Part shown: positions 1 through 64,000 of the stretch, one piece after another
Layout of the letters: each line of letters opens with the position of its first letter
How positions within the stretch are numbered: position 1 is the stretch's first letter
Notes under the pieces: model-generated
Seen by the model: the letters and a program-made list of their open reading frames with translations, nothing else
What the model was told of the DNA's origin: nothing
Database searches by the model: none
Source of the DNA: Chloroflexota bacterium
GTDB lineage: Bacteria; Chloroflexota; Limnocylindria; Limnocylindrales; CSP1-4
NCBI GenBank assembly: GCA_030447745.1
Contig: JAUJOH010000003.1
Coordinates: forward strand, 102,727-166,726
Length of the DNA: 64,000 bases
Direction of reading: 5' to 3'
Made by a program: the position numbers and the translations under genes

Positions 1-947
1 ACCGCGCCGCGGAGCGTTTCGAGCCACTCGGCCGTCGTCCGAGTCGCGAACCGGCCGCCCAGAAGCGCGACGAGCTCGTCCCGATGCTCGCGGCGCACGG
101 CGAACGACCCGAAGCGCGGATCCCGGGCCAGGTCCGGCATTCCGATCGCCGTAACCAGCGCGGTGTAGAACTTCTCCTTGGGACAAGCCACGGCGACGTA
201 GCCGTCCGCTGTCGCGAAAAACTGGAACGGGACGACGCTCGGATGGGCGGACAGCGGCGCGCGGCGGGTGGCGGAACCGGACGACAGGTACCAGGCAGCC
301 GGATAACTCAGCATCGCGAGGGCGCTGTCGTAGAGGTTCGTCTCGAGATCCCGACCGCGCCCTGTGCGCCGTGCATCGAGGACGCCGGCGACGAGGCCGA
401 GGCACGCGGTCAGTCCGGCGATGTAGTCGGCCAGCGAGAGCCCGCTCTTCGTGGGTGGCCCGTCCGGCTCGCCGGTGAGTGACGCCCAGCCGGACTCCGC
501 CTGAATGAGGGCGTCGTACCCTGGGAGGACGGCATCCGACCCGACGCTTCCGTAGCCCGTCAGCGAGACGCACACGACTCGCGGATTCACCGCCGCGAGA
601 TCGGCATAGGTGAGCCGGAGCCGAGCCGGCTGATCGCCGCGGAGGTTGCTGTAGACGGCGTCGGCCGACCCGACAAGGCGCTCGAATGCCTCGCGGCCGC
701 GCGGGTGCTTGAGGTCGAGCAGCACGCTCCGCTTGTTCCTGTTGAACGCCTCGAAGAAGAGGGAGTCCGTGCCCTCGATGCCGGGCGGGATGGCCCGGCT
801 GACGTCACCGCCGACCGCGGGGTCCTCAACCTTGATGACGTCGGCGCCGAGGTCGGCGAGATAGAGCGACCCGAACGGCCCCGCCCCGTACTGCTCGACC
901 GCGATGATGCGCAGGTCCGCGAGTGGCGCCGCGGCGGCCTCGCTCAT
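1..947 (-). CDS. CaiB/BaiF (family III) CoA-transferase, C-terminal part cut by window edge
   Basis: The frame reads from an ATG at 947 down to the window edge without a stop, so the C-terminus is missing. The N-terminus has the family III CoA-transferase signature: a start like LRIIAVEQYGAGPFGS, then LADLGADVIKVEDP, then NRNKRSVLLDLKHPRG, and later CVSLTGYGSVG. Such enzymes move CoA between organic acids in the cytoplasm. Its ATG overlaps the stop of the upstream enolase-superfamily gene (ATGA), so it is the last visible gene of an operon with a 2-oxoacid dehydrogenase E1 and a sugar-acid dehydratase. I infer that it handles a CoA thioester made in that pathway; the substrate cannot be read from sequence. 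Confidence 0.85.
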   Translation of the reverse strand, partial: MSEAAAAPLADLRIIAVEQYGAGPFGSLYLADLGADVIKVEDPAVGGDVSRAIPPGIEGTDSLFFEAFNRNKRSVLLDLKHPRGREAFERLVGSADAVYSNLRGDQPARLRLTYADLAAVNPRVVCVSLTGYGSVGSDAVLPGYDALIQAESGWASLTGEPDGPPTKSGLSLADYIAGLTACLGLVAGVLDARRTGRGRDLETNLYDSALAMLSYPAAWYLSSGSATRRAPLSAHPSVVPFQFFATADGYVAVACPKEKFYTALVTAIGMPDLARDPRFGSFAVRREHRDELVALLGGRFATRTTAEWLETLRGA

Positions 948-2122
948 CGCGCGGTGACGCGCGCGTCCGTCGTGTGCGCGCGGACGTAGTCCCAGTCCAG
1001 CTCGATACCGAACCCCGGCCGGTCCGGCAGCGTGTAGCGCCGGTTGGCGATCCGGCTCGACATGTCGGAGAGTCTCCAGAAGAAGGGATCGCGCTCCTCG
1101 TCGAAGCACTCCACGAATGTGTGTCCGACGACGCTCGCCAGAAGGTGCGCCGCCACCTGGGGCTCCTCGTGATGGCCGAGCTCCACCCCGAAGGCCGCAC
1201 ACAGCCCGGCGGCCTTGCGCCAGATCGTCGGACCGCCCGCCCAAGAGGCATCGAAGTTGCTGACGTCGAGCTCGCCGTCGACGATGAGGTCCCGGAGGCC
1301 GGGGAGCGTCATCTCGCTTTGCCCCGCGCAGACCGGGATGCCGGTCTGGTAGCGGACGTCGCGCATCCAGAGCCGGTCGTTCGTCCACCGGCAGGGCTCC
1401 TCGAACCAGCGGATGTCCTGGTCCCCGACCAATCGCCCGAACTCGACGGCGTGCGCGCGGTCGTAGCCCTGGTTCGCATCGACCATCAGCGCGAAGACGG
1501 GACCGGCGGCCTCTCGCGCAACCCGCACCCGCACGGCGTCCTCGGCCGGCGATTTGCCACCCACCTTGAACTTGCACCCGGCGAAGCCCATCTCGACGTA
1601 CCGGCGCATCAGCTCGGCGGTCTCGTCGAGGTCCAGGTGGTAGTAGCCGCCAATCACGCTGATCGGCAAGTCGTCCGTCACCGCACCCCAGACCCGGTGG
1701 AGCGGTTGGTCGAGTGCCTTGGCAAAGACGTCCCAGATGGCCGTGTCGACGGCAGCGATCGCCTGGAGCGCAAGACCGCGATCACGAAGGATGTTGTGAG
1801 TCGCGGGTTCCATCGCGGCCCACGCGCCTTCCGGATCGGTGGCGCTGCGGCCGATAATCACCGGCGCCAGCTCACGATGGATGATGTCAAGGATCACGCC
1901 CTGCTCGGCGTCGGTATCGCCGCTGTAGGTCTCCGAGATGAGGCCATCGGCGGTGTGAAGCCGGACGATGATCGTGCAGCGCTTGTCCATGGAGTAGGCG
2001 CTGCCCGAGAACCGCCGCGGGAGGGGCGCCCTGAGCGCGATCGTCTCGATCCGCTCAATCCGGAGCGAGCCACGATCAAAGCCGTGACGCACGGCTGGCC
2101 CGGCACCGGGTGCAGTGGTCAA
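944..2122 (-). CDS. Enolase-superfamily (mandelate racemase/muconate lactonizing type) acid-sugar dehydratase
   Basis: An enolase-superfamily enzyme that would abstract a proton alpha to a carboxylate, usually dehydrating a sugar acid to a 2-keto-3-deoxy acid. Visible are a lysine motif CKFKVGG, the metal ligands in MVDANQGYD and RWFEEP, and a late histidine region GHHEEPQVAAHLLA. It is clearly paralogous to the gene at 4237-5373 (shared IETI.LR.PL and RCTII.R starts). The start is uncertain: a TTG at 2122 overlaps the E1 beta stop, and a GTG lies at 2092; the longer upstream ATG at 2251 would intrude deep into E1 beta. Operon: E1 alpha, E1 beta, this gene, CoA-transferase. Confidence 0.85.
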   Translation of the reverse strand: MTTAPGAGPAVRHGFDRGSLRIERIETIALRAPLPRRFSGSAYSMDKRCTIIVRLHTADGLISETYSGDTDAEQGVILDIIHRELAPVIIGRSATDPEGAWAAMEPATHNILRDRGLALQAIAAVDTAIWDVFAKALDQPLHRVWGAVTDDLPISVIGGYYHLDLDETAELMRRYVEMGFAGCKFKVGGKSPAEDAVRVRVAREAAGPVFALMVDANQGYDRAHAVEFGRLVGDQDIRWFEEPCRWTNDRLWMRDVRYQTGIPVCAGQSEMTLPGLRDLIVDGELDVSNFDASWAGGPTIWRKAAGLCAAFGVELGHHEEPQVAAHLLASVVGHTFVECFDEERDPFFWRLSDMSSRIANRRYTLPDRPGFGIELDWDYVRAHTTDARVTAR

Positions 2123-3138
2123 CGACCGAGCGCGGTCCGCGCGGCCGCGGCGATCCGCTCGACGGACGGGATGATCTCGTTCTCGAGCGGAGGGCTGTAG
2201 GGGATCGGCAGGTCGGCCGGGAGGCTGACCGCCCGCGGTGCGGCGTGCCACGACTGCCCGGCCATGGTGAGCTCAGAGATGATCGTCGCTCCCCAGCCGC
2301 CGGCGTGGACCTGCTCCTCGGAGACCACGAGGCGGCCCGTCTTCGAGACTGACGCCGCGATCGTCGCGAGATCGAGTGGCCGGATCCAGCGCAGGTCGAT
2401 GACCTCCGTAGAGATCCCATCCGCGGCGAGCTGGTCCGCAGCCTTGAGCGCCCGTTCGACCATCAGCAGGGTGGCGACGATGGTCACGTCACTTCCCTCG
2501 CGCAGGACGGCTGCCTTGCCGAGGTCGGCAATCGCGCCCCGCCGGACGGTGCCCTTCCTCCCGTACAGGGCCTTGTGCTCGTGGAAGATCACCGGGTTGT
2601 CGTCGTGGATCGCGCTTCTCAGGAGCTCGTACGCTGCGCCCGGGCTGGAAGCCGTCACGACCCGCAGCCCCGGCAGACTCATGAACCAGCTCTCGCCGGT
2701 CGCGCTGTGCTGCGTCCCGAACCGGCCGAGCGCGCCCGAGATCGAGCGGACCGTTACCGGCACCGAGAATTGCCCGCCGCTCATGTAGCGGTACTTGGGC
2801 AGCTGATTGACGATCGCATCGCCGGCGGTCGGCAGGAAGTCGGCGAACATGATCTCGACGACCGGCCGGAGCCCGGTCAGGCTCATCCCGAGCGCGACAC
2901 CCATGAAACCGTTCTCGCAGATCGGCGTGTTCCGCACACGGCTCGGACCAAACTGTTCCACGAGGCCGTGGTTTGTCTTGAAGACCCCGCCGTCGGCGCT
3001 GACGTCCTCGCCCATCAGGACGACGGCCTCGTCGGCGGCCATCTCGTCCTCGAGGGCGGCGTTGATCGCCTCGCGGTAGGTCAGCTCGACCGTCGTCGGC
3101 TCGCTCGGGGCGGCAAGGGGCTCAGCCAGCGTAGACAT
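2119..3138 (-). CDS. 2-oxoacid dehydrogenase E1 component, beta subunit
   Basis: Beta subunit of a thiamine-diphosphate 2-oxoacid dehydrogenase (pyruvate, acetoin or branched-chain type). It starts with an ELTYREAINAALEDEM stretch and has VVLMGEDV, then TPICENGFMGVALGMSLTG, a central RSISGALGRFGTQHS, and a C-terminal transketolase domain with VIDLRWIRPLD. I chose MSTLAEP at 3138 because the longer frame would overlap E1 alpha by 80 bases; the chosen start overlaps it by 17. It should pair with the E1 alpha encoded just upstream. Which 2-oxo acid is used is unknown; the two dehydratase neighbours point to a 2-keto-3-deoxy sugar acid or its breakdown product. Confidence 0.9.
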   Translation of the reverse strand: MSTLAEPLAAPSEPTTVELTYREAINAALEDEMAADEAVVLMGEDVSADGGVFKTNHGLVEQFGPSRVRNTPICENGFMGVALGMSLTGLRPVVEIMFADFLPTAGDAIVNQLPKYRYMSGGQFSVPVTVRSISGALGRFGTQHSATGESWFMSLPGLRVVTASSPGAAYELLRSAIHDDNPVIFHEHKALYGRKGTVRRGAIADLGKAAVLREGSDVTIVATLLMVERALKAADQLAADGISTEVIDLRWIRPLDLATIAASVSKTGRLVVSEEQVHAGGWGATIISELTMAGQSWHAAPRAVSLPADLPIPYSPPLENEIIPSVERIAAAARTALGR

Positions 3139-4087
3139 AGCGCTCCGTCTCCTCGAGCGTCGGGTACGGGGACTGCACGGCACGGTCGGCGGCGGCGTCA
3201 ATCTCGGCCTGGACCTCCGCCCGCATCGCGGCCTGATCGTCCGGGGAGACTCGACCGTCGGCCGCCAGCCTGGCGCCGAGCAACTCGATCGGGTCGCGGC
3301 TCGTCCAGCGTTCGAGCTCGCCCTCCGGGCGGTACTTGGCCGGATCTGCCCGCGAGTGCCCGCGGTACCGGTACGTCTTCATCTCGAGGAGCGTCGGTCC
3401 CTCGCCGCGGCGGGCGCGCTCCACGGCATCGCTCGTCGCTCCATGGACCGCGTCAACGTCCTGGCCGTCGACGATCACACCCGGAAAGCCATAGGGACCG
3501 GCCCGCCGGGCGAGGTCGTCGAGCGGCGTCGTGCTCCGCAGGGGACTGTACTCGCCGTACAGGTTGTTGGTGATGATGAAGACGACTGGCGCCGTCCAGA
3601 CGGCGGCCATGTTGAGCGCCTCGTGGAAGGTGCCGATGTTCGTCGCTCCGTCGCCGAAGAACGAGAGCGCGACGTGCGGCTGCTGGCGGATCTGGAACGC
3701 AACCGCTGCCCCGACGGCGATCGGCAGCCCGGCGCCGACGATGGCGTTCGCGCCGATGTTGCCCTTGCTCACGTCGATAAGGTGCATCGAGCCGCCGACG
3801 CCGCCGGAACAGCCCGAGGAGCGGCCCATCAACTCGGCGAACGCCGTCTCCGGGGCCATCCCGAGCGCGAGCGCCTCCCCGTGCCCGCGATAGGTATTGG
3901 TCTGGACGTCACCCGGCCGCATCGCGCCGATCGCCCCGACGGACACCGCCTCCTGGCCCTGGCACAGGTGCGTCGTGCCCTGGATCGCACCCTGCATGAA
4001 GAGCTCCTGGACCTTCTCCTCGAAGAGCCGGATCTCCAGCATCTTGCGGAACCAGGCGACATGATCGGGCGAGAGCGGGTCGCTCAT
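3122..4087 (-). CDS. 2-oxoacid dehydrogenase E1 component, alpha subunit
   Basis: Alpha subunit of a thiamine-diphosphate 2-oxoacid dehydrogenase. The TPP motif is clear (SFFGDGATNIGTFHEALN ... TNNLYGEYSP), with an early QGTTHLCQGQEAVSVG typical of acetoin/pyruvate E1 alpha, and a phosphorylation-loop-like TYRYRGHSRADPAKYR. The start at MSDPLSP (4087) has GGAGG nine bases upstream; the longer frame starts inside the divergent promoter. First gene of the leftward operon E1 alpha - E1 beta - dehydratase - CoA-transferase. A LacI-type operator-like site lies 67 bases upstream. No E2 or E3 gene is adjacent; a split E2 is found at 46.6 kb. Confidence 0.92.
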   Translation of the reverse strand: MSDPLSPDHVAWFRKMLEIRLFEEKVQELFMQGAIQGTTHLCQGQEAVSVGAIGAMRPGDVQTNTYRGHGEALALGMAPETAFAELMGRSSGCSGGVGGSMHLIDVSKGNIGANAIVGAGLPIAVGAAVAFQIRQQPHVALSFFGDGATNIGTFHEALNMAAVWTAPVVFIITNNLYGEYSPLRSTTPLDDLARRAGPYGFPGVIVDGQDVDAVHGATSDAVERARRGEGPTLLEMKTYRYRGHSRADPAKYRPEGELERWTSRDPIELLGARLAADGRVSPDDQAAMRAEVQAEIDAAADRAVQSPYPTLEETERYVYAG

Positions 4088-4153
4088 CGGGTCAAACCTC
4101 CAACGGCAGCGGGTGCAGCCCGGGTCCGCGACGTTGGTTACGGACGCGGGGTC

Positions 4154-4167
4154 GGTACCGTTTCCAG
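4154..4167 (-). promoter_or_regulatory. LacI-type operator-like site between E1 alpha and dehydratase
   Basis: The minus strand reads CTGGAAACGGTACC, a full match to the island consensus CTGGAAACGNTNCC. The identical 14-mer is at 21659-21672. It sits between two divergent genes and could control both. The role is inferred from recurrence and position. Confidence 0.6.
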
Positions 4168-4236
4168 TTACGATTGCGCATCGTCGCATCGGGGTGTCGG
4201 CCCCGTCAAACCGTGCCGTCACGGAGGGTCGTGCCC

Positions 4237-5373
4237 ATGCTCACAATCGAGGCCATCGAAACGATCCCACTACGTATCCCGCTTCGGTTCACCTACCGCG
4301 GAAGCTACTACCGGATGCGCAATCGATGCACGATCATCACGCGGATCCGGACGAAGGAGGGTGTCCTCGGCGAGGCTTACAACGCCGACGAGGACGAGCC
4401 GCTCCAGTCCGCGATCCGAACGATCGTCCACGACGAGCTCGCGCCGGCACTGATCGGGCAGGACGCCATGGCCGTCGAGCGCTGCTGGGAGCGGATGCTG
4501 CCGGCAACGTTCGATCAGCTCCGGCCGCGGTGGTACGCGATGCAGGCCATCGCCTGCGTCGACACAGCGATCTGGGATGCCGTCGGCAAGGCGGTGGGGC
4601 AGCCGCTCTGGCGCCTTTGGGGCGGCTACAGCGACCGCGTCCCGATGATCGGGATCGGCGGCTACTACGTCCCCGAGGACGGCGCCGCGGCGGGCAACGA
4701 GATCGAGGACGAGATCGACTTCTTCCGGGTGGAGCACGGGATGGTCGGGATGAAGTTCAAGATCGGCGCGGTCCCCCCGGAGGACGATGCCGCACGCCTG
4801 CGACGGGCGCGCAGGCACTCGGGCGACGACTTCCTGTTCGTCGTCGACGCTAACCAGGGGTACACGGTGGCGGAGGCGCTCGAGTTCGTCGACCGAATCA
4901 GGGCCGAGGGGGTCGAGCTCCGATGGTTTGAGGAGCCCACTCGCTGGCACGGCGACTTCCGTTCGCTGCGCGACGTGCGGCTGCGAGGCAACGTGAATGT
5001 GGCCGCCGGCCAGAGCGAGCACAGCCGCGTCGGGATGCGCGAGATGATGGTGGCGGGTGCGATCGACGTTTCGAACTACGACGCGTCGTGGGGCGGCGGG
5101 CCCACCGAATGGCGCCGGGTGGCGACGCTCGCGTCCGCGTTCGATCTCCAGTGCGGCCACCACGAAGAGGCGCAGGTGGGCTCCCACCTGCTGGCCTCGA
5201 TCTCGCACGGCACGTTCGTCGAGGCGTTCTCGCCGGCGCGCGACCCGATCTTCTGGGGCATGCTGTCGAACCGCCCGGCGCTCGTCGACGGGCAGTTCCA
5301 TCTGCCGGACGGCCCCGGTCTCGGCTGGGTGCTGGACGAGGACTTCATCGAGCGGTACAGGGTCGATCGCTGA
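4237..5373 (+). CDS. Enolase-superfamily acid-sugar dehydratase, paralogue of the gene at 944-2122
   Basis: A 378-residue enolase-superfamily protein. Proton-abstraction and metal-site features are visible: MKFKIGA, VVDANQGYT, LRWFEEPTRWHG, and the late GHHEEAQVGSHLLAS. It likely dehydrates an aldonate or uronate. The start MLTIEAIETIPLR has GGAGG about twelve bases upstream; the ATG at 4174 lies in the regulatory region. It is divergent from the E1 operon across a shared operator and is followed by the LacI gene. Two close paralogues on either side of one E1 pair suggest two epimeric substrates, or a duplication with later specialisation (inference). Confidence 0.87.
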   Translation: MLTIEAIETIPLRIPLRFTYRGSYYRMRNRCTIITRIRTKEGVLGEAYNADEDEPLQSAIRTIVHDELAPALIGQDAMAVERCWERMLPATFDQLRPRWYAMQAIACVDTAIWDAVGKAVGQPLWRLWGGYSDRVPMIGIGGYYVPEDGAAAGNEIEDEIDFFRVEHGMVGMKFKIGAVPPEDDAARLRRARRHSGDDFLFVVDANQGYTVAEALEFVDRIRAEGVELRWFEEPTRWHGDFRSLRDVRLRGNVNVAAGQSEHSRVGMREMMVAGAIDVSNYDASWGGGPTEWRRVATLASAFDLQCGHHEEAQVGSHLLASISHGTFVEAFSPARDPIFWGMLSNRPALVDGQFHLPDGPGLGWVLDEDFIERYRVDR

Positions 5374-5475
5374 GCCGCGGGCGCCCCTGCCGCATGTGCT
5401 ACCGTCGGCTGCAACCGTCCGTTACTGGATATCCGCGAAGCGTCCTGCTTCTGTCTCGAGGGAGGTGGCGCGGGC

Positions 5476-6522
5476 ATGACCGATGCGCGGGACGCCGGCG
5501 ACGGCGCCCGGCGGCGGACGAACATGCGCGAGGTGGCTGAGCTGGCCGAGGTCGCCATCTCGTCGGTCTCCCGGGTCCTGTCCGGTCATCCCGACGTGAG
5601 CCAGGACATGCGTGACCGCGTTCTCGACGCCGTCGCCCAGCTCGAGTACGAGCCGGACTTCCTCGCCCAGAGCCTCCGCCGCGGTCAGACGCTGTCGGTG
5701 GGTTTCGTCCTTGCCGACATCTCCAACCCGCTCATGGCGGAGATCGTGCTGGGCGCGGAGGCCGAGCTGCGCGGCGCCGGCTACTCGCTCCTCCTCATGA
5801 ACTCAGAGAACGACCCTGCACTCGACGCTACCCACGTACGCTTCTTCCAGGGTCGCCGGGTCGACGGAATGATCCTCTCGCTGGTCAGCGAGTCGGACCC
5901 ACGCACGATCGGGACGCTGCGAGCCGTCGACGTGCCCCTGGTGGTCGTCGACCGGCGGCTCGATCCGGACGTCCGCGCGAGCTCGGTTCGCAACGATCAC
6001 GCCGCCGGCATGGCGGAGGCCGTACGGCACCTGCTGGAGCTGGGGCACCGGAGGGTCGCGCTGATCACCGGCGCGCTAGACACGTTCCCGGGGCGCGAGC
6101 GGATGGAGGCCATGAAACGGGTCATCGCCGCGACCAGAGGTCAGGTCGAGGGGCGCTACCTGCCCGGCTCGTTCTCGGCCGATCATGGCGACGCCGCGAC
6201 GCGGGAGCTGGTGGGCAGCTCCAACCCCCCGACCGCGATCGTGTGCGGCGGCAACCAGCTCCTGATCGGCTGCCTGCGGGTGATCCAGGAGCGGGGCCTC
6301 GAGGTAGGGCGTGACATCTCGCTCGTGACCTGCGACGACGTTGCCCTGAGTGCCCTCTACCGCCCGCCTATCGCTTCGATCTCGCGCGATACGGTGGCCC
6401 TCGGGCGGACCGCCGCCGAGCTGCTGCTGAAGCGGCTGGCCGGTAGCGCCGAGCTCGAGGATGTCGTGCTCCCGACCACCTACACCCCGCGGGCTTCGGC
6501 GGCACCCCCGCCGGCGGGCTGA
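5476..6522 (+). CDS. LacI-family transcriptional regulator (probable master regulator of the island)
   Basis: A 348-residue LacI-family repressor. The N-terminal helix-turn-helix is seen at NMREVAELAEVAISSVSRVLSGHP, followed by the hinge-helix region LEYEPDFLAQSLRRGQT. The periplasmic-binding-protein-like sensor domain starts at SVGFVLADISNPLMAEI and ends with the usual DVALSALYRPPIASISRD. The second half should bind a sugar or sugar acid. It is the only intact LacI gene in the window, while LacI-type operator-like sites recur in front of most island units. A weak palindrome around 5425 (CTGGATATCCGCG) is a possible autoregulatory site. It follows the dehydratase by about 100 bases on the same strand. 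Confidence 0.93.
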   Translation: MTDARDAGDGARRRTNMREVAELAEVAISSVSRVLSGHPDVSQDMRDRVLDAVAQLEYEPDFLAQSLRRGQTLSVGFVLADISNPLMAEIVLGAEAELRGAGYSLLLMNSENDPALDATHVRFFQGRRVDGMILSLVSESDPRTIGTLRAVDVPLVVVDRRLDPDVRASSVRNDHAAGMAEAVRHLLELGHRRVALITGALDTFPGRERMEAMKRVIAATRGQVEGRYLPGSFSADHGDAATRELVGSSNPPTAIVCGGNQLLIGCLRVIQERGLEVGRDISLVTCDDVALSALYRPPIASISRDTVALGRTAAELLLKRLAGSAELEDVVLPTTYTPRASAAPPPAG

Positions 6523-6583
6523 ACGCCGGGTCCCCGAGGTCGTCCAAAGGCGCGGTCCTCCGCGGCTCGTCGCCACGGGGCAG

Positions 6584-8131
6584 TCAGGCCGCGGGCAGGG
6601 TCATGGCATCGGGTACGTGGCGCTCGAGCCGGGTGATCGCCCGAGCGAGCGCCTCGACCTCGGGGAAACTCGCCACGACGAGCGGGTCGGAGAGCCTGCC
6701 GTCCGACACAACGTACGCGATGTCGGCGGCCTCGAACACTTCCGGCACTTCTGTGCAGAAGATCACGACCGCACGGCCCTGGCTCGCGTACTCGCCCATC
6801 AGCCGGTAGATCTCGCGTTTCGAGCCGATGTCCACCCCGCGGGTCGGCTCCTCGAGCACGAGCACCTCCGGGCGCTTCACGATCGCGGCCGCGATGGCGA
6901 CCTTCTGCTGGTTGCCGCCGGACAGCGACCGGATCGGCAGGTTCACCGAGAGTGCCTTGACCCGGAACTGCTCTCGTAGCGTGTGGGCGATCTGAAGCAT
7001 CCTCCGCGGCCGGAGGGCGCCTCCGGAAGTCGTGATCTCCCGGTCGAGGCGGGCCACCATGTTCTCGCCGATCGTGAGGTTGTCGAACAGCGTCGCCTGG
7101 CGATCTGGTGCCACGAGGCTCGTGGCCGCGGCGACATCGCGCTCGCGATCGTGGCCGGCGATCTCGATCCGGCCGGCGGCACGCTCGAAGCCCGCCAGCG
7201 AGCGGACCAGCTCCCGGGCACCGGAACCCTCGACGCCGACGAATGCCACGATTTGGCCGGCTCGGACCTCAAGGTCGAGTTCGCTGAAGTCCCCGTCAAC
7301 ATGGGTCCAGCCGGACAGGCGGAGCGCGACGGTCGCGCCGTCCGAGCGGACGCGCGCTGCCTCGTCCGGCTCGCGGCTCGCCTGGCCGACGACCAGCCCG
7401 CCGGCGATCTCCTCCTGGGTCAACCTGTCTCCCTCGAGGACGGTGGCGCGCCGGCCATCGAGGATCAGCGCGACCCGGTCGGCGTGTCTCGCGAGCTCGG
7501 CGATCCGGTGCGAGACCAGCAGCACGACGCGGCCGGCGTCGGCGAGCGCGTGCATTCGGCGGAACAGGTCGTTGGACTCCTCTGGCGTCAGCGCCGAGTT
7601 CGGCTCGTCGAACAGGAAGACCCGTGCGTCGCGGGCAAGCGCCCGGGCGATCTCGACGCGCTGCTGGATCGCCAGCGGGACCGTCGCGAGCGGGCGGTGA
7701 CGAAACTGGAGGATCGCGAGGTCGGCCATCAGGGCGCGTTCCTGCTCGCTCAGCGGCCGCGTCAGCGCTCGCGTCCCCTCGCGTCCGACCATGACGTTCT
7801 CGCCGACGGTCAGATTCGGGAAGAGCTGCGGCTCCTGGTGGACGACCGCCACACGCTCGCGGTCGACATCCGTCTCCCAGATCGCGCCGTCGAGCCGGAT
7901 CTCGCCCGCGTCTGCGGCAACCTCGCCGGCGAGGATCTTGATCAGCGTGCTCTTGCCGGAGCCGTTGGGACCGGCGATGCCGAGGATCTCTCCGGGCGAG
8001 ACATCGACATCGAGCCCATCGAGGGCTCGGGTGTCGCCGTACCACTTCCGGAGCCCGCGGATATGGAGGCCGGCATCGCCGGTGGCTGCCTCCCGGCCGG
8101 GCTCGACGCGCTCCGTCCGTGCCGCGGTCAC
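6584..8131 (-). CDS. RbsA-like sugar ABC transporter ATP-binding protein (two NBDs)
   Basis: A double ATPase of the CUT2 (ribose/xylose) class, 515 residues. NBD1 has Walker A GPNGSGKST and Walker B LFDEPNSALTPEE. NBD2 has the usual degenerate Walker A (GVEGSGARELV), an intact signature LSGGNQQK, and VLVLEEPTRGVDIG. The true start is the GTG at 8131, which overlaps the permease stop (GTGA); the longer frame to 8428 runs through the permease. It energises sugar import with the permease and lipoprotein encoded just upstream. Confidence 0.93.
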   Translation of the reverse strand: MTAARTERVEPGREAATGDAGLHIRGLRKWYGDTRALDGLDVDVSPGEILGIAGPNGSGKSTLIKILAGEVAADAGEIRLDGAIWETDVDRERVAVVHQEPQLFPNLTVGENVMVGREGTRALTRPLSEQERALMADLAILQFRHRPLATVPLAIQQRVEIARALARDARVFLFDEPNSALTPEESNDLFRRMHALADAGRVVLLVSHRIAELARHADRVALILDGRRATVLEGDRLTQEEIAGGLVVGQASREPDEAARVRSDGATVALRLSGWTHVDGDFSELDLEVRAGQIVAFVGVEGSGARELVRSLAGFERAAGRIEIAGHDRERDVAAATSLVAPDRQATLFDNLTIGENMVARLDREITTSGGALRPRRMLQIAHTLREQFRVKALSVNLPIRSLSGGNQQKVAIAAAIVKRPEVLVLEEPTRGVDIGSKREIYRLMGEYASQGRAVVIFCTEVPEVFEAADIAYVVSDGRLSDPLVVASFPEVEALARAITRLERHVPDAMTLPAA

Positions 8132-9186
8132 CGCCGGAGACCCTGCGTGAAGCGGTCGAGCACGACGGCCGCGATCGTGACCGACCCGAGGACGAACTGG
8201 CTGAGGTACGCACCGGCAGCCAGCAACGCCAGGCCGTTCGAGATGATGGCGAGGAGGAGCGCGCCGCTGACGGTCCCGATCGCCGTTCCCCGCCCTCCCG
8301 CCAGGCTTGCCCCGCCGATGATGACCGCGGCGAAAACCGGGAACAAGAGCGAGAGGCCGGCGTTCGGCTGGGTTGAACCGATGAACGCGAAGTCGAGCAT
8401 CGCGGCGAGGGCGGCCAGGAGTGAACACGTGATGAAGGCCGCGAACTTGTACTTGCGGATGGGCAGCCTGGCCAACTCCGCGGCGAGCGGGTTACCGCCG
8501 ATCGCCTTCAGGCGGAAGCCGAACAGCGACCGGCTGAGGACGAACCCGACGATCAACGCGACGGCGATCATCCATATCCCCTGCATCGGGAAGCCCAGCG
8601 GCAGGTCCTGGTTCGACAGCCCGAAGAACCAGTCGACCTCGTTCTGGGGGACCGTCTTGCCGGGCGGCGGGTACTGCGGATTGAGCGTTGCGGTGTTGGA
8701 GATGAGCAGGGTCGAGCCGTAGATCAGCGACCCCGTACCCAAGGTCACGATGAACGAGGGAATCCTCGCCACCGCCACCAGGAACCCGTTCACTGCGCCC
8801 ACGAGCGCGGCGCCCGCGAACGCAAGCGGGATCGCGAACAAGAGCGGCCAGCCCCAGACAATCCATGAGACGGCGATCAGCGTCGAGGCGAGCCCGTACA
8901 TGTAGCCGAAGGAGAGATCGATCTCCCCGACAACGATCACAAGCGTCAGCCCGAGGGCCACGATCGCAATCGTGCTCATGCCCCTCGTCACGCCCAGCGC
9001 GTTGACCACGGTGAAGAACGTGTTGGGCTTGCTCAAGAAGGTGAAGATCACGATGACGACGAGGATCGCGATGGCCAGGCCGCCCAGGCGGAGGCCGACC
9101 TCGCGGGCCCGCCCGGACCACAGCCCGCTGGGGGAGCGCACGACCGCGCCCGGGACGGCCGGGGTCGTGGATCCTTCGTGGGTCAT
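8128..9186 (-). CDS. CUT2-family sugar ABC transporter permease
   Basis: An integral membrane permease of the RbsC/XylH type, about 350 residues. Hydrophobic helices are obvious (GLAIAILVVIVIFTFLS near the start, then IAIVALGLTLVIVVGEIDLS). The family loop GEIDLSFGYMYG and the late AAVIIGGASLAGGRGTAIGT are diagnostic. The start MTHEGST at 9186 has GGGAG upstream. It lies between the binding-protein gene and the ATPase in one leftward operon; a strong hairpin separates it from the binding-protein gene, which fits the usual excess of binding protein over membrane parts. Confidence 0.92.
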   Translation of the reverse strand: MTHEGSTTPAVPGAVVRSPSGLWSGRAREVGLRLGGLAIAILVVIVIFTFLSKPNTFFTVVNALGVTRGMSTIAIVALGLTLVIVVGEIDLSFGYMYGLASTLIAVSWIVWGWPLLFAIPLAFAGAALVGAVNGFLVAVARIPSFIVTLGTGSLIYGSTLLISNTATLNPQYPPPGKTVPQNEVDWFFGLSNQDLPLGFPMQGIWMIAVALIVGFVLSRSLFGFRLKAIGGNPLAAELARLPIRKYKFAAFITCSLLAALAAMLDFAFIGSTQPNAGLSLLFPVFAAVIIGGASLAGGRGTAIGTVSGALLLAIISNGLALLAAGAYLSQFVLGSVTIAAVVLDRFTQGLRR

Positions 9187-9242
9187 CGCGACATTGCTCC
9201 CTCGGCGCGCGCGCGCAACTTGCCATCCGGCTGACAAGGAGC

Positions 9243-9270
9243 CGGAGGGCAGCTCCGACGCTGCCCTCCG
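9243..9270 (-). terminator. Intercistronic hairpin between binding protein and permease
   Basis: A perfect 11-bp inverted repeat, CGGAGGGCAGC and GCTGCCCTCCG, with a 6-base loop. No T-tract follows on the minus strand, so it is more likely an mRNA-stabilising or partial-termination element than a full terminator. It lies in the 109-base gap downstream of the binding-protein gene. Confidence 0.5.
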
Positions 9271-9295
9271 ACCGTACGACGTCAGCCCGTAGCGG

Positions 9296-10492
9296 CTAGC
9301 CGCATTCGCAGATCTTGAGGAAGTCCTCCCGGGACTGCTCGAGGTTCTCCTTGGTGACGGGCAGGAGCTCCTGGGTGTTCGGCAGGATCTTGCCGTTCTT
9401 CAGGAACTCCGCGCACGCGACCGCGCCGAACGCGGCCTGATCACCCCAGCGCTGGTCGAGAGCGACGACCTGCGTGCCGGCCTCGATCGCCTCGAGCTGC
9501 CCGAGGCTGACGTTCCAGCCGAGCGTCCATACCTTGCCGGCGAGGCCCAGATCGGTGATCGCTCGGGCGGCATGCTCGGCGCCGATGTCCACGTTCTCGA
9601 TGAACTGGACTTCCGGGTTGCCCTGGAGGAACGCCTTGTAGGCGTCATACGTGCCCGCCGGGTCGTACGTCGTCACGAGGGCGTTGCTCTCCGTGTTGGC
9701 GAACGTCGCGTCCGGGATTGCCGCCTTGATCGTGTCGATGAAGCCCTTCATCCGGCCCTGTGCCCAGTTCTGGGTCGGGTCGCCGCCCGAAACGGCGAAG
9801 ACCTTGAGCTGGTTACCCGTCTCCTCCATCCAGTCGAGCAGGATGTTCGCCGCCTGTTCCCCCTCCTTTTCTGAGATCTGCGTGAAGTTGGTGAGCTCGT
9901 TCCCGTTCGACTGGACACCCACGGTGAACACCGGGATGCCGTCGGCCATGATGTCGTTGGTGATTTTGGTGAAGGTGTCTTGGCCCGTGGGCTGCACGGA
10001 CAGGCAGTCGATCTGATCGGAATCCCACTGCGCCTGGATCTGCGCGATCTGCTCGTTGGGGTCCTGGACCGCCGATGCGGGCGCGATGGCCTGACCGTTC
10101 ATCGGGAGGATCTTCTGCGCCTCCGGCAGGCTCCGGGTGTAACCCGCGAGGTACTGAGGCGAGAACAGCGGGATGCTCGACGAGCCGTATGAGAAGACGT
10201 AGTTCACTGGCTCGCCATTCTCGAGCTTCTCGGCAATGCGGGGGTTCAACGTGAAGGTCGAGCCATCCTTCAGAGTCCCGGTGTGAGGCCAGTCGTCGGC
10301 GGCCCCTCCGCTCGGAGCACCGCTGCCGCTACCGCCCGGCGTCGCGCCCGCGCTCGGCTCAGCGGTGGTGCTCGGCGATGTGGTCGCGGCGATGCTCGGT
10401 GATGTGGTCGCCGCCGGCGTCGCGGTGCAGGCCGCGACCAGCATCGCGGCCGCCCCCACAGCCGCGGCCGAGCGGCGGAATTCGATCCGCAT
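9296..10492 (-). CDS. Sugar-binding lipoprotein of a CUT2 ABC transporter
   Basis: A 398-residue periplasmic-binding-protein-type lipoprotein. The signal peptide ends in a lipobox (AMLVAACTA), followed by a Thr/Ser/Pro/Ala/Gly-rich linker to about residue 65. The mature domain has PNEQIAQIQAQWDSDQIDCLSVQPTG-type segments and ends in two cysteines (KICECG). It should capture a sugar outside the membrane and deliver it to the permease encoded downstream. A GGAGG lies just upstream of the start ATG, and an operator-like site lies about 97 bases upstream. Confidence 0.9.
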   Translation of the reverse strand: MRIEFRRSAAAVGAAAMLVAACTATPAATTSPSIAATTSPSTTAEPSAGATPGGSGSGAPSGGAADDWPHTGTLKDGSTFTLNPRIAEKLENGEPVNYVFSYGSSSIPLFSPQYLAGYTRSLPEAQKILPMNGQAIAPASAVQDPNEQIAQIQAQWDSDQIDCLSVQPTGQDTFTKITNDIMADGIPVFTVGVQSNGNELTNFTQISEKEGEQAANILLDWMEETGNQLKVFAVSGGDPTQNWAQGRMKGFIDTIKAAIPDATFANTESNALVTTYDPAGTYDAYKAFLQGNPEVQFIENVDIGAEHAARAITDLGLAGKVWTLGWNVSLGQLEAIEAGTQVVALDQRWGDQAAFGAVACAEFLKNGKILPNTQELLPVTKENLEQSREDFLKICECG

Positions 10493-10579
10493 TGGTGCCT
10501 CCTCCTCTCTTCGAACCGCGCTGATGCGCGCCGGGGATACGAAGAGCCGCGGTCAGTATCGGAACGCCACCGGGCATTG

Positions 10580-11110
10580 TCAACGTTTCTGGAAAGCATT
10601 GCTGGCGAGGGTGCCCGGGGTCTGTGGCGGTCGCGAACAGCTGGATCGCGTAGCCGTCCGGATCGGGGACGTCAGCAGCTTCGGGCGCCGGTGTTGGGAC
10701 CGGCGGTGATGTCCACGACGTCCGTCGAGCGCGCCGGGAAGCCGAGCGCGACGAGCCGCGCCCAGACGGCCGCCACGTCGTCGACGTACAGGCACAGGTG
10801 GCCGCCACCGGGGTCGCACGGGCGCGACGCGGCCGGCATCCGCTCGATGCCCCGGTACTCGAGGAGCTCGACGAACCTGGCCCCCGGGATCCGGAGGTAA
10901 ACCGTGCGGATCGCGTCGAACTCGAGCTTTGAGCACTTCCTTCAGGTACGGCGCATCGAGCATCCGGTCGAACTCGAGCTTGAGGCCGAGGCCGTCGCGA
11001 TAGAACGCGAGCGAGCGGTCCATGTCGCCGACGGTGATCCCGCCGTGGAAGAAGCCCGTCACACGCCCCGCGGTCGCGGCCTCCACGACCGGCGCTGCCT
11101 GTGCCGCCAC
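10580..11110 (-). pseudogene. VOC/glyoxalase-fold protein, frameshifted
   Basis: The N-terminal part (GTG at 11110) reads a vicinal-oxygen-chelate domain: FFHGGITVGDMDRSLAFYRDG. It then shifts frame near 10925 to FVELLEYRGIE, GGGHLCLYVDD and ALGFPARS, and shifts again near 10685 to VPDPDGYAIQLF, the typical metal-ligand strand. With at least two shifts no single frame gives a whole protein of about 150 residues. It directly follows the oxidoreductase gene on the same strand. It is either a recent pseudogene or a sequence with base-call indels; the residues across the shifts still look well conserved. The exact 3' end is unclear. Confidence 0.6.
10589..10602 (+). promoter_or_regulatory. Operator-like site upstream of the 10.5 kb ABC transporter
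   Basis: CTGGAAAGCATTGC matches the best island sites in 11 of 14 positions when compared with CTGGAAACGGTTGC at 19618. It is preceded by AACGTTT, giving local dyad symmetry. It lies between the binding-protein start and the end of the VOC gene. Confidence 0.4.
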
Positions 11111-11111
11111 G

Positions 11112-12218
11112 TCAGACGGCGACGGTGTCGAGGGTCTTGACCCGCTCGAGCACGCCGCTCGAGGCGCTCCGGTACGCGGCGTCGAGGATCTCGACCGTCC
11201 TCGCGCCGAGCTCGGCCGGCGAGTTGTTGGCAAAGGCTCTGCCGGCACCCGCCTCGACGAGGGCGTCGATGGGGCCTTTGCAGTCGTACAGCCCCGCGTC
11301 AGCGTCGAGGGGCACGCGTGTGTCGTCGTTCGCGCCGCGGTAGCGCCACAGGATGTTCTCGCGCAGATCGAGATGGAACATCCCGCGCGAACCGACGACG
11401 CGAACCTCCACGGCATGGCGGTTGTTCGCCCCGCCGAGATGCGACGACGCGCCGCTCATCGTCCCGATCGCCCCGTTCGTGTAGCGCATCGCCACGGCGT
11501 CGTGGAGCTCGACCTTCGCGTCGAGCGGCGCGGACATCAGGGCGAACACCTCCTGCCCTCGCAGGTCGGTCAGCCAGAGGGACACGCCGAGCAGGTGGGT
11601 CAGCTGCGCCTGGCCGTATCCGCCGCCGGACGTCTCCGGCCGCGACCACGTGTCGGCCTGCGGGATCGCCTCCGGGTCGGCGCCCGGATAGTCGCCGGTC
11701 TCGCTGAGCAGCTCGCGGGTGACCGAGTCCATGTGGAGCGCGACGTGCTCGATCTCCCCCACGCCACCGTCGTCGTGCATCAGCCGGTGCGCCTGGATGA
11801 CCATCGGCCGGTAATTCCAGCCGTACGCGACGAGGAGGTTCCGGCCCGTCCGCTTGACGGTCTCGTCGAGGTCCCACGCGTGCGCCGGCTCGAGCGTGAA
11901 CGGCTTCTCGCACATGACGTGCGCGCCCGCCTCGAGGGCGGCCTTGGTCTGCTCCCAGTGGTAGCCGGGCGGGCTGCCGACGACGACGATGTCCGGCTTT
12001 GCGGCGACCACTTCGCGCCAGTCGGTCGTGGCCTGCTGGAACACGTACTTGTCCTTGATCCCCAACCCCAACTCCCCCATCCACCGCTCCCGCAGCGCCG
12101 GGAGGCGCCCGTCGACCACCGCGACCGCCCCCTCGTCCGCGTGCGCCGTGAGCTGCCGGAGGTGGGAGCGGACGGTCCCCGAGCCCGCTCCGATGACGCC
12201 GAGACGCAGCTTCGCCAC
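11112..12218 (-). CDS. Gfo/Idh/MocA-family NAD(P)-dependent oxidoreductase
   Basis: A 368-residue sugar oxidoreductase. The Rossmann motif GVIGAGSGTVRSH is at the N-terminus, the family EKP signature is in AHVMCEKPFTLEP, and the second domain has a long beta-sheet region with VEVRVVGSRGMFHLDLREN. Members oxidise or reduce sugars, inositols or their lactones in the cytoplasm. The gene is followed two bases later by the VOC gene and is divergent from the isomerase operon at 12391, with an operator-like site between. Specific sugar unknown; I could not match it to a named dehydrogenase. Confidence 0.88.
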   Translation of the reverse strand: MAKLRLGVIGAGSGTVRSHLRQLTAHADEGAVAVVDGRLPALRERWMGELGLGIKDKYVFQQATTDWREVVAAKPDIVVVGSPPGYHWEQTKAALEAGAHVMCEKPFTLEPAHAWDLDETVKRTGRNLLVAYGWNYRPMVIQAHRLMHDDGGVGEIEHVALHMDSVTRELLSETGDYPGADPEAIPQADTWSRPETSGGGYGQAQLTHLLGVSLWLTDLRGQEVFALMSAPLDAKVELHDAVAMRYTNGAIGTMSGASSHLGGANNRHAVEVRVVGSRGMFHLDLRENILWRYRGANDDTRVPLDADAGLYDCKGPIDALVEAGAGRAFANNSPAELGARTVEILDAAYRSASSGVLERVKTLDTVAV

Positions 12219-12329
12219 AGAGCACCCCTTTCGTCGAGGCCGACCGTGGGCGCGCGACCCCGATGGATCGTCCGGTTTGACGGCGCGCGCCGCCCGCCAC
12301 TAGGATCGTCGAGGCGGGTGGAAACGAGT

Positions 12330-12343
12330 CTGGAAATGATATC
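12330..12343 (+). promoter_or_regulatory. Operator-like site between oxidoreductase and isomerase operons
   Basis: CTGGAAATGATATC, with a second half-site TGGAAACGA eleven bases upstream. It matches the island motif at the CTGGAAA half. It sits in the 172-base divergent gap 12219-12390. Confidence 0.4.
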
Positions 12344-12390
12344 ACCCGCTCCGTCGCGGTCCCGACCGAACCCCGAAGACAGGGAGCCCG

Positions 12391-13785
12391 ATGGCGACCG
12401 GATGGCGTCCCCGTGTCGGCCTCGTCAGCGTCCGATTCACGCTGTTCGACGCGCAGATGGGCCCCGACTTCCCGGCCCGGATGCGAGCCCACGCGGCGAG
12501 GTCCGCTGCGATCCTGGGGAGGTTCGCGGACGTCGTCGAGACACCTTTGATCGAGTCCGAATCCGACGCCGACGCGGTCGCCTCGCGCCTCGCGGGGGAG
12601 CGGCTGGACGCGGTCGTGTTCGCGCCGGCGATGGCGGCACCGCCCTCGTTCGCGGATCTCGCGCTCACGCGCGTCGATGCGCCGCTCGTCGTCTGGAACG
12701 CCCCGGCGATCGAGCGGCTGCCGGAGGATCTGCATCAGGACGAGGCGACGGTCCACTCGACGTCGGTCGGGGCCGTGATGTTCGGCAACGTGCTCGTCCG
12801 GCGTGGTCGCCGGTTCCGCGTCGTGACAGCGGGGCACGACGACGACGGCGGCCTCGCGGTCCTCGAACGGATCGTCCGCGCGACCGCCGTCGCCGGGTCG
12901 CTCCGCGGGGCGACCTTCCTTCGGGTCGGCGCCCCGATCCCGGGCTACCTCGACGTGGAAGCCGCCGCGCGCGCGCTGGACCGCCTCGGCGTGCGGGAGG
13001 TCGCCGTCTCCGTCGCCGATTGGGAGGAGCGCGTCGCGAGCGTGCCCCGCGCACTGGCGGCGGCGCTCGTCGACGAGGTCCGCGCGCGCTGGTCGGGCGA
13101 TCCGGGGCCGTGCGCGGCCGACAGCGCCGCGATTGCGCTCGCCCTTGGAGACGCGCTCGACGAGGCCGGCGCGGCCGGCGGCACCGTCAACTGCCACGGC
13201 CCGTGGTTCCGGACGAGCCAACGCGTCGGGCTCACCGCCTGCCTCGCGGTCGCGACGCAGACGGAGCGCGGCCGGCCGCTCTCGTGCACCGGCGACCAGC
13301 CGACCGCGATCGCCCTGACGCTCGCCCGCCGGCTCGCCGGCGCGGCGCTCTACTGCGAGTGCTACGTCCCCGAGCGGGCGACGGGCCTCGTGCTCGTCGC
13401 GGCCGGCGGCGAGGGCGACCCCGCATGGGCCGACCCGCCGGGCGCCGTGGTCGTCGAGGCGAACGACCACTACCCGGGCGAGCGCGGCGAGGCTACCTCC
13501 GTGGCGTTCGGACTCCTGCAGGGCCCCGCGACGATCCTCTCGCTGTCGCCGACCGACGACGGCTGGGTGCTCGCGTGGGCAACCGGGCAGATCGTCGAGT
13601 CACGCTACACCCGGATGCGCGGCCCGAACGGCATGTTCCGATTCGATTCGGGTCCCGGCGACGAGGCGCTCGCGCGCTGGATCGGGTCCGGCGCAACCCA
13701 CCACAACGCTCTCGCACCGGGGCGCCTCGACTTGGAGGTCCCGGCCGTCGCCGAAGCCCTCGGCATCCGTCATCAGCGCGTATAG
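12391..13785 (+). CDS. L-fucose/L-arabinose isomerase-family protein
   Basis: A 464-residue protein related to the FucI/AraA fold. Recognisable parts are TVNCHGPWFRTSQRVG, the strand LSCTGDQPTAIALTLARRL, VVEANDHYPGE, and the C-terminal THHNALAPG, where acidic residues and a histidine would bind the catalytic metal. It may interconvert an aldose and ketose, although this distant branch is uncharacterised as far as I know. The start ATG has GGGAG upstream. It heads a rightward operon: this gene, dehydratase, SDR, RidA-like, alcohol dehydrogenase. A broken paralogue lies at 30754-32187. Confidence 0.75.
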   Translation: MATGWRPRVGLVSVRFTLFDAQMGPDFPARMRAHAARSAAILGRFADVVETPLIESESDADAVASRLAGERLDAVVFAPAMAAPPSFADLALTRVDAPLVVWNAPAIERLPEDLHQDEATVHSTSVGAVMFGNVLVRRGRRFRVVTAGHDDDGGLAVLERIVRATAVAGSLRGATFLRVGAPIPGYLDVEAAARALDRLGVREVAVSVADWEERVASVPRALAAALVDEVRARWSGDPGPCAADSAAIALALGDALDEAGAAGGTVNCHGPWFRTSQRVGLTACLAVATQTERGRPLSCTGDQPTAIALTLARRLAGAALYCECYVPERATGLVLVAAGGEGDPAWADPPGAVVVEANDHYPGERGEATSVAFGLLQGPATILSLSPTDDGWVLAWATGQIVESRYTRMRGPNGMFRFDSGPGDEALARWIGSGATHHNALAPGRLDLEVPAVAEALGIRHQRV

Positions 13786-13812
13786 CCGGCGCTAGCCGCG
13801 AGGAGGAGTCCC

Positions 13813-14955
13813 ATGAGCACCGTCGCGACCGTCGAGGCGATCCCGGTCAGCTATCCGGAGCCGAACGACTTCAACGCGCTCCGTCACCTGTGCCTCGTCA
13901 AGATCACCACCCACGACGGCGTGGTCGGCTGGGGCGAGTCGATCACCCAGTTCCCCGAGGCGAACTTCGCCGTCAAGGCAATCATTGAGGGCATGGCGGA
14001 GCGCGTAGTCGGCCGGGACCCGCTCGATAACATCGCAATCTGGCACGCCCTCCGCGACCAGATGTGGTGGTACGGCTACAACGGCGGCATCGCCAGCTAC
14101 GCGGTGGCTGCCATTGACATCGCCCTTTGGGACATCAAGGGCAGGCTCCTCGGCGTGCCTGTCGTCCAGCTGCTCGGCGGCGCCGTCCACGAGCGGCTTC
14201 CCGCGGTCGCCTCGAGTCACGCCCATTACGAGGACATCGGCCGGATGGTCGAGGAGGCTCAGGAGTGGGTTGCGCCAGGGATGCACGGCCTCAAGGTCGG
14301 CCTCGGCAAGCGCGGCAACGCCCGGCTCGGGTACGAGCACGACCGGGATGTCGAGTACATGCGCCGGATGCGCGAGGGGCTGCCGGGCAAGTGGATCATG
14401 CTCGACTGCGGCTGGAACGTGAAATGGGACGTCAAGACGGCCGTCCGTCGGGTGCAGGCGTTCGAGGAGTTCGACCTGCACTGGATCGAGGAGCCGCTGG
14501 GTGCTTGGGATCCCGAGGGCTACGCGAACCTGCGCAGCAAGACGACATCGCTGATCGCGTACGGGGAGAAGGAATGGAACGTCGACGGGTTCGAGCGCGT
14601 GCTCGGGACCGGGACGGTCGACGTCGTCGGCATCGACCCCGGCCGCGCTGAGGGCATCACCGGGTTCAAGCGGGCGGTGGAGCGGATCGAGTTCCATCGG
14701 CGGCAGGCGAACGCGCACTGCTGGTCCTCCGCGATCGTGACGGCCGCGAGCCTCGCGATGAGCTTCAGCTCGCCGGCGTTCAAGCTCATCGAGGTCAAGC
14801 CGCTCCGCAACCCGATGCAGCACGAGCTGGTGCCCGAGCCGATCGAGCACGTCGGTGGCTGGTTCACGCCGCCCACGAAGCCCGGCTTGGGGATCGAGGT
14901 CCTCGACGAGGTCGTCGACCGGTATCGGAGCGACAAGGTCCTGGCCGCGGTCTGA
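13813..14955 (+). CDS. Enolase-superfamily dehydratase, galactonate/mannonate dehydratase-like
   Basis: A third enolase-superfamily enzyme, 380 residues, from a different branch than the pair at 1-5.4 kb. Motifs: HGLKVGLGKRG, MLDCGWNVKWD, LHWIEEPLGAWD, and a C-terminal IDPGRAEGITGFKRA followed by NAHCWSSAI. The N-terminal capping domain begins MSTVATVEAIPVSY. AGGAGGAG lies just upstream of the ATG. It probably dehydrates a sugar acid to a 2-keto-3-deoxy acid. It is second in the isomerase-headed operon, and the following SDR could oxidise its product or precursor. Confidence 0.88.
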   Translation: MSTVATVEAIPVSYPEPNDFNALRHLCLVKITTHDGVVGWGESITQFPEANFAVKAIIEGMAERVVGRDPLDNIAIWHALRDQMWWYGYNGGIASYAVAAIDIALWDIKGRLLGVPVVQLLGGAVHERLPAVASSHAHYEDIGRMVEEAQEWVAPGMHGLKVGLGKRGNARLGYEHDRDVEYMRRMREGLPGKWIMLDCGWNVKWDVKTAVRRVQAFEEFDLHWIEEPLGAWDPEGYANLRSKTTSLIAYGEKEWNVDGFERVLGTGTVDVVGIDPGRAEGITGFKRAVERIEFHRRQANAHCWSSAIVTAASLAMSFSSPAFKLIEVKPLRNPMQHELVPEPIEHVGGWFTPPTKPGLGIEVLDEVVDRYRSDKVLAAV

Positions 14956-14990
14956 CGCGCCGCGGCAGCACACGACGAGGAGGAACGGTC

Positions 14991-15758
14991 ATGGCGTGGA
15001 GCGTGGGCGCCGGGCTCGAGGGCAAGGGCGTCATCGTGACCGGTGCCGCGGGCGGCATCGGGCGCGCCGTCACGAAGGCGTTCGCGACGACGGGCGCGAA
15101 CGTGATGGCGGTCGACGTCGACCAGGCCAACGTCGACGCGGTCGTCGGCGAGCTCGACGGGTCGGGGCATGTGGGCGCGGCGGCGGACCTGCGCGATCTC
15201 GGCGCCCACGACGGGATCGTGGAGCGGGCCCGGGCGGAGCTCGGGAACGTGTACGCCCTCGCCAACCTCGCAGCCGTGCTCCGACGGCGTGGCTCGCTCG
15301 ACGAGGTGACGGAGGACGACTGGGACCTCCAGCACGACGTAAACCTCAAGGCCGCCTTCTTCTTGGCCCGCGCCGCGGGCAGGGCGATGATCGAGGGCGG
15401 GCAGGGCGGCCGAATCATCCTGTTCAGCTCGCAGGGCTGGTGGACCGGCGGCTTCGGCGGCTCGGTCGCGTACGCAGCCACGAAGGGCGGCGTGACGACA
15501 ATGTGCCGCGGCCTGGCCAGGACGTTCGGGCCGCACCAGATCACCGTCAACTGCGTCTCGCCCGGGCAGGTCCACACGCCGATGCTCATGACCGGGCTGG
15601 CACCCGAGGTCTACGAGAACATGAAGAAGCAGACGCCGCTCGGCTACGTCGCCGAGCCGGAGGAGATGGCCGGTCCGGTCGTCTTCCTCGCATCGGACCA
15701 CGCGAAGTACATCACCGGGGCCACGATCAACGCCTCCGGTGGCTTCCTCATGTACTGA
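14991..15758 (+). CDS. Short-chain dehydrogenase/reductase (SDR)
   Basis: A classical SDR of 255 residues. The cofactor motif is TGAAGGIGRAV, followed by NLAAVL in place of the usual NNAG. The catalytic serine and YxxxK are in LFSSQG and YAATKGG, and the C-terminus ends in INASGGFLMY. GAGGAGG lies before the ATG. It likely oxidises or reduces a hydroxyl of a sugar or keto-deoxy acid with NAD(P). It is one of six SDR genes still readable in this island, four of them intact. Member of the operon 12391-17205. Confidence 0.92.
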   Translation: MAWSVGAGLEGKGVIVTGAAGGIGRAVTKAFATTGANVMAVDVDQANVDAVVGELDGSGHVGAAADLRDLGAHDGIVERARAELGNVYALANLAAVLRRRGSLDEVTEDDWDLQHDVNLKAAFFLARAAGRAMIEGGQGGRIILFSSQGWWTGGFGGSVAYAATKGGVTTMCRGLARTFGPHQITVNCVSPGQVHTPMLMTGLAPEVYENMKKQTPLGYVAEPEEMAGPVVFLASDHAKYITGATINASGGFLMY

Positions 15759-15769
15759 GCCCGTCCGCG

Positions 15770-16174
15770 ATGTCGGCTCTCGTCAGCGACTTTCAGTTCC
15801 CGTGGGCCGCCGGCTGGTACTTCTCGCAGGCCGTCCGGGCTGGCGACGTGATCGTGACGGCCGGCCAGGCCGGCTTCGACGACGACGGGCGGGTCGTCGG
15901 CGACGACTTCGAGAGCCAGCTCCGGCAGGCCTTCCGAAACCTCGACCGCGTGCTCCGGACACAGGGGTCCTCGCTCGACGGCGTCATGCGCCTCAACACG
16001 TACCTGTCCCACCAGTCGCAGGACGAGGGGTTCAAGCGGATCCGCGGCGAGTTCCTCACGCCGCCGTATCCCGCGTCGACGGCGGTCATCGTCGGGTTCG
16101 TCTTCCCCGGCATGCTGTGCGAGATCGAGGCCATCGCCGTGCGCGGCGGCGTCCGCGAGCGGGACGCCCGTTGA
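15770..16174 (+). CDS. RidA/YjgF-family protein
   Basis: A 134-residue RidA-fold protein. Typical segments are VIVTAGQAGFDDDGRVVG, QLRQAFRNLDRVLRTQGSSLDGVMRLNTYLS and YPASTAVIVGFVFPGMLCEIEAIAV, where the arginine usually seen near the end (EIEAIA region) is not obvious. RidA members hydrolyse reactive enamines or imines; related members occur in catabolic operons as deaminases. It starts twelve bases after the SDR stop, and its stop overlaps a possible TTG of the next gene. The longer frame to 14855 is a shadow. Confidence 0.85.
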   Translation: MSALVSDFQFPWAAGWYFSQAVRAGDVIVTAGQAGFDDDGRVVGDDFESQLRQAFRNLDRVLRTQGSSLDGVMRLNTYLSHQSQDEGFKRIRGEFLTPPYPASTAVIVGFVFPGMLCEIEAIAVRGGVRERDAR

Positions 16175-16182
16175 CCGCGACG

Positions 16183-17205
16183 ATGCGGGCGATCGAGCTG
16201 CCGGAGGTCGGAGCGCCCCTTCGGGCGACTCGACGGGAGGCGCCCGAACCGGGCCCCGGCGAGGTCCGCGTCCGGATCGACGCGTGCGGCGTATGCGGCT
16301 CCGACGTCTTCCTGCAGAAGGGCGGCTTCGGCGACAAGGTCCCGTACCCGGTCATCCCGGGACACGAGGCGGCCGGGGTCGTGGACGCGCTCGGGGACGC
16401 CGTCGACGGCCTGGCGGCCGGCGACCAGGTCGCGCTGTACTACATCACGACGCCACCGGGCGATCCGTGGGCCGCGCGCGGGCGACCGAACATCTCGCCC
16501 GCGGTCACGCGGATGGGCGTTGACGTCGACGGCGCGTTCGCGGAGTACGTGCTGCGGCCGCCCGAGGCGCTCATCAAGCCACCGGCACCCGTGCCGCCGG
16601 CGGTCCTCGCGGTGCTGACCGATGCGGTCGCGACGCCGCTCCACGGACTGAAGCGCGTGGCTCGCCTCGCCGCCGGCGAGACGCTCGTCGTTCTGGGCGT
16701 GGGCGGGCTCGGGTCGAATGCCGTGCAGCTCGGGAAGGCGTTCGGCGCACGGGTGATCGCCGTCACTCGCTCCGAGGCGAAGCTGCGCCTCGCGCGCGAG
16801 CTGGGCGCCGACGAGACCGTGGCCGCCCAAGACGGCGATCCAGTCGCGGCCGTGAAGGGACTGACGGACGGACATGGTCCCGACGTGGTGGTCCAGTGTG
16901 TGGGATCCGCGGCCGCGGACGAGCAGGCGATCGCGATGGGCGGACCCGGCGGCCGCGTCGTCCTGATCGGCTCGAGCCTCGACCACTTCCGGGCCCGGGC
17001 GGTCGACATCTTGTGGCGCGAGCTCGCGGTGCTCGGATCGCGCGGCTTCGTGCCGGACGACATCCGCGATGCGATCGACCTCTTGCTCGATGGGACGCTC
17101 ACCGTCAACCACCTCGTCGAGGGCGTCCGACCGTTGGCGGAAGCGAACGAGGCGCTCGAGGACCTCAAGGCGGGGCGCGTATTCCGCTCGGTCCTGGTCC
17201 CCTGA
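16183..17205 (+). CDS. Zinc-type alcohol dehydrogenase family protein (MDR), structural zinc site absent
   Basis: A 340-residue medium-chain dehydrogenase. The catalytic-zinc region is present (DACGVCGSDVFLQ and PGHEAAGVVDALGD), and the NAD-binding motif is VVLGVGGLGSNAVQLGK. The four-cysteine structural zinc lobe is replaced by a cysteine-free stretch, YYITTPPGDPWAARGRP. The C-terminus, EANEALEDLKAGRVFRSVLVP, is typical. It is the last gene of the operon. It likely oxidises a polyol, sugar or threonine-like alcohol. A decayed second copy lies at 20463-20783. Confidence 0.9.
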   Translation: MRAIELPEVGAPLRATRREAPEPGPGEVRVRIDACGVCGSDVFLQKGGFGDKVPYPVIPGHEAAGVVDALGDAVDGLAAGDQVALYYITTPPGDPWAARGRPNISPAVTRMGVDVDGAFAEYVLRPPEALIKPPAPVPPAVLAVLTDAVATPLHGLKRVARLAAGETLVVLGVGGLGSNAVQLGKAFGARVIAVTRSEAKLRLARELGADETVAAQDGDPVAAVKGLTDGHGPDVVVQCVGSAAADEQAIAMGGPGGRVVLIGSSLDHFRARAVDILWRELAVLGSRGFVPDDIRDAIDLLLDGTLTVNHLVEGVRPLAEANEALEDLKAGRVFRSVLVP

Positions 17206-17313
17206 GGCCCCGTGGCTGCCGGCTCTGTGGGCCGGAACCCGGCTTCTACGTCCGCCGGCAGCAGGTCGTCGACGTGGTCGGCGACGGAGTCGAAGCTTCG
17301 CCACGCCGCCGGC

Positions 17314-19281
17314 TCACCCTCCTGAGCGGAGATCGATCCGCGCCACGGCGTATGGCCCGAGCTCGAGCGTGAGGCGCCCGTCCTCGACCGCCTGGCCGGA
17401 GCCGCTGTTCCGGAACGCAGCCGGGTCACGCATCGCCTCTTGAGCGGTCACCTCATCGAGGATTCGGACGTCCACCTCGCCCCCGTCGAGCCCAGTGACG
17501 ACGACCGTCGACCGCTCCGGGCGGACGTTCGCGACAAGGACACGCGTCCCGGCATCGTCCTCGATCCCAAGGCCGACGGCCGCCAGAGGCTGGTCCGAGC
17601 GGGCCTCGCGGACGCGGCCGCCGGAGCGTTCGGCGACGTCCGCGAAGACGTGGGCGAGCGGGACCATGTCGCCCGGGCGGGACGGGAAGCGCGGATCCGG
17701 TGGGCCGCCGTCCTGCTCGACGACCCCGCGCCAGCCGGTCGTCTCGAAGTAGGTGACGCTGTCGGCGCCGCTCCCCGCGAGCGCGGCGACCGAGCCAAGC
17801 GTCCAGGCCGCTCCGAGCAGCGACGCCTGGCGAACGTCGACCGCGGCCGGCAGGTCGTCCGGACGCGACGGCCCGGCGGGATACGGCCCGAACCGGGTCG
17901 CCAGCGTGACTGGGCTGACGCTGATCGGACGGTCACCGCCGAACGTCCTGGTGAAGCGTACGACCTCGCCCTGACCCGCCAAGTTCTCGACGATCGAGGT
18001 GTCGTCGGCGGCATGGACCGTGGGGCTCATGGAGTAGCAGATGCCGCTGAAGACGGGGTCCTCCGGCCGGTCTCGGTTGATGTCGCTGAAGTTCTGGTTC
18101 GTCCCGCCGGCGAACGGGACGTCTCCGATCACGGACTCCAGCCGCCGGCGGACGAGCCGGGCGACCGCCGGCGGCGTCCCTCCCTGGAGCGCGCTGAAGC
18201 CCTCGCGGGCGAAGTAGACGAGGACGCGCGCGACCGTCACCCCGAGCGGGCCGAGCCTCGCTGCCAGCCGGTCGAGGCCCTTGCCGCTCCCCTCGTTTGC
18301 GAACACAGCCAGCTCGAGCGCCGCATCGACCGCCTGGGCATCGACGGCCACCCGATCGAGCGCGGCGAGTCCCGCCTCGTCGAGGCTCACTTCGACCCGC
18401 AGGTGGGCCGGGCGCAGAAGCGCGATCTTGGCCGCCTCGCCGGCCGACAGCGGCTGACCGTGGCTCGGTTGCCCGAGTCCAATCGCCGGCAGCCGCTCGG
18501 CGACGACCGGCGCGAGCGTGATCGTCGGCGGCGCTGGTGGGCGGGCCGTGGGAACGGCGCCACCGAACCCGATCGTGAGGACCTGACGGATGCGCTGACC
18601 GTCGGTCGAGTCGAACGGGAAGCCGAGGGCGAGTGGCGTCGCATAGGACTTGAAGTTCGCATCCGTCCAGTTGCGGTGGTCCTGGAGCTCGAGCAGGTCG
18701 CCCTCGAGGGCGGCGACCGCCTCGAGCCCGTCGACGACCTCGATCGCGATCTCTGAGTACGGGGCGAACATGCCGAGGATCGTTCCGTCGACGATCCACT
18801 GCGGTTCGATCGCGTCGGGCAGGACGCCGCGCAGCTCGCCCTCTGCCGTCTGCGCTCGGTACGGTCGCCCGACGGACCCGTCGAGCGCGTGGTGGACGTT
18901 GAAGCCGATTTTCGAGTACTGGAACACGCCCCGGCACGCTCCGTCCATCTCGTAGCGGATCGTGCCGTCAGGAGCGCCGGTGATCGTTCCGCGCCAGGTG
19001 AAGTGGATCGCCTCGTATCGATGCTCCGCCTCGAACGAGACCCGGAACCCGTCCTCAGCCTGCTCGATCTGCCAGTCGCGGTACGTCGCCGGAATGGTAT
19101 TCCAGGGAGCGTCGCGAACTGCAACGTAGACCCGCTGGACGAGCTCAGTGTCGCCGACTCGGACGTGGCGCAGGTCGGCGCCGTCGAGGAGGGCGCGAAC
19201 CGGCCCGGCCTCGAGTACGCGAGGTGCCGGACCCGGCTGGTCCCGGCCGGTCAGGATCCGTGACGCATCCGCGATCGCCAT
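17314..19281 (-). CDS. D-apionate lactonase-like protein
   Basis: A 655-residue three-part protein: an N-terminal beta-rich domain, a TIM-barrel-like middle and a small beta-sandwich end. The middle has GGTNQNFSDINRDRPED and CYSMSPTVHAADDTSIVENL, and later ISVSPVTLATRFGP, then TYFETTGWRGVVEQ. This layout matches my memory of the ApnL D-apionate lactonase family, which opens D-apionolactone in apiose catabolism; I cannot run a search. No other apionate-pathway gene, such as a RuBisCO-like protein, is seen here, so another sugar lactone is possible. Upstream on the same strand is a broken SDR and a shared operator at 19618. Confidence 0.6.
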   Translation of the reverse strand: MAIADASRILTGRDQPGPAPRVLEAGPVRALLDGADLRHVRVGDTELVQRVYVAVRDAPWNTIPATYRDWQIEQAEDGFRVSFEAEHRYEAIHFTWRGTITGAPDGTIRYEMDGACRGVFQYSKIGFNVHHALDGSVGRPYRAQTAEGELRGVLPDAIEPQWIVDGTILGMFAPYSEIAIEVVDGLEAVAALEGDLLELQDHRNWTDANFKSYATPLALGFPFDSTDGQRIRQVLTIGFGGAVPTARPPAPPTITLAPVVAERLPAIGLGQPSHGQPLSAGEAAKIALLRPAHLRVEVSLDEAGLAALDRVAVDAQAVDAALELAVFANEGSGKGLDRLAARLGPLGVTVARVLVYFAREGFSALQGGTPPAVARLVRRRLESVIGDVPFAGGTNQNFSDINRDRPEDPVFSGICYSMSPTVHAADDTSIVENLAGQGEVVRFTRTFGGDRPISVSPVTLATRFGPYPAGPSRPDDLPAAVDVRQASLLGAAWTLGSVAALAGSGADSVTYFETTGWRGVVEQDGGPPDPRFPSRPGDMVPLAHVFADVAERSGGRVREARSDQPLAAVGLGIEDDAGTRVLVANVRPERSTVVVTGLDGGEVDVRILDEVTAQEAMRDPAAFRNSGSGQAVEDGRLTLELGPYAVARIDLRSGG

Positions 19282-19291
19282 CCGAGCCTCC

Positions 19292-19545
19292 TCACCACAT
19301 CACCAAACCGGCGGTGAAGTTGATCGCCTGACCGGTCATGTGGGCCGCCGCCGCCGCCTCCGAGAGGGGGAACCATTTCACCCCATGCCCCTCTCGCTGC
19401 GCCGACTTCTACAATCACGGCCGTCCCCACACCGCGATCGGACGCCTCGTGCCCTACGCGGTTGTCAACGACGTCCGCGAGCATCACAGCCAAGCAGCCG
19501 GCGAGCCACCGCGTGGCCGATCCCGCTTGCGGATCCGATGACCAC
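19292..19545 (-). pseudogene. SDR remnant with internal deletion
   Basis: The minus strand starts VVIGSASGIGHAVARRLL (SDR cofactor motif), shifts frame to AVMLADVVDN (second beta strand), and after about 80 bases of unrelated sequence resumes as AAAHMTGQAINFTAGLVMW with a stop at 19292, the standard SDR C-terminus. About 200 internal residues are missing. A transposase fragment on the other strand sits exactly in the gap. It would have been the first gene ahead of the lactonase-like gene. Confidence 0.7.
19404..19454 (+). mobile_element. Transposase C-terminal fragment (IS481/IS3-type scar)
   Basis: The plus strand reads DFYNHGRPHTAIGRLVP, the C-terminal signature of rve-type transposases (YNHxRPHxALG). 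Only about 17 residues remain, embedded in the SDR remnant. This is a footprint of a past insertion and deletion; no inverted repeats were recognised. Confidence 0.55.
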
Positions 19546-19617
19546 GGCCAAGCGCGCCCGTTGCCTCGCCCACCCGCACCCCGGTTCCCGCGGGCGGGGA
19601 TCTCGTCCCCTATCCTA

Positions 19618-19631
19618 CTGGAAACGGTTGC
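19618..19631 (+). promoter_or_regulatory. LacI-type operator-like site upstream of SDR 19682
   Basis: CTGGAAACGGTTGC, preceded by TA as at other sites. It lies 51 bases before the SDR start and also upstream of the leftward SDR remnant and lactonase genes, so it may once have controlled both directions. Confidence 0.6.
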
Positions 19632-19681
19632 ATCACCGACGATGGACGACCGCGGCGGCAAGTCGGATCGGAGGGCCGGAG

Positions 19682-20452
19682 ATGGGCGGGCGGTTCGAGA
19701 ACCAAGTCGCGGTGGTGACTGGCGGCGCACGGGGGATTGGGGAAGCGATCGTCCGGCGGATCGTCGCCGAGGGCGGTTCGGCGGTCGTTCCTGACCTGAT
19801 CGACCCGGTCGAGCCGCTGCCGCGGACGCGCTACCTGCGCTGCGATATCACGGACCGCGACGCCGTCGCCGCAGCCCACGCCTCGATCGAAGCGGAGGAG
19901 GGCCGGCTCGACATCCTGGTGAACAACGCCGGGAACCAGAGTGTCGCACTGACCGACCAGTTCGACCCGGACGCCTGGGAGTCCGTCATCGGGGTCCACC
20001 TGTTTGGCGCGTTCTACTGGTCGCGTCTTGCCCTCCGGACGATGAAGGCTCAGCGGTCCGGGGCGATCGTGACCGTAGCGTCCGTCGCCGGGCTGATCGC
20101 GCTGCCCGGGCGGGGGCCATACTCGGCGGCCAAGGCCGCCCTGATGAGCCTGACTCGGGTGATGGCGACCGAGGTCGCCGAGCTCGGGATCCGGGTCAAC
20201 GCGGTCGCGCCGGGAATGGCCCGGACGTTCCTCGTCGAGGAGGGCATCCGGAACGGCTCGATCGACTTCAAGGGGATGCTCGAGGAGATCCCGATGCGCC
20301 GGCTGGCGACGGTCGACGACATCGCCAAGGCGGTCTGCTTCCTCGCCTCCGATGACGCGTCGTACGTCATCGGCCACACCCTCGTCGTCGACGGGGGCTG
20401 GACCATCCTCGGCATGCACCGCAAGCCCGAATGGCTGGCGGCCACCGGGTGA
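19682..20452 (+). CDS. Short-chain dehydrogenase/reductase (SDR)
   Basis: A classical SDR of 256 residues. Motifs: TGGARGIGEAIVRRI for NAD(P), NNAGNQ, the catalytic serine in VASVAG, YSAAKAAL, and the C-terminal HTLVVDGGWTI. The start MGGRFENQ has GGAGG upstream; the longer frame to 19148 crosses the pseudogene region. It probably acts on a sugar or keto-deoxy acid. It is directly followed by a decayed alcohol dehydrogenase copy, so the unit once resembled the SDR plus alcohol dehydrogenase pairing at 15-17 kb. Confidence 0.92.
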   Translation: MGGRFENQVAVVTGGARGIGEAIVRRIVAEGGSAVVPDLIDPVEPLPRTRYLRCDITDRDAVAAAHASIEAEEGRLDILVNNAGNQSVALTDQFDPDAWESVIGVHLFGAFYWSRLALRTMKAQRSGAIVTVASVAGLIALPGRGPYSAAKAALMSLTRVMATEVAELGIRVNAVAPGMARTFLVEEGIRNGSIDFKGMLEEIPMRRLATVDDIAKAVCFLASDDASYVIGHTLVVDGGWTILGMHRKPEWLAATG

Positions 20453-20462
20453 CCAGGTCGCG

Positions 20463-20783
20463 CCTCTAGTACAAGACGACACCGCCGGGCGATCGCTCGG
20501 CCGCCCGGGGACGCCCGAACATCTCGGCCGCGGTCACTCCGATGGGGGTTGATGTCGACGAGGCGGTCGCCGGTATGTCCTGCGGCCCCCGGCCGCGCTG
20601 ATCAAGCCGCGAGCGCCGGTCCCGCCGTCCTTTCGCCGTCCGGGTGCTCACCATCGGGCACGTGCGGGACGTCGTCATCCCGCGTCGCGGTCGAGCACCG
20701 GGTCGAGCACGTCCGGCCGCTGTCCGAGCGAACGAGGCGCTCGAGGACCTCAAGCCGGGCCGGGTGTTCCGCTCGGACCGTCT
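20463..20783 (+). pseudogene. Alcohol dehydrogenase remnant, partial duplicate of the gene at 16183-17205
   Basis: At 20469-20640 the nucleotides track the intact gene from YYITTPPGD through RPNISPAVTRMGVDVD and IKPPAPVPPAVLAVLT, with indels and a frame break. After about 60 unclear bases the match resumes at the C-terminus (EANEALEDLKAGRVFRS, here 20727-20780). About 450 bases between are gone. No open frame remains. The high nucleotide likeness to the copy 4 kb upstream suggests duplication inside the island followed by decay. Confidence 0.8.
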
Positions 20784-20789
20784 GATCCG

Positions 20790-21569
20790 TCAGTTGTGCA
20801 TCCAGCCGCCGTCGACAAGCAGCGTCTGCCCCGTGATGAACCCGGCGGCGTCAGAGGCGAGGAATAGCGCCGTCGCCGCGATGTCGTCAGCCCGCCCGAA
20901 CCGCTTGAGCGACTGGATCTCCATCAGCCGCTGGCGGAACGCCTCGACGTCCCCGACGGCGGCCGTCGAGCGGGTCTGGATCGAGCCCGGCGCCAGCGAG
21001 TTGACACAGATCCCGTGGACGCCGAGCTCTCGGGCCAGGGCTCGCGTGTAGCCGACGACCGCGGCCTTGCTCGTCACGTACGCGCCGAGGTTCGGCGGAT
21101 CGGCCGAGAAGACCATCACGGACGAGAAGTTGATGACCCGGCCGGCCCCGCTCTTCGCCAGGGCGGGAAACGCGGCCCGAACGACTCGGGCGTAGCCGCC
21201 GACGTTCGTCGAGAAGATATCCTCCATGAACTCGGCGGGCTCGTCGATCAGCGAGCCGGTCGGATATTGCGCCGCGGCGTTGACGACGACATCGAGCCCG
21301 CCAAGGCGGGAGACACCCTCGCGGACGGCCGCTTCGACCTCGGGCGTGTTCTGGACGTCCGCTCGACGGACTGCTCCGAACCCCTGTGCCTGCGCAACGT
21401 CGTCGAGGACCGAGGTGTCGATGTCCATCGTGGCGACCTGCGCGCCTGCACCGGCGAAAGCCGCCGCCGTGGCCAAGCCAAGCCCGTGCCCGGCGCCCGA
21501 GACGAGGACCCGGCGATCGGTGAGGTCGAATAGCTTGACCGCCTCACGCGGGAGCGATTCCTCGGTCAT
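20790..21569 (-). CDS. Short-chain dehydrogenase/reductase (SDR)
   Basis: A 259-residue SDR. Motifs: LVSGAGHGLGLATAAAF, NAAAQYP, FSSVMVFSADPPNLG, catalytic YVTSKAAV, and LLVDGGWMHN at the end. The N-terminus KLFDLTDRRVLVSG fits the gluconate 5-dehydrogenase/3-oxoacyl reductase-like branch used for sugar acids. It is divergent from the ABC transporter operon at 21705. Two operator-like sites (21588 and 21659) lie between them. Substrate not determinable. Confidence 0.92.
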   Translation of the reverse strand: MTEESLPREAVKLFDLTDRRVLVSGAGHGLGLATAAAFAGAGAQVATMDIDTSVLDDVAQAQGFGAVRRADVQNTPEVEAAVREGVSRLGGLDVVVNAAAQYPTGSLIDEPAEFMEDIFSTNVGGYARVVRAAFPALAKSGAGRVINFSSVMVFSADPPNLGAYVTSKAAVVGYTRALARELGVHGICVNSLAPGSIQTRSTAAVGDVEAFRQRLMEIQSLKRFGRADDIAATALFLASDAAGFITGQTLLVDGGWMHN

Positions 21570-21587
21570 CTGCGAGTCCCCAGCTGG

Positions 21588-21601
21588 ACGGAAACGTTCC
21601 G
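21588..21601 (+). promoter_or_regulatory. Operator-like site upstream of SDR 20790-21569
   Basis: ACGGAAACGTTCCG, with a core palindrome GGAA(A)CGTTCC. It matches the site at 46055 (CTGGAAACGTTCCG) in 12 of 14 positions and lies about 20 bases before the SDR start. Confidence 0.5.
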
Positions 21602-21658
21602 GGAGCCGCGGAACGAGCTTGCCCGCGGTTCCGCCGGCTTGACAGCGTCTTAGCCGAT

Positions 21659-21672
21659 GGTACCGTTTCCAG
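21659..21672 (-). promoter_or_regulatory. LacI-type operator-like site upstream of permease 21705
   Basis: The minus strand reads CTGGAAACGGTACC, identical to the site at 4154-4167. It lies 33 bases before the permease start. The identity of two sites 17 kb apart is the strongest single support for one regulator. Confidence 0.62.
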
Positions 21673-21704
21673 CGACGGTTCCGTCATCCGCTCGTCGAGG
21701 GTGC

Positions 21705-22757
21705 ATGGAGGGCGCATTGTCGATCCGCCCCGCCCCCGAGCCCGGTCCGGCGCCGTCCGCGGCCGTGGTCAGCGCCCGATCGACCTCGCTGCGACGGGCC
21801 CTCCCGGAGGAGACGGGCGTCATCGGCGCGCTCATCGTCCTCGTCGTGTTCATCGGTCTGCTCCGTCCGAACTTCCTCACCCCGGCGGTCCTCTTCCAGC
21901 AACTGTCGGGTGCGGCGTTCATCGGCATGCTCGCGCTCGGGATGGTGTTCGTCATCGCCATCCGCGACATCGACCTATCGGTCGGCTGGATGTTCAACTT
22001 CGCGGCGGTCGTCGGAGCGAAATCGATCGTCGCGGGGCTCGATCCCTGGCTCGGCGCCGGCGTTGCGGTCGCCTTCGGTGCCCTGCTGGGCCTGGTCAAC
22101 GGGGTGCTGAGCGCCCGGCTCCGGATCCCGGTCATCATCATCACCCTCGGCACGTTCTCCGCCTTTCGCGGTCTGTCGCTCGTCGTCAACGAGTCGCGCG
22201 CGGTCGTGCCGCCGGATCGGACGAGCGCCTTCTTCAGCCTGTTCGACGCCAAGGTCTTCGGGCTGATCCCGGGCGTGGCGATCGCGTTCGTCGTGCTTGC
22301 CATCCTGCTGCACGTGCTCCTCCACCACACGCGCTTCGGCTATCGGGTGCAAGCGATGGGCAGCAATCCGGACGCCGCTCGCCTCGCCGGGATCGCAACC
22401 GATCGGACGCGCATCCTGGTGCTCGTCTTGATGGGCGCGATCGCCGGCCTGACCGGTGCGATGTTCCTCGGCTTCCGCGAGGCGATCGATCCGGTCACCG
22501 GCGGTGATTACCTGCTGCCGGTCGTGGCCGCGGTGATCATCGGCGGCACGCCACTGTCCGGGGGTCGGGGGACGATCCTCGGTGCGGTCGTCGGTGCGCT
22601 CATCATCCAGGTCATCACGACCGGGATCCTGTTTCTGGGCGTCGACGTGAAGTGGAGCACGTTCGTCACCGGGGCCGTCATCATCGTCGCGGTCGCGGTC
22701 GACCAGCTCGTCCGGCGCCAGCGCGAGCGCCAGCGTCGCTCCGCCGACAGCCTGTGA
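21705..22757 (+). CDS. CUT2-family sugar ABC transporter permease
   Basis: An RbsC-type permease of 350 residues. The helices are plain (IGALIVLVVFIGLLRP, FIGMLALGMVFVIAI), with the family loop RDIDLSVGWMFN and the late AAVIIGGTPLSGGRGTILG. I start at MEGALSIRP (21705); the ATG at 21657 precedes the operator-like site and is unlikely to be translated. A TTG at 21717 with GGAGG six bases upstream is an alternative. First gene of the operon permease - binding protein - ATPase - mutarotase - SDR - aldo/keto reductase. Confidence 0.9.
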   Translation: MEGALSIRPAPEPGPAPSAAVVSARSTSLRRALPEETGVIGALIVLVVFIGLLRPNFLTPAVLFQQLSGAAFIGMLALGMVFVIAIRDIDLSVGWMFNFAAVVGAKSIVAGLDPWLGAGVAVAFGALLGLVNGVLSARLRIPVIIITLGTFSAFRGLSLVVNESRAVVPPDRTSAFFSLFDAKVFGLIPGVAIAFVVLAILLHVLLHHTRFGYRVQAMGSNPDAARLAGIATDRTRILVLVLMGAIAGLTGAMFLGFREAIDPVTGGDYLLPVVAAVIIGGTPLSGGRGTILGAVVGALIIQVITTGILFLGVDVKWSTFVTGAVIIVAVAVDQLVRRQRERQRRSADSL

Positions 22758-22808
22758 TCGACCAAGTCCAGCGAAAAAGCACCGGGTCCACCAGCCCGCC
22801 GTCCGGTC

Positions 22809-22829
22809 GACGACCGACGTCCGGTCGTC
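22809..22829 (+). other. Intercistronic hairpin between permease and binding-protein genes
   Basis: A perfect 8-bp inverted repeat, GACGACCG and CGGTCGTC, with a 5-base loop. It sits in the 109-base gap before the binding-protein start and has no T-run. It may stabilise the downstream message; function inferred only from position. Confidence 0.3.
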
Positions 22830-22866
22830 TGAACGGTCGCGCTCACTCGAGGAGGAGGCTCTGATC

Positions 22867-24066
22867 GTGAACCGTCGCTACGGATGGGCGATGCCCGCCA
22901 TCACCGCGCTGTTCCTGACCGCGTGCACGACCGGCGGCGGGGCGACGAGCCCGCCGACGTCGGAGACCTCGCCCGGCCCCTCGGTCACCGCCCCGACCGA
23001 CGCCGCTTCGCCTTCGATGGCAGCCGAGAGCCCGGCGAGCGCTGCGCCCGAGGATCCGACGGCCGAACGCGTGACGATCGGCTTCGTGACCCACGTCATC
23101 GGCAACCCGTTCATCCAGCAGATCATCGACGGCGCGCAAGCCGCGGCCGACGACCTGAACGTCGAGCTCCAGGTGACTGGCCCCGAAGGCGGTGACGCCG
23201 ACGCGCAGCTCAAGGCGGCCCAGACGCTCGTCGCGACCGGCGTTCAGGGGATCGCGACCTCGGTTCCCGGCGAGTCGATGGCCGGCGGTCTAAACGAGAT
23301 CATCGATTCGGGCATCCCGGTCGTCCAGTTCAACATCCTGTCGACGACGGTCAAGGCGCCGTATGTCGGCGAACGGTCGGTCGAGAGCGGCCGGATCCTC
23401 GGCTCACGCGTGCTCGAGCAGCTCGGCGGCGACACCGCAACCGGCAAAGTGATCATCGGCAACTGCTTCCCTGGCTTCCCCGTCCTCGAGAACCGCGCGA
23501 AGGGCGTCCAGGAATCGATCGGTGCGGCGAGCGGGATCGAGATTCTCGGCCCGTTTGACGTCAAGGTCGCCGCGAACGAGAACTACGCCGCCTGGGAGGC
23601 GCTCCTCGCCGCGAACCAGGACGCGAAGGCCATGGTGGGCCTGTGCGCCCCGGACATCGCCAGCCTCGGCCGGCTTCAGGCTGCGAACCCAGACACCCCG
23701 TTCGTCTCAGGCGGCTATGACCTGACGCCGGAGAACCTGGCCGAGATCAAGGCCGGCAACGCGTACATCAGCCTTGGGCAGACGCCGTTCATGCAGGGCT
23801 ACCTGCCGGTCAAGATCCTGGCCGACACGATCCGCGGTCAGTCGTCCGTCGACCTGACGGAAGGCGGCTTCATCGACGCCGGCACAGAGATCGTGACCGC
23901 CGACCGCGTAATCGAGCCGTACGACCTGCCGCCGCTCACCTTCGAGCAGCTTGAGGAGCTCGCGGCGTCGCCCGAACGGGCGCGGGAGTACTACCAGCCG
24001 CTGGTCGAGAACCAGATCGCGAACTGGCCGGAACTGCTCGAGCCGATCGAGAACGAATCGAAGTAG
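22867..24066 (+). CDS. Sugar-binding lipoprotein of a CUT2 ABC transporter
   Basis: A 399-residue binding protein starting at a GTG with GAGGAGGAG upstream. The signal peptide ends in the lipobox LTAC, followed by a Ser/Pro/Thr/Ala linker to about residue 65. The ribose-binding-protein fold follows: VTIGFVTHVIGNPFIQQIIDG, a VATGVQGIATSVPG segment and SGGYDLTPENLAEIKAG. It delivers its ligand to the permease encoded upstream. The order permease - binding protein - ATPase differs from the other two transporters in the window. Confidence 0.92.
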   Translation: MNRRYGWAMPAITALFLTACTTGGGATSPPTSETSPGPSVTAPTDAASPSMAAESPASAAPEDPTAERVTIGFVTHVIGNPFIQQIIDGAQAAADDLNVELQVTGPEGGDADAQLKAAQTLVATGVQGIATSVPGESMAGGLNEIIDSGIPVVQFNILSTTVKAPYVGERSVESGRILGSRVLEQLGGDTATGKVIIGNCFPGFPVLENRAKGVQESIGAASGIEILGPFDVKVAANENYAAWEALLAANQDAKAMVGLCAPDIASLGRLQAANPDTPFVSGGYDLTPENLAEIKAGNAYISLGQTPFMQGYLPVKILADTIRGQSSVDLTEGGFIDAGTEIVTADRVIEPYDLPPLTFEQLEELAASPERAREYYQPLVENQIANWPELLEPIENESK

Positions 24067-24103
24067 CGAGCGGGCGGGAGACCATCGTTCTTCCCTCGAC
24101 ACT

Positions 24104-25620
24104 ATGAACGACGCTGTCGCCGTGCCCGCGATCGAGGTCGCCGGCCTGCGGAAGCAATACGGCGGCATCGTCGCGCTCGACGGCGTGGATCTCGCGATCG
24201 CCCCGTCGAGCATCCACGCGATCGTCGGCGAGAACGGCGCCGGCAAGTCGACCCTGATGAAGATCCTCGCCGGCGCCGTCCAGCCGGACGCCGGCGAGAT
24301 CCGGGTGGGCGGCGCGCTGGCGAGCTTCGCGATGCCGCAGGACGCGCGGCAGCTCGGGATCGGGATCGTCTACCAGGAGCTCAGCCTCTTTCCGGATCGC
24401 TCCATCCTCGCCAACCTGTTCGTCGCGTCCGAGACGACCCGGCGCGGGCTCGTCGACCGGGCGACGATGCGCGAGCGCTCGGCACCGGTGCTCCGGCAAC
24501 TCGGGCTCGGTGTCAATCCGGCCACCCCGGTGGGCCGGCTCGCCATCGGGGAGCGCCAGCTCGTCGAGCTGTCTCGGCTGCTGATCGAGCGACCCGCCGT
24601 CCTCATCCTCGACGAGCCGAACTCCGCCCTCGACGAGGCCGAAACGCGCCGGCTGTTCGCGATCCTCCGCGAGCTGACGGCCGACGGCGTCACGATCCTC
24701 TACGTCTCGCACCGGCTCGAGGAGGTGTTCGCGATCGCCGATCGGATCACCGTTCTCCGCAACGGGCGGATCGTCCTGACCAGCGATCGCGCCGGCCTGA
24801 CGATTCCCGAGGTCGTGCGGGCGATGGTGGGTGGCGCGCAGGAGGCGATGTTCCCGCCACGGGGTGCCGAGCGGACGGCGGCCGGACCGCCGCTCGCGAT
24901 CGAGCGCCTCATCGTCGGGCGCGAGCTCCACGAGGTGTCCCTGACCGCAGCGCCAGGCGAGATCGTCGGGCTCGCCGGCCTCGAGGGTTCTGGCGTCTCG
25001 GCACTGCTCGGCGTCCTGTTCGGCACCCGGCGGGCGAGCTCCGGCAGGGTGACCTTCCCCGACGGGCGTGGGCGCCGGGCGCCGGATCAGCCTCGTCCCG
25101 GCGGATCGCCGGCGTGACGGCCTGATGCTCGAGGCCAGCGTGGCGCGGAACGTGGTCCATGTCGCGATCGGCGCGCTGGGCCGCCGGATCTGGCTGCGCG
25201 CTCGGGACTTCGTCGCGCCGGCCGAACGCCAGATCGCGAACCTGCGTGTCCGCGCCGCTAGCCCCGCGATGCGCGTCGGCCAGCTGTCCGGAGGCAACCA
25301 GCAGAAGGTGGTGGTCGGCAAGTGGCTCGAGATCGGGCCGGACGTGATGCTCCTCGATGACCCGACCCGAGGCGTCGACGTCGGGCGAAGCGCGAGATCT
25401 ACGGGCTCATCCGGCGCCTCGCCGCCGACGGACGCATCATCCTGTTCCGCTCCACCGAGCTCCCGAGCTGGTCGGGCTCGCCGACCGGATCGTCGTGTTC
25501 CATCACGGCCGGGTGGCCGGCGAGGTCGATCGCGGGACGATCGACGACAGCGCCTTGCTCCATGCGATCAACACCGGTGAAGTCGGCCCCACGGCGGCCG
25601 CCGCGATCCGCACTGACCCG
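24104..25620 (+). pseudogene. RbsA-like sugar ABC ATPase, frameshifted in the second NBD
   Basis: NBD1 is intact: GENGAGKST, then LDEPNSALDEAE and THR-type VSHRLEEVF. In NBD2 the frame changes near 25070, 25384 and 25465, but the residues stay family-like throughout: ISLVPADRRRDGLM, LSGGNQQKVVVGKW, LLDDPTRGVDVG, then REIYGLIRRLAADGRIIL, then ELVGLADRIVVFHHGRVAGE. The two later shifts each look like a single missing G/C. The NBD2 Walker B has Asp instead of Glu (LDDP). The protein should energise the transporter encoded upstream. The stop is unclear; the frame runs into the next gene. Confidence 0.8.
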
Positions 25621-25632
25621 AAGGAGGAGGCG

Positions 25633-25962
25633 ATGATCCGTCGCGCGTTCACGATGCGGTTGAAGCCCGGCAAGCTGGCCGAGTACAAGGCGCACCACGA
25701 CAACATCTGGTCGAGCTCGTGGCCGAGATCGAACGGCAGGGCATCGCCTCGATGACGATCTTCGAGAAGGACCCGCAGCTCTTCCTCTATTCCGAGATCC
25801 GCGACGAGGCGGCGTGGGACCGGCTCTGGGCGTCGCCGATCCACGACCGGTGGAGCGAGGCTCATGAACCCGCTCATGGAGTTCCGCCCGGACGGCATCG
25901 TCGAGTCGACCCAGGTTCGGGAGGTCTTCCACCTCGAGACGGGCGCACGGACCGATGGCTGA
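25633..25962 (+). pseudogene. L-rhamnose mutarotase-family protein (RhaM/DUF718), frameshifted
   Basis: The start MIRRAFTMRLKPGKLAEYK closely resembles RhaM, including the Tyr and His (YKAHHDNIW) that sit in the mutarotase active site. The frame shifts near 25716 (to VAEIERQGIASMTIF) and near 25865 (to MNPLMEFRPDGIVE), giving a total of about 110 residues, the family length. AAGGAGG precedes the ATG. It would interconvert the anomers of a 6-deoxy sugar after import by the transporter encoded upstream. One apparent base loss and one gain restore the full protein, so sequence error is possible. Confidence 0.75.
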
Positions 25963-26795
25963 CCACGAGGGACGGATCGCCGTCGTCACCGGCGGCGGCC
26001 GCGGGCTTGGCCGCCGGGCGGCCTGGGCCTCGCGTCGCGCGGGGCGACGGTCGTGTCGGTCGCACGCAACGAGGGCCAGCTCGCCGAGACGGCGGCCCTC
26101 GCCGGCGACGGGCCGGGTCGGATCGTCCCGATGCCCGCTGACGTCACGCAGATCCCGTCGGTCGACGCGTTGGCGGACCGCGTTCGCGCGAAGGTGGGGC
26201 GTCCGACGATCCTGGTCAACGCCGCCGGCTGGTTCGGGCCGATCGCGCTGATCCACGAATCGGATCCCGAGGATTGGATCCGGACCGTCACGGTCCTCGC
26301 GCTGGCGCCGTACCTCACTGTCCGCGCGTTCCTGCCAGGGATGCTCGACGAGGCGTGGGGCCGGATCGTCAACGTGACGTCGGCCGCGTCGCTCCACCCG
26401 CCGGGACCGCTCAACTCCGCGTACGCGACCGGGAAGGTCGCACTGAACCAGTTCACCCGGCATCTCGCCGCAGAGATCGCCGGGACAGGCGCGTCACCGC
26501 GAACGTCATCCATCCGGGTGACGTCCGGACGGACATGTGGCGGGACATCCGCGACCGGGTCGCGACGATGGGGCCGATCGCCGAGGCCTACCGGGCCTGG
26601 GCGACGTGGGTCGACGAGACCGGCGGTGATCCGCCCCACAAGGCGGTCGAGCTGATCCTGCGCCTCACCAGCGACGCGGGCAGTGAGCGGAACGGCGAGT
26701 TCTGCTGGATCGACGAGCCGCTCCAGGCGCCGATCCCCTCGTGGGGCGAGGCGCCCAAGCTCCAGCCCTGGCTGCAGGAGGCGTCCCGCGACTGA
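25955..26795 (+). pseudogene. SDR, frameshifted
   Basis: The protein begins MADHEGRIAVVTGGGRGLG and loses frame at about 26010-26045. It continues as ARNEGQLAETAALAGDGPG, ILVNAAGWFGPI, TSAASLHPPGP and YATGKVALNQF (catalytic YxxxK), shifts near 26490 and ends with VTANVIHPGDVRTDMWRD and a C-terminal tail to a stop at 26795. The ATG lies inside the mutarotase stop (8-base overlap), and the stop overlaps the next ATG, so translational coupling was the rule here. Likely a sugar or keto-deoxy-acid dehydrogenase. Confidence 0.8.
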
Positions 26796-27815
26796 TGGAC
26801 CCGACCGCGGTCCGCCGGATCGGGCAGACCGACGTCGCCGTCACCGAGCTCGGCTTCGGCGGCGCCTCGATCGGCGAGCTGTTCCACAAGGTGCCGGAAG
26901 AGGACGCGATCGCCGCGGTCCGGACGGCCTGGGAACTCGGCGTGCGGTACTTCGACACGGCGCCCTGGTACGGCCGCGGCCTGTCCGAGCTGCGGACCGG
27001 CGCCGGGCTGCGCGACCGGCCGCGCGAGGAGTTCGTGCTGTCGACCAAGGTCGGCCGCTGGCCTCCGCCCGAACGCCCTCGTCGCGTTCAGCAGTGCCCC
27101 GTGGGTCGGGGGCGCGCGCAACGACGTCGTCTTTGACTACTCGTACGACGGGATCATGCGGGCGGTCGACCAGAGCCGGCAGCGCCTGGGCGTCCCGCGC
27201 TACGACGTTGCGGTCATCCATGACCTGGACCACCTCTACCACGGGACGGGCCAGAAGCTCGACGGCTACTTCATGCAGCTCGCGACGTCCGGCTGGCGCG
27301 CGCTCACCGAGCTCAAGGCGGCCGGCGAGATCCGGGCGATCGCCGCCGGGATCAACGACCGGGGCTGATCCCGCGCTTCCTCGACCTCGTGGACGTCGAT
27401 GCGTTCCTCGTCGCGATGCCGTATACGCTCCTGCGCCAGGACGTGCTCGACGACGAGTTTCCGGCGGCCGTCGAGCGCGGCTGCGTTCATCGTCGGTGCG
27501 CCGTTCCAGTCGGCATCCTCGCCACCGGCGCGTCGAAGCCCGCCAACGCGGACTACGCGCCGCCCGAACCCGAGATGCTCGAGCGCGTCCGGCGGTTCGA
27601 AGCCGTCTGTTCGCGGCACGGCGTCCCCCTGGCCGCGGCCGCGCTCCAGTTCCCCTCGGGCATCCCGCCGTTTCGTCGGTGATCCCGGGTGCCCGGAACG
27701 CCGCGCGCAGGTTAGCCGCAACGTCGACACGTTCCGGCACAGGATCCCGCCGGACCTGTGGGCCGACCTCAAGCACGAACGCCTCGTGCGCGAGGACTCC
27801 CCGGTCCCGCCATGA
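26795..27815 (+). pseudogene. Aldo/keto reductase, L-fucose (D-threo-aldose 1-) dehydrogenase type, frameshifted
   Basis: The N-terminus RRIGQTDVAVTELGFGGASIGEL and RYFDTAPWYGRGLSE (catalytic Asp and Tyr) mark an aldo/keto reductase. Later pieces in other frames read DVVFDYSYDGIMRAVDQS, VAVIHDLDHLYHGTG, LVAMPYTLLRQDVLDDE, ILATGASKPANADYAPPEP and VSSVIPGA. Shifts fall near 27065, 27365, 27480 and 27670. The HDLD and YTLL segments are characteristic of the L-fucose dehydrogenase branch. It would oxidise the free deoxy sugar to a lactone, which fits the mutarotase gene before it and the fuconolactonase-like gene at 35272. Confidence 0.78.
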
Positions 27816-27828
27816 CGGGGTGGCGCGC

Positions 27829-28269
27829 GTGACCGACCCGGCGCGGCTCGTCGGGACCTGGCGGCTCCGGTCGTGGATCTCGACCGGTGAGGACGGCTCC
27901 GTCGCGGAGCCGATGGGCCGGTCGCCCGAGGGAATCCTCGTCTACACCGGCGGCGGGACGATGATCACGACGATCGGCCTGCCCGGCCGGCCGTGCATCA
28001 CCGGCGGCGACATCCTGCGCGGCCCGCCCGACGAGATCGTCGCCATGGCGACCACGTTCATCGCCTACTCCGGCACGTACCGACTCGACGGCGACGACGT
28101 CATCCACGACGTCGAGATGAGTCTCTTCCCCGACTGGGTCGGTACTCGGCAGCGGCGGCACGTATCGCTGTCCGACGACGGCTCGCGGCTGATGCTTAGC
28201 GCCGACCCGATGATGGTCCGCGGCCGGATCAGCGCCCAGCGCCTCGAGTGGGAGCGGATCCGGGACTGA
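27829..28269 (+). CDS. Lipocalin-like domain protein
   Basis: About 146 residues, starting at a GTG (27829, or in frame at 27820). The segments LVGTWRLRSWIS, PEGILVYTGGGTMITTIG, YSGTYRLDGDDVIHDVEMSLFPDWVGT and QRRHVSLSDDGSRLMLSAD match the lipocalin-like fold of small secondary-metabolism and catabolic-operon proteins. It may bind or process a small molecule; no catalytic role can be read. Last gene of the transporter/fucose-type operon. Its 3' end overlaps the convergent P450 gene by 41 bases. Confidence 0.8.
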   Translation: MTDPARLVGTWRLRSWISTGEDGSVAEPMGRSPEGILVYTGGGTMITTIGLPGRPCITGGDILRGPPDEIVAMATTFIAYSGTYRLDGDDVIHDVEMSLFPDWVGTRQRRHVSLSDDGSRLMLSADPMMVRGRISAQRLEWERIRD

Positions 28270-30757
28270 GCGTCAGCGCTTGGACGTGGCGCATCAGCTC
28301 CAGCTCGACTGCAAACGCAGGCTCCGGCGCCGCCTCGAACTCCGGCCAGCGGTCGAGGAGCGCGCTCGTGGCCGCCGCGATCTCCACGCGCGCCAGTTGG
28401 TAGCCGAGACAGGAGTGGTCGCCGGCCCCGAATGTCAGGTGGCCGGCCCGCCCGTCCGCGTCGGGACCGCCGTGGCGCGATTCCTTGCCTGGGTGGAGGC
28501 CGCGGCGCCACGGGTTGAAGCGGTCCGGATCCGCGAAGACGGTCTCGTCGCGGTTGGCCGAGCCGATCACGGCGCGGAGCGTCGCGCCAGCCGGGACGGT
28601 CGTGCCGTGCCACTCGACGTCGCGAGTCACCTCGCGGTCCTCCGCGATCACCGGGCCGCTGTGACGCAGCGCTTCCGAGATGACGGCGTCGAGCAGGGCC
28701 GGGTCCTCGTCGCTCGCGAGTGCGGCCTGCACATCCGGCGCTCCAGCGACGGTCGCCCATGTGTTCGCGATGGCGAGGCCGGTCGTCTCGCCACCGGCGA
28801 CGAGAAGCAGGCTGACGAACGAATGGACCTCGGCGCGCGAGAGCCATTGGCCGTCGACCTCTGCTCTGACGATGTGCGAGATCAGGTCGTCGCCCGGATC
28901 GCGGTACGCCGCGTCGATCCGCGGATCGAAGAGCGCGGCGAGCGCGGCGTGTGCGCCGCGACCTTCGGCTGCCGCCGCGGCGTCGCCACCGAGCCCCGAG
29001 AGGATCGCCGCGCTGTGGCGCGCGAACGCCTCGTGGTCGGTCTCGTCGAGGCCGAGCAGGTCGGCGATCACGAGTAGCGGCAGGGGCGACGCGACGGTAG
29101 CCCAGGCATCGACGGCGCCCGAGTCTGGCCACCGCTCGAACAGGGCTGCGATGCGGCGAGCGACCATCGGGCGGACGTGCTCGATCCTCCGTCCGACGAG
29201 CTCCGGGGCGACGATCGCGCGCCTGGTTCGGTGGGCGGAGCCGTCGAGGTTGACGAGGCTCGGGCCGATCTGCTCCGAGAACCGGCGGTACGGGCGCCCG
29301 ACGGCATAGGTGGCCGGATCGCGGAACACGGCGAGGACGTCGTCGTAGCGCGTGACGATCCAGCGGTCGGCGACCGGATCGTGCCAGATGGGCGCGTCGT
29401 GGCGGAGGCGCCGCCACGCCGGGAACGGGTCGCGCCGGAACTGCTCGGTGTGGAGCAGGTCGGGCGGCACGGCCGCGGTGCTTGTGGCCGTCATCCTCCG
29501 AGCGGCGGACACGCATCGGGCGGGGTCGCGTCGCGCGCGGACGAGCTCGATCGGGCGCCAAGCACGCGAGACGAGTCCGACCGAACGGGACGGCGGCGTG
29601 TCGGCGGCCAGGGCGAGGTCCGGAAACGCGGTGAACAGCCCGACGACGGCCTCGAAGGCCTCGATGCGGGCGAGGTGGGCACCCGCGCAGTGGCGCGGGC
29701 CGACGTTGAACGCGAGATGGCTGAACAGCCGTGGCCGGGATGGGTCGAAGCGAGCAGGATCCCGCCAGCGCCCGGGGTCGCGGTTCGCCGCTGCGTTGAC
29801 CGCGATCATCCGCTCCCCCGCGGCGATCGCGACGCCGCCCAGGGTCGTGTCGGCCGTTGCGCGGCGCGCGCGGAGGTGGACGACCGTGGTGTGGCGGAGG
29901 ACCTCCTCGAGGAACAGCGTGAATGCGTCGCGGTCGGCGAGCCACGCGGCCCGCTGCTCAGGCGGCTGCTGGAACACGACATGGATCGCGTTGCAGATCA
30001 AGAACGCGGTCGTCTCCGATCCGGCCTCGAACAGGAACTTGGCGTTGTCGATGACGTCGCGCTCGTCCCAGTCGGGGAAGATCTCCCGGCCCGCCGCCCA
30101 CAACAGGCTGATCGCGTCTTCGGCCGGCCGGTCGCGCCGCTCGCGGACGGTGTCGACGAGCGCGGGCTCGAGCGCTCTCGTCGCGACGACGGCCGCCTGG
30201 CGCGCCTCGGCGTCCTCGCCGTACGAGTGGCGCCAGGCGAGGACCGCTTCCATCCAGCCCTTCGCCTGGTCGAGCGTCGCGGCGTCCGCGTCGGGCAGTC
30301 CCAGCATCCGGGCGACGACGGCGATCGGCAGCAGCCGTGCAAAGTCGGCGAATAACTCGAACCGCTGCGTCCCGGCAAGGGTCGAGAGCCGCGCCGTGAC
30401 GATCGGGCGGACCGCGCTCGCCGCCTGCCGGGCGATCGGATCAGGGCGCCATGCGTGCGACAGCGAGCGGTGGAGCGCATCGTGAGGGGCACCGACGAGC
30501 GACCGGAAGTCGCGCCGGCCGACGATCTCGGCCGCGCCCGGCAGCGTCCGCGTCGGCTCCTCGAACAGGTCTTCGCGCCGTTCGACGAACGCGCAGCCGT
30601 CGTGGTCGAGCACGAGCCATGCGGCCATGCCCTCGTCCCACACGACGTTGCCGGCGGCGCGCATCCGCTCGTAGGCGGGGTACGGGTCGACGTCGCGGAG
30701 GTCCCGCAGCGACACGTCCGCGACAGGGCGGGTCGCGGCCGCCAGCGCGCCGGTCAC
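28229..30757 (-). CDS. Two complete cytochrome P450 domains in one reading frame (tandem P450-P450)
   Basis: From a GTG at 30757 (overlapping the upstream stop, GTGA) the frame runs 842 residues without a stop. P450-1 (residues 1-421): I-helix FEAGSETTAFL, ExxR in EEVLRHT, heme loop FNVGPRHCAGAHLAR. P450-2 (from Met at 29494): I-helix LLVAGGETTGLA, ExxR in ISEALRHSG, heme loop LTFGAGDHSCLGYQLAR. Each half has normal P450 length. In the alternative frame a TGA overlaps the ATG at 29494, so one indel near the end of P450-1 would give two ordinary coupled genes; GGAGG directly abuts that ATG. No ferredoxin or reductase gene is nearby. Upstream are isomerase- and mutarotase-like genes, which suggests a sugar-derived substrate (inference). 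Confidence 0.88.
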   Translation of the reverse strand: MTGALAAATRPVADVSLRDLRDVDPYPAYERMRAAGNVVWDEGMAAWLVLDHDGCAFVERREDLFEEPTRTLPGAAEIVGRRDFRSLVGAPHDALHRSLSHAWRPDPIARQAASAVRPIVTARLSTLAGTQRFELFADFARLLPIAVVARMLGLPDADAATLDQAKGWMEAVLAWRHSYGEDAEARQAAVVATRALEPALVDTVRERRDRPAEDAISLLWAAGREIFPDWDERDVIDNAKFLFEAGSETTAFLICNAIHVVFQQPPEQRAAWLADRDAFTLFLEEVLRHTTVVHLRARRATADTTLGGVAIAAGERMIAVNAAANRDPGRWRDPARFDPSRPRLFSHLAFNVGPRHCAGAHLARIEAFEAVVGLFTAFPDLALAADTPPSRSVGLVSRAWRPIELVRARRDPARCVSAARRMTATSTAAVPPDLLHTEQFRRDPFPAWRRLRHDAPIWHDPVADRWIVTRYDDVLAVFRDPATYAVGRPYRRFSEQIGPSLVNLDGSAHRTRRAIVAPELVGRRIEHVRPMVARRIAALFERWPDSGAVDAWATVASPLPLLVIADLLGLDETDHEAFARHSAAILSGLGGDAAAAAEGRGAHAALAALFDPRIDAAYRDPGDDLISHIVRAEVDGQWLSRAEVHSFVSLLLVAGGETTGLAIANTWATVAGAPDVQAALASDEDPALLDAVISEALRHSGPVIAEDREVTRDVEWHGTTVPAGATLRAVIGSANRDETVFADPDRFNPWRRGLHPGKESRHGGPDADGRAGHLTFGAGDHSCLGYQLARVEIAAATSALLDRWPEFEAAPEPAFAVELELMRHVQALTLSPGSAPTRGAGR

Positions 30758-32187
30758 ACGATCACGGCGTCGATCCCGAGGTGGCGGGCGACGGTCGCCA
30801 CGTCCCGAGAGAAGTCGCCGGGTGTCGCCGAGCTGTGGTGGTTTACGCCGGCGCTCGCCCAGCGCGACCACGCTTCTTCCACGGGACCCTCCCGGAAGCG
30901 GAAGGCGCCGTTCGACGTCCCGGTCTGCGGGAAGCGCCGCTCGGTCAGCTCGCCGCGAGCGACGACGTAGCGGAAGCCGCCGCGCGAATCGGGATGGGGC
31001 GTGAAGCCGACGAGCGTAGCGAGACCGGGTGCCGGCTCGAGCACGGCGCACACGCCGCAGTGCGGATCGCGGCCGCAGAACCAGCCGTTCCGGCGCAGCC
31101 GCGGTCGCTCGCCGGGAGCCAGCCATGCCAGGTCGTGCTCGCCGCTGTTGGCGATCACGACCTCGCCGGTGGCGTAGTCGATCGCCTCGATCTCCTGGTA
31201 GAGCGCGGCGCCGCCCAGCCGCTTCGTCGTCAGCATCGCGACCGCGGTCACGACGTCGCCGGTGCACGTGAACGGCCGGCCGGCGGTCGTCAGCCGTCCG
31301 AGCCCCCAGCACGGCGCGATCCCGACCGTCTCGCCAAAGCGGAACTGCTCGACGTGGCAGTTGAAGGCGCCCCCATCGAGCCGATGGGCGTCGGCGACGT
31401 CCTCGAGGGCCGCCGCCGCCCTCAGCGACCGCTCGAGGAGTCAGAGCCGTCGAGCGGCTCCTCGAAGGTCCAGTCGCGGCGGACCTCGGCCTCCAGCCCC
31501 CGTACCCGGTCGTCCGCGACGGCGCGGTAGTGCTCGACGACCTCGTCGGCGTCGATGGGCACGAGCTCGATCCCGGTCGCCGCGCGGAGGTCCGCGTCGT
31601 CCGCGTCCACGTGTTGGTAGCCCTCGAGGGGGCGCCCGATCCGCCCGAGCCGGGCGCGCGATAGACGTCGAGCGATTCCGGCAAGCCTGAGCGCATCGCG
31701 GACGCGCACCACCCCGGCGTGGTCCGAGCGCCGCGCGAGCACGAGGCTCGAACGGGCGCCCGTCTCGAGACAGGAGGTTCGTGATCATCAGGGCGCCGAC
31801 CGTCGCGCCGTGGGTCGTGATCGAGCCGTGATCGAACGCGCCGCTCACGAGCCCCGTCTCATGCAGCGCCCAGACGACGACAGGAACGCGCCGCAGCGCC
31901 TCGATGGCGGCCATCGTCCACGCGGCGGGTACCGCCATCGTCTGGACGACGAGCAGCACGTCGACGTCCGCCGCCGCAAACCTTTGTCCGATCGCGGCCC
32001 CGTCCTCCGCCGACGCGATCTCGGCCACCTCGACGGGCTCGACGACGTCCTCGGCTCGGCGGCGACGACGGCGCGTCAGTGCAAGGCGATCGGCCCGGAA
32101 CGTCAGCCCGGCGGTGTGCTCCAGAGCGTCCAGGTACGGGTGGACGACGCCGGCCCGCGGGCGGCAGGGTGTGGTCGACGCGGGCAT
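30754..32187 (-). pseudogene. Fucose/arabinose isomerase-like protein, frameshifted (paralogue of 12391-13785)
   Basis: It starts at MPASTTPCRPRAGVVHPYLD (32187), with VDVLLVVQTMAVPAAWTMAA and VVVWALHETGLVSG. The frame shifts near 31755 to SDHAGVVRVRDALRLAGIA and near 31440 to FNCHVEQFRFGE, then FTCTGDVVTAVAMLTTKRL, and ends with GVNHHSSATPGDFSRDVATVARHLGIDAVIV. The CTGD strand, the NCH element and the NHHSSATPG end align with the intact paralogue. About 470 residues in all. It follows the double mutarotase by seven bases and overlaps the P450 start, so it belongs to a deoxy-sugar-plus-P450 operon. Confidence 0.75.
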
Positions 32188-32194
32188 CGCTCTC

Positions 32195-32834
32195 TCAGTC
32201 CTGGTGGTAGACCTCATCGGCCGTGATCAGCTTCCCGTCGGCGTCCGCAATCGTCGTGATGATCCCTGCGAACGACTCGCCCCACCGCCGGTTCACGTCG
32301 GTCGCGTCGATCCGCCCGAAGACGGTCTCCATGTCCGGTAGTACTCGCCGTAGTAGATGACGTGCGCGCCGCGGCGGAACCCGTTGTAATTCCGGAACCC
32401 GGCGTCCTCGATCGCGGCCATCATGTCTGCCACGGGTCGGCATGGCGGGCGTCGTACTCGTCGGCGCGCTCGGGGTCGACGACGAAGTGCTGCGGGTCAT
32501 CGGTCCCTCGAGTGGAGGGCCGTCGGCCCGGAAGATCGGGCGGTACCAGAGAAGCTCGCCGGAGTCGTCGGTGATCTGGGCGATGACGTCGCGGAAGTAG
32601 CGGTTCCAGCGCTGGTTGGCGGGCTTCTGGGCCCTGCACGCCGAAGGCCGTCTTGGCGTCCGGCTCGCACTCGGCGTAATACCAGACGTCGGTCCCGCGC
32701 CGGAAGCGGTGAAGTTTCCGGATGCCCGATTCGCGGATTTCGTCGACGAGCTCGGGCCAGACCTCGGCGTGCCGCCGGTCGTACTCGGCCTCGGTCCCCG
32801 GGAAGATGCGGAGGTAGAAGGCGACGCGCTCCAT
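32195..32834 (-). pseudogene. Double-domain L-rhamnose mutarotase-family protein, frameshifted
   Basis: Domain 1: MERVAFYLRIFPGTEAEYD, RRHAEVWPELVDEIRESG, WYYAECEPDAKTAFG, then QRWNRYFRDVIAQITD in another frame. Domain 2: FVVDPERADEYDARHADPW, then (new frame) YYGEYY-like sequence and METVFGRIDATDVNRRWGE, ending VYHQD. Both repeats carry the Tyr/His pair (EYDRRH, EYDARH) of the mutarotase site. At least three frame changes are needed. A normal RhaM has about 105 residues; this one would have about 210. First gene of a leftward operon with the isomerase-like and P450 genes. Confidence 0.7.
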
Positions 32835-32865
32835 CGGGGCTCCTGGCGGTCTTCGGCGGCGGGCT

Positions 32866-32879
32866 GGTGACGGTTCCAG
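32866..32879 (-). promoter_or_regulatory. Operator-like site upstream of the double mutarotase
   Basis: The minus strand reads CTGGAACCGTCACC, 13 of 14 matching the site at 37109 (CTGGAAACGTCACC). It lies 32 bases before the mutarotase start and supports membership of this operon in the regulon. Confidence 0.52.
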
Positions 32880-32993
32880 TCGGTCATCGTAGCAGCACCG
32901 GGACGAGCCGGGACGGCTCACCGCCCCGCGCGCCTGGTGCAGCAAGCTTGACCTGCGGGGTCGACGCACAGGTGCCCCGACGCGAGTCCGAGG

Positions 32994-33813
32994 TCAGCCG
33001 AGGAGCACGATCGCCACCCCAATGACCGCGATCCCGGCCCCGAGCACGAGCCTGCCCGACGGTGCGCGCCGGTTCGACGACGTCCCAGCCGATCGCGAAC
33101 AGCGGGCCCGTCGCGACGACCGTCTGGACGATCGCCGGGTTTCCGCCGCCCTGGACGCCGAGGAGGATGAGCGCGAGGTGCGAGGTGATCGCCATCGCTC
33201 GCGGCACCATCGCCGGCAGGTCGCGCAACGGCACGTCGCGCGGCCACCACAGCGCCGCGCAGACCGCAGCCGAGGCCGCCGTTCGCACGACGTACGTCTC
33301 GACGACGCCCGAGCCGGCATCGGCCAGCAAGCGCCCGACCACGGTCACGGCGCCCGTGCCGACGGCCGCGACGAGATCCAGGCCGCCGTCCGGCGGCGTC
33401 CCAGCGTCGAACTCATCGCGCAGCGCGACGAGCACCCCCGCCACCACCACGATCGCGGCCGCGACCTGCCCGATCGACAGCTCGCCCGGCAGCAGCACGC
33501 CCGTCGCGACGGCGGCCGGCAGCGGGCTGACTGACTGCGCCGTCACTGTCGGGGCGGCGCCGCCCGCGGTGTACATGTCCCAGATCGCGACCGACGAGAT
33601 CACGAGGGCGGCCGTTCCCGCAGCGTGGAGCAGCACGACCCACGGCGACCAGACCCACGACATGAACGGTGCGAGCGGAAGGAGGAGCAGGCAGTTAAGG
33701 GTGAACAGCGGCGCCAGCAGCTGCCGCGCCGGGTAACGCTGCGCGAGCCGCGTCGAGAGCACCGCGACGACCGCGTTCATCGCCGCCGCCGCCAGTCCGA
33801 ACCCGACCTCCAC
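32994..33813 (-). pseudogene. EamA/DMT-family membrane transporter, frameshifted near the C-terminus
   Basis: A hydrophobic protein with a repeated EamA layout: EVGFGLAAAAMNAVVAVLSTRLAQ, APLFTLNCLLLLPLAPFMS, WVVLLHAAGTAALVIS, then QVAAAIVVVAGVLVALRDE and SHLALILLGVQGGGN with GPLFAIGWDVVEP. The frame shifts near 33070. The expected last helix, GRLVLGAGIAVIGVAIVLLG, is read in the next frame with a stop at 32994; without the shift the frame runs on to 32884 with non-membrane sequence. Probably exports or imports a small metabolite. Located upstream of the mutarotase operon on the same strand. Confidence 0.75.
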
Positions 33814-33825
33814 GAGCCGGCGGTC

Positions 33826-33973
33826 TCAGCCCACGAGGATCGCGGTCACCCGACCACGAGGAGTCCCGCCGCGAGCCTGACCCGCATCGGCGGGCGGCGT
33901 GGGGTCCGTGCCGACGACCATCTGAACCCCGTTCGCGAACGCCGCGACAATGGCCAGGATCGCGGCGCTCACG
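33826..33973 (-). pseudogene. Remnant of a second EamA-type transporter
   Basis: The minus strand reads SAAILAIVAAFANGVQMVVG (a first-helix-like stretch), and after a short gap and a frame change RVRLAAGLLVVG and VTAILVG with a stop, resembling the last helix of an EamA protein. The roughly 250 residues between are absent. It lies immediately upstream of the EamA gene, whose family often occurs as tandem pairs. Support is compositional and positional only. Confidence 0.35.
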
Positions 33974-34036
33974 TCTCGGTGCGGTCCTCTCGCGGGGACG
34001 GGTGGCTCGACCGCCGTGGTAGGCTGACGGTCAGTG

Positions 34037-34050
34037 CTGCAAACGGTACC
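34037..34050 (+). promoter_or_regulatory. LacI-type operator-like site upstream of the cysteine-motif family gene
   Basis: CTGCAAACGGTACC matches the 4154/21659 site in 13 of 14 positions. It lies 40 bases before the GTG at 34090, placing this unknown gene in the sugar regulon. Confidence 0.58.
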
Positions 34051-34089
34051 GGTATCGTCGCGCACTGTAGGAGCGTGGAGGGCGGCCCC

Positions 34090-35205
34090 GTGCCGGAGAC
34101 GACGATCGCGTTCACCGAGCTGCTCGGACGGCGGGTGCGGATGGGGACCTGGGAGGACCAGAAGGTCTCCACCTACCGGAAGATTCGCGAGGCGCTCGAC
34201 GCGGGGCGCTGGGACGAGGCAGGCCAGCTGGCGAGCTACTTCATCGACGAGGCGAACGTCTGCTTCACGCTCTACCGCCAGTGGATCGGAGACCTGAACG
34301 GGTTCCTCCGCGACAAGGGCGTCGATGCCGGCGTGATCCAGGGCCGCAACGACCAGGCGACCGAGCTCTCGAAGCTCCCGGACGGCTCACCGTGGCAGCC
34401 GCGGCGCCAGTGGGACCGCTTCCTGTCGGAGATGCAGGACGTCACCGCCGCGACGTACCGTGAGCAGCCGGAAGCCGCCAAGGCCGCGCTCGACACGGCC
34501 AAGGAGACGTGGCGCCAGTGCCATGACCGCGACGTCGACCACACCTACGCCCTCATGTCGCTGATCAAGGAGCAGTTGGGCGAGGGGGCGGTCCGCGAGA
34601 TGTACGACCGCGTCCTGCTGCCGTTGTTCGTGTGGCGCTACGAGAAGTTCGACATCGACAAGCACCCGTGGGACGAGGCGCTCGAGACCCTGATGCTCGT
34701 CGCCTGCGAGGCGATGCGCGGTCACCTCGTCGGACCCGAACGGACGGGTGACTTCGAGCTGATCGAGACCGAGGACCGGTTCATCCTGCGGTTCGACCCG
34801 TGCGGATCGGGACAGCGGACGGTGCGCGGCGACTGGGTCGAAGGGACACCGGCCCGGATGGAGCCGCCGTACGGCTGGAAGGTGACCGAGGAACCGCACA
34901 CCTGGAACCACAACACGCCGGGCGTCTGCCTCTACTGCGCCCACTGCATCATCCTGATGGAAGAGATGCCGATGGACCGATTCGGCTATCCCGTTCGGGT
35001 GATCGACCCGCCCGTCTATCCGGACACGAACCCCGATCCCGCCGCGCGGCAGAAGTGCCAGTGGCAGATGTTCAAGGATCCGACGGCCGTGCCGGACGAG
35101 TACTACACGCGTGTCGGGCGGACGAAGCCGACGACGTTCGGATCCAAGGCCCACAACGCCCCGGAGCTGCCGAACCTGAACGCCGGGCTCCCGGGCGCCG
35201 GCTGA
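34090..35205 (+). CDS. Uncharacterised protein with CxxC-type cysteine cluster (family also at 41459)
   Basis: A 371-residue soluble protein I do not recognise. It starts at a GTG with GGAGG eight bases upstream. The N-terminal two thirds look helical (TWEDQKVSTYRKIREALDAG, ASYFIDEANVCFTLYRQWI). A conserved block FDPCGSGQRTVRGDWVEGT is followed by TPGVCLYCAHCIILMEEMP and a late KCQWQMFKDP; these five cysteines plus nearby acidic residues suggest a metal-binding site. There is no signal peptide. It is single in its transcription unit, has an operator-like site, and ends at a terminator shared with the fuconolactonase-like gene. A related, C-terminally broken copy lies at 41459-42283. Possibly an enzyme of the sugar pathway; function unknown. 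Confidence 0.8.
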   Translation: MPETTIAFTELLGRRVRMGTWEDQKVSTYRKIREALDAGRWDEAGQLASYFIDEANVCFTLYRQWIGDLNGFLRDKGVDAGVIQGRNDQATELSKLPDGSPWQPRRQWDRFLSEMQDVTAATYREQPEAAKAALDTAKETWRQCHDRDVDHTYALMSLIKEQLGEGAVREMYDRVLLPLFVWRYEKFDIDKHPWDEALETLMLVACEAMRGHLVGPERTGDFELIETEDRFILRFDPCGSGQRTVRGDWVEGTPARMEPPYGWKVTEEPHTWNHNTPGVCLYCAHCIILMEEMPMDRFGYPVRVIDPPVYPDTNPDPAARQKCQWQMFKDPTAVPDEYYTRVGRTKPTTFGSKAHNAPELPNLNAGLPGAG

Positions 35206-35228
35206 CGACGACCCCTTTCGGGTAGAAG

Positions 35229-35262
35229 AGCGGCGCCGGACCTCCTCCCCGGTGCCGCTTTT
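35229..35262. terminator. Bidirectional-type terminator between convergent genes
   Basis: Inverted repeat AGCGGCGCCGG and CCGGTGCCGCT (one G-T mismatch) with a 9-base loop, followed by TTTT on the plus strand. It lies between the stop of the unknown gene (35205) and the stop of the amidohydrolase (35272). Confidence 0.7.
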
Positions 35263-35271
35263 CATGTCCGG

Positions 35272-36165
35272 TCAGATCCGGTAGTACCGCTCCGCGTTCC
35301 GGTAGAGCATATTCTCCTGGTCAGCGCGGCTGAACCCGGCGCCCGCGATGATCCGGCGGTAGGCATCGGTCTGCTCGAGGTACGTCGCATACAGGATGTC
35401 GACCGGCCAGTTCGTGCCGAACATGATCCGGTCCGGGCCGAACGCGTCGATCATGTGCAGGACCCACGGCCGGATCGAGTCGATCGTCCACCGGTTGTCG
35501 GCCATCCCGAAACCGGACACCTTGGCGGCGACGTGCTCGACCTCGGCGAACTCGCTGATCTCGGACTTCCACAGCGCGAAGTACTCGTCGTCGCGCTGGA
35601 CCGGGAAGCCGGCGTGGCCGAGGATGACCTGCACGTCGGGGTTGGCCGCCGCAACGTCTCGGCCGGACAGCAGCTTGCCCGGTGACGCGTTGAGCTCGTA
35701 CGACAGGTTGCGGTCGCTGAGCGCCTTGTAGCCGCGCTTGAACGCCGCCGTCTCCGGGTCATCGGGATGGGCGCGGATGCGGATGCCACGAACCCGGTCG
35801 GACGCCTCGAGGTGCCGATCGAGCTCGGCCTCCCCGTTGTCCTGCTCGATGTCGCAGAAGGCGACGATCGCGTTCGGCATGCCATGTTCGTGCGCGACCT
35901 GCTCGAGCCAGGTGGTCTCCTCGACCGGATCCGGGCCCGCGTAGGCCGCCTCGACGTGGACGCTCTTGATCACGTTGGCGCCGTAGAACTCCTTGAAGAA
36001 CCGCCACGGCGCGCCGATCGTGGAGCGGATCATCTTGTAGTCGCCCAGCAGCGCGTTGTGCCCCGGCCATCCGGGATCGGTCAGCCAGTCGTAGTGGAAC
36101 CGGTCGAGCTCCCACAGGTGATGGTGGGTCTCGACGAATGGGATGCTGCGATCGACGTCGGTCAC
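35272..36165 (-). CDS. Amidohydrolase-2 family protein, L-fuconolactonase/L-rhamnonolactonase-like
   Basis: A metal-dependent hydrolase of about 297 residues. The start FVETHHHLWELDRFHYDWL has the HxH metal ligands and the HHHLW.L signature of sugar lactonases of COG3618. Later come a VHVEAAYAGPDPVEET region, VQVILGHAGFPV (His), and IMFGTNWPVDILYATY (Asp-like NWP loop). It should open a sugar lactone to the acid for the dehydratases. The GTG start at 36165 overlaps the upstream stop (GTGA); the longer frame to 36291 is inside the previous gene. Second gene of a two-gene operon. Confidence 0.85.
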   Translation of the reverse strand: MTDVDRSIPFVETHHHLWELDRFHYDWLTDPGWPGHNALLGDYKMIRSTIGAPWRFFKEFYGANVIKSVHVEAAYAGPDPVEETTWLEQVAHEHGMPNAIVAFCDIEQDNGEAELDRHLEASDRVRGIRIRAHPDDPETAAFKRGYKALSDRNLSYELNASPGKLLSGRDVAAANPDVQVILGHAGFPVQRDDEYFALWKSEISEFAEVEHVAAKVSGFGMADNRWTIDSIRPWVLHMIDAFGPDRIMFGTNWPVDILYATYLEQTDAYRRIIAGAGFSRADQENMLYRNAERYYRI

Positions 36166-37052
36166 CGGGAGCCTCCTCGAGCGACGGCCTGGTTGGTGGC
36201 GGGAAGGTGATCGCGGAGCCAGGCGATGCTCCGCTCGATCATCTCGAGCTCGTCGTGGTCCCCCGGCCCGAGCGACGCGAGCTCGACGCACACCGGTCCA
36301 TCGAAGCCTGCCCGGGCAAGCTCGTCGATGACCCGGTCGAGCGGCGCGACGCCCTCGCCGAGCACGGTGCAGACCGGGCCGCCGAGGATCGTCGGGTCAC
36401 CAGCGACGTGGTCCTTCAACTGGACGAGAAGCGCGTGCGGGGCCAGGGCCGCCGTCCCCTCGAGCATGTCGTCGCCGACCCGGATCAGGTTGCCGTTGTC
36501 GAGGCAGACGCCCAGGTTCGGCCGCTCGACCCGCTCGAGCAGCTGGAGGATGTCGCCGGCGCGAAGATCGCCGTGGTTCTCGAGCCCGAGCTGGATCCCG
36601 GACGCCGCCGCGCGGTCGGCCGCCCGGCGGACAGGGCCGACCAGGCGCTCGACGAGAACGTCGGCCGGCTCGTCGCCTCGGGAGGTCGGGCTCCCGCCCG
36701 TGATCCGGAGGACGTCGTGCGCGAAGCCTGATGCCGCGTCGATCCAGCGCGCGAGGTCCTGCTCCGCGCCCCACGATCGGCCGCCGTCGAGGCCGTGGTA
36801 CTGCCCCGAGGGCCACGGATGGCCCCACGAGAACGCGATCCCGACGCCGTCGCGGGCGCGGCCCGCTTCCCGGAGCTCGCCCGGCCCGGGTAAATAGCAC
36901 GTCTCAAGGAACAGCGCGTCCACCCCGAGCGCAACCGCGTGGTCGATGACCGGTGTGGCCTGCAGCGGCCACGGATCCGCGACCGGCGTCTCGCCGGGCC
37001 GGGTCTCGCCATACCGCCGGTGGTACGAGTAGCTGTCGATCCCGACCTGCAT
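36162..37052 (-). CDS. Sugar phosphate isomerase/epimerase-like TIM-barrel protein
   Basis: A xylose-isomerase-like (AP endonuclease 2) TIM barrel of 296 residues. Segments: MQVGIDSYSYHRRYGE, DALFLETCYLPGPGE, GIQLGLENHGDLRAGDIL (Glu-Asn-His metal-site strand), LGVCLDNGNLI, LVQLKDHVAGDP and PVCVELASLGPGDHD. Members isomerise or epimerise ketoses or keto acids, or dehydrate inosose. The ATG at 37052 has GGGGAG upstream; the frame track further upstream is a shadow of the SDR and lactonase region. It is divergent from the SDR at 37161 across an operator-like site. Confidence 0.85.
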   Translation of the reverse strand: MQVGIDSYSYHRRYGETRPGETPVADPWPLQATPVIDHAVALGVDALFLETCYLPGPGELREAGRARDGVGIAFSWGHPWPSGQYHGLDGGRSWGAEQDLARWIDAASGFAHDVLRITGGSPTSRGDEPADVLVERLVGPVRRAADRAAASGIQLGLENHGDLRAGDILQLLERVERPNLGVCLDNGNLIRVGDDMLEGTAALAPHALLVQLKDHVAGDPTILGGPVCTVLGEGVAPLDRVIDELARAGFDGPVCVELASLGPGDHDELEMIERSIAWLRDHLPATNQAVARGGSR

Positions 37053-37108
37053 CCGCTCCCCGCCGCGCGACGGTCTCACCTGGCCGCCGCGCCTATGGTA
37101 GCGTCCTG

Positions 37109-37122
37109 CTGGAAACGTCACC
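37109..37122 (+). promoter_or_regulatory. LacI-type operator-like site between epimerase-like gene and SDR
   Basis: CTGGAAACGTCACC sits in the 108-base divergent gap 37053-37160. It is followed by AG, giving an imperfect dyad with the leading CTG. It could control both the leftward lactonase unit and the rightward SDR/lactonase unit. Confidence 0.6.
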
Positions 37123-37160
37123 AGCCCGCCGCGACGGGGCCAGTCTAGGGAGGGGGCTCG

Positions 37161-37871
37161 ATGATCCGCGTCGATGGGCTGGCGGACCGCGTGGCGGTCG
37201 TGACCGGGGCGGGCCGGGGCATCGGACGGCGCATCACGGAGGTGCTGGCCGCGAACGGGGCGAGAGTCGCCGGCCTGGATCTCGAGGCGCCGGCCGACGA
37301 AGGCATCCTCGCCCTCGCGTGCGACGTCAGCGACGAGGCGGCGGTGAACGCGGCGTTCGACACGGTCGAGAGGGAGCTCGGGCCGGCGTCGGTCCTCGTC
37401 CTCAACGCGGGCATCTTTCCGATCGTTCCGTTCGAGGACACAAGCCGCGAGCTGTGGGACCGGACGCTCGCGATCAACCTCACCGGTGCCTTCCTCTGCG
37501 CGCGTCGGGCGCTGCCGGCGATGCGCGAGGCGGGCTACGGCCGGGTGGTCGGCATCGGCTCGAGCGCCGGCAAGGCGGGCGGCGCGCGGAGCGTCGCGGC
37601 CTACGCAGCCTCGAAGGCGGGTCTGATGACCCTGATGAAGTCGATCGCCAACGAGTACGCCGGGTTCGGCGTGACGGCCAACGCCCTCGCGCCCGCCCTC
37701 ATCGACACCCCGATGATCGCGAACACCCGGGACCTGGTCAGCCGCATCCCCGTCGGACGGTTCGGGACGGTCGACGAAGTGGCCGCGCTCGTCGCCTTCC
37801 TCGCCTCCGAGCACGCCGGCTACATCACCGGCGAGGTCACCGACATCAACGGCGGCTTCCTGATCGATTGA
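37161..37871 (+). CDS. Short-chain dehydrogenase/reductase (SDR)
   Basis: A 236-residue SDR. Motifs: VVTGAGRGIGRRI, LNAGIFPIVPFED, GSSAGKAGG, YAASKAGLMTLMK and the C-terminal TDINGGFLID. GGGAGG lies before the ATG. It probably acts on a sugar, sugar acid or 2-keto-3-deoxy acid with NAD(P). It is followed 131 bases later by the phosphotriesterase-like lactonase on the same strand. Divergent from the epimerase-like gene. Confidence 0.92.
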   Translation: MIRVDGLADRVAVVTGAGRGIGRRITEVLAANGARVAGLDLEAPADEGILALACDVSDEAAVNAAFDTVERELGPASVLVLNAGIFPIVPFEDTSRELWDRTLAINLTGAFLCARRALPAMREAGYGRVVGIGSSAGKAGGARSVAAYAASKAGLMTLMKSIANEYAGFGVTANALAPALIDTPMIANTRDLVSRIPVGRFGTVDEVAALVAFLASEHAGYITGEVTDINGGFLID

Positions 37872-38002
37872 GCAGGATCGTGGACGAGCCGGACGTCCGC
37901 CTCGCGCCTCCTGCGGACCCGTCTGGGAACGCATGAGGTGTCGCTCATCCTTGAGCTGGCCGGGGTGCGCCAGCGCCGGGTACGCGCGTCGGTCATCTTC
38001 GA

Positions 38003-39031
38003 GTGACCGGGATCGCACGGACCGTCCTGGGCGATGTCGATCCCGCCGATCTCGGCATCGTGCTCCCCCACGAGCACCTCGTCATGGACGCACGGCCGCT
38101 GCTCGACGTGCACGGCTACGCCGCCGCACCGCCGGTGGCGTGGGACGCCAGGATCGCCGCGGAGGCCCGCTGGAATCCCGGCGTCCATCCGGACAACTAT
38201 GTCCTGACCGACGAGAAGGCCGCAATCGAGGAGCTCGCGACGTTCGTGGCGGCGGGCGGCCGGACCGTCGTCGATCTGACTCCGCCGACCCTTGGCCGCG
38301 ATCCCGAGGCGCTCGCACGCATTGCGGCGGGCGCCGGCATCAACGTGATCTCGGGGATCGGTCAGTACCTGCAGTCGGTGCACGAGCCGTGGGTCGCCGA
38401 CGCCGACGAGGCGTCGATCGCGCGGCGACTCGTCGACGAGAGTGTCCGCGGGACCGGCGAGCCGCCGATCAGACCCGGCGTTCTGGGCGAGATCGGCACA
38501 TCGGACCCAGTGACTCCGGGAGAGCGGCGGGTCCTTCGCGGCGTCGCCTTGGCGGCCCGCGAGACGGGGCTCGCCGTCTCGGTCCATCTCCATCCGTGGG
38601 GTTACGAGGGCGAGACCGTCCTCAAGGAGCTTCTTGCCGCCGGCGCGGATCCGGAACGGGTCGTTCTTGGCCACGTGGCGACTGCGATCGATCGGCCGGC
38701 GTACCTGCGGGCGTTGCTCGACCGTGGAGCGTTGCTCGGGTTCGACCTGTTCGGCTTCGACCATTCGCTTCTGGGCCCCGGGCGGTGGCCGCCCTCCGAC
38801 CTGGACGTTGCCCGCGTCGTGGCCGCTTTCGCGCGCGACGGCTTCGCCGACCGCCTGGTGCTGAGCCAGGATGTCGGCGTCCGCACGCGGCTCCGTCGCT
38901 GGGGCGGCTGGGGCTACGCGCACCTGCTCGAACACGTCGTGCCGCTCCTGCGCGAGGCAGGCGTCGGCGAGGCGGCCCTCCGAACGATGCTCGTCGAGAC
39001 GCCCGCGCGCCTTCTAGCCATCCCTCCGTGA
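38003..39031 (+). CDS. Phosphotriesterase-family metallohydrolase (probable lactonase)
   Basis: A 342-residue protein of the PTE/PHP-like amidohydrolase group, starting at a GTG. Metal-site elements: LPHEHLVMD (HxH), LGEIGTSDPVTPGE, VSVHLHPWGYEG (His), VVLGHVATAID (His) and LVLSQDVGVRTRLRRWGG (Asp). Many catabolic members are lactonases; some of these act on sugar or furanose lactones. Together with the amidohydrolase at 35272 and the apionate-lactonase-like protein, this gives three unrelated lactonase folds in one island. Its role as a sugar lactonase is inferred from this context. Confidence 0.85.
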   Translation: MTGIARTVLGDVDPADLGIVLPHEHLVMDARPLLDVHGYAAAPPVAWDARIAAEARWNPGVHPDNYVLTDEKAAIEELATFVAAGGRTVVDLTPPTLGRDPEALARIAAGAGINVISGIGQYLQSVHEPWVADADEASIARRLVDESVRGTGEPPIRPGVLGEIGTSDPVTPGERRVLRGVALAARETGLAVSVHLHPWGYEGETVLKELLAAGADPERVVLGHVATAIDRPAYLRALLDRGALLGFDLFGFDHSLLGPGRWPPSDLDVARVVAAFARDGFADRLVLSQDVGVRTRLRRWGGWGYAHLLEHVVPLLREAGVGEAALRTMLVETPARLLAIPP

Positions 39032-39191
39032 AGTGCCGCGGGAGCCAGGTTGTCAGACCGGAACAAGCGGCCGCGATGAGCGTCGGACCGGCGCCGCACT
39101 CGGGCGCATCGCCGTGAGCGGCTCGACGGCCCGGGCGACGAGCTGGCGCGCGACAGATGTGCGTGGTCGGCCCGATCGTCTGGTCGACCGG

Positions 39192-39909
39192 TCAGGTCAT
39201 CACCCAGCCGCCGTTGACGTCGATCGTTGCGCCGTTGACGTAGCTGGCGCCATCGGAGGCGAGGAACCCGACCACGTTGGCGACCTCGATCGGCTGGGCG
39301 AAGCGGCCGATCGGCGTCTGCGAGATGAATCGGTCGCGCTCGTCGTGGGTCAGGTGCGACGTCATGAACCCTTCGATCGCGCCCGGAGCGACGGAGTTGG
39401 CCGTGATGCCGAACCGGCCATAGTTGCGGGCGAAGTTCTTCATCAGCGAGATCATCCCCGCCTTGGCCGCCGCATAGACCGCCGAGTTCGACACACCGCC
39501 GGTCCGCGCGCCCACGCTCGAGATGGCGATGATCCGGCCCCAGCCGTTGGCGCGCATCGGCTCGGCGGCCGCCTGGGACAGGAGGAACACGGCCCGCAGG
39601 TTCACGGCCATCTGGAGCTCCCAGTCCTCGAGGGTCACCTGGGGCAGCGGATGCTTGTGCACGAAGACCGCCGCGTTGTGGACGAGCACGTCGAGCCGGC
39701 CCTCGGTCGCGAGCACGTCGCCCACGACGGAGCCCGGGGCCGCTGGATCGGCGAGGTCGGCCTTCACCGTACGCGCGAGCGACCCGCGATCCTGATCGAG
39801 GAGGTCCAGTCCCACGACCCGGTGACCCGCCGCGGCAAGGACGACCTCGCCCCGCGCGGCCCATGCCGCGGGCGGATCCGGTCACGAGCGCGACGCGCTG
39901 GTCGGCCAT
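39192..39909 (-). pseudogene. SDR with a single frameshift near the N-terminus
   Basis: The start MADQRVALVTGSARGMGRA (ATG 39909, GGAGG upstream) is out of frame with the rest. After a shift near 39850 it reads GEVVLAAAGHRVVGLDLLDQD and continues intact: VLVHNAAVFVHKHPL, SSVGARTGGVSNSA, YAAAKAGMISLMK, DVNGGWVMT. Only one indel separates it from a normal 238-residue SDR, so this may be a sequencing error rather than a dead gene. It lies downstream of the decayed binding-protein gene on the same strand. Confidence 0.8.
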
Positions 39910-39942
39910 CGACGTACCTCCACCGGGCCCCATGCTGCGAAG

Positions 39943-39971
39943 GCGCCCCGTCCTCGCGGGGGACGGGGCGC
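39943..39971 (-). terminator. Strong hairpin between decayed binding protein and SDR
   Basis: A perfect 11-bp inverted repeat, GCGCCCCGTCC and GGACGGGGCGC, with a 7-base loop and no T-run. It lies 24 bases after the stop of the binding-protein pseudogene, as at the intact transporter (9243-9270), and so resembles an intercistronic stabiliser. Confidence 0.45.
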
Positions 39972-39994
39972 GTTCGATCACCGAACCGGCGCGC

Positions 39995-40880
39995 CTAGCA
40001 GGCGGGTGCCTCCGGGTAGACCGTCCGGATGTTGTTGGTGATCGCCTCGTGCTCCGTGAAGAACATTTCGGGACCTCCTTCCCATCAAGCAGGTCGATCA
40101 TGGCCGGGATCAGCGTCTCACCGTACGCTCCGGGAAGTAGGCGCATCCGCCACCCACGGGGTTGCGGGCGATCTCCTTCCGCGCTCGGATCGGCGCCCTG
40201 CGCGCCGATCCGGATCTCACTCTCGCGACCGGCGGTCTCGCCGCCGCGAGCGCGCCAGCGCCATGTCGTCGTTGAGGCTCAGGATCACGATAACGTCGCC
40301 AGCCGCGATCGCCGACGGTGCGTCGCTCACCTGGGTGATGGCCTGGTCGGTCGTGCCGCCCACGCCCAGCCGCCGCAGCTTGTCGGCCGGGATCTCGCCG
40401 CATTGCTGGAAGCCGTCGAACATCGCCGGTCCGGGCCTCGTTGACCTCGCCCACCTGGGGCGACTCGAGCGTGAGCACGGCGGCGTACGTGCGGTCGTTC
40501 TCGGCCTTCAGCGCCTCGCCGGTCGCCGTGCCGACGACCTCGCCCGCGAGCGGTTGTTCGCCCCGAGAACACCGTCGGCACAGGCTCTGCTCGATGTCGA
40601 TCGCGATCGTCGGCACGTTGTCGTATACCTCGCCAGATCTCCCGGTGCGCTGTCCGCCGAAGGCGTTGAAGTTCAGCGCACGCGCAAACGCCTGGGCCAG
40701 CGCAGGTTGCAGGCGCACTCCAGCTCCTGCTCGCCGCGTCGGCCTCCCGAGGTCACGAAGGCGGCCTCGACTCGGCGATCTCCGCGCCTGCTCCTCGATC
40801 GACTTCCGGCGAGGCTTCACGGGCAGCAGCGAGTCGCGGATAGCCGATCTTCTTGCCGGTCCCGGATCCAGGCTTCCGGC
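39995..40880 (-). pseudogene. Decayed sugar-binding protein, paralogue of 44933-46009
   Basis: The C-terminal end (TVRTVYPEAPAC-like, stop at 39995) and many inner pieces follow the intact protein. EEGFQ.CGEIP appears here as FDGFQQCGEIPADKLRR; VPTIAIDIIQEPC appears as VPTIAIDIEQSLC; KIGYISLGDSVPF appears as KIGYPRLAAAREA. The pieces lie in different frames with substitutions and losses, so this is true decay and not just base-call error. No signal peptide could be found. No permease or ATPase remains beside it. Confidence 0.75.
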
Positions 40881-41458
40881 GCCATCGTACAGGTTGCCTG
40901 GCCTGCCCTGAAGACCAGGCGACTCGGCCAGTACCGATACCGGTGCGCGGACAACTCGGCCAGCGTTTGCCCAGACCTGAACTCGAAGCAGCCCGAAGAA
41001 GAACCGCTTGCCGGAAGCTGGGGCCAGGTAACCTCTAGCATGATGAGCCGTGCTGCAGCCCGGCAAGGTTGGACGTACAGGCGCTCGTGACGAGCGGCCC
41101 TATCTCCGGCAATCAAGGCCATGCGCCAGGCAGCGGCCTCGTCGGCGAGACGGTCATCGATCCCGTGCTCCTCCTCGTTGGAGTGATGGATCGCGGCGCG
41201 CAGCGGTCGTTGAGGACGGGCAGGCCGGCTTCGTCGGCCAGTCCGTCGACCTCCGCTCGAGATCGCCTCGAGCGTCTTCAGACCGTCCCACTTGCGCACG
41301 CGTGCTCCAGGTCGTCGGGCCGCGCCGGCGTATTGCAGCTCCACCGTCCAGCACCCCAGGGTGGCCACCGCTCGGCGGAAGCGTCGACGGCGCGGAGTTG
41401 CGGTGGGCGCAGTATAGCGAACGCCCTTCTCGTTCCACGCCACGGGTGCTCTTCTAGA
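40881..41458. other. Degenerate stretch with no intact gene
   Basis: About 580 bases without a convincing gene. On the minus strand, 41380-41458 still aligns at the nucleotide level with the 3' third of the unknown gene at 34090 (around its CLYCAHC motif, here LYCAH at about 41418). Below that only low-complexity Arg-rich frames are seen. AT content is locally a little higher than in the flanks. Confidence 0.5.
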
Positions 41459-42283
41459 TCATGAACTCGGTACGGCGCCGAAGAACAGCAGGCTAGTTCC
41501 CTCGATCTCGTCCCCGCGGACCTGCCGACCGCCGGAGCCGCAGGGGTCGAAGCTGAGCTCGAAGCGGTCGTCGAACTCATGGAGCTCGACGTTGCCGCGC
41601 CGACCGGGGCCCACCAGATGCGCCCGCATCGCCTCCAGGCTGATGTACAGGTTCCGGACGAGCGTGTCGGCGTAGGGCCGGAGCCGGACGTCGAACACCA
41701 TGTACCGCTCCTGGATGTACGGCTCGAGCACGGAGCGATAGCACGGCTCGAGGGCACCCTCGCCGAAGCGGCGGGCGACGAACGCCAGGACGCCGGCCAT
41801 GAGGTCGGCATACCGGTCGTGCAGCCGGCGCCAGTCTTCCACGAGTCCCTCGAGTTCCTCGCCGGCCTCGGCGACGGAGAGGTCGTAGCTCCGAATGCCG
41901 TTGCCGAGGCGTCCGGCCCGTTCCCCGAGCGCCGCCCAGCGCGGCTCCGGGTCGAGCGGTGCGCCGTCCGGGTACGCCATCAGGGCAGCCAACCGCGTCA
42001 TCTCCGCGTCCAGCTCAGCCTGCGGCACGCCCTGATTGCGGAGCCAGTCGAGGAACCCGGGGGTCCACAGCCGGTAGATGACGTAGACGACCTTGGCCTC
42101 CTCCATGAAGTAGTCGACCAGTTGGGCGGCGGTCTCGCGCCGTCCGGCCTTGAGCCCGAAGACGTCCCCGGCGTCCGCGAGCGCCTCGCGGATCTTCGCG
42201 ACGGTCGAGATGGCCTGGTCCGCCCATTCGCCCGTTCGGACCCGCTTCCCGATGTCGTCCGACCAGGTCAGCTGCGTCTCCAC
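41459..42283 (-). CDS. Uncharacterised protein, C-terminally truncated paralogue of 34090-35205
   Basis: 274 residues from a GTG at 42283. Shared features with the family member at 34090: an N-terminal GKRVRTGEWADQAISTVAKIREAL, a helical middle (QLVDYFMEEAKVVYVIYRLW), EAMRAHLVGPGRRGN, and FDPCGSGGRQVRGDEIEGT. After EGT it diverges to LLFFGAVPSS and a stop, while the missing CLYCAHC region is recognisable just downstream in another frame. It therefore ends early through an indel and may be non-functional. It lies downstream of the third transporter operon on the same strand. Function unknown. Confidence 0.7.
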   Translation of the reverse strand: METQLTWSDDIGKRVRTGEWADQAISTVAKIREALADAGDVFGLKAGRRETAAQLVDYFMEEAKVVYVIYRLWTPGFLDWLRNQGVPQAELDAEMTRLAALMAYPDGAPLDPEPRWAALGERAGRLGNGIRSYDLSVAEAGEELEGLVEDWRRLHDRYADLMAGVLAFVARRFGEGALEPCYRSVLEPYIQERYMVFDVRLRPYADTLVRNLYISLEAMRAHLVGPGRRGNVELHEFDDRFELSFDPCGSGGRQVRGDEIEGTSLLFFGAVPSS

Positions 42284-42309
42284 TGCGCGATCCCTTTCCC
42301 GTGCCGTCG

Positions 42310-43395
42310 CTAGGTGTCCGCGCGAGTGAGCCGGACACGGGCGCGATCGACCGCCACGGCTCCCAGCAGCAGCAGGCCGTTCGCAACCTCGATCCAGAAC
42401 GACGGCACGTTCAGCTGGATGAGCCCGTTCGAGAGCACGCCCACGATGAGCACCGCGAGGACCGTCCCTCCGATGCCGCCGCGCCCGCCGGACAGACTCG
42501 CGCCGCCGAGGACGACCGCGGTCACGACCGAGAGCTCGACACCGAGCCCGGCGTTGACTGACGCCCCGCCGACCTGCGAGAGCCGGATGAGGCCGGCCAG
42601 AGCAACGCACAGGCTCGACAGGAGGAAGGCGACAAAGACGACACGCTTGACCCGGATGCCGGCCAGCCGGGCGGCAGTGGGGCTCGCCCCGATGGCGTAC
42701 AGCGAACGGCCGTACACGGTGTAACGCAGGATGAACCAGAAGATGATCACCACCGCGATGAAAAGGTAGACCGGCAACGGGATGCCGAGAATCCGCGTAA
42801 CGCCCAGGTCGCCGAAGCCGTTGATGCGGATGGTCTGGCCGTTGCCGAGGACCTTCGTGATGCCGCGGAAGACCGCGAGGGTTCCGAGCGTGGTGATCAG
42901 CGCGTTGATGCCGATCACCGTGACCGACAGCCCGTTGATCACGCCGATGAGCAGCGTCCCGATCACGGCGACGATGAACGCCGCGATGATCGGCAGGTTC
43001 CCGGACCACGGTACTTCCGTCCCGCCGGAGCCCGGGGCGAGCGCGGCGACCGCCATCAGCATCCCGACGAACCCGGTCGCGGAGCCGACCGACAGGTCGA
43101 ACTGTCCCGCGATCAGAAGCAACGTCGCGGGGCACGCGATGATCCCCACGACGGCAACGTTCTGCAGGATGTTGATCAGGTTCTCTGGGTTCAGGAAGAA
43201 CCGCGAGGCGACCGAAAAGTACGCGAACAGCGCGATCAGCACGACGATGAGGGCGGCGGTCTCGGGGACGGACAGGCCCCTGGCCTTCGTGGCGGGCGGT
43301 CCGGCGGGTGTTGAAGGCGCGGCCGGGACGGCGGACGTCGCAGGCCCGGTGACGGGGGCGGACGCCGGGGGGACGGGTGGCTCCTCGCTGGTCAC
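42310..43395 (-). CDS. CUT2-family sugar ABC transporter permease
   Basis: An RbsC-type permease of about 361 residues with an unusual N-terminal Pro/Ala/Thr-rich tail (about 40 residues) before the first helix, TAALIVVLIALFAYFSVAS. Family landmarks: AGQFDLSVGSATGFVG, TTLGTLAVFRGITKV and AVVLGGASLSGGRGGIGG. The GTG at 43395 has GGGAGG upstream and follows the ATPase stop by five bases. Operon order: binding protein - ATPase - permease - unknown gene. Confidence 0.92.
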   Translation of the reverse strand: MTSEEPPVPPASAPVTGPATSAVPAAPSTPAGPPATKARGLSVPETAALIVVLIALFAYFSVASRFFLNPENLINILQNVAVVGIIACPATLLLIAGQFDLSVGSATGFVGMLMAVAALAPGSGGTEVPWSGNLPIIAAFIVAVIGTLLIGVINGLSVTVIGINALITTLGTLAVFRGITKVLGNGQTIRINGFGDLGVTRILGIPLPVYLFIAVVIIFWFILRYTVYGRSLYAIGASPTAARLAGIRVKRVVFVAFLLSSLCVALAGLIRLSQVGGASVNAGLGVELSVVTAVVLGGASLSGGRGGIGGTVLAVLIVGVLSNGLIQLNVPSFWIEVANGLLLLGAVAVDRARVRLTRADT

Positions 43396-43399
43396 GCGG

Positions 43400-44893
43400 T
43401 CACCCTCCCGAGGCCTCGAGGAGGCGCGCGGAGGTGACGGCATCCCCGGTAACCTCCGTCACGACCCTGCCCTTGGCCATCACGTAGACCCGATCGGCGA
43501 CCTGGACCGCCTCCTCGTAGTCCGAGGTGCTTATGAGGATGGCCACGCCCTGCTCGGCGAGCCGCCGCAGGGCGGCGTAGATGTCCTGGCGGGCGCCTAC
43601 GTCAACGCCACGGGTGGGCTCGATGAGCACGAGCACCTTCGAGTTGCGCTCGAGCCACCGGCCCAGCAGGACCTTCTGCTGGTTGCCGCCGGACAGGGTC
43701 CCCATCAGCTGGCGCGGGTCATTTCGCGAGCGGATGCCGAGCCACTCATGCCAGCGGCGGTAGGCTCGCGCCTCCTGCACGAAGGTGATGAGCTGACCGA
43801 GGACCGCCATTCTCGGCCACGACGCGACCGAGACGTTCTCGGCGACCGGACGGACCATGAACGCGCCGCCGGCCTTGCGCTCGGCCGGCAGGAAGCCGAC
43901 GCCCTTGCCGATCCCTCCCAGCGGCCCGGACAGCGTCACGCGCTCCGCGTCGATCTCGAGCGTGCCCCTGTCAACCGGACGAAGGCCGTATGCGGTCTCG
44001 CCGACCTCCGCGGCGCCCGACCCGAGCTTCCCGTAGATGGCGACGATCTCGCCGATCCGGACCTCGATCGAGACGTCGGTGAAGTCGTCCGACGAACTGG
44101 CGTCCTGCCAGCGGATCACCGGCTTCGCCGGAAGCTCCGCCTCGACCGGCGCGGGTCTCGGCAGCTCGGTGAGGCGGCGTCCGACCATCGCCTCGATCAG
44201 CGACGGGCGGTCCGTGTCCGTCACCGCCGCGCTGAGCGCCTCGGACCCGTCGCGGAGCACCTGGACCCGGTCCGCGATCCGGAAGACCTCGTCGAGCCGG
44301 TGGGTGATGTAGATGATTGCGACGCCCTGGTCGCGCAGCCGCCGGATGAACGCGAACAGCCGCTCGGCCTCGTGGTGCGACAGCGCGGCGGTCGGCTCGT
44401 CGAGGATCAGCAGCTTCGCCCGGCGAGACAGGGCGCGCGCGATCTCGACGATCTGGCGCTCCCCCACACGCAGAGTCGACACGGTGCGCCGTGGGCCGAT
44501 GTCGACGCCCAGTTCGTCGAGGATCTTGCGCGCCCGCCGGTTGACCTCCGGCCAGTCGACCAGCCCGAAGCGGTTGGGGATCCGGCCCATCGAGATGTTC
44601 TCGGCCACGGTAAGCGTCGGCGCGTCCTGGAACTCCTGGAAGATGATCGCGACGCCCAGCTTCTGCGCGTCGATCGGCGTGAGCGCCGCGAACGACTCGT
44701 CTCCGACGATCACGGCGCCGCCGTCCGGCGTGTAGTCGCCGGCGATGATCTTGACGAGCGTGCTCTTGCCGGCGCCGTTCTCCCCGAGCAGCGCGAGCAC
44801 GGACCCGCCGACGGCGTCGAGATCCACACCGTGGAGCACCTCGACCCCGCCGAACGACTTGCGGATCCCCTGCGCCCGGAGGGCGAAGGTCAT
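43400..44893 (-). CDS. RbsA-like sugar ABC transporter ATP-binding protein (two NBDs)
   Basis: An intact 497-residue double ATPase. NBD1: Walker A GENGAGKST, Walker B LLILDEPTAALSHHE, and YITHRLDEVF. NBD2: degenerate Walker A (YGKLGSGAAEV), signature LSGGNQQKVLLGRW, and VLVLIEPTRGVDVG, where the Walker B aspartate is Ile. The NBD1 Q-loop reads IIFQEFQDAPTLTV. It powers the third sugar transporter. The start MTFALRAQG is 39 bases downstream of the binding-protein stop. Confidence 0.93.
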   Translation of the reverse strand: MTFALRAQGIRKSFGGVEVLHGVDLDAVGGSVLALLGENGAGKSTLVKIIAGDYTPDGGAVIVGDESFAALTPIDAQKLGVAIIFQEFQDAPTLTVAENISMGRIPNRFGLVDWPEVNRRARKILDELGVDIGPRRTVSTLRVGERQIVEIARALSRRAKLLILDEPTAALSHHEAERLFAFIRRLRDQGVAIIYITHRLDEVFRIADRVQVLRDGSEALSAAVTDTDRPSLIEAMVGRRLTELPRPAPVEAELPAKPVIRWQDASSSDDFTDVSIEVRIGEIVAIYGKLGSGAAEVGETAYGLRPVDRGTLEIDAERVTLSGPLGGIGKGVGFLPAERKAGGAFMVRPVAENVSVASWPRMAVLGQLITFVQEARAYRRWHEWLGIRSRNDPRQLMGTLSGGNQQKVLLGRWLERNSKVLVLIEPTRGVDVGARQDIYAALRRLAEQGVAILISTSDYEEAVQVADRVYVMAKGRVVTEVTGDAVTSARLLEASGG

Positions 44894-44932
44894 CGATCGC
44901 GTCTCAGCAAGTCGGCTGCTCGGGTTGCGGCG

Positions 44933-46009
44933 TCAGCACGCAGGCGTGTCAGGGTAGACGGTCCGGATGTTGTCCCGGGTGACGACCTCGTGCTCGGTGA
45001 AGATCTCCTCCGGGATCGTCTCGCCCTGGAGCGCCTTGACGATGTTCGGGATCAGGAGCGTGCCGTACCGTTCCGGGAAGTAGGCCACCGACGCGATGTA
45101 GTTCGGGTTGCACGCCACCTCTTTCCAGACGGACGGATCGGTGCCCTGGCCAGAGTAGAAGAGGTCGTCCTGCCGCCCGAGCGTGTTGGCGGCGCCGATC
45201 GCGCCCAGGATGCCGTCCTCGTTGATCGCGACGACGACGATCCGATCGCCCTGCAGGGCACCGAGCAGGTTCGTCATCTGCTCGAGCGCGGGATCCGTCC
45301 GGTCGGCCCCGTCGAGCACCCGCTCCTTGTCCTCCGGAATCTCGCAGAACTCTTGAAAACCCTCGCGGTAGCCACCCATCCGGTCCGTGTTCGCGGCCCC
45401 GGCGGCCGTCGACTCAAGCGATACGTACGCGGTGAAGTCACAGTCCCAGGTGTCCTTCGCGTACTGCCCGATCGCGCGGCCGCCCATGCGTCCCGCCTCG
45501 CGGTTGTTCGCGCCCATGAAGGCGATCTGGCAGGGCTCCTGAATGATGTCGATGGCGATCGTCGGCACGCTGTTGTACGCGGCGCAGATCTCCGGCGAGC
45601 TGTCCTGGAAGACCTGGAAGTTGAGCACGCCGTCGACGCCTTGGACCTGCAGGTTCCGCGCGCACTCGAGCGCCTTGGCCGCGTCGATCTGTGAGTCGCA
45701 GAAGACGAGCTCCTGGCCCGCGTCCGCAGCGGCCTCCTTGATGCCGTCCGAGACGAGCTTGACGAACGGGACGCTGTCGCCGAGCGAGATGTACCCAATC
45801 TTGAATGCCTCAGCCGCGGCGGACCCGGTAGGAGCCTCCGACGGCACGGCGGAGGCTGCCGAGGCCGACGGCGCCGATGATGCCGGCGGCGCGGAAGTCG
45901 CGGTCGAGGGCGATGTCGTGGCGCCGGGCGTGGTGCAAGCAGCGACGACGAGTGGGAGGGCGGCCAAGGACGGAAGGCGGCGCCGTGCGCCGATGCTGCG
46001 AACGGACAC
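44933..46009 (-). CDS. Sugar-binding lipoprotein of a CUT2 ABC transporter
   Basis: About 358 residues from a GTG at 46009 (GAGGAG upstream); an ATG at 46048 is possible but adds an unlikely tail before the signal peptide. The lipobox is LVVAACTT, then a Ser/Ala/Pro linker to about residue 65. The mature domain reads FKIGYISLGDSVPFVKLVSDG, VQGVDGVLNFQVFQDSS, VPTIAIDIIQEPC and VVVAINEDGILGAIGAA. It has several cysteines, some probably paired. An operator-like site is 46 bases upstream. A decayed copy lies at 39995. Confidence 0.92.
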   Translation of the reverse strand: MSVRSIGARRRLPSLAALPLVVAACTTPGATTSPSTATSAPPASSAPSASAASAVPSEAPTGSAAAEAFKIGYISLGDSVPFVKLVSDGIKEAAADAGQELVFCDSQIDAAKALECARNLQVQGVDGVLNFQVFQDSSPEICAAYNSVPTIAIDIIQEPCQIAFMGANNREAGRMGGRAIGQYAKDTWDCDFTAYVSLESTAAGAANTDRMGGYREGFQEFCEIPEDKERVLDGADRTDPALEQMTNLLGALQGDRIVVVAINEDGILGAIGAANTLGRQDDLFYSGQGTDPSVWKEVACNPNYIASVAYFPERYGTLLIPNIVKALQGETIPEEIFTEHEVVTRDNIRTVYPDTPAC

Positions 46010-46054
46010 GGTGGTCTCCTCCTGCAGGCGCGGGGACTCCAGCAACAAACATTA

Positions 46055-46068
46055 CTGGAAACGTTCCG
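46055..46068 (+). promoter_or_regulatory. LacI-type operator-like site upstream of the third transporter operon
   Basis: CTGGAAACGTTCCG, with the near-palindrome GGAAACGTTCC, preceded by TA. It is the most symmetric of the island sites. Confidence 0.62.
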
Positions 46069-46153
46069 CGAGGGCGCCGTGCCGGGACATTACTGGCCCC
46101 TCTCGCGGGGTGTCAAGCCACGCGCCGGCGGTCCGGCAATCCCCGCCGGGAGG

Positions 46154-46447
46154 TCAACGGCCTCCCGCGCGATCGGGATCCGAAGGGTGCGCCGCGAGCG
46201 GGTGCACCTCGACCGACAGCCACGGGAAGAGCGGGAGCGACGCGATCGCGGCATGCAGCGCGGTCGCGTCGGGTGCCTCCCAGAGGCCCCAGTTGGCGCG
46301 CTGACCGGGAATGCGCCACATCCGACGGATCGTTCCCGCCGCGGCGAGCTCGCCCGCTCGATTGCGCTCGAGGGCGGTCAGCCGGGTGAGGTCGTCCGGA
46401 TTGCCGTCGGCCGGCCAGGCGACTTCGATGTGGACCAGGTACTCCAT
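46154..46447 (-). CDS. Muconolactone isomerase-like protein
   Basis: A 97-residue protein with the muconolactone delta-isomerase layout: MEYLVHIEVAWPADGNPDDL, then LERNRAGELAAAGTIRRMWRIPGQRANWGLWE, then SLPLFPWLSVEVHPLAAHP. CatC moves the double bond in muconolactone, but small relatives of this fold occur in other catabolic clusters. No other aromatic-pathway gene is present, so a different lactone or none is more likely. It is divergent from the split E2 operon across an operator-like site. Confidence 0.82.
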   Translation of the reverse strand: MEYLVHIEVAWPADGNPDDLTRLTALERNRAGELAAAGTIRRMWRIPGQRANWGLWEAPDATALHAAIASLPLFPWLSVEVHPLAAHPSDPDRAGGR

Positions 46448-46513
46448 CGATCCTCCGCGGCGTTGTCGCGGCCAACCTTCTCCCGGGGGTCCGCTGCCAG
46501 TATCATAGGACGG

Positions 46514-46527
46514 CTGGAAACGCTTTC
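46514..46527 (+). promoter_or_regulatory. LacI-type operator-like site between muconolactone-isomerase-like and lipoyl-protein genes
   Basis: CTGGAAACGCTTTC, followed by ACC. It lies in the divergent gap 46448-46600 and ties the E2 genes at 46.6 kb to the same regulon as the E1 genes at 2-4 kb. Confidence 0.58.
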
Positions 46528-46600
46528 ACCGGTCCGCGAGTCCGGCTCACGCCAAGCTGCCCTCGCCCAGCCTGCATGAACGTCGCGTCAGGAGGAACCC

Positions 46601-46846
46601 ATGGCTCGGATCCCGATCGAGATGCCGAAGCTCGGCTACGACATGGAGTCCGGACGTGTGGCGGGGTGGATCAAGAAGGTCGGCGACGGCGTCGCACGGG
46701 GCGACGTGATCGCCGAGATCGAGACGGAGAAGAGCACCGTCGAGATGGAATCCACGGCGTCGGGGACGCTCGTCGAGATCGTCGCCGACGCAGGCGCCGA
46801 GCTGCCGGTCGGCGAGGTCATCGGCTACCTCGACGACGGCGCCTGA
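46601..46846 (+). CDS. Free-standing lipoyl-domain protein (E2 lipoyl carrier)
   Basis: An 81-residue protein that is just one biotinyl/lipoyl domain: IPIEMPKLGYDMESGRVAGW at the start, the lipoylation hairpin AEIETEKSTVEMES with the target lysine (about residue 45), and VGEVIGYLDDGA at the end. In ordinary E2 proteins this is followed by a linker, a subunit-binding domain and the catalytic domain. Here a stop is followed 13 bases later by the start of a separate catalytic-domain gene. AGGAGG precedes the ATG. It should carry the acyl group formed by the E1 encoded at 2.1-4.1 kb. Confidence 0.92.
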   Translation: MARIPIEMPKLGYDMESGRVAGWIKKVGDGVARGDVIAEIETEKSTVEMESTASGTLVEIVADAGAELPVGEVIGYLDDGA

Positions 46847-46859
46847 CCGCGGCTCGGAC

Positions 46860-47606
46860 ATGGCGGAGGTGAGCGGACGCCACCCGGTCCGGGTCAGCCC
46901 GATGCGCGCCGCGATCGCGCGCCGGATGGTCCAGAGCAAGCAGCAGGCACCCCACTTCTACGTCTCGACGTCGATCGAGATGGACGCCCTCCTCGCCCGG
47001 AGCCGGACAGACAACGACGGTCGCCCCGCCGAGCGGCGGGTCACGCTCACCGCCTACCTGGTCCGGGCCCTGGCCCTCACGCTCACGGAGCACCAGGCCT
47101 TCAACGCCGTCTGGGAGGGCGAGACGCTCGTGCGCGTGGACTCGATCAACATCGGCGTCGCGATCGCCCTCGACGACGGCCTCATCGCACCTGCACTCCT
47201 CGCCTGCGGGGACCGAGTGGTCGACGACCCCGCCGTCGGCCTGGCCGACCTCGTGGCCCGCACGCGGGCCGGGAAGCTGCGCGCTCCCGAGATGAGCGAC
47301 GCGACCTTCACCATCAGCAACCTCGGGATGTTCGATGTGTCGGCGTTCACGGCAATCGTCACCCCGCCCCAGGTCGCGATCCTCGCCACCGCGCGCACGG
47401 AACCGCGGGCGGTCGTGCACGATAACCAGATCGTCGTCCGGCAGGTGCTCACCGCCACGCTGTCGTCCGACCATCGCGCCGTCGACGGTGTGGGAGCGGC
47501 ACGGTTCCTGGAGACCTTCAAGGGGTTCGTGGAGGCAGCCGAGACATGGCCTGCCGCGGAGACGGCGCCGGCACCGGGGCCGGCTGAACCCCGAGGTGGA
47601 CGGTGA
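46860..47606 (+). CDS. E2-type acyltransferase catalytic domain, lacking lipoyl and subunit-binding domains
   Basis: 248 residues that correspond only to the catalytic domain of dihydrolipoamide acyltransferase. It starts VRVSPMRAAIARRMVQSKQQAPHFY and has FTISNLGMFDVSAFTAIVTPP and the catalytic LSSDHRAVDGVGAARFLETF with His and Asp. No E1/E3-binding domain is visible before it. With the free lipoyl protein encoded upstream it forms a split E2 that should move an acyl group to CoA. Its stop overlaps the GTG of the next gene (GTGA). A sequencing indel is unlikely to explain the split, since both ends are clean. Confidence 0.9.
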   Translation: MAEVSGRHPVRVSPMRAAIARRMVQSKQQAPHFYVSTSIEMDALLARSRTDNDGRPAERRVTLTAYLVRALALTLTEHQAFNAVWEGETLVRVDSINIGVAIALDDGLIAPALLACGDRVVDDPAVGLADLVARTRAGKLRAPEMSDATFTISNLGMFDVSAFTAIVTPPQVAILATARTEPRAVVHDNQIVVRQVLTATLSSDHRAVDGVGAARFLETFKGFVEAAETWPAAETAPAPGPAEPRGGR

Positions 47607-49051
47607 CCCTCCTCGCCGGCGCGGCGGAGGTCGACATCACCCCGCCCGTCCCCATCGACGTCCTCGGGTACGTCCGACGGCCGATCGCGCCGCGTCGCGT
47701 GTGGCAGCCGCTCCGCGCGACGGCTTGCGTGCTGCGCGACGACGACACCATCGTCGCGATCGTCGCGGCGGACGTAGTCGGGCTCACGACCGCGATGGCG
47801 GACCGAATCCGTGAGCGGGTGGGCGCCGCGATCGGCTGCGACCCGGCGCAGATCCTGCTCAACTCGAGCCACTCGCACGCCGCGCCGTGGCCGGGCGCGA
47901 CGATCAAGCTCGGGGGCGAACGGGACGGCTGGACTGAGCTCGAGCTGCGTTACTGGAACGCCGTCCCGGATCTCTACGCGTCGGCCGCGGTGCAAGCCGT
48001 TGAACGACTGCGGCCCGCGCGGATCGGCGGCGGGGTCGGGAAGGTGAACGGTCTCGCCGTCAACCGCCGCGAGCGGACGGACGACGGCCGGACCATCCTG
48101 GGGTGGAACAAGGACGGATTCGTCGATGAGTCGGTCGTGGTGATCCGGATCGACGAGACCGGTGGCGAGACGACGTTCCCGGGTGCGATCGCCACGATCG
48201 TCGGCTTCGGATGCCACCCGGTGGTCGTCGGGCCGGACGTGCCGGACGTCGGACCGGACTTCATCGGGCCCCTCCGCGACCACCTGTCGAACGTCCACCG
48301 GCCCGGCGCCGTGACCGTCTTCCTCCAGGGTGCGGCCGGCAACGTCCTCCCGCTCGAAGCGTTTTTCGATGAGCACGGGCCCGAGGATGCCTTCGGGGAG
48401 CGGCTCGCCCTGGAGGCCGCTCATGCCGTCGCCGACGCCGACCCGCGCCCCATTACCGTCGAGAAGCGGGACTGGGGCTCGCTCACGCCGATCTCGCTGT
48501 ACAGACGGCGGCTGGTCGAGAACCCTCGGCCGCAGCTCCTGCGCGCCGCGCGACGGGTCATCCAGCTCCCAATGGTCGACCTGCCGGCCGCGGAGGACCT
48601 GGAGGAGGAGCTGACCGAGCGGCGAGCAGATCTCGAGGCCCGCGAGGCTGGTGGTGAGTCCCGGGCGACGACGAACCTCATCAAGTACCACATCAGCTGG
48701 CTCGAGCTGATGCTCCGCCTCGAGCGCGGAGGCGGCCGCCCGACGGCGGTCGAGGGCGAGATCTGGGCGGCTCGGCTGGGCGACTGCGCGGTCGTCGGTG
48801 CACCCGGCGAGATCTTCGGGGAGATCGGCGCCGCCGTGCGGGCCGCCTCGCCGGCTCCGGTGACGATCTTCGCCGGCTACTCGCAGGGCGTCCTCGGCTA
48901 CGTCGCCACGCCGGAGGAGTACCCGCACGGCGGCTACGAGCCGGCGATCTCCCATCGAGGCTACGGCCACCCCGCGCCGTTCAGTCCGGATGTCTCGGGC
49001 ATCATCCGCGACACCTCGCTCGAGCTCCTGCGCGAGCTGTTCAACGGCTAG
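47603..49051 (+). CDS. Neutral/alkaline ceramidase-like metallohydrolase
   Basis: A 482-residue protein starting at a GTG that overlaps the E2 stop. It resembles the N-terminal domain of neutral ceramidases as seen in many bacterial hypotheticals: AGAAEVDITPPVPIDVLGYV, LLNSSHSHAAPWPG (His metal ligands), VGFGCHPVVVGPD, LQGAAGNVLPLE and FAGYSQGVLGYVATPEEY. No signal peptide is visible, so it should act in the cytoplasm. The substrate is unknown; in a sugar island it may hydrolyse an amide or lactone. Coupled to the split E2 operon. Confidence 0.8.
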   Translation: MTLLAGAAEVDITPPVPIDVLGYVRRPIAPRRVWQPLRATACVLRDDDTIVAIVAADVVGLTTAMADRIRERVGAAIGCDPAQILLNSSHSHAAPWPGATIKLGGERDGWTELELRYWNAVPDLYASAAVQAVERLRPARIGGGVGKVNGLAVNRRERTDDGRTILGWNKDGFVDESVVVIRIDETGGETTFPGAIATIVGFGCHPVVVGPDVPDVGPDFIGPLRDHLSNVHRPGAVTVFLQGAAGNVLPLEAFFDEHGPEDAFGERLALEAAHAVADADPRPITVEKRDWGSLTPISLYRRRLVENPRPQLLRAARRVIQLPMVDLPAAEDLEEELTERRADLEAREAGGESRATTNLIKYHISWLELMLRLERGGGRPTAVEGEIWAARLGDCAVVGAPGEIFGEIGAAVRAASPAPVTIFAGYSQGVLGYVATPEEYPHGGYEPAISHRGYGHPAPFSPDVSGIIRDTSLELLRELFNG

Positions 49052-49059
49052 ACGGGAGC

Positions 49060-49360
49060 GGTTGACCCCGCGGACGTCGATCTGCGGCCGGGACCCGATC
49101 ATCAGGTCGCGCTCGGCCGCTCCGTCGATCACGGCGAGCAGCAGTCGCAGGGTCTCGGTCCGCCGGGTCCGCAGGCCCCGAGCCACCGCGTTCGGGCGGT
49201 AGCGACGGCTCTCGGCGGCGGCTACGATGCGCTGGCGGGTGTCGTCGCGGACCGCCTGGCTGGGGGGTCGCCGCGCAGGACCAGGGCGTCGATGGGACGA
49301 CCGGGCCGGTGTTGTCGATCACGGCGCTCCCCGGCGGGGACGCTTGACAGCCACGATGCT
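49060..49360 (-). pseudogene. LacI-family regulator fragment (DNA-binding half)
   Basis: The minus strand reads TPPSIVAV (start of a LacI helix-turn-helix), then after frame breaks ALVLRGDP, and then a clear QAVRDDTRQRIVAAAESRRYRPNAVARGLRTRRTETLRLLLAV in shorter pieces. This is the hinge-helix region of a LacI protein. The sensor domain is missing; the sequence ends near the 3' end of the ceramidase-like gene. It fills most of the 49052-49434 gap. It is a different LacI from the intact one at 5476. Confidence 0.7.
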
Positions 49361-49434
49361 GGGCGGGGTGACGATCGGTTGTCCACTCGACACGCGGAGT
49401 CTCCGCCGATGCCGCGCTAGGATCCGGAGAGTGA

Positions 49435-50737
49435 TGCCGTCGAGACCCGCTTCCGATCTGACCGCGGCGATCGCCGACGGTGACGCGCACCGCCGTGCTG
49501 CCAGGGCCGATCTCGCCCGCCGGCGTGCCATCCTGCCGCTTCACTACTGGCGGCAGCAGGCGCACCTCACGACCCCCGCTGGGGACGCCCGCGATGGCGC
49601 GCAAGGCCGTCGAAGGCGGCACGGCGGGTTGGTCGAATGCTCGAGCGGCTCGGCCTGACGGCCACCGATCTCGCCGAGCGCCTCGAGCTTCCCTCGCCGC
49701 GCGTCGAGGAGCGGCTGGCCGAGCCAGCGCGCGCGCCCATCGTCATGCTCGACGGCGAGGACGCGATGGCGCCGGGCGAGGCCGCCGCCACGCGCGGCCT
49801 CGCGGTGGCCGCCGACACCTTCGCCGGGGCCGACTGGGGCTCGGGACGTCTCGGAGCCTTCGCTTCTACCGGCCACCCGGGGCTAAACCTGGACACGACC
49901 GTCCACGACCTGTACACCCTGTTGTGGGACCTGCGCGGCCGTTGCGGCGACGACCCCGCAGCCTTCCCCCTCGATGGGATCGTGTTCCCGAAGATCGAGC
50001 ATCCCGAGGAGGTCGACTTCGTCAACGGGCTGCTCCACCGGGCGGAGACCGCGTTGGGACTGCCGAACGGCCGGATACGCGTCGCCTACCTCGTGGAGTC
50101 CGGTTGGGCCGCCTCCCAGCTCGCCGAGATCGTCCGGCGGGCGGCGGCGCCTCGCGTCGCTCATCTTCGGGCTCGCCGACTACAGCGCCGATCTCGGGCT
50201 GCCGACAATCGGCAACGACCATCCGCTGGCCAACTGGGCACGTTCCGAGATCGTGGCGGTCGCGGGCGCGGTGGGCGTGCCGGCCGTCGACGGGATGACG
50301 CTCGAGTACCCGGTGGCCGACCCCGCGCTTGACGCGACGACCAACCGGGTCCGCTGGTTGGACCGGATGCGACTCGTGTACGACGACGCGGTCGGAGCGC
50401 GCGAGCTGGGGATGGTCGGCAAGTGGGTCGGCCATCCCGCGCAGCTGTTCGCCGTGCTGCTGGCGTGCGACGCCCGATTCACGGACGAGTCCCTCCAGGC
50501 CGGGCGGCGAAGCTCGAAGCGTACGGTGAGGCGGTGCGGGCGGAACGCGGCGCGACGATGATCGGCGGCGTGATGAGCGACCGCGCGACGGACCGGCATG
50601 CGCGCGTCCTGCTCCGGCAGGCCACGGCGCTTGGACGGTTCGACCCCAGACGCGCCCTCGCGCTCGGCGTTGTCGATGCCGCCGAGCTCGTCGAAGCCGG
50701 ACTCGTCCCGGAAGCCGAAGGAGGACCGACCACCTGA
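49435..50737 (+). pseudogene. HpcH/HpaI aldolase / citrate lyase beta (CitE)-like protein, frameshifted
   Basis: The ATG at 49435 (GGAG upstream) starts SDLTAAIADGDAHRRAAR and LPLHYWRQQAHLTTP. After a shift near 49610 it reads PSPRVEERLAEP, IVMLDGEDAMAPGEAA and VDGIVFPKIEHPEEVDF (here LDGIVFPK). After a shift near 50150 it reads LIFGLADYSADLGLP, VAGAVGVPAVDGMTLEYP and MVGKWVGHPAQLFAVLLA. After a shift near 50510 it reads ERGATMIGGVMSDRATDRHAR. The IVMLDGED and PKIEH motifs carry the metal-binding acidic residues of CitE/malyl-CoA lyases. It would cleave or form a carbon-carbon bond in an acyl-CoA. It is coupled to the hydratase-like gene after it. Confidence 0.78.
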
Positions 50738-51216
50738 TGAGCGCTCGGTCGTCGGCTGGAGGGCCGCTTCCTCGAGGACTTCACCGTCGGGGACGTCTAT
50801 CGCCACGCGCACGGGCGGACGATCACCGAGACGGACAACACGTGGTTCACGCTGTTGACGAACAACTCCCATGACATCCACTACAACGCCGACTACGCGT
50901 CGCGGACGGAGTTCGGCAAGCCGCTGGTCGTTTCGACGTTGACCCTCGCCATCGTCACCGGGCTGTCCGTGCCGGACGTGAGCCAGAACGCGGTCGCGAA
51001 CCTCGGCTGGGACGACGTGAAGCTGCTGACACCGGTCTTCGCCGGTGACACGCTGTACGCGGAATCGAGGTCCTGGAAGTACGCCCGTCGCGGTCGCGCG
51101 CCGGGCAGGGCATCGTTCGGGTCCGAACCCGCGGCTTCAACCAGCGATCGGAGACGGTCATCACCTATGAGCGGACCGTACTCGTCTACGGGCGCAGCGC
51201 GCGTCCACGATCGTGA
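50737..51216 (+). pseudogene. MaoC-family, mesaconyl-CoA-hydratase-like protein, frameshifted
   Basis: The ATG overlaps the previous stop (ATGA). After an early shift (near 50760) it reads FLEDFTVGDVYRHAHGRT, TNNSHDIHYNADYASRTEFG (hot-dog hydratase motif with Asp and His), VSTLTLAIVTGLSVPDVS and VANLGWDDVKLLTPVFAGDTLYAES. After a second shift (near 51067) it reads GQGIVRVRTRGFNQRSE to a stop at 51216. About 158 residues. It should hydrate or dehydrate an enoyl-CoA and forms a natural pair with the CitE-like lyase, as in mesaconyl-CoA or methylaspartate-type routes. Confidence 0.75.
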
Positions 51217-51229
51217 TGGAGGAGTCTAC

Positions 51230-51488
51230 CGCGCGAGGCGCCGACCAAGGACCCCCACGTTATTCGGCGCTCGGGGCAGAAGGGTTCGGCGGCGAGGTCC
51301 ACGCTCGACTGCGCGGCCAGGTCGCCTTCATCCCGGGCGACGAAGCTGTACACGAACGCGGTAACGGCGAGCGCGACACCCGGCCGCGGCGCCGTCCGTC
51401 CCGCGGGGCTCCACTCAGAACGATATCTAGGTCGAAGACGCCGCTCGATGGGCGCTTCGATGTCGGTCGTGAGGGTGATGACCGTCAT
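51230..51488 (-). pseudogene. SRPBCC/START-like domain remnant
   Basis: The start MTVITLTTDIEAPIER is typical of SRPBCC ligand-binding proteins. It then falls out of frame (FDLDI, then PGDE-like segments in other frames), with no intact remainder. It would have been coupled to the epimerase-like gene upstream on the minus strand, a common pairing. Confidence 0.4.
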
Positions 51489-51494
51489 GCCCGG

Positions 51495-51810
51495 CACCAG
51501 CGCAGTCCCGCAGCCGAAGCCGCCCGGGTCGGGCAGGCGGGCCCGGATGACGTCGTCACCGAACGGTGTCCGGAGCGCGAGATCGGGCGGCGGCTGGTCG
51601 GCTGCCGGCGCTGCCTCGACCACGCCGTCGTCCAGGATGTGGACTGGGCGATCGAGACGAGCGGCAGGCGCATGACCGCTTCGCACAGGTCAGCCAGGGC
51701 GAGACGTACGGCCACAGGCAGTCGGATATAGCGGACGGCGACCGATGACAGCCGCGACGCGACCGACGGCCTCGCGGAGCGCGAGCTCCTCTGGCCCGAG
51801 GACGGCGCTC
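51495..51810 (-). pseudogene. NAD-dependent epimerase-like (atypical SDR) C-terminal remnant
   Basis: In two frames the minus strand reads AVLGPEELALREAVGRVAAVIGRRP, then (shift) RLPVAVRLALADLCEAVMRLPLVSIAQ, then (shift) HILDDGVVEAAPAADQPPPDL and TPFGDDVIRARLPDPGGFG. This is the C-terminal third of atypical SDRs that process nucleotide-linked or quinone-like substrates. The Rossmann half is absent. Confidence 0.5.
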
Positions 51811-52282
51811 GTCCGCTTCGACTTACTGTCATGTCGGGATAACCGACCGAAACTGCGACCGGTCTCCGCGGCCGGTGGCGCGCGCCCGCGACACGGTCGC
51901 GCCGGCCAAGAGTGCGACGTCCCGTAAACGTACTGGTACGATCCGTCGGCAGGACTTGGCATTGATTAGTCGCCATCGGGTGCCCTGCATCGAGCGCTCA
52001 CCGGCATGTGTTGTCCGTCGTTGACAGCCTTCAGCCAGGATGATCAGGTAGCCATCAGACTCTGAGTAGGCGGCACGGCTGCGTCTCCTCGAAGCGAGCT
52101 CACATGTCGACACCTTGCGCTCCTCCTTCTGACCGCGAATCCCCGTGTCGGGAATGGACGGCGCGTCTCCCAAGCGAAGGCTCACCTGACCGCATTCGGC
52201 GTTGCCACCGGCGAGGTCGGCCTGCGCAATGGCACGCCCATGCCGCGTCCGGCACCGGGGATAAGTCAAACCTCCTTGCCGG
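51811..52282. other. Gene-poor stretch
   Basis: About 470 bases with several short overlapping frames and no recognisable motif, hairpin or operator-like site. AT content is slightly higher than in the surroundings (for example 51905-52060). Probably decayed sequence plus the downstream region of the cupin gene. Confidence 0.4.
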
Positions 52283-52723
52283 TCATCCGATCTCCTTGAC
52301 GTCGCGGGTTGCTGTTTGTCGCTCAGTCGGCTGCGCCAGGTACTCCGCGTCGGTGACCTGATCGCCCCACTCGCTCTCTGGCTCGTCGGCGGGTGCTTCC
52401 CAGATGGCGAGATGGGTCATGAAGTGGTCGGGCGCCGCACCGTGCCAGTGCCACTCGCGCGGCGGAGTGTGGATCGTGTCGCCGGCGCGGATCTCGATGA
52501 CCTCGCCGCCGCGCGCCTGGACGCGTCCGAGACCCTCGGTCACGTGGATCGTCTGGCCGACGGCATGGGCGTGCCACGCGTTCCGCGCACCCGGCGCGAA
52601 GCGGACGACGTTGACGCGGACGCGGGACGGCTCCTCGCCGCGGACGATGACGTCGAGCCAGACGTCGCCCGTGAACATGTCCGGGCCGCCCTTGGCGGTC
52701 GGCTGGTTGGGCTGGATGTCCAT
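52283..52723 (-). CDS. Cupin-domain protein
   Basis: A 146-residue single-domain cupin. The metal-binding motif is visible as FAPGARNAWHAHAVGQTIHVTEG with the second part GDTIHTPPREWHWHGAAPDHFMTHLAI; His, His, Glu and His ligands are all present. This type (carboxymuconolactone decarboxylase-associated, mandelonitrile-lyase-like) acts on small organic molecules. The ATG has AAGGAGAT upstream. It stands alone next to transporter debris. Confidence 0.88.
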   Translation of the reverse strand: MDIQPNQPTAKGGPDMFTGDVWLDVIVRGEEPSRVRVNVVRFAPGARNAWHAHAVGQTIHVTEGLGRVQARGGEVIEIRAGDTIHTPPREWHWHGAAPDHFMTHLAIWEAPADEPESEWGDQVTDAEYLAQPTERQTATRDVKEIG

Positions 52724-52743
52724 CGCTGATCTCCTTCTGTGAT

Positions 52744-52880
52744 TCAGGCTGGGACCGCCCGCCGTGGAGCGGCGGAGGCAATGGGCCGGACGATCACGAC
52801 CGCGACCAGTGCGAGGGCGACCCCGAGCATCGCCGCGCCGACGAGGAACGCGGTGAACGCGCCGGCCGGACCTGAGCGTC
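52744..52880 (-). pseudogene. Membrane transporter C-terminal remnant
   Basis: The minus strand reads GPAGAFTAFLVGAAMLGVAL and ALVAVVIVRPIASAAPRR with a stop at 52744, matching the last helix and tail of an MFS-type transporter. Nothing else of it remains in frame; a possible further piece is at 53780-53890. Confidence 0.4.
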
Positions 52881-52911
52881 CGTCATGCGAGTGTCGCGAC
52901 GCGCCGTGCCT

Positions 52912-53652
52912 CTACTCCACCGGTCCGGCCCAGACGCCGACGGGTCTGAACTCCATCGGAACGTCGACGAGGATCAGCTCGCTGGGGTGCGTCGCGCGGA
53001 TGCGCAGTCCCGCCTGTTCCGTGACCTTCACCGCATCACCGGTGGCGACTGGCTCGCCGTCGAAGGTCGCCCGGCCGCCGATCAGATAGGCGTACGCCCC
53101 GCGCCCGTGCGCGATCGGATGCACGACTTCGACGTCCGTCTCGAGGAACGCGACGTGGACCGATGCGTCCTGGTGAACCTTGACGACGTCGCCGCCCTCC
53201 GGACCGATGACGCGGAGCAATCGGTTCGTTCGGTCCTGCCTGGTGAAGACTCGCTGCTCGACACCCGGGGGCAGACTCGGGGTATCCGGGAGAATCCAGA
53301 TCTGGATGAAGCGCATCGGCTCGGTCTCCGACGCGTTGAGCTCCGAATGCAGGGCCCCCGAACCGAGGGTCATCCGCTGCACCGATCCGGCAGGCAGTGG
53401 GCCGAACGGGCCACCCACGTTGTCCTGGTGCCCGAACGTGCCTTCCGCCACGTACGTCAGCCCCTCGACGTCGCGGTGCGGGTGGAGCGGCCAGACCGCG
53501 CCGGGGATGAGCCGGTCGTCGTTGAAGACCCGCATCGCCCCGAAGCTGTCGTTCTCGGGGTCGCGATAGTCGTCGAAGGAGAAATGCCAGCGGGCGCGGA
53601 ACCAGCCGCCGTCCACGTCGTGGATCTCGCTGTTTCGTCGGATCCTCAGCAT
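52912..53652 (-). CDS. Pirin-family protein
   Basis: A 246-residue bicupin of the pirin family. Diagnostic: HFSFDDYRDPENDSFGAMRV, then PLHPHRDVEGLTYVAEGTF with the metal-binding histidines and glutamate, then GSGALHSELNASE, and MRFIQIWILPD. Some bacterial pirins are quercetin dioxygenases; others have regulatory or unknown roles. No operon partner. Confidence 0.92.
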   Translation of the reverse strand: MLRIRRNSEIHDVDGGWFRARWHFSFDDYRDPENDSFGAMRVFNDDRLIPGAVWPLHPHRDVEGLTYVAEGTFGHQDNVGGPFGPLPAGSVQRMTLGSGALHSELNASETEPMRFIQIWILPDTPSLPPGVEQRVFTRQDRTNRLLRVIGPEGGDVVKVHQDASVHVAFLETDVEVVHPIAHGRGAYAYLIGGRATFDGEPVATGDAVKVTEQAGLRIRATHPSELILVDVPMEFRPVGVWAGPVE

Positions 53653-53779
53653 GATGTTCCTCGCATCATCCTGCTCGCGCCGCTCACGCGCCGCAAGGTC
53701 GACGAGCTGCGCACCGACGTGGGAGGACGGCCGCGCGTGGTGGGACCGGGCCGACGCCCGCGACAGGCGCCTGGTCGAA

Positions 53780-53890
53780 CCGCCGCTGGCGCGAGGAATG
53801 CAATCAGAGCCAGCATGAACAGCGTGCCGCCGGTGAGCAGCCCAAACACACGCCCGTCCGGTCCGCCCGGGCCACCGGGCTCATGGCACG
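53780..53890 (-). pseudogene. Possible membrane-helix fragment
   Basis: The minus strand reads RVFGLLTGGTLFMLALIAFLAPAA, one hydrophobic helix after a Gly/Pro-rich start, and then loses coherence before the pirin start. It may be a piece of the same transporter as 52744-52880 or a tiny membrane protein. Weakly supported. Confidence 0.25.
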
Positions 53891-54624
53891 GAGATCGATG
53901 CCGTGACCCGGTCACCCTGGAGTTCGTCATAGACAGCGACCCCAACCGCGACGAATGTTGCGGCGGGCAGGATCGCGAGGAAGGTGGCGGTGGCAGGCGG
54001 GACGATGGAGTAGACGGCGAATCCGGCCACGAATCCGATCAGTCCCAACAGGGCCGTGGCGAGCGTCCGGCGGCGGGTGATACGCCACGATCGGCGGATT
54101 GATTCCGCGGGGCCGACGTGCTGGTCGATCACGATCGCCTGGGACGGCATGAGTCGGCCGAAGAATGGCAGGACGACGAGTCCGAGCGCCGCGAGGAAGA
54201 GTGGGCTCATTCGCTGGACCGCTGGTGACGGGTTGAACGGGTCGGCGGCCGCCAGATCCTCGAGCGACACGCCGAGGCCGGGCGCCGCGAGGACAACCAG
54301 GACGAAGGCGACCACGGCCGCGACGAGGGACACGGGGATGAGCATCAGGAGGACGAGGAGTACCTGCCCGAGCAGCGAGGGCAATCGCGGGCCAAGCCGC
54401 GCGATGGACGCCCGAGCGCCGTCCGGCGCCGACCTCCCGAGCAGGCCGGAGGTGAGGAGGGCGCCGGCTGCGAAGTCCGGCAGCAAGCTCAGCAGGCCGA
54501 GCGAAGGATCCAACGCGAGAAAGGCACCGACGAGATAAAGGGCGACGACGACAAGGAGCAGATCGAGGGGCGCGTCGCGCAGGAGGCGGAACGCTCGAGG
54601 AAGAACACGGCCGACGAACTTCAT
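53881..54624 (-). CDS. Integral membrane protein of unknown function
   Basis: A 247-residue protein with several clear membrane stretches: LDLLLVVVALYLVGAFLAL, VLLVLLMLIPVSLVAAVVAF, LFLAALGLVVLPFFG, LLGLIGFVAGFAVYSIV and ATFLAILPAATFVAVGVAVY. The middle has PSQAIVIDQHVGPAESIRRSWRITRRR, a pattern seen in membrane proteins of the glycerophosphoryl-diester-phosphodiesterase membrane-domain type. There are no catalytic residues, so no function is assigned. Confidence 0.8.
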   Translation of the reverse strand: MKFVGRVLPRAFRLLRDAPLDLLLVVVALYLVGAFLALDPSLGLLSLLPDFAAGALLTSGLLGRSAPDGARASIARLGPRLPSLLGQVLLVLLMLIPVSLVAAVVAFVLVVLAAPGLGVSLEDLAAADPFNPSPAVQRMSPLFLAALGLVVLPFFGRLMPSQAIVIDQHVGPAESIRRSWRITRRRTLATALLGLIGFVAGFAVYSIVPPATATFLAILPAATFVAVGVAVYDELQGDRVTASISVP

Positions 54625-54806
54625 GTTGCTCCGGGAAACGGTGCGAACGCTTCTGCAAGCGTACGAAGACTAGGACCCCGCTGCGGTCTTTCCTGCCGGG
54701 CCCGTCGCCCACGCAAAGATCGTGCTGGACCACGGGCGGGGCGAATGAGCCGCACAGGAGCTCGAGTTCGACCGTGCGTTTTCCTGCCCCGGCGCGTGTA
54801 TAGGTT

Positions 54807-55289
54807 GTGAGCTCGGAGATCGTCGTGGCCTCGTCGATCGAGATTGCGTACGAACGCGCCTACGAGGACCACTGGCACGACGTGTTCCGGTTCGCGCTTG
54901 CCTGGACGAACGACTGGAGTGCGGCCGAAGATCTTGCGCAGGAGTCGTACCTCCGACTCTGGAACAGGCGGACGAGCGTCGACTGGCAGCGCCCGTTGCT
55001 CGCCTGGCTGCTGGTCACGACCCGGCGCCTCGCGACGGACCGCTTCCGGGCGATCCGGCGGCGAGTGCTCAGGGCCCCGAAGTCGGCGATCCCTGACGAA
55101 GCGGTCTGGGACCGGTGGCTCGACGTGCAGGCCGCCATGGCCAGCCTGTCGGCGCTCGAGCGCACGGCCCTCGTCCTGACGGCGGTCGAGGCCGTCTCCT
55201 ACGCCGATGCGGCGGCGCTGCTCGGGACGTCGGCGGGAGCGCTGCGCGCGGCGGTCAGTCGGGCCCGCGACAAGTTGGAGGTTGCGTGA
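54807..55289 (+). CDS. ECF-type RNA polymerase sigma factor
   Basis: A 160-residue sigma-70 family (ECF) protein starting at a GTG. Region 2 is seen as AYEDHWHDVFRFALAWTND and AAEDLAQESYLRLW; region 4 as LSALERTALVLTAVEAVSYADAAALLGTSAGALRAAVSRARDKL. Its stop overlaps the ATG of a single-pass membrane protein gene, the usual arrangement for an ECF sigma with its anti-sigma partner. Stimulus unknown. Confidence 0.93.
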   Translation: MSSEIVVASSIEIAYERAYEDHWHDVFRFALAWTNDWSAAEDLAQESYLRLWNRRTSVDWQRPLLAWLLVTTRRLATDRFRAIRRRVLRAPKSAIPDEAVWDRWLDVQAAMASLSALERTALVLTAVEAVSYADAAALLGTSAGALRAAVSRARDKLEVA

Positions 55290-56812
55290 TGGAGCGCCCG
55301 CGTCCCGACCGGATCCTGGCCGACTGGGACAAGGTCTCTCGCCAAGCCAGCCGTCCCGGGCTCCCACGGCGGACGACCCTCACGACCGGCATGCCTGGAC
55401 CGACGGGCGCCGGAGTCGCGGTGCTCGCGGTCCTCGTCGTCGCAATTGCGGCCGCCGGCGTCTGGCTACGAATGCCGCGGGGAGACGGCGCGCCCGCCGT
55501 TGGCCCATCGGCGTCACCGACCGCAGCGTTGGTCGCGGACGACTCCATCCCTCGCTGCGAGGACGTCCCACAGATCAGCGCGCCCGCCGAGTGGTACCGC
55601 GATTCCCCCATCTACGTCGCCAACGAGCAGCCGAAAGAGGAGATCCGGGCGTGGGCCGCCGGCAAGCCGGGCTTCGAGGAGATCTGGCTCGATCGGGATC
55701 ATCTCGGCTGGATCACGGTCGCCTTCAGCGAGGAGGCCGAGGCTCGCCAGAGGGAACTGGAGGAGCGGTTTCCGGACGTGGGGGTCGTCGCGGTCGGGGT
55801 CGACTGGACGATGGCCGAGCTGGAGGCACTCCAGCGCCGGGTGGTCCAGGAGCTCCGTCCACTGTTCCCGGTCACCTCGTGGACCTCGGTCACCCAGGGA
55901 GTGGTCGGCATCGACGTTGGCGTGCTCAACCAGGAGCGCATCGCGGCCGTCGAGGAGCGCTTCGCGGGCCAGCGGGTCTGCATCGCGGGTGCCGATCCGG
56001 CGGACGTGCCGGCAGAAGGACCGCAACCTCAGCAGGGCGAAGGGTGGCGCCTGCTGGCGGATGAACAGGGCGCCGGTCAGCCGTACCGCACCGGGATCGC
56101 CACCGACCAGGCTTCCTACGAGACGCTCTGGACCGACATCGGCCTGTCCGGCGCGCCGCCGCCGGTCGATTTCGAGTCCGAGGTGGTCATCTGGTTCGGC
56201 GCAGTCTACGGGTCGAGCTGCCCCAACCTGCGGCTGGACGACGTGGTCGTTGACCAAGAGCGGGCGCTGGTCCACGCCGAGATCGTCCTCGTCGGCGTCC
56301 CCGCGGCATGCTCGGCTGACGCCAATCCGCACGCTTATCTGGTGGCCCTCGAGCGGACGAGGCTGCCATCCGGGCCGTTCGCGATCCAGCTCGGGGCGGA
56401 CGACCCGCCCGCCGGCGTGCCTGAGGAGCGGACGCTGGTCGATGTTGATCTTTCGCGGCCCGGAGCCGTGGCGGGTCCGGGTGACGTACACGGCGACCCG
56501 TCGCTGCCGGAGCCGTTCATGAACGAGTCGGGGGCGGTGGTCGAGCCGGGCTTCCCGGCGCCGTATCGGCTCGCTGTCCATTGCGGGATCGAGTGGCTCG
56601 GCTATGTCAACAACATCGCCTGGCGGGCAGAGGCGTCGGGCGGGGACCCCAACTTCATTCCGTCGGAGTGGCGAGCCGTGGTGGATGATGCTCAGACCGT
56701 CGAGCTATCGATCACGCTACGAACGGAACCGGAGCCCGTGATCACGGCCACCGCGAACGGCCACACGGTCACGTACCGCCCGACCGCGGACGAGCCGCCC
56801 GGCTGCCGCTGA
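55289..56812 (+). CDS. Single-pass membrane protein, probable partner of the ECF sigma factor
   Basis: A 507-residue protein. A cytoplasmic N-terminus of about 40 residues (MERPRPDRILADWDKVSRQ) is followed by one helix, GAGVAVLAVLVVAIAAAGVW, and a large extracytoplasmic part. That part has a mixed alpha/beta domain (EEIWLDRDHLGWITVAFSEE, VGVVAVGVDWT) and a C-terminal beta-rich domain with paired cysteines (SSCPNLRL, PAACSAD, VHCGIEW). It lacks the zinc-finger anti-sigma motif. Position and topology suggest an anti-sigma or sensor role. ATGA overlap with the sigma gene. Confidence 0.78.
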   Translation: MERPRPDRILADWDKVSRQASRPGLPRRTTLTTGMPGPTGAGVAVLAVLVVAIAAAGVWLRMPRGDGAPAVGPSASPTAALVADDSIPRCEDVPQISAPAEWYRDSPIYVANEQPKEEIRAWAAGKPGFEEIWLDRDHLGWITVAFSEEAEARQRELEERFPDVGVVAVGVDWTMAELEALQRRVVQELRPLFPVTSWTSVTQGVVGIDVGVLNQERIAAVEERFAGQRVCIAGADPADVPAEGPQPQQGEGWRLLADEQGAGQPYRTGIATDQASYETLWTDIGLSGAPPPVDFESEVVIWFGAVYGSSCPNLRLDDVVVDQERALVHAEIVLVGVPAACSADANPHAYLVALERTRLPSGPFAIQLGADDPPAGVPEERTLVDVDLSRPGAVAGPGDVHGDPSLPEPFMNESGAVVEPGFPAPYRLAVHCGIEWLGYVNNIAWRAEASGGDPNFIPSEWRAVVDDAQTVELSITLRTEPEPVITATANGHTVTYRPTADEPPGCR

Positions 56813-56984
56813 GTCAGCGTGTCAGAGAGAGACCTACCAGCTTTGGACCCAGATCCACCACGGACCATCGAATGGCTCGTACCGATTCGCGCGAAGACAA
56901 GTGAGGATTTCGCGCGGGGAAGGGCTCCGGCTGCTCAGGGAGCGGCAGTCTTGACTCGACGAGCCGTCTGGCGATGATCGGCGG

Positions 56985-57788
56985 ATGGATGAAGGATGGC
57001 GAGAACACCGCGACGCAAACCTGGCCAGATGGGATGAGCTTGTCGACGTCCACGAGCGCGCATACGGGATTGAGGCGTTCAGGGCTGGCAGGTCGACGCT
57101 GACTGCCATCGAGACTCGCGAAGTCGGCGATGTGCGCGGGAAGCGGCTGCTCCATCTTCAGTGTCACTTCGGCCTCGACACCCTCTCTTGGGCTCGTCTG
57201 GGAGCAGACGTCGTCGGTGTGGATTTCTCACCCAGGGCGATCGCACTGGCTCGACGGTTGTCTGCCGAACTTTCGATCCCCGCCGAGTTCGTGTGCTCCG
57301 ACGTCTACCGGGCAGACGAGAATGTCGAGGGCACGTTCGACGTCGTCTTCACTTCCTACGGCGTCCTCTGCTGGCTGCCGGACCTGACCGCGTGGGGCAA
57401 GACGATCGCCAATCTCGTCGCGCCGGGTGGCATGTTCTATATCGTCGAGCACCACCCGGTCGGCGGCATGTTTCTGGGAAGCTCGGACGAGCTGATCGCC
57501 AGCCATCCCTACTTCAACACCGGGCCGGTTGAGGAGACGGGCAACGGCTCGTACGCGGACCCTGGCGCCATCCTCGAGAACAAGACGTCCTACGAATGGC
57601 AGCACTCCCTGTCGGACATCATGAACGCGCTGGCCGGGGCCGGACTGCGGATCGAGTTCCTGCACGAGTTCCCGGTCTGTCGCTTCCAGTGGCTACCCGT
57701 CATGGAGCAGGGTGCGGACGGCTGGTATCGAGTTCCTGGCCGTGACGACGTTCCATTCCTGTTCTCGCTGGCGGCCGCGAAGAGATAG
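56985..57788 (+). CDS. SAM-dependent class I methyltransferase
   Basis: A 267-residue methyltransferase. Motif I is LLHLQCHFGLDTLSWARLG, then the acidic strand GADVVGVDFSPRAI, later FDVVFTSYGVLCWLPDL (motif II region) and VAPGGMFYIVEHHP (motif III). The segment SYEWQHSLSDIMNALAGAGL is typical of this conserved group of small-molecule methyltransferases. Preceded by about 170 bases without a gene; monocistronic as far as seen. Substrate unknown. Confidence 0.9.
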   Translation: MDEGWREHRDANLARWDELVDVHERAYGIEAFRAGRSTLTAIETREVGDVRGKRLLHLQCHFGLDTLSWARLGADVVGVDFSPRAIALARRLSAELSIPAEFVCSDVYRADENVEGTFDVVFTSYGVLCWLPDLTAWGKTIANLVAPGGMFYIVEHHPVGGMFLGSSDELIASHPYFNTGPVEETGNGSYADPGAILENKTSYEWQHSLSDIMNALAGAGLRIEFLHEFPVCRFQWLPVMEQGADGWYRVPGRDDVPFLFSLAAAKR

Positions 57789-58444
57789 CCGTCTCTTCAG
57801 TCTTCGGTGCAACGCCGGAGTTGATGGAACATGCAGGCCACCCGCCCGGTTGCGCTGGCCGCTTCCGCCGTCGTCCGAGGCAGTCTTCCTGGAGCAGCTG
57901 GCCGCGGGCTCCGACGCGCCCTGAGACGGGGGCGCACCTACCGGGACGACGCCCGAACTTCGATAAACGACGCCCGCCAGAGGCTGATGGCTCCCACAAC
58001 CACGAGGAGCACCGCGAGTGCCCAAGGTAGGCACGGGGCGGGAAATCGTTCCATGCGATGCACCTCCAGCCGCGCGACGTTCCAACGGGAGCTTCGATCA
58101 GCGCAGTGTGCGTCTGCGACGACAGCCAAGCTTCCCGATCAGGCTGCCTTCCCCGGCTCAGGCGCGGGTGAGCCCACGCGGACAGAACCGTCATCGGGGA
58201 CGCAGCGGGAATGACGATCCGTCCCAGCCGCAAGCCGCGCACGCCACGGGGACGCGTGTCATTAGGCCGTTCTCATCTCCGGCTCGGCTGGGCTCAGATC
58301 CGGAGGGCACACTCGTGCCGACCAGGACGGTCCTGGATCGTTGACGAGAAGGGGTCCTCGATGACTGCCCGGGCCGGTCATTGAAGCGGTAAGCCGATCA
58401 TGCCGAACGCGTCCGGTACCGCCGGGCGCGTTCGGCTATTCCGA
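57789..58444. other. Intergenic stretch without a clear gene
   Basis: About 650 bases. The only suggestive piece is on the minus strand at 57938-58054: a 38-residue frame, MERFPAPCLPWALAVLLVVV then GAISLWRASFIEVR, which would be one membrane helix. There is no good ribosome site and no family match in memory. No repeats or hairpins stood out. Confidence 0.4.
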
Positions 58445-59164
58445 CTAACCGGCTCGGAGGCAGACCAGGCAAGCCCGTGCGGCCCGCTCCGGCAGCGCGA
58501 TGCGCGCCGAGCGGTTGGTCCACAGCGACGCGCGCGCGTCGCCAGCCGCCCCCTCGCACCACACCAGCACGGCGCCGAGCCGGAGATACCGCTCGTAGAA
58601 CCCACGCGTCCCTTGGAACCCCCGGCTGGCGAAGAATGTCTCGTCCTTTCCGTCCGCCCGGGCGCGCAGCGTGCGGGTCGCCGCGGCGAAGTCGAGCGCC
58701 TCGGCGCTCTGTCCGTCGATCGCGACGAGCACCGCGTTCGGCACGCTCGGCGGCAGCTGACGCAGCTTCGCCAGCAGCGGCCCGCCGTAGCTCGCCGCAT
58801 CGGGCGCTCGGCGCACCCTCGTCACCTCCAGGTTGAAGGTCCGCTCGCCCCGGAACGTGACGGTGAAGTCCGGCCCGCCCTTCGCCGACCCGTACGCCTC
58901 GAACGCCAGCTCGATCCGCGGATCGGCCAGCAGCAGGTGCGCCGCGTGCGGCTCGGCCCGCACGTCGCGTCGCGCCTCGGGGTCCGCAGCGGTGCGCAGC
59001 TTCTTCCGGATCTTGTCGCGGTGTGCCTCGGCGAACGCGCGGAACCGTGCCGAGCTGGCCAGCCACCCGGTCAGCTCCTCCGCCATCGGGCCCGCAGGAG
59101 CACGGCCGAAGAGATGGTCCGCCAGCCGGTCGACCGCGGTGCCAGGAGCTGTCGCCCGCGCCAT
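58445..59164 (-). CDS. Hypothetical protein with PD-(D/E)xK nuclease-like motif
   Basis: A 239-residue protein with no named family that I recognise. The central strand pair GPDFTVTFRG and TFNLEVTRVR gives D...ExT, similar to PD-(D/E)xK nuclease cores, where Thr replaces the Lys. The rest includes ELTGWLASSARFRAFAEAHRDKIRKKL and a C-terminal GFYERYLRLGAVLVWCEG. Similar conserved hypotheticals occur in Chloroflexota genomes. No operon partner. A nuclease role is only a suggestion. Confidence 0.75.
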   Translation of the reverse strand: MARATAPGTAVDRLADHLFGRAPAGPMAEELTGWLASSARFRAFAEAHRDKIRKKLRTAADPEARRDVRAEPHAAHLLLADPRIELAFEAYGSAKGGPDFTVTFRGERTFNLEVTRVRRAPDAASYGGPLLAKLRQLPPSVPNAVLVAIDGQSAEALDFAAATRTLRARADGKDETFFASRGFQGTRGFYERYLRLGAVLVWCEGAAGDARASLWTNRSARIALPERAARACLVCLRAG

Positions 59165-59224
59165 GCCGCCAAGCGTAGGCGACCGCGTGCCTCGCCGACG
59201 GCACGCAGACCGATATCGAGCGGC

Positions 59225-59672
59225 CTACGCCCGCAGCGCTCGACTGAGCGCCACGTGGAGCCTCCGCAGCCCTTCGTCGATGTTCGCGGTCGGAATGGCA
59301 TAGCCGAGCAGGAGCCCGGGCCGCGTCGCGTCACCCACGGCGAACGCCGACAGCGTCTGAACCGCCACGCCACGCCGCGCGGCCACGGCGACCACGGTCG
59401 CCACGTCCTTGTCCGAGTGCCGGCGCGCCAGCGCGCTGACGTGAATGCCGGCGGCCGATGGGATGACCGTGAGCTCGTCGGCAAAGTCGCCGCGCAGGGT
59501 ACCGACGATTTGCTCGTGCCGAGCCCGGTAGACCGTTCGCATCCTCGGAACATGACGGGCGAACCAACCGCCCTCCATGCACCGATACAGCGCGCGCTGG
59601 GTGGGCAGCGAGGTGTGCCAAGCGTCTGGGATGCCCCGCTGGGCTACGGGCTCGAGGTCAGCCCTGGAAGGT
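59225..59672 (-). pseudogene. MocR/GntR-type PLP-dependent regulator, C-terminal fragment
   Basis: The frame reads LPTQRALYRCMEGGWFARHV and RMRTVYRARHEQIVGTL, then GIHVSALARR and LLLGYAIPTANIDEGLRRL, which is the C-terminal end of the aminotransferase-like domain of MocR regulators. Upstream (near 59672) the family sequence stops abruptly just before the end of the serine hydrolase gene. The PLP lysine and DNA-binding domain are missing. A truncated relic. Confidence 0.6.
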
Positions 59673-59693
59673 GAGTCGGCCGCGACTGGGCGA

Positions 59694-60884
59694 TCACCGG
59701 GCGATTTGGAAGAGGGTCGTCGCCAGGCGCCGGCAGATCCAGCGCAGGCGATTCGTCGACCCGTCGGCGGCAGGAGTGCCGAAGAACGCGATGACGAGAT
59801 CCCGAGCGGGTGAAACGTACAGGCCCTGGCCACCGAAGCCGCCCTTGAACATGTCGCCGTCGTCCCACACGAAGTTCCACTGACGGCTCGCGCAGCGCGG
59901 CAGCTCGTAGCCGGGAGCGATGCGGGCGAGGGCTTCGAAGTCGGCGGGTTGGAGCAGGTGTGGACGGCATCGGGCACGGATCGCTGCGACATCATCGTCA
60001 TCGACGATCTCCGTCGTCACGATCCGACGCCGGCTCGGCGTGAAGAGCATCCCGAAGCGTGCCAGATCGCGCAGCGTGGTCGAGATGCCACCATGGCTGA
60101 CCGGCGCGCCTGACGACGACGTGCAGAGTTGCGCTGGAGCCTCGAAGCCGCCGCGAGACCAGATCTCGCGGCCGAGCACGTCGTCGAAGCGATGCCCGGT
60201 CACTCGCTCGATCAGCCAGGTCAGCGCGAAGGTGTTGACCGACGTGTACTCGTAGACCTCGCCGGAGCGCCGATGCGAAGGCAGCCGGGCGACGAATTCG
60301 TAGGTGGACGCGGACTGCGGGTGCGGTCCCGGCCGCCAGCCGAGGCTCGCCTCGAACTGGTAGAAGCAGGCCCGCGGATCGTCGTAGGCGCCCGGGTCGT
60401 CGACCTCGAGACAGCCGATCCCCGAGGCCATGTCCAGGACGTCGATGACCGGGACTCCCGACCACCCCGACCCGGCGAGCTCGGGGACCAGGGAATCGAT
60501 CGGCTGGGAGACATCCAGCAGGCCGCGCCGTTCGAGGATGCCGACCAGGACCGAGACGAAGACCTTCGACACCGACATCAGGAGATGCCGGTCGCCGGCG
60601 CCCATGCGGGGATAGCGCTCGTAGACGATTCGACCGCGGTGCACGACCGCCATGCCGTCGACCGGTGCCTCGACCAGATAGTCGTCCAGGCTGATGACCG
60701 GCATCGAAGGGCGGTCAACTCTGAGGCGACCCACCGACTCCAGCTCATCGGGCTGCAGCTCGGCGGCCGCTCCCGCGGGCGCGACCTCGACGTGGGGGAA
60801 GAGCTGGCCGGCGTTTCGATACGCCCACGTCGACGGCTCGCCGCCGGCGTCCCAGTTGGCGAGCGTCAGGTCTGCCGGTCTCAT
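59694..60884 (-). CDS. Serine hydrolase, beta-lactamase class C / esterase family
   Basis: A 396-residue protein with the SxxK nucleophile motif SVSK in HLLMSVSKVFVSVLVGILE, then a YTSVNTFALTWLIE segment (Tyr/Asn motif), and the C-terminal FKGGFGGQGLYVSPARDLVIAFFG (GGxG/HxG-like). These are usually esterases or peptidases acting on D-alanyl or ester substrates. No signal peptide. It stands alone between a decayed regulator and the flavin monooxygenase. Confidence 0.9.
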   Translation of the reverse strand: MRPADLTLANWDAGGEPSTWAYRNAGQLFPHVEVAPAGAAAELQPDELESVGRLRVDRPSMPVISLDDYLVEAPVDGMAVVHRGRIVYERYPRMGAGDRHLLMSVSKVFVSVLVGILERRGLLDVSQPIDSLVPELAGSGWSGVPVIDVLDMASGIGCLEVDDPGAYDDPRACFYQFEASLGWRPGPHPQSASTYEFVARLPSHRRSGEVYEYTSVNTFALTWLIERVTGHRFDDVLGREIWSRGGFEAPAQLCTSSSGAPVSHGGISTTLRDLARFGMLFTPSRRRIVTTEIVDDDDVAAIRARCRPHLLQPADFEALARIAPGYELPRCASRQWNFVWDDGDMFKGGFGGQGLYVSPARDLVIAFFGTPAADGSTNRLRWICRRLATTLFQIAR

Positions 60885-60994
60885 GCGCTGGGTGCCCCTT
60901 CGTCAACTTCCGTGGCCACGCATCCCATCACAGATGGCGGAGAACGACGCGAGGGTACGAGCGAGAACCGCCAGGTCGCGGTTCCCCGAAACGA

Positions 60995-62203
60995 TCAGGC
61001 GGCCGTCATTGCCTCCCGGCCGTCAGCCTCCTCCCCGCCGACCCGGTAGTCGTACATCCACGCCAGCGACTTCTCCGTGACCAGGTAGCGGAAGACCAGG
61101 CGGAGCATCACGTCGCGCGCGATACGCCCGAACGGGCCGGGCACCTTGTGGCTGCTGCCACGCGCGCCCCAGGCGACGATCTTCTCAACGCGCGCTCGGC
61201 GCAGACGCTCATACGTCGCGAACGCGTCCGGAATGGAGGGTTCGTCGCCCAGGGCCCAGGCCAGGACGACGGCGTCCTCGATGGCCATCGACGCGCCCTG
61301 CCCGGAGCTGGGCGCGGGCGCGTGCGCCGCATCGCCGATGATGATCATCGAGCCTCGCCGCCACGTTGGGACGTGCCCGAGGTCGTGAGTGTTGTCGGCA
61401 GCCAGCTCCAGCTCGCCGGCATCGATCAGCTCGACCGCCGGACCGTCGTCCTGGACAAAGAGCTCCCTGAGCTGCCGCTTCCAGGCGGCCGCGGTCGTCG
61501 CACTGCGCTCCTCCGGCGTGATCTTCGATCGCGGCAGGTTGACGAACCAGACGACGTCGCCGGCCGGCGTCGCCTGGTAGCCGAAGAAGGCGCGCCGACC
61601 GAAGATGAGGTGCCAGGCCTCAGGCTCGATGCCCCGGCCGGCGTCCTCCGTGAAGCCGCCGAAGTTCGTCAGCCCGACGTAGCGAGCCGACGGCGCCGCG
61701 GGATCGATGATCCGGCGCACGGTGGAGTGGACGCCATCGGCGCCGACGAGGAGGTCGCCGTGCGCCTCGCCGCCGTCCTCGAAGGTGGCGGTCACGCGTC
61801 CGTGGCCGGCGTCCGTGGCGTCGATCAGCCGGCGGCCGAACTCGATCCGGATCCCGCGCCGGACCGCCTCGTCCTGAAGGAGCTGCGCGAGCCGCGAGCG
61901 CTTGATGGTGTGCGCGCTGGGGCTGCCCGGGAGCGTCGAGTCCAGTGGCAGTGTCGCGAGCCTGCGGCCGGCCTCGTTCCAGAGCGCGTTGCGCTTCGTC
62001 GGAAAGCCGGCGCCGGTGGCGGCATCGAGTACGCCGACCGCGTCGAGCGCGGCCAGTCCGTTCGCGGTTACGGTGAAGTAGGAGCCCACTTGACCGTCCG
62101 CGCGAGCGTGCGACTCGAAGATGGTCGACTCGATTCCGGCCTGCTGCAATGCCATGGCGGCAACCGGACCGGCGATGCCTCCGCCAGCGATCAGGGCCTG
62201 CAT
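60995..62203 (-). CDS. FAD-dependent monooxygenase (PHBH-like)
   Basis: A 402-residue flavoprotein hydroxylase. FAD motif: MQALIAGGGIAGPVAAMALQ. The DG motif is in DLLVGADGVHSTVRR, and the second FAD motif is MIIIGDAAHAPAPSSGQGAS. Such enzymes hydroxylate aromatic or polyketide compounds, or inactivate antibiotics (TetX group). The start at 62203 is preceded by the MarR inverted repeat. It is divergent from the MarR gene, so the two probably form a substrate-induced detoxification pair. Confidence 0.92.
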   Translation of the reverse strand: MQALIAGGGIAGPVAAMALQQAGIESTIFESHARADGQVGSYFTVTANGLAALDAVGVLDAATGAGFPTKRNALWNEAGRRLATLPLDSTLPGSPSAHTIKRSRLAQLLQDEAVRRGIRIEFGRRLIDATDAGHGRVTATFEDGGEAHGDLLVGADGVHSTVRRIIDPAAPSARYVGLTNFGGFTEDAGRGIEPEAWHLIFGRRAFFGYQATPAGDVVWFVNLPRSKITPEERSATTAAAWKRQLRELFVQDDGPAVELIDAGELELAADNTHDLGHVPTWRRGSMIIIGDAAHAPAPSSGQGASMAIEDAVVLAWALGDEPSIPDAFATYERLRRARVEKIVAWGARGSSHKVPGPFGRIARDVMLRLVFRYLVTEKSLAWMYDYRVGGEEADGREAMTAA

Positions 62204-62206
62204 GGT

Positions 62207-62270
62207 GGTATCCTTTCGTATCGTATCCTGGAATCTCGGTTGCTGTACCTCTCGAACATGGAAGGATACC
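62207..62270. promoter_or_regulatory. Divergent promoter with inverted repeat, probable MarR operator
   Basis: GGTATCCTT at 62207-62215 and its exact complement AAGGATACC at 62262-62270 flank the divergent start region; a further GTATCC occurs at 62223. The spacing of 46 bases suggests two sites for one regulator, with one covering the ribosome site of each gene. Confidence 0.55.
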
Positions 62271-62273
62271 GGC

Positions 62274-62741
62274 GTGGGGACCAATCGTCAAGCGCTCGTT
62301 GCCGCCGTGGGCAGCGCCACGCAGGCGTACCAACGCGCGGTCGACGGCTTTGACGATGCGGTCGGCCGCAGGCTGGGACTCAATCCGACCGACCTGCGCT
62401 GCCTCGACTGGCTGACCGAAGGCGCCGTGTCGGCCGGTGAGCTGGGGGCCTCGACCGGACTGTCGAGCGCGGCTACCACGACGATGCTCGATCGCCTGGA
62501 GCGCAAGGGATACCTCCGTCGCTGGCGAGACACCGTGGACCGCCGCAAGGTGCTGGTCGAGCTGACGCCCCATGCGCGCGAGGTGATCGATGACCTCTAC
62601 GGCCCGCTCGGGCGCGAGGGCGACAGACTTCTCGCGCGCTTCACCACCGACGAGCTGGCCAAGGTGCGCGACTTCCTGCTCGAGGCCACCGAGGTCGTCG
62701 ATCGGCACCGCGCCAGGGTTCGCGGCTCCGCGGGCCGCTGA
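62274..62741 (+). CDS. MarR-family transcriptional regulator
   Basis: A 155-residue regulator from a GTG at 62274. The winged helix is clear: LTEGAVSAGELGASTGLSSAATTTMLDRLERKGYLRRWRDTVDRRKVLVELT in sections, with the usual DxRxx wing. It likely represses the divergent flavin monooxygenase and itself. The longer frame to 62121 lies inside the monooxygenase gene. Its stop overlaps the start of the broken iminopeptidase gene. Confidence 0.92.
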   Translation: MGTNRQALVAAVGSATQAYQRAVDGFDDAVGRRLGLNPTDLRCLDWLTEGAVSAGELGASTGLSSAATTTMLDRLERKGYLRRWRDTVDRRKVLVELTPHAREVIDDLYGPLGREGDRLLARFTTDELAKVRDFLLEATEVVDRHRARVRGSAGR

Positions 62742-63058
62742 TGTTTCCCGAGATCGAGCCGTTCGCGAGCGGCTACCTCGAAGTGGGCGACGCCAACCAG
62801 GTCTACTGGGAGACATCCGGCAACCCGGACGGCAAGCCCGCGGGCCGGGGTCAGGAGTGATGGGCGGCGGCTACCGGCGCCGGTTCGACCCCGACAGGTA
62901 CCTGATCGTCGGCTTCGACCAGCGTGGCTGCGGGCGGAGCCGTCCACTGGTGACCGATCCGGCCGCCGACCTGTCGGCGAACACGACCCCGGCGCTCATA
63001 TCCGACATCGAGGCGCTCAGGAGGCATCTCGGCGTCGATCGATGGCTCGTGAGCGGCC
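62741..63058 (+). pseudogene. Proline iminopeptidase-like N-terminal fragment
   Basis: It begins MFPEIEPFASGYLEVGDANQ and VYWETSGNPDGKPA, the usual start of prolyl iminopeptidases, then lacks the oxyanion-loop HGGPG segment and shifts frame to RRFDPDRYLIVGFDQRGCGRS and LISDIEALRRHLGVDRWLVSGLSW. It stops just before the nucleophile elbow GxSxG would be complete, and is joined to unrelated metallo-beta-lactamase sequence. Non-functional. Confidence 0.75.
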
Positions 63059-63308
63059 TCTCGTGGGAGGACATCAGCACGGTCGTGGACGATCCCGGTG
63101 GCGTCGTGGCGTTCACCACGCGTGGTGGACCGCGACCGGACCGATCGAGGACCCCTACGCTCCCGATCCCGCCAAATTGCACGCAAGCCGCGCCCGCCTT
63201 CTCGAGCTCGCGGATGTCATCGTTCCGGGCCACGGACCCCCGTTCAGGCCGGCCGAGGGCACTCCACGTCAGCTCATCCGACACCCACTGGAGATGCCTC
63301 CACCATGA
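63059..63308 (+). pseudogene. Metallo-beta-lactamase-fold C-terminal fragment
   Basis: Directly after the iminopeptidase piece the sequence reads EDISTVVDDPGGVVAFT, then (frame change) ATGPIEDPYAPDPAKLHASRARLLELADVIVPGHGPPFRP. The VIVPGHG motif is the last metal ligand of the metallo-beta-lactamase fold. The N-terminal HxHxDH part is missing. The chimera marks a deletion between two former neighbours. Confidence 0.65.
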
Positions 63309-63661
63309 CCGATCTGATCGCCCGGATGTGGCACGGGCGGGTGCCACGGGCAAAGGCGGATGCGTACTTCGAGTTGATGGAGCGGGTCGCCCTGCCGGAC
63401 TACGGCGCCGTGCCCGGCAACCGAGCTGTGTTCACTCTCCGTCGCGACGAAGGCGACGTCACCCACGTGGTGATGCTGACGCTGTGGGACTCGCTGACCG
63501 CCATCCAGTCCTTCGCCGGCGACTCGCCCGACACGGCGAAGTACTACGACTTCGATGCCGACTACCTTCTCGAGTACGAACCGACGGTGACCCACTACCG
63601 CGTCGTGCATGCCGCGGAGCCCGGGCGCTCGAGTGAAGTCGACGGACCACCGAGCGCGTAG
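63305..63661 (+). CDS. Antibiotic biosynthesis monooxygenase-like (dimeric alpha+beta barrel) protein
   Basis: A 118-residue protein: DLIARMWHGRVPRAKADAYFE, then LPDYGAVPGNRAVFTLRRDEGDVTHVVMLTLWDSLTAIQSFAG, then YYDFDADYLLEYEPTVTHYRVV. The Trp-containing LWDS strand and small size fit the ABM/DUF fold of dimeric barrels. The function may be heme or small-molecule related, or unknown. The ATG overlaps the end of the fragment before it. Confidence 0.75.
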   Translation: MTDLIARMWHGRVPRAKADAYFELMERVALPDYGAVPGNRAVFTLRRDEGDVTHVVMLTLWDSLTAIQSFAGDSPDTAKYYDFDADYLLEYEPTVTHYRVVHAAEPGRSSEVDGPPSA

Positions 63662-63716
63662 CTCGGCGGACCGGGTTCGTCCGGGGTCGGCGAGCGGTCC
63701 GCGGCGCGAGTTCGCG

Positions 63717-64000
63717 TCAGCTGCGCTCGTCGCGCTGACGAGTGGCCGGTTTCTTGACCGCCCGGATGAACAGGAACCACGGGCGCCGGGTCATCTGTTC
63801 GTACAGCCCCGGGGAGTCGGCGAACGCCTCTGGATCGGGGATCGGCTCCGGGATCCGCTCGACGAGGAAACCTGCCTCGGCCAGGGCATCGACGATCGCG
63901 CTCAACGGCCGATGGTAGAAGCGCACCTCGAAGTCGCGGCCACCCTTGCGCCACGTGTCGGTCAGCAGTGTCGTCTCGAAGTACGGCGCAGGCGGTTCGG
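63717..64000 (-). CDS. SAM-dependent methyltransferase, C-terminal part (cut by window edge)
   Basis: The C-terminal 94 residues of a class I methyltransferase enter from the right edge: FETTLLTDTWRKGGRDFEVR, FYHRPLSAIVDALAEAGFLVERIPEPIPD and TRRPWFLFIRAVKK to the stop at 63717. The RPLSAIVDALAEAGF and final beta-hairpin are typical of the C-terminal half of this fold. The SAM motif lies outside the window. Confidence 0.7.
   Translation of the reverse strand, partial: EPPAPYFETTLLTDTWRKGGRDFEVRFYHRPLSAIVDALAEAGFLVERIPEPIPDPEAFADSPGLYEQMTRRPWFLFIRAVKKPATRQRDERS

Follow-up and report, generated by a model that had tools for sequence, protein, structure and literature searches.

A candidate sugar-acid pathway on CoA thioesters in Chloroflexota, with an acetoin-type dehydrogenase and a free lipoyl carrier protein

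Introduction

The non-phosphorylative routes of sugar-acid degradation (Dahms, Weimberg, and the L-fucose/L-rhamnose diketo route) have an upper half of SDR dehydrogenases, lactonases and enolase-superfamily dehydratases, and a lower half that is carried out by an aldolase, a dehydratase or a hydrolase. A non-phosphorylative sugar-acid pathway has also been proposed for SAR202 (PMC10444878). The locus analyzed here shares this upper half but differs in its lower half, where E1, a lipoyl protein and E2 are found with a CoA-transferase, a hydratase and a CoA lyase. Parts of this lower half resemble other systems. The acetoin dehydrogenase complex (acoABC/L) is the nearest branch for both the E1 alpha subunit and the lipoyl protein, but here the E2 is split into a free lipoyl protein and a catalytic domain, no butanediol or acetoin genes were seen and the constant partner is a dehydratase. 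Itaconate degradation (Ict/Ich/Ccl, ripABC) likewise combines a RipB/Ich-like hydratase, a RipC/malyl-CoA-lyase-like lyase and a CoA-transferase. However, all three proteins score below the curated cut-offs here, the lyase is longer and matches DUF6986, and the genes belong to a lipoyl-E2 operon. A free lipoyl protein beside an E1 also occurs on Thermus plasmid pTF25b, but no sugar-acid dehydratase was seen beside those genes. Finally, Haloferax oadhAB3 is an acetoin-like orphan E1 without a known substrate (PMC8305020), and in being acetoin-like it resembles the E1 described below. A literature search, with most subscription journals outside its reach, gave no description of the full gene set.

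Organization of the gene set

The window, a stretch of 64,000 nucleotides, comes from a Chloroflexota bacterium whose genome measures 2.43 Mb and is only 77% complete. Its contig is dense in sugar-catabolic genes. The dehydratases, E1 alpha/beta, CoA-transferase, split E2, lyase and hydratase named in a first-pass annotation were each located where they had been placed, and family matches confirmed the layout of two dehydratases flanking E1, with a CaiB/BaiF CoA-transferase next to one of them (positions 3 to 5373). The features are listed in Table 1.

Table 1. Features of the sugar-acid gene set in the window, with positions, strand and supporting matches.
Feature	Position	Strand	Remarks
Family III (CaiB/BaiF) CoA-transferase	3..947	-	PF02515, 338 bits; runs past left edge of window
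MLE_A, enolase-superfamily acid-sugar dehydratase (predicted)	944..2092	-	PF02746/PF13378; 3MSY/3NO1/4H83 group, PDB match 409 bits
E1 beta subunit	2119..3138	-	PF02779 + PF02780
E1 alpha subunit	3122..4087	-	PF00676; tree
LacI-type operator CTGGAAACGGTACC, ahead of E1 alpha and MLE_B	4154..4167	-	one of two genome copies
MLE_B, acid-sugar dehydratase (predicted)	4237..5373	+	paralog of MLE_A (48% identity)
LacI-family regulator, candidate for shared operator	5476..6522	+	PF00356
ABC transporter 1, ribose-type	6584..10492	-	ATPase, permease, binding protein
MLE_C dehydratase and SDR14 dehydrogenase	13813..15758	+	
Operator core CTGGAAACG, ahead of SDR gene	19618..19626	+	
ABC transporter 2	21657..25117	+	
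Operator CTGGAAACGGTACC at ABC transporter 2	21659-21672		
COG3618-type amidohydrolase/lactonase	35272-36165	-	
Isomerase-like TIM barrel	36162-37052	-	
Operator core	37109-37117		beside amidohydrolase/TIM-barrel genes
SDR	37161-37871	+	
ABC transporter 3	42310..46063	-	operator core 46055-46063
Operator CTGGAAACGCTTTC, ahead of lipoyl-E2	46514..46527	+	
Free-standing lipoyl carrier protein	46601..46846	+	81 aa; PF00364
Stand-alone E2 acyltransferase domain	46860..47606	+	PF00198 only; HRAVDG motif
Ceramidase-fold-like protein	47603..49051	+	weak PF04734; overlaps E2 stop
CitE/malyl-CoA-lyase-like protein	about 49434-50695	+	matches DUF6986; frameshifted here
MaoC hydratase, RipB/Ich type	about 50759-51213	+	frameshifted here

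A LacI-type operator is common to the dehydratase/E1 genes and to the lipoyl protein and E2, 42 kb away. Its core CTGGAAACG occurs six times in the window, each time upstream of genes, against 0.26 copies expected, so that the similar operator previously noted before the split E2 is real and above chance. The full form is present in two copies in the genome, both within the window. Homologs of the LacI-family regulator recur next to E1 in other genomes, and the arrangement of ABC transporter 3 with an operator core is repeated in relative G089. The open reading frame called for ABC transporter 2 overlaps its operator, and the true start is therefore probably 21705.

MLE_A lies in one operon with E1 beta, E1 alpha and the CoA-transferase. 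The N- and C-terminal MR_MLE domains were both found in MLE_A and MLE_B by profile search, and K174/K176 (KxK), D205, E231, E260 and H308 are invariant. With roles assigned to these residues by analogy, the proteins have the domains, the KxK motif, the three putative acidic metal ligands and the His-Asp dyad of an MR-type dehydratase, and both are predicted by family to be sugar-acid dehydratases. Their neighborhood is conserved. The 80 dehydratases nearest to them in public genomes were compared, and 43 of these, spread over three phyla, have this E1 within 10 kb. Cultured carriers of E1 together with a dehydratase include Phytohabitans and Pseudonocardia acaciae. MLE_C and SDR14 are kept together at E1 loci in other phyla, homologs of the COG3618-type amidohydrolase are present at 15 of the 43 loci, several SDR and Gfo/Idh oxidoreductases recur, and ABC transporter 1 also lies beside E1 in G036 and G017. 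The ApnL-like gene at 17314-19281 had suggested D-apionate as the substrate, but its match reaches 213 bits where the cut-off is 750, and this reading was rejected.

The dehydrogenase and its split E2

In the tree, the E1 alpha subunit sits on the side of the acetoin dehydrogenases, split from housekeeping PDH and BCKDH with 100/100 support; it thus groups with neither of these 2-oxoacid dehydrogenases. Relatives of this subunit on plasmids proved to be other systems. The best NCBIfam match of the lipoyl protein is the acetoin dehydrogenase E2, and the E2 chain itself has no lipoyl domain and no match to the subunit-binding domain. The ceramidase-fold-like gene that follows is also kept at E1 loci and, in G017 and G089, within the lipoyl-E2 operon. 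The contig also carries a housekeeping E1/E2/E3 set, and its E3, which the first-pass annotation had advised looking for elsewhere in the genome, can therefore be shared with the E1/E2 of the cluster.

These affinities bear on what the dehydrogenase acts upon. The earlier proposal was that E1 oxidatively decarboxylates a keto-deoxy acid to an acyl-CoA; this is plausible from the gene content but is weakened by the acetoin-side position of E1 alpha. A possible, though doubtful, alternative is that the keto-deoxy acid, or some other sugar derivative, is first turned into an alpha-hydroxyketone by one of the cluster's dehydrogenases; the acetoin-type E1/E2 would then cleave this compound to give an acyl-CoA and an aldehyde, with no CO2 released. 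The E1 alpha grouping, the acetoin E2 match of the lipoyl protein and the recurrent SDR and Gfo/Idh oxidoreductases all fit such an acyloin route. However, the constant partner is a dehydratase, which by family would yield a 2-keto-3-deoxy acid and not an acyloin, and the dehydratase-linked E1 alpha proteins form a clade of their own, apart from those of two butanediol-linked acetoin operons. No acetoin or butanediol genes were found among the recurrent gene clusters identified at E1 loci.

The CitE-type lyase and the MaoC hydratase

In the window assembly, the lyase and MaoC genes are broken by several frameshifts, which may reflect either an assembly error or gene decay. They were initially taken for unrelated neighbors, the window fragments giving no matches at the 80 dehydratase loci, but this was overturned by intact copies in five relatives (G009, G011, G017, G036, G089), where the lyase gene lies immediately upstream of MaoC. 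In three of the five the pair directly follows lipoyl-E2, as in the window. The lyase is closest to malyl-CoA lyase and RipC (58–62 bits to RipC against a curated cut-off of 375), and the intact MaoC homologs are closest to RipB/Ich (195 bits against 340). Profile alignment of the intact relatives to the malyl-CoA lyases 5UGR and 4L9Y shows that the LDxED, Arg, metal Glu/Asp and GKWxxHPxQ stretches are kept. The CoA-transferase also exceeds no curated cut-off; its continuation beyond the left edge is seen in L005, and a homolog with 75% identity lies inside the E1 operon of G036.

An E1 ortholog is present in nine of 151 related genomes. The lyase was found in six of these nine and in none of the 142 others, which, together with the intact pair, places the lyase and MaoC genes near the split E2 with the cluster, as had been suggested. 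G005 and G031, where lipoyl-E2 adjoins E1-MLE_A, carry E1/E2, but the lyase was not detected there. Outside Chloroflexota, a lyase within 10 kb was seen at only four actinobacterial loci.

The gene set is real and is one system. Good support for assigning its enzymes, CitE and MaoC included, to a single pathway comes from the operators that they have in common, the recurrent order of the genes and their co-occurrence, in agreement with the earlier proposal. We consider it unlikely that the set consists of two modules, with E1/E2 making an acyl-CoA from a sugar acid and the CoA-transferase, RipB-like hydratase and RipC-like lyase forming a separate, merely co-expressed itaconate- or mesaconate-type branch. 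Two enzymes of the triad do resemble those of itaconate degradation, some E1 clusters have no lyase, and in G009 the lyase-MaoC pair lies about 8 kb from lipoyl-E2; against this, none of the 142 relatives that lack the E1 ortholog has the lyase, and in three genomes the lyase lies inside the lipoyl-E2 operon. A chance neighborhood, in which an ordinary dehydrogenase for acetoin or pyruvate would lie amid unrelated sugar clusters, is conceivable on a contig so rich in such genes. It was rejected as very improbable on the operator counts, the recurrence in three phyla, the co-occurrence and the separate housekeeping PDH. Actinobacteria have a leucine operon with Bkd E1/E2, CitE and MaoC; this system was ruled out, as the E1 alpha subunit is not BCKDH-like and the neighbors are sugar genes.

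Proposed pathway

With a probability of about 0.5, we read the set as an undescribed, LacI-controlled non-phosphorylative sugar-acid pathway with its lower half on CoA thioesters. In soil-type Chloroflexota, a dehydrogenase of the acetoin type, dedicated to this pathway and served by a free lipoyl carrier, would form a hydroxylated acyl-CoA, and an enzyme resembling malyl-CoA lyase would split it. The same would apply to some freshwater actinobacteria, whose CitE-type lyase belongs to a different subfamily. The substrate, step order and products given here are inferred. The sugar would be imported by the ribose-type ABC transporters, converted via the lactone to the acid by SDR dehydrogenases and lactonases, and dehydrated to a 2-keto-3-deoxy acid by the enolase-superfamily dehydratases. 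E1 alpha/beta with thiamine diphosphate may then decarboxylate this acid and load the acyl group onto the free lipoyl protein, from which the stand-alone E2 domain would transfer it to CoA; the housekeeping pyruvate dehydrogenase would lend its E3. The product would be a 3-hydroxyacyl-CoA, one carbon shorter, which the RipB-like hydratase may adjust before the malyl-CoA-lyase/RipC-like enzyme cleaves it, giving acetyl-CoA together with another product, probably a 2-oxo acid. CoA would be recycled by the family III CoA-transferase. Malyl-CoA lyases bind a carboxylate. An ordinary aldonic acid would give a linear 3-hydroxyacyl-CoA without this group, and a step may therefore be missing from this scheme. 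We also counted against it the acetoin-side E1 alpha, the frameshifted lyase and MaoC, the lyase-less G005 and G031 and the few lyase loci outside Chloroflexota.

If the scheme is correct, the sugar acid is split as a CoA-bound acid in place of the usual aldolase cleavage, and CoA-linked breakdown, in uncultured bacteria from soil, freshwater and marine habitats, would stand alongside the Entner-Doudoroff, Dahms, Weimberg and diketo-hydrolase routes. It would also show a lipoyl domain acting as a separate carrier protein, and give a function to acetoin-type E1 proteins annotated just as ‘TPP-dependent dehydrogenase’ and a role to the CitE-like lyase matching DUF6986.

The reported absence of a KDPG/KDG-type aldolase appears to hold for the regulon but does not hold for the whole genome. 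No such gene turned up among the scanned genes of the window, no kinase was seen in the regulon and no DHDPS-type gene was found in the 77%-complete genome. One KDPG-aldolase-family gene is present on contig 24, but it belongs to a different sugar operon that lacks the operator, and it is thus not the aldolase under the same operator that would have contradicted the first proposal. The dehydratase structures 3MSY, 3NO1 and 4H83, the nearest solved relatives of MLE_A and MLE_B, carry merely a generic name and would acquire a role in the proposed pathway.

Gene organization and shared operator

The genome holding the window (2.43 Mb, 77% complete; window on contig 26) has Chloroflexota MAGs as its nearest named relatives. 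Gene calling and Pfam bore out the parts listed by the first-pass annotation, which very probably form one co-regulated, recurring pathway (probability roughly 0.9). Searches of the open literature turned up no account of this gene set.

Features of the window and copies of the operator core
Feature	Position (nt)	Context	Basis
Minus-strand operon: family III CoA-transferase, dehydratase, E1beta, E1alpha			Gene calling, Pfam
Second dehydratase (MLE_B)		Divergent from E1 operon	Gene calling, Pfam
LacI regulator, ribose-type ABC transporter		Adjoin E1 operon/second dehydratase	Gene calling, Pfam
81-aa lipoyl protein, 248-aa E2 catalytic domain, ceramidase-fold-like protein		42 kb from E1 operon	
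CitE-like then MaoC sequences		After ceramidase-fold-like protein, in lipoyl-E2 region	
CTGGAAACG copy	4159	Between E1alpha and MLE_B	
CTGGAAACG copy	19618	Before SDR	
CTGGAAACG copy	21664	Before ABC transporter 2	
CTGGAAACG copy	37109	Between isomerase-like gene and SDR	
CTGGAAACG copy	46055	Before ABC transporter 3	
CTGGAAACG copy	46514	Before lipoyl-E2	

A similar operator had been proposed at the E1/dehydratase genes and the split E2. Its core, CTGGAAACG, indeed occurs six times in the window against 0.26 expected, a count reached by 0 of 100 shuffled windows, and all six copies stand upstream of genes. The form CTGGAAACGGTACC has exactly two copies genome-wide, both inside the window, and is identical ahead of E1alpha in two related genomes (G036 and G064). 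Other relatives carry a different LacI-type palindrome, near TTGACAA-CG-TTGTCAA (read by eye), ahead of lipoyl-E2 or the lyase. A LacI protein is presumed to bind these predicted operator sites.

An E3, sought elsewhere in the genome, is present among housekeeping E1/E2/E3 genes on the same contig. It is the only strong E3 found, so the second complex must either borrow it or rely on another that is encoded in the unassembled remainder.

The short ORFs at 25500-28300 are gene fragments whose counterparts in relatives are full-length (276 aa in locus L048, 323 aa in L058); this stretch is thus frameshifted, as the lyase region is. An 842-aa ORF at 28229-30757 contains two cytochrome P450 stretches (the G036 homolog has 440 aa), and a P450 beside sugar genes recalls O-methyl-sugar demethylation.

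Recurrence of the dehydratase-E1 linkage

Scanning the dehydratase alignment against one genome per species gave 80 loci. The co-occurrence that the first-pass annotation had proposed to look for was recovered: E1 lies within 10 kb at 43 of the 80 (about 1% expected), in Chloroflexota, Actinomycetota and Pseudomonadota, and since the loci are not mutually independent a formal p value means little. Lipoyl/E2 genes occur at 29/43 loci with E1 versus 0/37 without; the corresponding counts are 19/43 versus 3/37 for the SDR of 14991-15758, 16/43 versus 3/37 for the CoA-transferase and 15/43 versus 4/37 for the amidohydrolase, the absences being lower bounds as some loci lie on short contigs. Operons of freshwater actinobacteria (e.g., Planktophila) read E1b-E1a-lipoyl-dehydratase-oxidoreductase-dehydratase-SDR, and four such loci also contain a CitE-type lyase.

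In class-level relatives (L054-L058, L105, L107, L112), E1beta and E1alpha are fused in a single gene, which mostly adjoins a dehydratase, a COG3618 amidohydrolase and an isocitrate/isopropylmalate-dehydrogenase-like gene.

Nature of the E1

A tree of 67 E1alpha sequences places the dehydratase-linked proteins in one clade (100/98), which also contains an amidohydrolase-linked group. This clade falls on the acetoin-dehydrogenase side, split from PDH and BCKDH (100/100), and the E1alpha proteins encoded in two butanediol-linked acetoin operons lie outside it. The first-pass annotation had proposed a 2-oxo acid for this E1. Its position in the tree tells against that proposal and makes an acyloin, produced by one of the cluster's oxidoreductases, a serious rival; the dehydratase, however, is the constant partner of E1, and a 2-oxo acid is therefore the likely substrate. 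The haloarchaeal acetoin-like E1 oadhAB3 has no known substrate, pyruvate and 2-oxoglutarate being excluded (PMC8305020).

Lyase, hydratase and aldolases

Both genes are frameshifted in the window: the lyase is split into four or more frame segments over 49434-50695 and MaoC into two, and none of the segments contains an internal stop codon. Intact copies directly follow lipoyl-E2 in G011, G017 and G036, with a ceramidase-like gene intervening in G017 as in the window, and the pair is also intact in G009 and G089. The lyase occurs in 6 of 151 relatives, all among the nine with an E1 ortholog (75% or more identical; p = 6e-9, genomes treated as independent).

The best solved-structure matches of the lyase are malyl-CoA/beta-methylmalyl-CoA lyases, its NCBIfam matches are the malyl-CoA lyase and RipC models, and it keeps the LDxED, Arg, metal-ligand and GKWxxHPxQ stretches. 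MaoC matches RipB/Ich (195 bits) and also mesaconyl-CoA hydratase. These family matches and kept motifs favour CoA-thioester chemistry over a pyruvate aldolase. In malyl-CoA lyase the conserved Arg contacts the substrate carboxylate, which by analogy suggests a 2-oxo acid as the second product.

The supposed lack of a KDPG/KDG aldolase holds for the shared operator but not for the genome: a separate sugar operon on contig 24, which lacks the operator and has its own CoA-transferase III nearby, contains one member of the KDPG-aldolase family. A separate HpcH/HpaI gene on contig 21 also lacks the operator. The 77% complete genome yielded no DHDPS-family gene, not even the usual dapA, so that incompleteness matters for this absence.

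The lower half of the pathway probably depends on CoA, through E1/E2 and a CoA lyase. The precise step order proposed has about even odds. The substrate may be a 6-deoxyhexose, a pentose, a branched sugar or an aldarate.

Related E1/lipoyl systems

On plasmids of Nitratireductor, Sinorhizobium, Pseudoroseomonas and Terrarubrum (L068-L071), acetoin-type E1/E2 genes directly follow a homoserine-dehydrogenase-like oxidoreductase, and a glucitol-type PTS adjoins in three of the four. By analogy with the DRL family, these genes could serve methylerythritol catabolism via deoxyxylulose phosphate, which is an acyloin. Thermus thermophilus pTF25b (L167:4998-7188) encodes E1alpha, E1beta and an 82-aa "hypothetical" protein reading as a free lipoyl domain, beside a TRAP transporter. 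A second E1 group (L059-L065) accompanies M24-peptidase-like and 3-hydroxyisobutyrate-dehydrogenase-like proteins and an amidohydrolase, all three judged from sequence starts.

Two loci of a sister family with genomes of ~1 Mb (L193, L194) encode a free lipoyl protein and a stand-alone E2 domain (~60% identical). No E1 is visible at these loci, and an oligopeptide-type ABC transporter lies nearby. At L198:766-9359, an ApnL-like gene precedes E1alpha, E1beta, a lipoyl protein, a 737-aa second E1-like gene, a lipoyl protein and an E2 domain. The 547-aa protein at L116:7068-8711 combines lipoate ligase-like and lipoyl-synthase-like radical SAM domains and adjoins E2 and E3 genes. On a haloarchaeal Halomarina plasmid (L155, 4223-24505), acetoin-type E1a-E1b lie ~14 kb from a CoA-transferase, MaoC, MaoC, CitE-like cluster, and a dehydratase of the window's family follows further along (39426-40571).

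Follow-up and report, generated by a model that had tools for sequence, protein, structure and literature searches.

A conserved split E2 of the 2-oxoacid dehydrogenase family with a free-standing lipoyl protein in Chloroflexota

The window analysed here, the whole stretch of 64,000 nucleotides taken from a Chloroflexota MAG of 2.43 Mb and 77% completeness, encodes a 2-oxoacid dehydrogenase E2 divided between two genes, one for a free lipoyl protein and the other for the catalytic domain (Table 1). We consider it rather probable that this conserved split E2 uses its lipoyl protein as a free carrier that would serve E1, an E2 that is probably a trimer, and a shared E3, following a logic like that of GcvH.

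Table 1. Features of the window related to the split E2, with positions counted from its first nucleotide.
Feature	Position	Strand	Evidence or remark
Acid-sugar dehydratase of the enolase superfamily (MR_MLE), part of the E1 operon	944..2251	-	Pfam MR_MLE_C, 170 bits
E1 beta	2119..3201 (ORF extent)	-	Pfam Transket_pyr and Transketolase_C
E1 alpha	3122..4222 (ORF extent; translation probably begins at an internal ATG, position 4087)	-	Pfam E1_dh, 261 bits
Muconolactone-isomerase-family protein	46154..46447	-	Divergent, upstream of the lipoyl gene
Lipoyl carrier protein, free-standing	46601..46846	+	81 aa; lipoylation motif ETEKS (Lys44)
Intercistronic gap	46847..46859	+	13 bases, from the lipoyl stop to the E2 ATG
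E2 acyltransferase catalytic domain, own protein	46860..47606	+	248 aa
HpcH/HpaI-type (CitE-like) lyase	49637..50561	+	Pfam HpcH_HpaI and MS_TIM-barrel; frame broken in this assembly
MaoC-type (mesaconyl-CoA hydratase-like) hydratase	50855..51364	+	Pfam MaoC_dehydratas, 43 bits, residues 8-71; only the N-terminal part in frame

In the protein of the first gene, the Pfam domain Biotin_lipoyl (64.8 bits, residues 6-76) covered the whole length, and in that of the second, 2-oxoacid_dh (224.6 bits, residues 10-229) was the only match, with no lipoyl domain detected by Pfam on this E2 protein and no subunit-binding domain (PSBD; E3_binding, PF02817) on either of the two. Both open reading frames and their domains thus agree with the sequence-only reading, which had described a small lipoyl protein and a separate catalytic protein devoid of PSBD, and the clean stop followed at such a short distance by the catalytic gene was confirmed as well. 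The E2 protein carries only about 10 residues N-terminal of its core, and the lipoyl protein is a bare domain with no long extension. Lys44 of the ETEKS motif was invariant among 19 homologues, as were D204, H205, R206, D209 and G210 of the E2, where the DHRxxDG motif is intact. By homology and motifs the pair is therefore read as an E2, as it offers what would be expected of a functional 2-oxoacid dehydrogenase E2, namely a CAT-fold catalytic domain with DHRxxDG and a lipoyl domain with the lysine for lipoylation, here encoded by the adjacent gene, yet it departs from the architecture that defines a canonical multidomain E2, since its two domains lie on separate chains and the PSBD is absent.

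Of 151 related genomes, about 25 encoded a catalytic protein closely related to that of the window (55-71% identity), most of the genomes compared being incomplete MAGs, while other E2s reached at most about 43%. Every close homologue was split, as the sequence-only reading had proposed to check, and neither an intact single E2 at this locus in the relatives nor an indel, either of which would have spoken against it, was seen. The 28 loci read, counting that of the window, all had a stop between the lipoyl and catalytic domains, at an offset to the core that varied from locus to locus, with all three frames represented, and no remnant of a linker or of a PSBD was found between the domains. The two genes were adjacent, in the same direction and strictly paired in every locus read. 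The pattern was repeated in a scan of the GTDB genome collection, all matches of at least 55% identity being split and those below 50% fused, except for L266 (split, 43%); the organisms recovered included Ca. Limnocylindrus, Ca. Aquidulcis, other Chloroflexota, one Lysobacterales MAG and two Acidimicrobiia MAGs. Close pairs from Limnocylindrus showed dN values of about 0.01-0.07 versus dS values of about 0.4-0.7, so both genes are under purifying selection there. At six loci (L045, L046, L057, L062, L064 and L065) the GTG start of the E2 directly follows the lipoyl stop (TAA/TAG), in frame, and at L047 (9374-9560) the split E2 of genome G102 stops early, about 61 codons in, probably through an assembly frameshift.

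Among 91 catalytic domains placed in a tree, the 23 split E2s occupied one side of a single branch (SH-aLRT 98), so that the split corresponds to one change on this tree. The clade was nested among fused, PSBD-bearing E2s, beside fused E2s of Chloroflexota and Armatimonadota. A single origin of the split by loss of linker and PSBD would be the simplest reading.

The sequence-only reading had pointed out that the E1 genes lie 42 kb from the pair, and their relation to it can now be traced through other genomes. In two relatives (G031 and G005; loci L054 and L055), orthologues of the window E1 alpha and E1 beta adjoin the split pair, in divergent orientation, and that of the enolase-family dehydratase follows E1 beta. 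The contig of L266 presents, in this order, a CoA-transferase, a MaoC hydratase, the lipoyl protein, E2, E1 alpha and E1 beta, its E1s being around 61% identical to those of the window. Moreover, counting E1 alpha at 75% identity or more (the next best reached 56%) in the 91 genomes that make up the family group, the split E2 was present in nine of nine genomes carrying the window-type E1 alpha (p = 1.3e-11, a value to be read knowing that the genomes, from eight genera, are not fully independent), and only one further family genome had a split E2 at 60% identity or more without this E1 alpha. The adjacency of the orthologues and this co-occurrence assign the window E1 alpha/beta, on comparative grounds, to the split-E2 system. 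Other arrangements were observed too. In three MAGs of Lysobacterales and Acidimicrobiia, a run of consecutive genes encodes two E1 alpha/beta pairs together with a single lipoyl protein and a single split E2 (L226:5735-10687, L229:1781-6833 and L227:1-3757), located behind hydantoinase A/B genes in L226 and beginning inside the first E1 beta in L227, and no E3 was found in these three stretches. In L071 (9628-15356), an operon-like series comprises E1 alpha, E1 beta and a lipoyl protein, after which come a second E1 alpha-beta frame, apparently fused (737 aa), another free lipoyl protein and the split E2.

The genes around the pair encode enolase-family dehydratases, an SDR, an amidohydrolase, a rhamnose mutarotase and sugar ABC transporters, with genes for CitE-like and MaoC enzymes following the pair, a neighbourhood that points to sugar-acid catabolism. 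Intact copies of the CitE-like gene follow the pair in relatives (for example L060, L061 and L066), and relatives of the MaoC hydratase are found near it in L066 and L266. Homologues of the muconolactone-isomerase-family protein flank the pair in L056, L058 and L059.

With respect to E3, the statement that none is present in the window holds, and no E3 gene was found beside the split pair in any of the loci read, but the genome itself does possess one on the same contig, about 95 kb from the pair, within an ordinary E1-E2-E3 operon. The E2 of this conventional operon has lipoyl, PSBD and catalytic domains, and its PSBD was the only one detected in the window genome. An AceE-type E1 is also present. 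Such E1s were found in 137 of the 151 related genomes, alongside alpha/beta E1s and conventional E2s, and one lies at G000:C26:230135-230764; being so widespread, AceE says nothing about whether a genome has the split E2.

This coexistence opens the best surviving alternative, in which the lipoyl protein would not be reserved for its own E2 but shared, working also or mainly with the conventional E1/E2/E3 complex or with the genome's AceE-type E1. The complete conventional operon and the AceE-type E1 of the window genome speak for it, as do the MAGs of L226 and L229, with their two E1 alpha/beta pairs for one lipoyl protein and one E2. Nevertheless, the conventional E2 bears a lipoyl domain of its own, and lipoyl gene and split E2 gene are strictly paired at every locus, so we regard such sharing as unlikely, although worth keeping in mind.

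Among the genomes with the pair there are 15 of Ca. Limnocylindrus, streamlined to 0.8-1.2 Mb, whose assemblies are incomplete but whose absences repeat across many of them. In all 15 the split pair was the single E2 match, and no PSBD was detected in any, which, together with its restriction to the conventional E2 in the window genome, led us to reject a PSBD hidden elsewhere. E1_dh gave no match above the cut-off in any of the 15, and the searches with E1_dh and Transket_pyr first pointed to a missing E1, an idea abandoned when an AceE-type E1 was found, in 16 of 19 genomes of the Limnocylindrus group. E3 was present in 14 of the 15, adjoining lipoyl synthase in the regions read. Further Biotin_lipoyl matches were considered as a second lipoyl protein and discarded, since they resemble biotin carriers (EAMK in those read). 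With the AceE type as the only E1 found in Ca. Limnocylindrus, pyruvate oxidation is by elimination the expected role of the pair, which probably acts there as the E2 of a pyruvate dehydrogenase with AceE; the case for this pairing is weakened by its reliance on the lack of alternatives and by the general frequency of AceE in the class.

The AlphaFold model of the window E2 had a pLDDT of 80.6, and its listed PDB matches were chains of E2 or E3BP. Hydrophobic residues among the last six averaged 1.1 in the split E2s of the tree versus 3.8 in the fused ones, and the C-terminal segment is involved in trimer-trimer contacts in E2 cores (PMC10415282). The missing hydrophobic tail suggests that split E2s may be free trimers and would not assemble into a core of 24 or 60 subunits; it is supportive and no proof of this, because the conventional PSBD-bearing E2s of the class have varied tails (for example TPIY) and the split rows of the tree are one clade.

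A stable complex of the four components, held by new contacts other than a PSBD, for instance with E1 or E3 attached directly to the E2 trimer or to the lipoyl protein, would deprive the carrier of its free diffusion. The attachment of E1 or E3 to these two proteins might involve a surface not recognised as such, or a small unrecognised binding protein, and the constant adjacency and common direction of the two genes would fit such an assembly, as does the precedent of OdhA, in which E1 and E2 domains assemble by other means (PMC10415282). Against this, neither protein has an extra domain or a long extension and E3 is never encoded with the pair, so that we hold this complex for a little less probable than the shared lipoyl protein.

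Explanations that would undo the split itself fare far worse. Readthrough of the stop codon, yielding a fused lipoyl-catalytic protein, could be imagined in those Limnocylindrus genomes where TAA or TAG is immediately followed by an in-frame GTG, but most loci, window included, hold the two genes in different frames, where readthrough cannot join them, and it was rejected as highly improbable. Still more remote is the division of a normal E2 by an assembly or sequencing error or by decay into a pseudogene, since, even if the CitE-like and MaoC genes of the same window are frame-broken, 28 loci are split with differing spacers and in three frames, dN/dS is low on both parts, no linker or PSBD remnant is left and the split E2s form a single clade.

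The diffusible carrier, already suggested from the window alone by comparison with GcvH, is consequently the mechanism that we find best supported, as the pair has no PSBD that could tether E1 or E3, and none was detected in the 15 Limnocylindrus genomes in which the pair was the only E2 found. According to it, the lipoyl protein would be lipoylated on Lys44 and reductively acylated by E1, and the acylated carrier would diffuse, as the H protein of glycine cleavage does, to the E2 acyltransferase, a separate protein and probably a free trimer, where acyl-CoA would be formed; the reduced carrier would then be reoxidised by the shared E3 of the cell. It is known that an isolated lipoyl domain is a substrate of E1 (PMC6270654) and that OdhA of actinobacteria works with lipoyl groups supplied in trans (PMC10415282). 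In the family of the window, E1 is the alpha/beta pair at 2.1-4.2 kb, and its location in a sugar-acid catabolic region makes a pathway-specific 2-oxo acid the probable substrate, possibly produced by the MR_MLE dehydratase of the E1 operon. More speculatively, E1 might act on a 2-keto-3-deoxy acid and lead to a 3-hydroxyacyl-CoA that the MaoC and CitE-like enzymes would use. For the wider proposal, a complete 2-oxoacid dehydrogenase (the sole pyruvate dehydrogenase in Ca. Limnocylindrus) that would operate without multienzyme assembly, that is, with neither PSBD nor E2 core and with a single-domain carrier diffusing among E1 (alpha/beta or AceE), trimeric E2 and shared E3, we see the case as evenly balanced.

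Among known systems, the E2s of the PDH/BCKDH type (TIGR01349 and related) share with the pair the lipoyl and catalytic families and the DHRxxDG and lipoylation motifs, and the pair is nested inside them in the tree; unlike them, it is encoded by two genes and has lost the linker, the PSBD and the usual hydrophobic C-terminus. GcvH is a small free lipoyl protein that moves between separate enzymes and E3. The lipoyl protein of the window is also small and free, with the same working logic proposed for it, but it is an E2-type lipoyl domain, GcvH chains giving 26-27 bits and E2 chains up to 114. Acetoin dehydrogenase (AcoABCL) resembles the system in having catabolic E1 alpha/beta genes with a lipoyl component of their own, and its E2 (PRK14875) was the best NCBIfam match of the lipoyl domain (83.5 bits, on the lipoyl part only, far below the cut-off of 307); there, however, the lipoyl domain is part of a longer chain (372 model positions). 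Finally, actinobacterial OdhA/KGD with AceF (PMC10415282) has an E2 catalytic domain that needs lipoyl in trans and a non-standard E2 core, both of which are proposed for the pair too, but its donor is the multidomain AceF and its E1 is fused to E2, whereas the donor in the window would be a single domain and none of the components is part of a fusion. No papers on a split E2 or on the pyruvate dehydrogenase of Limnocylindria were found in the open-access literature, to which the search was confined, subscription papers lying outside it.

Lipoyl arms on a tether and subunit-binding domains count as hallmarks of 2-oxoacid dehydrogenase complexes, and what these enzymes gain by assembling is a question that still stands. 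With a natural lineage that lacks both, found in freshwater and having streamlined genomes, it can be tested directly whether E1, E2 and E3 can run efficiently on a free carrier, and at what cost.
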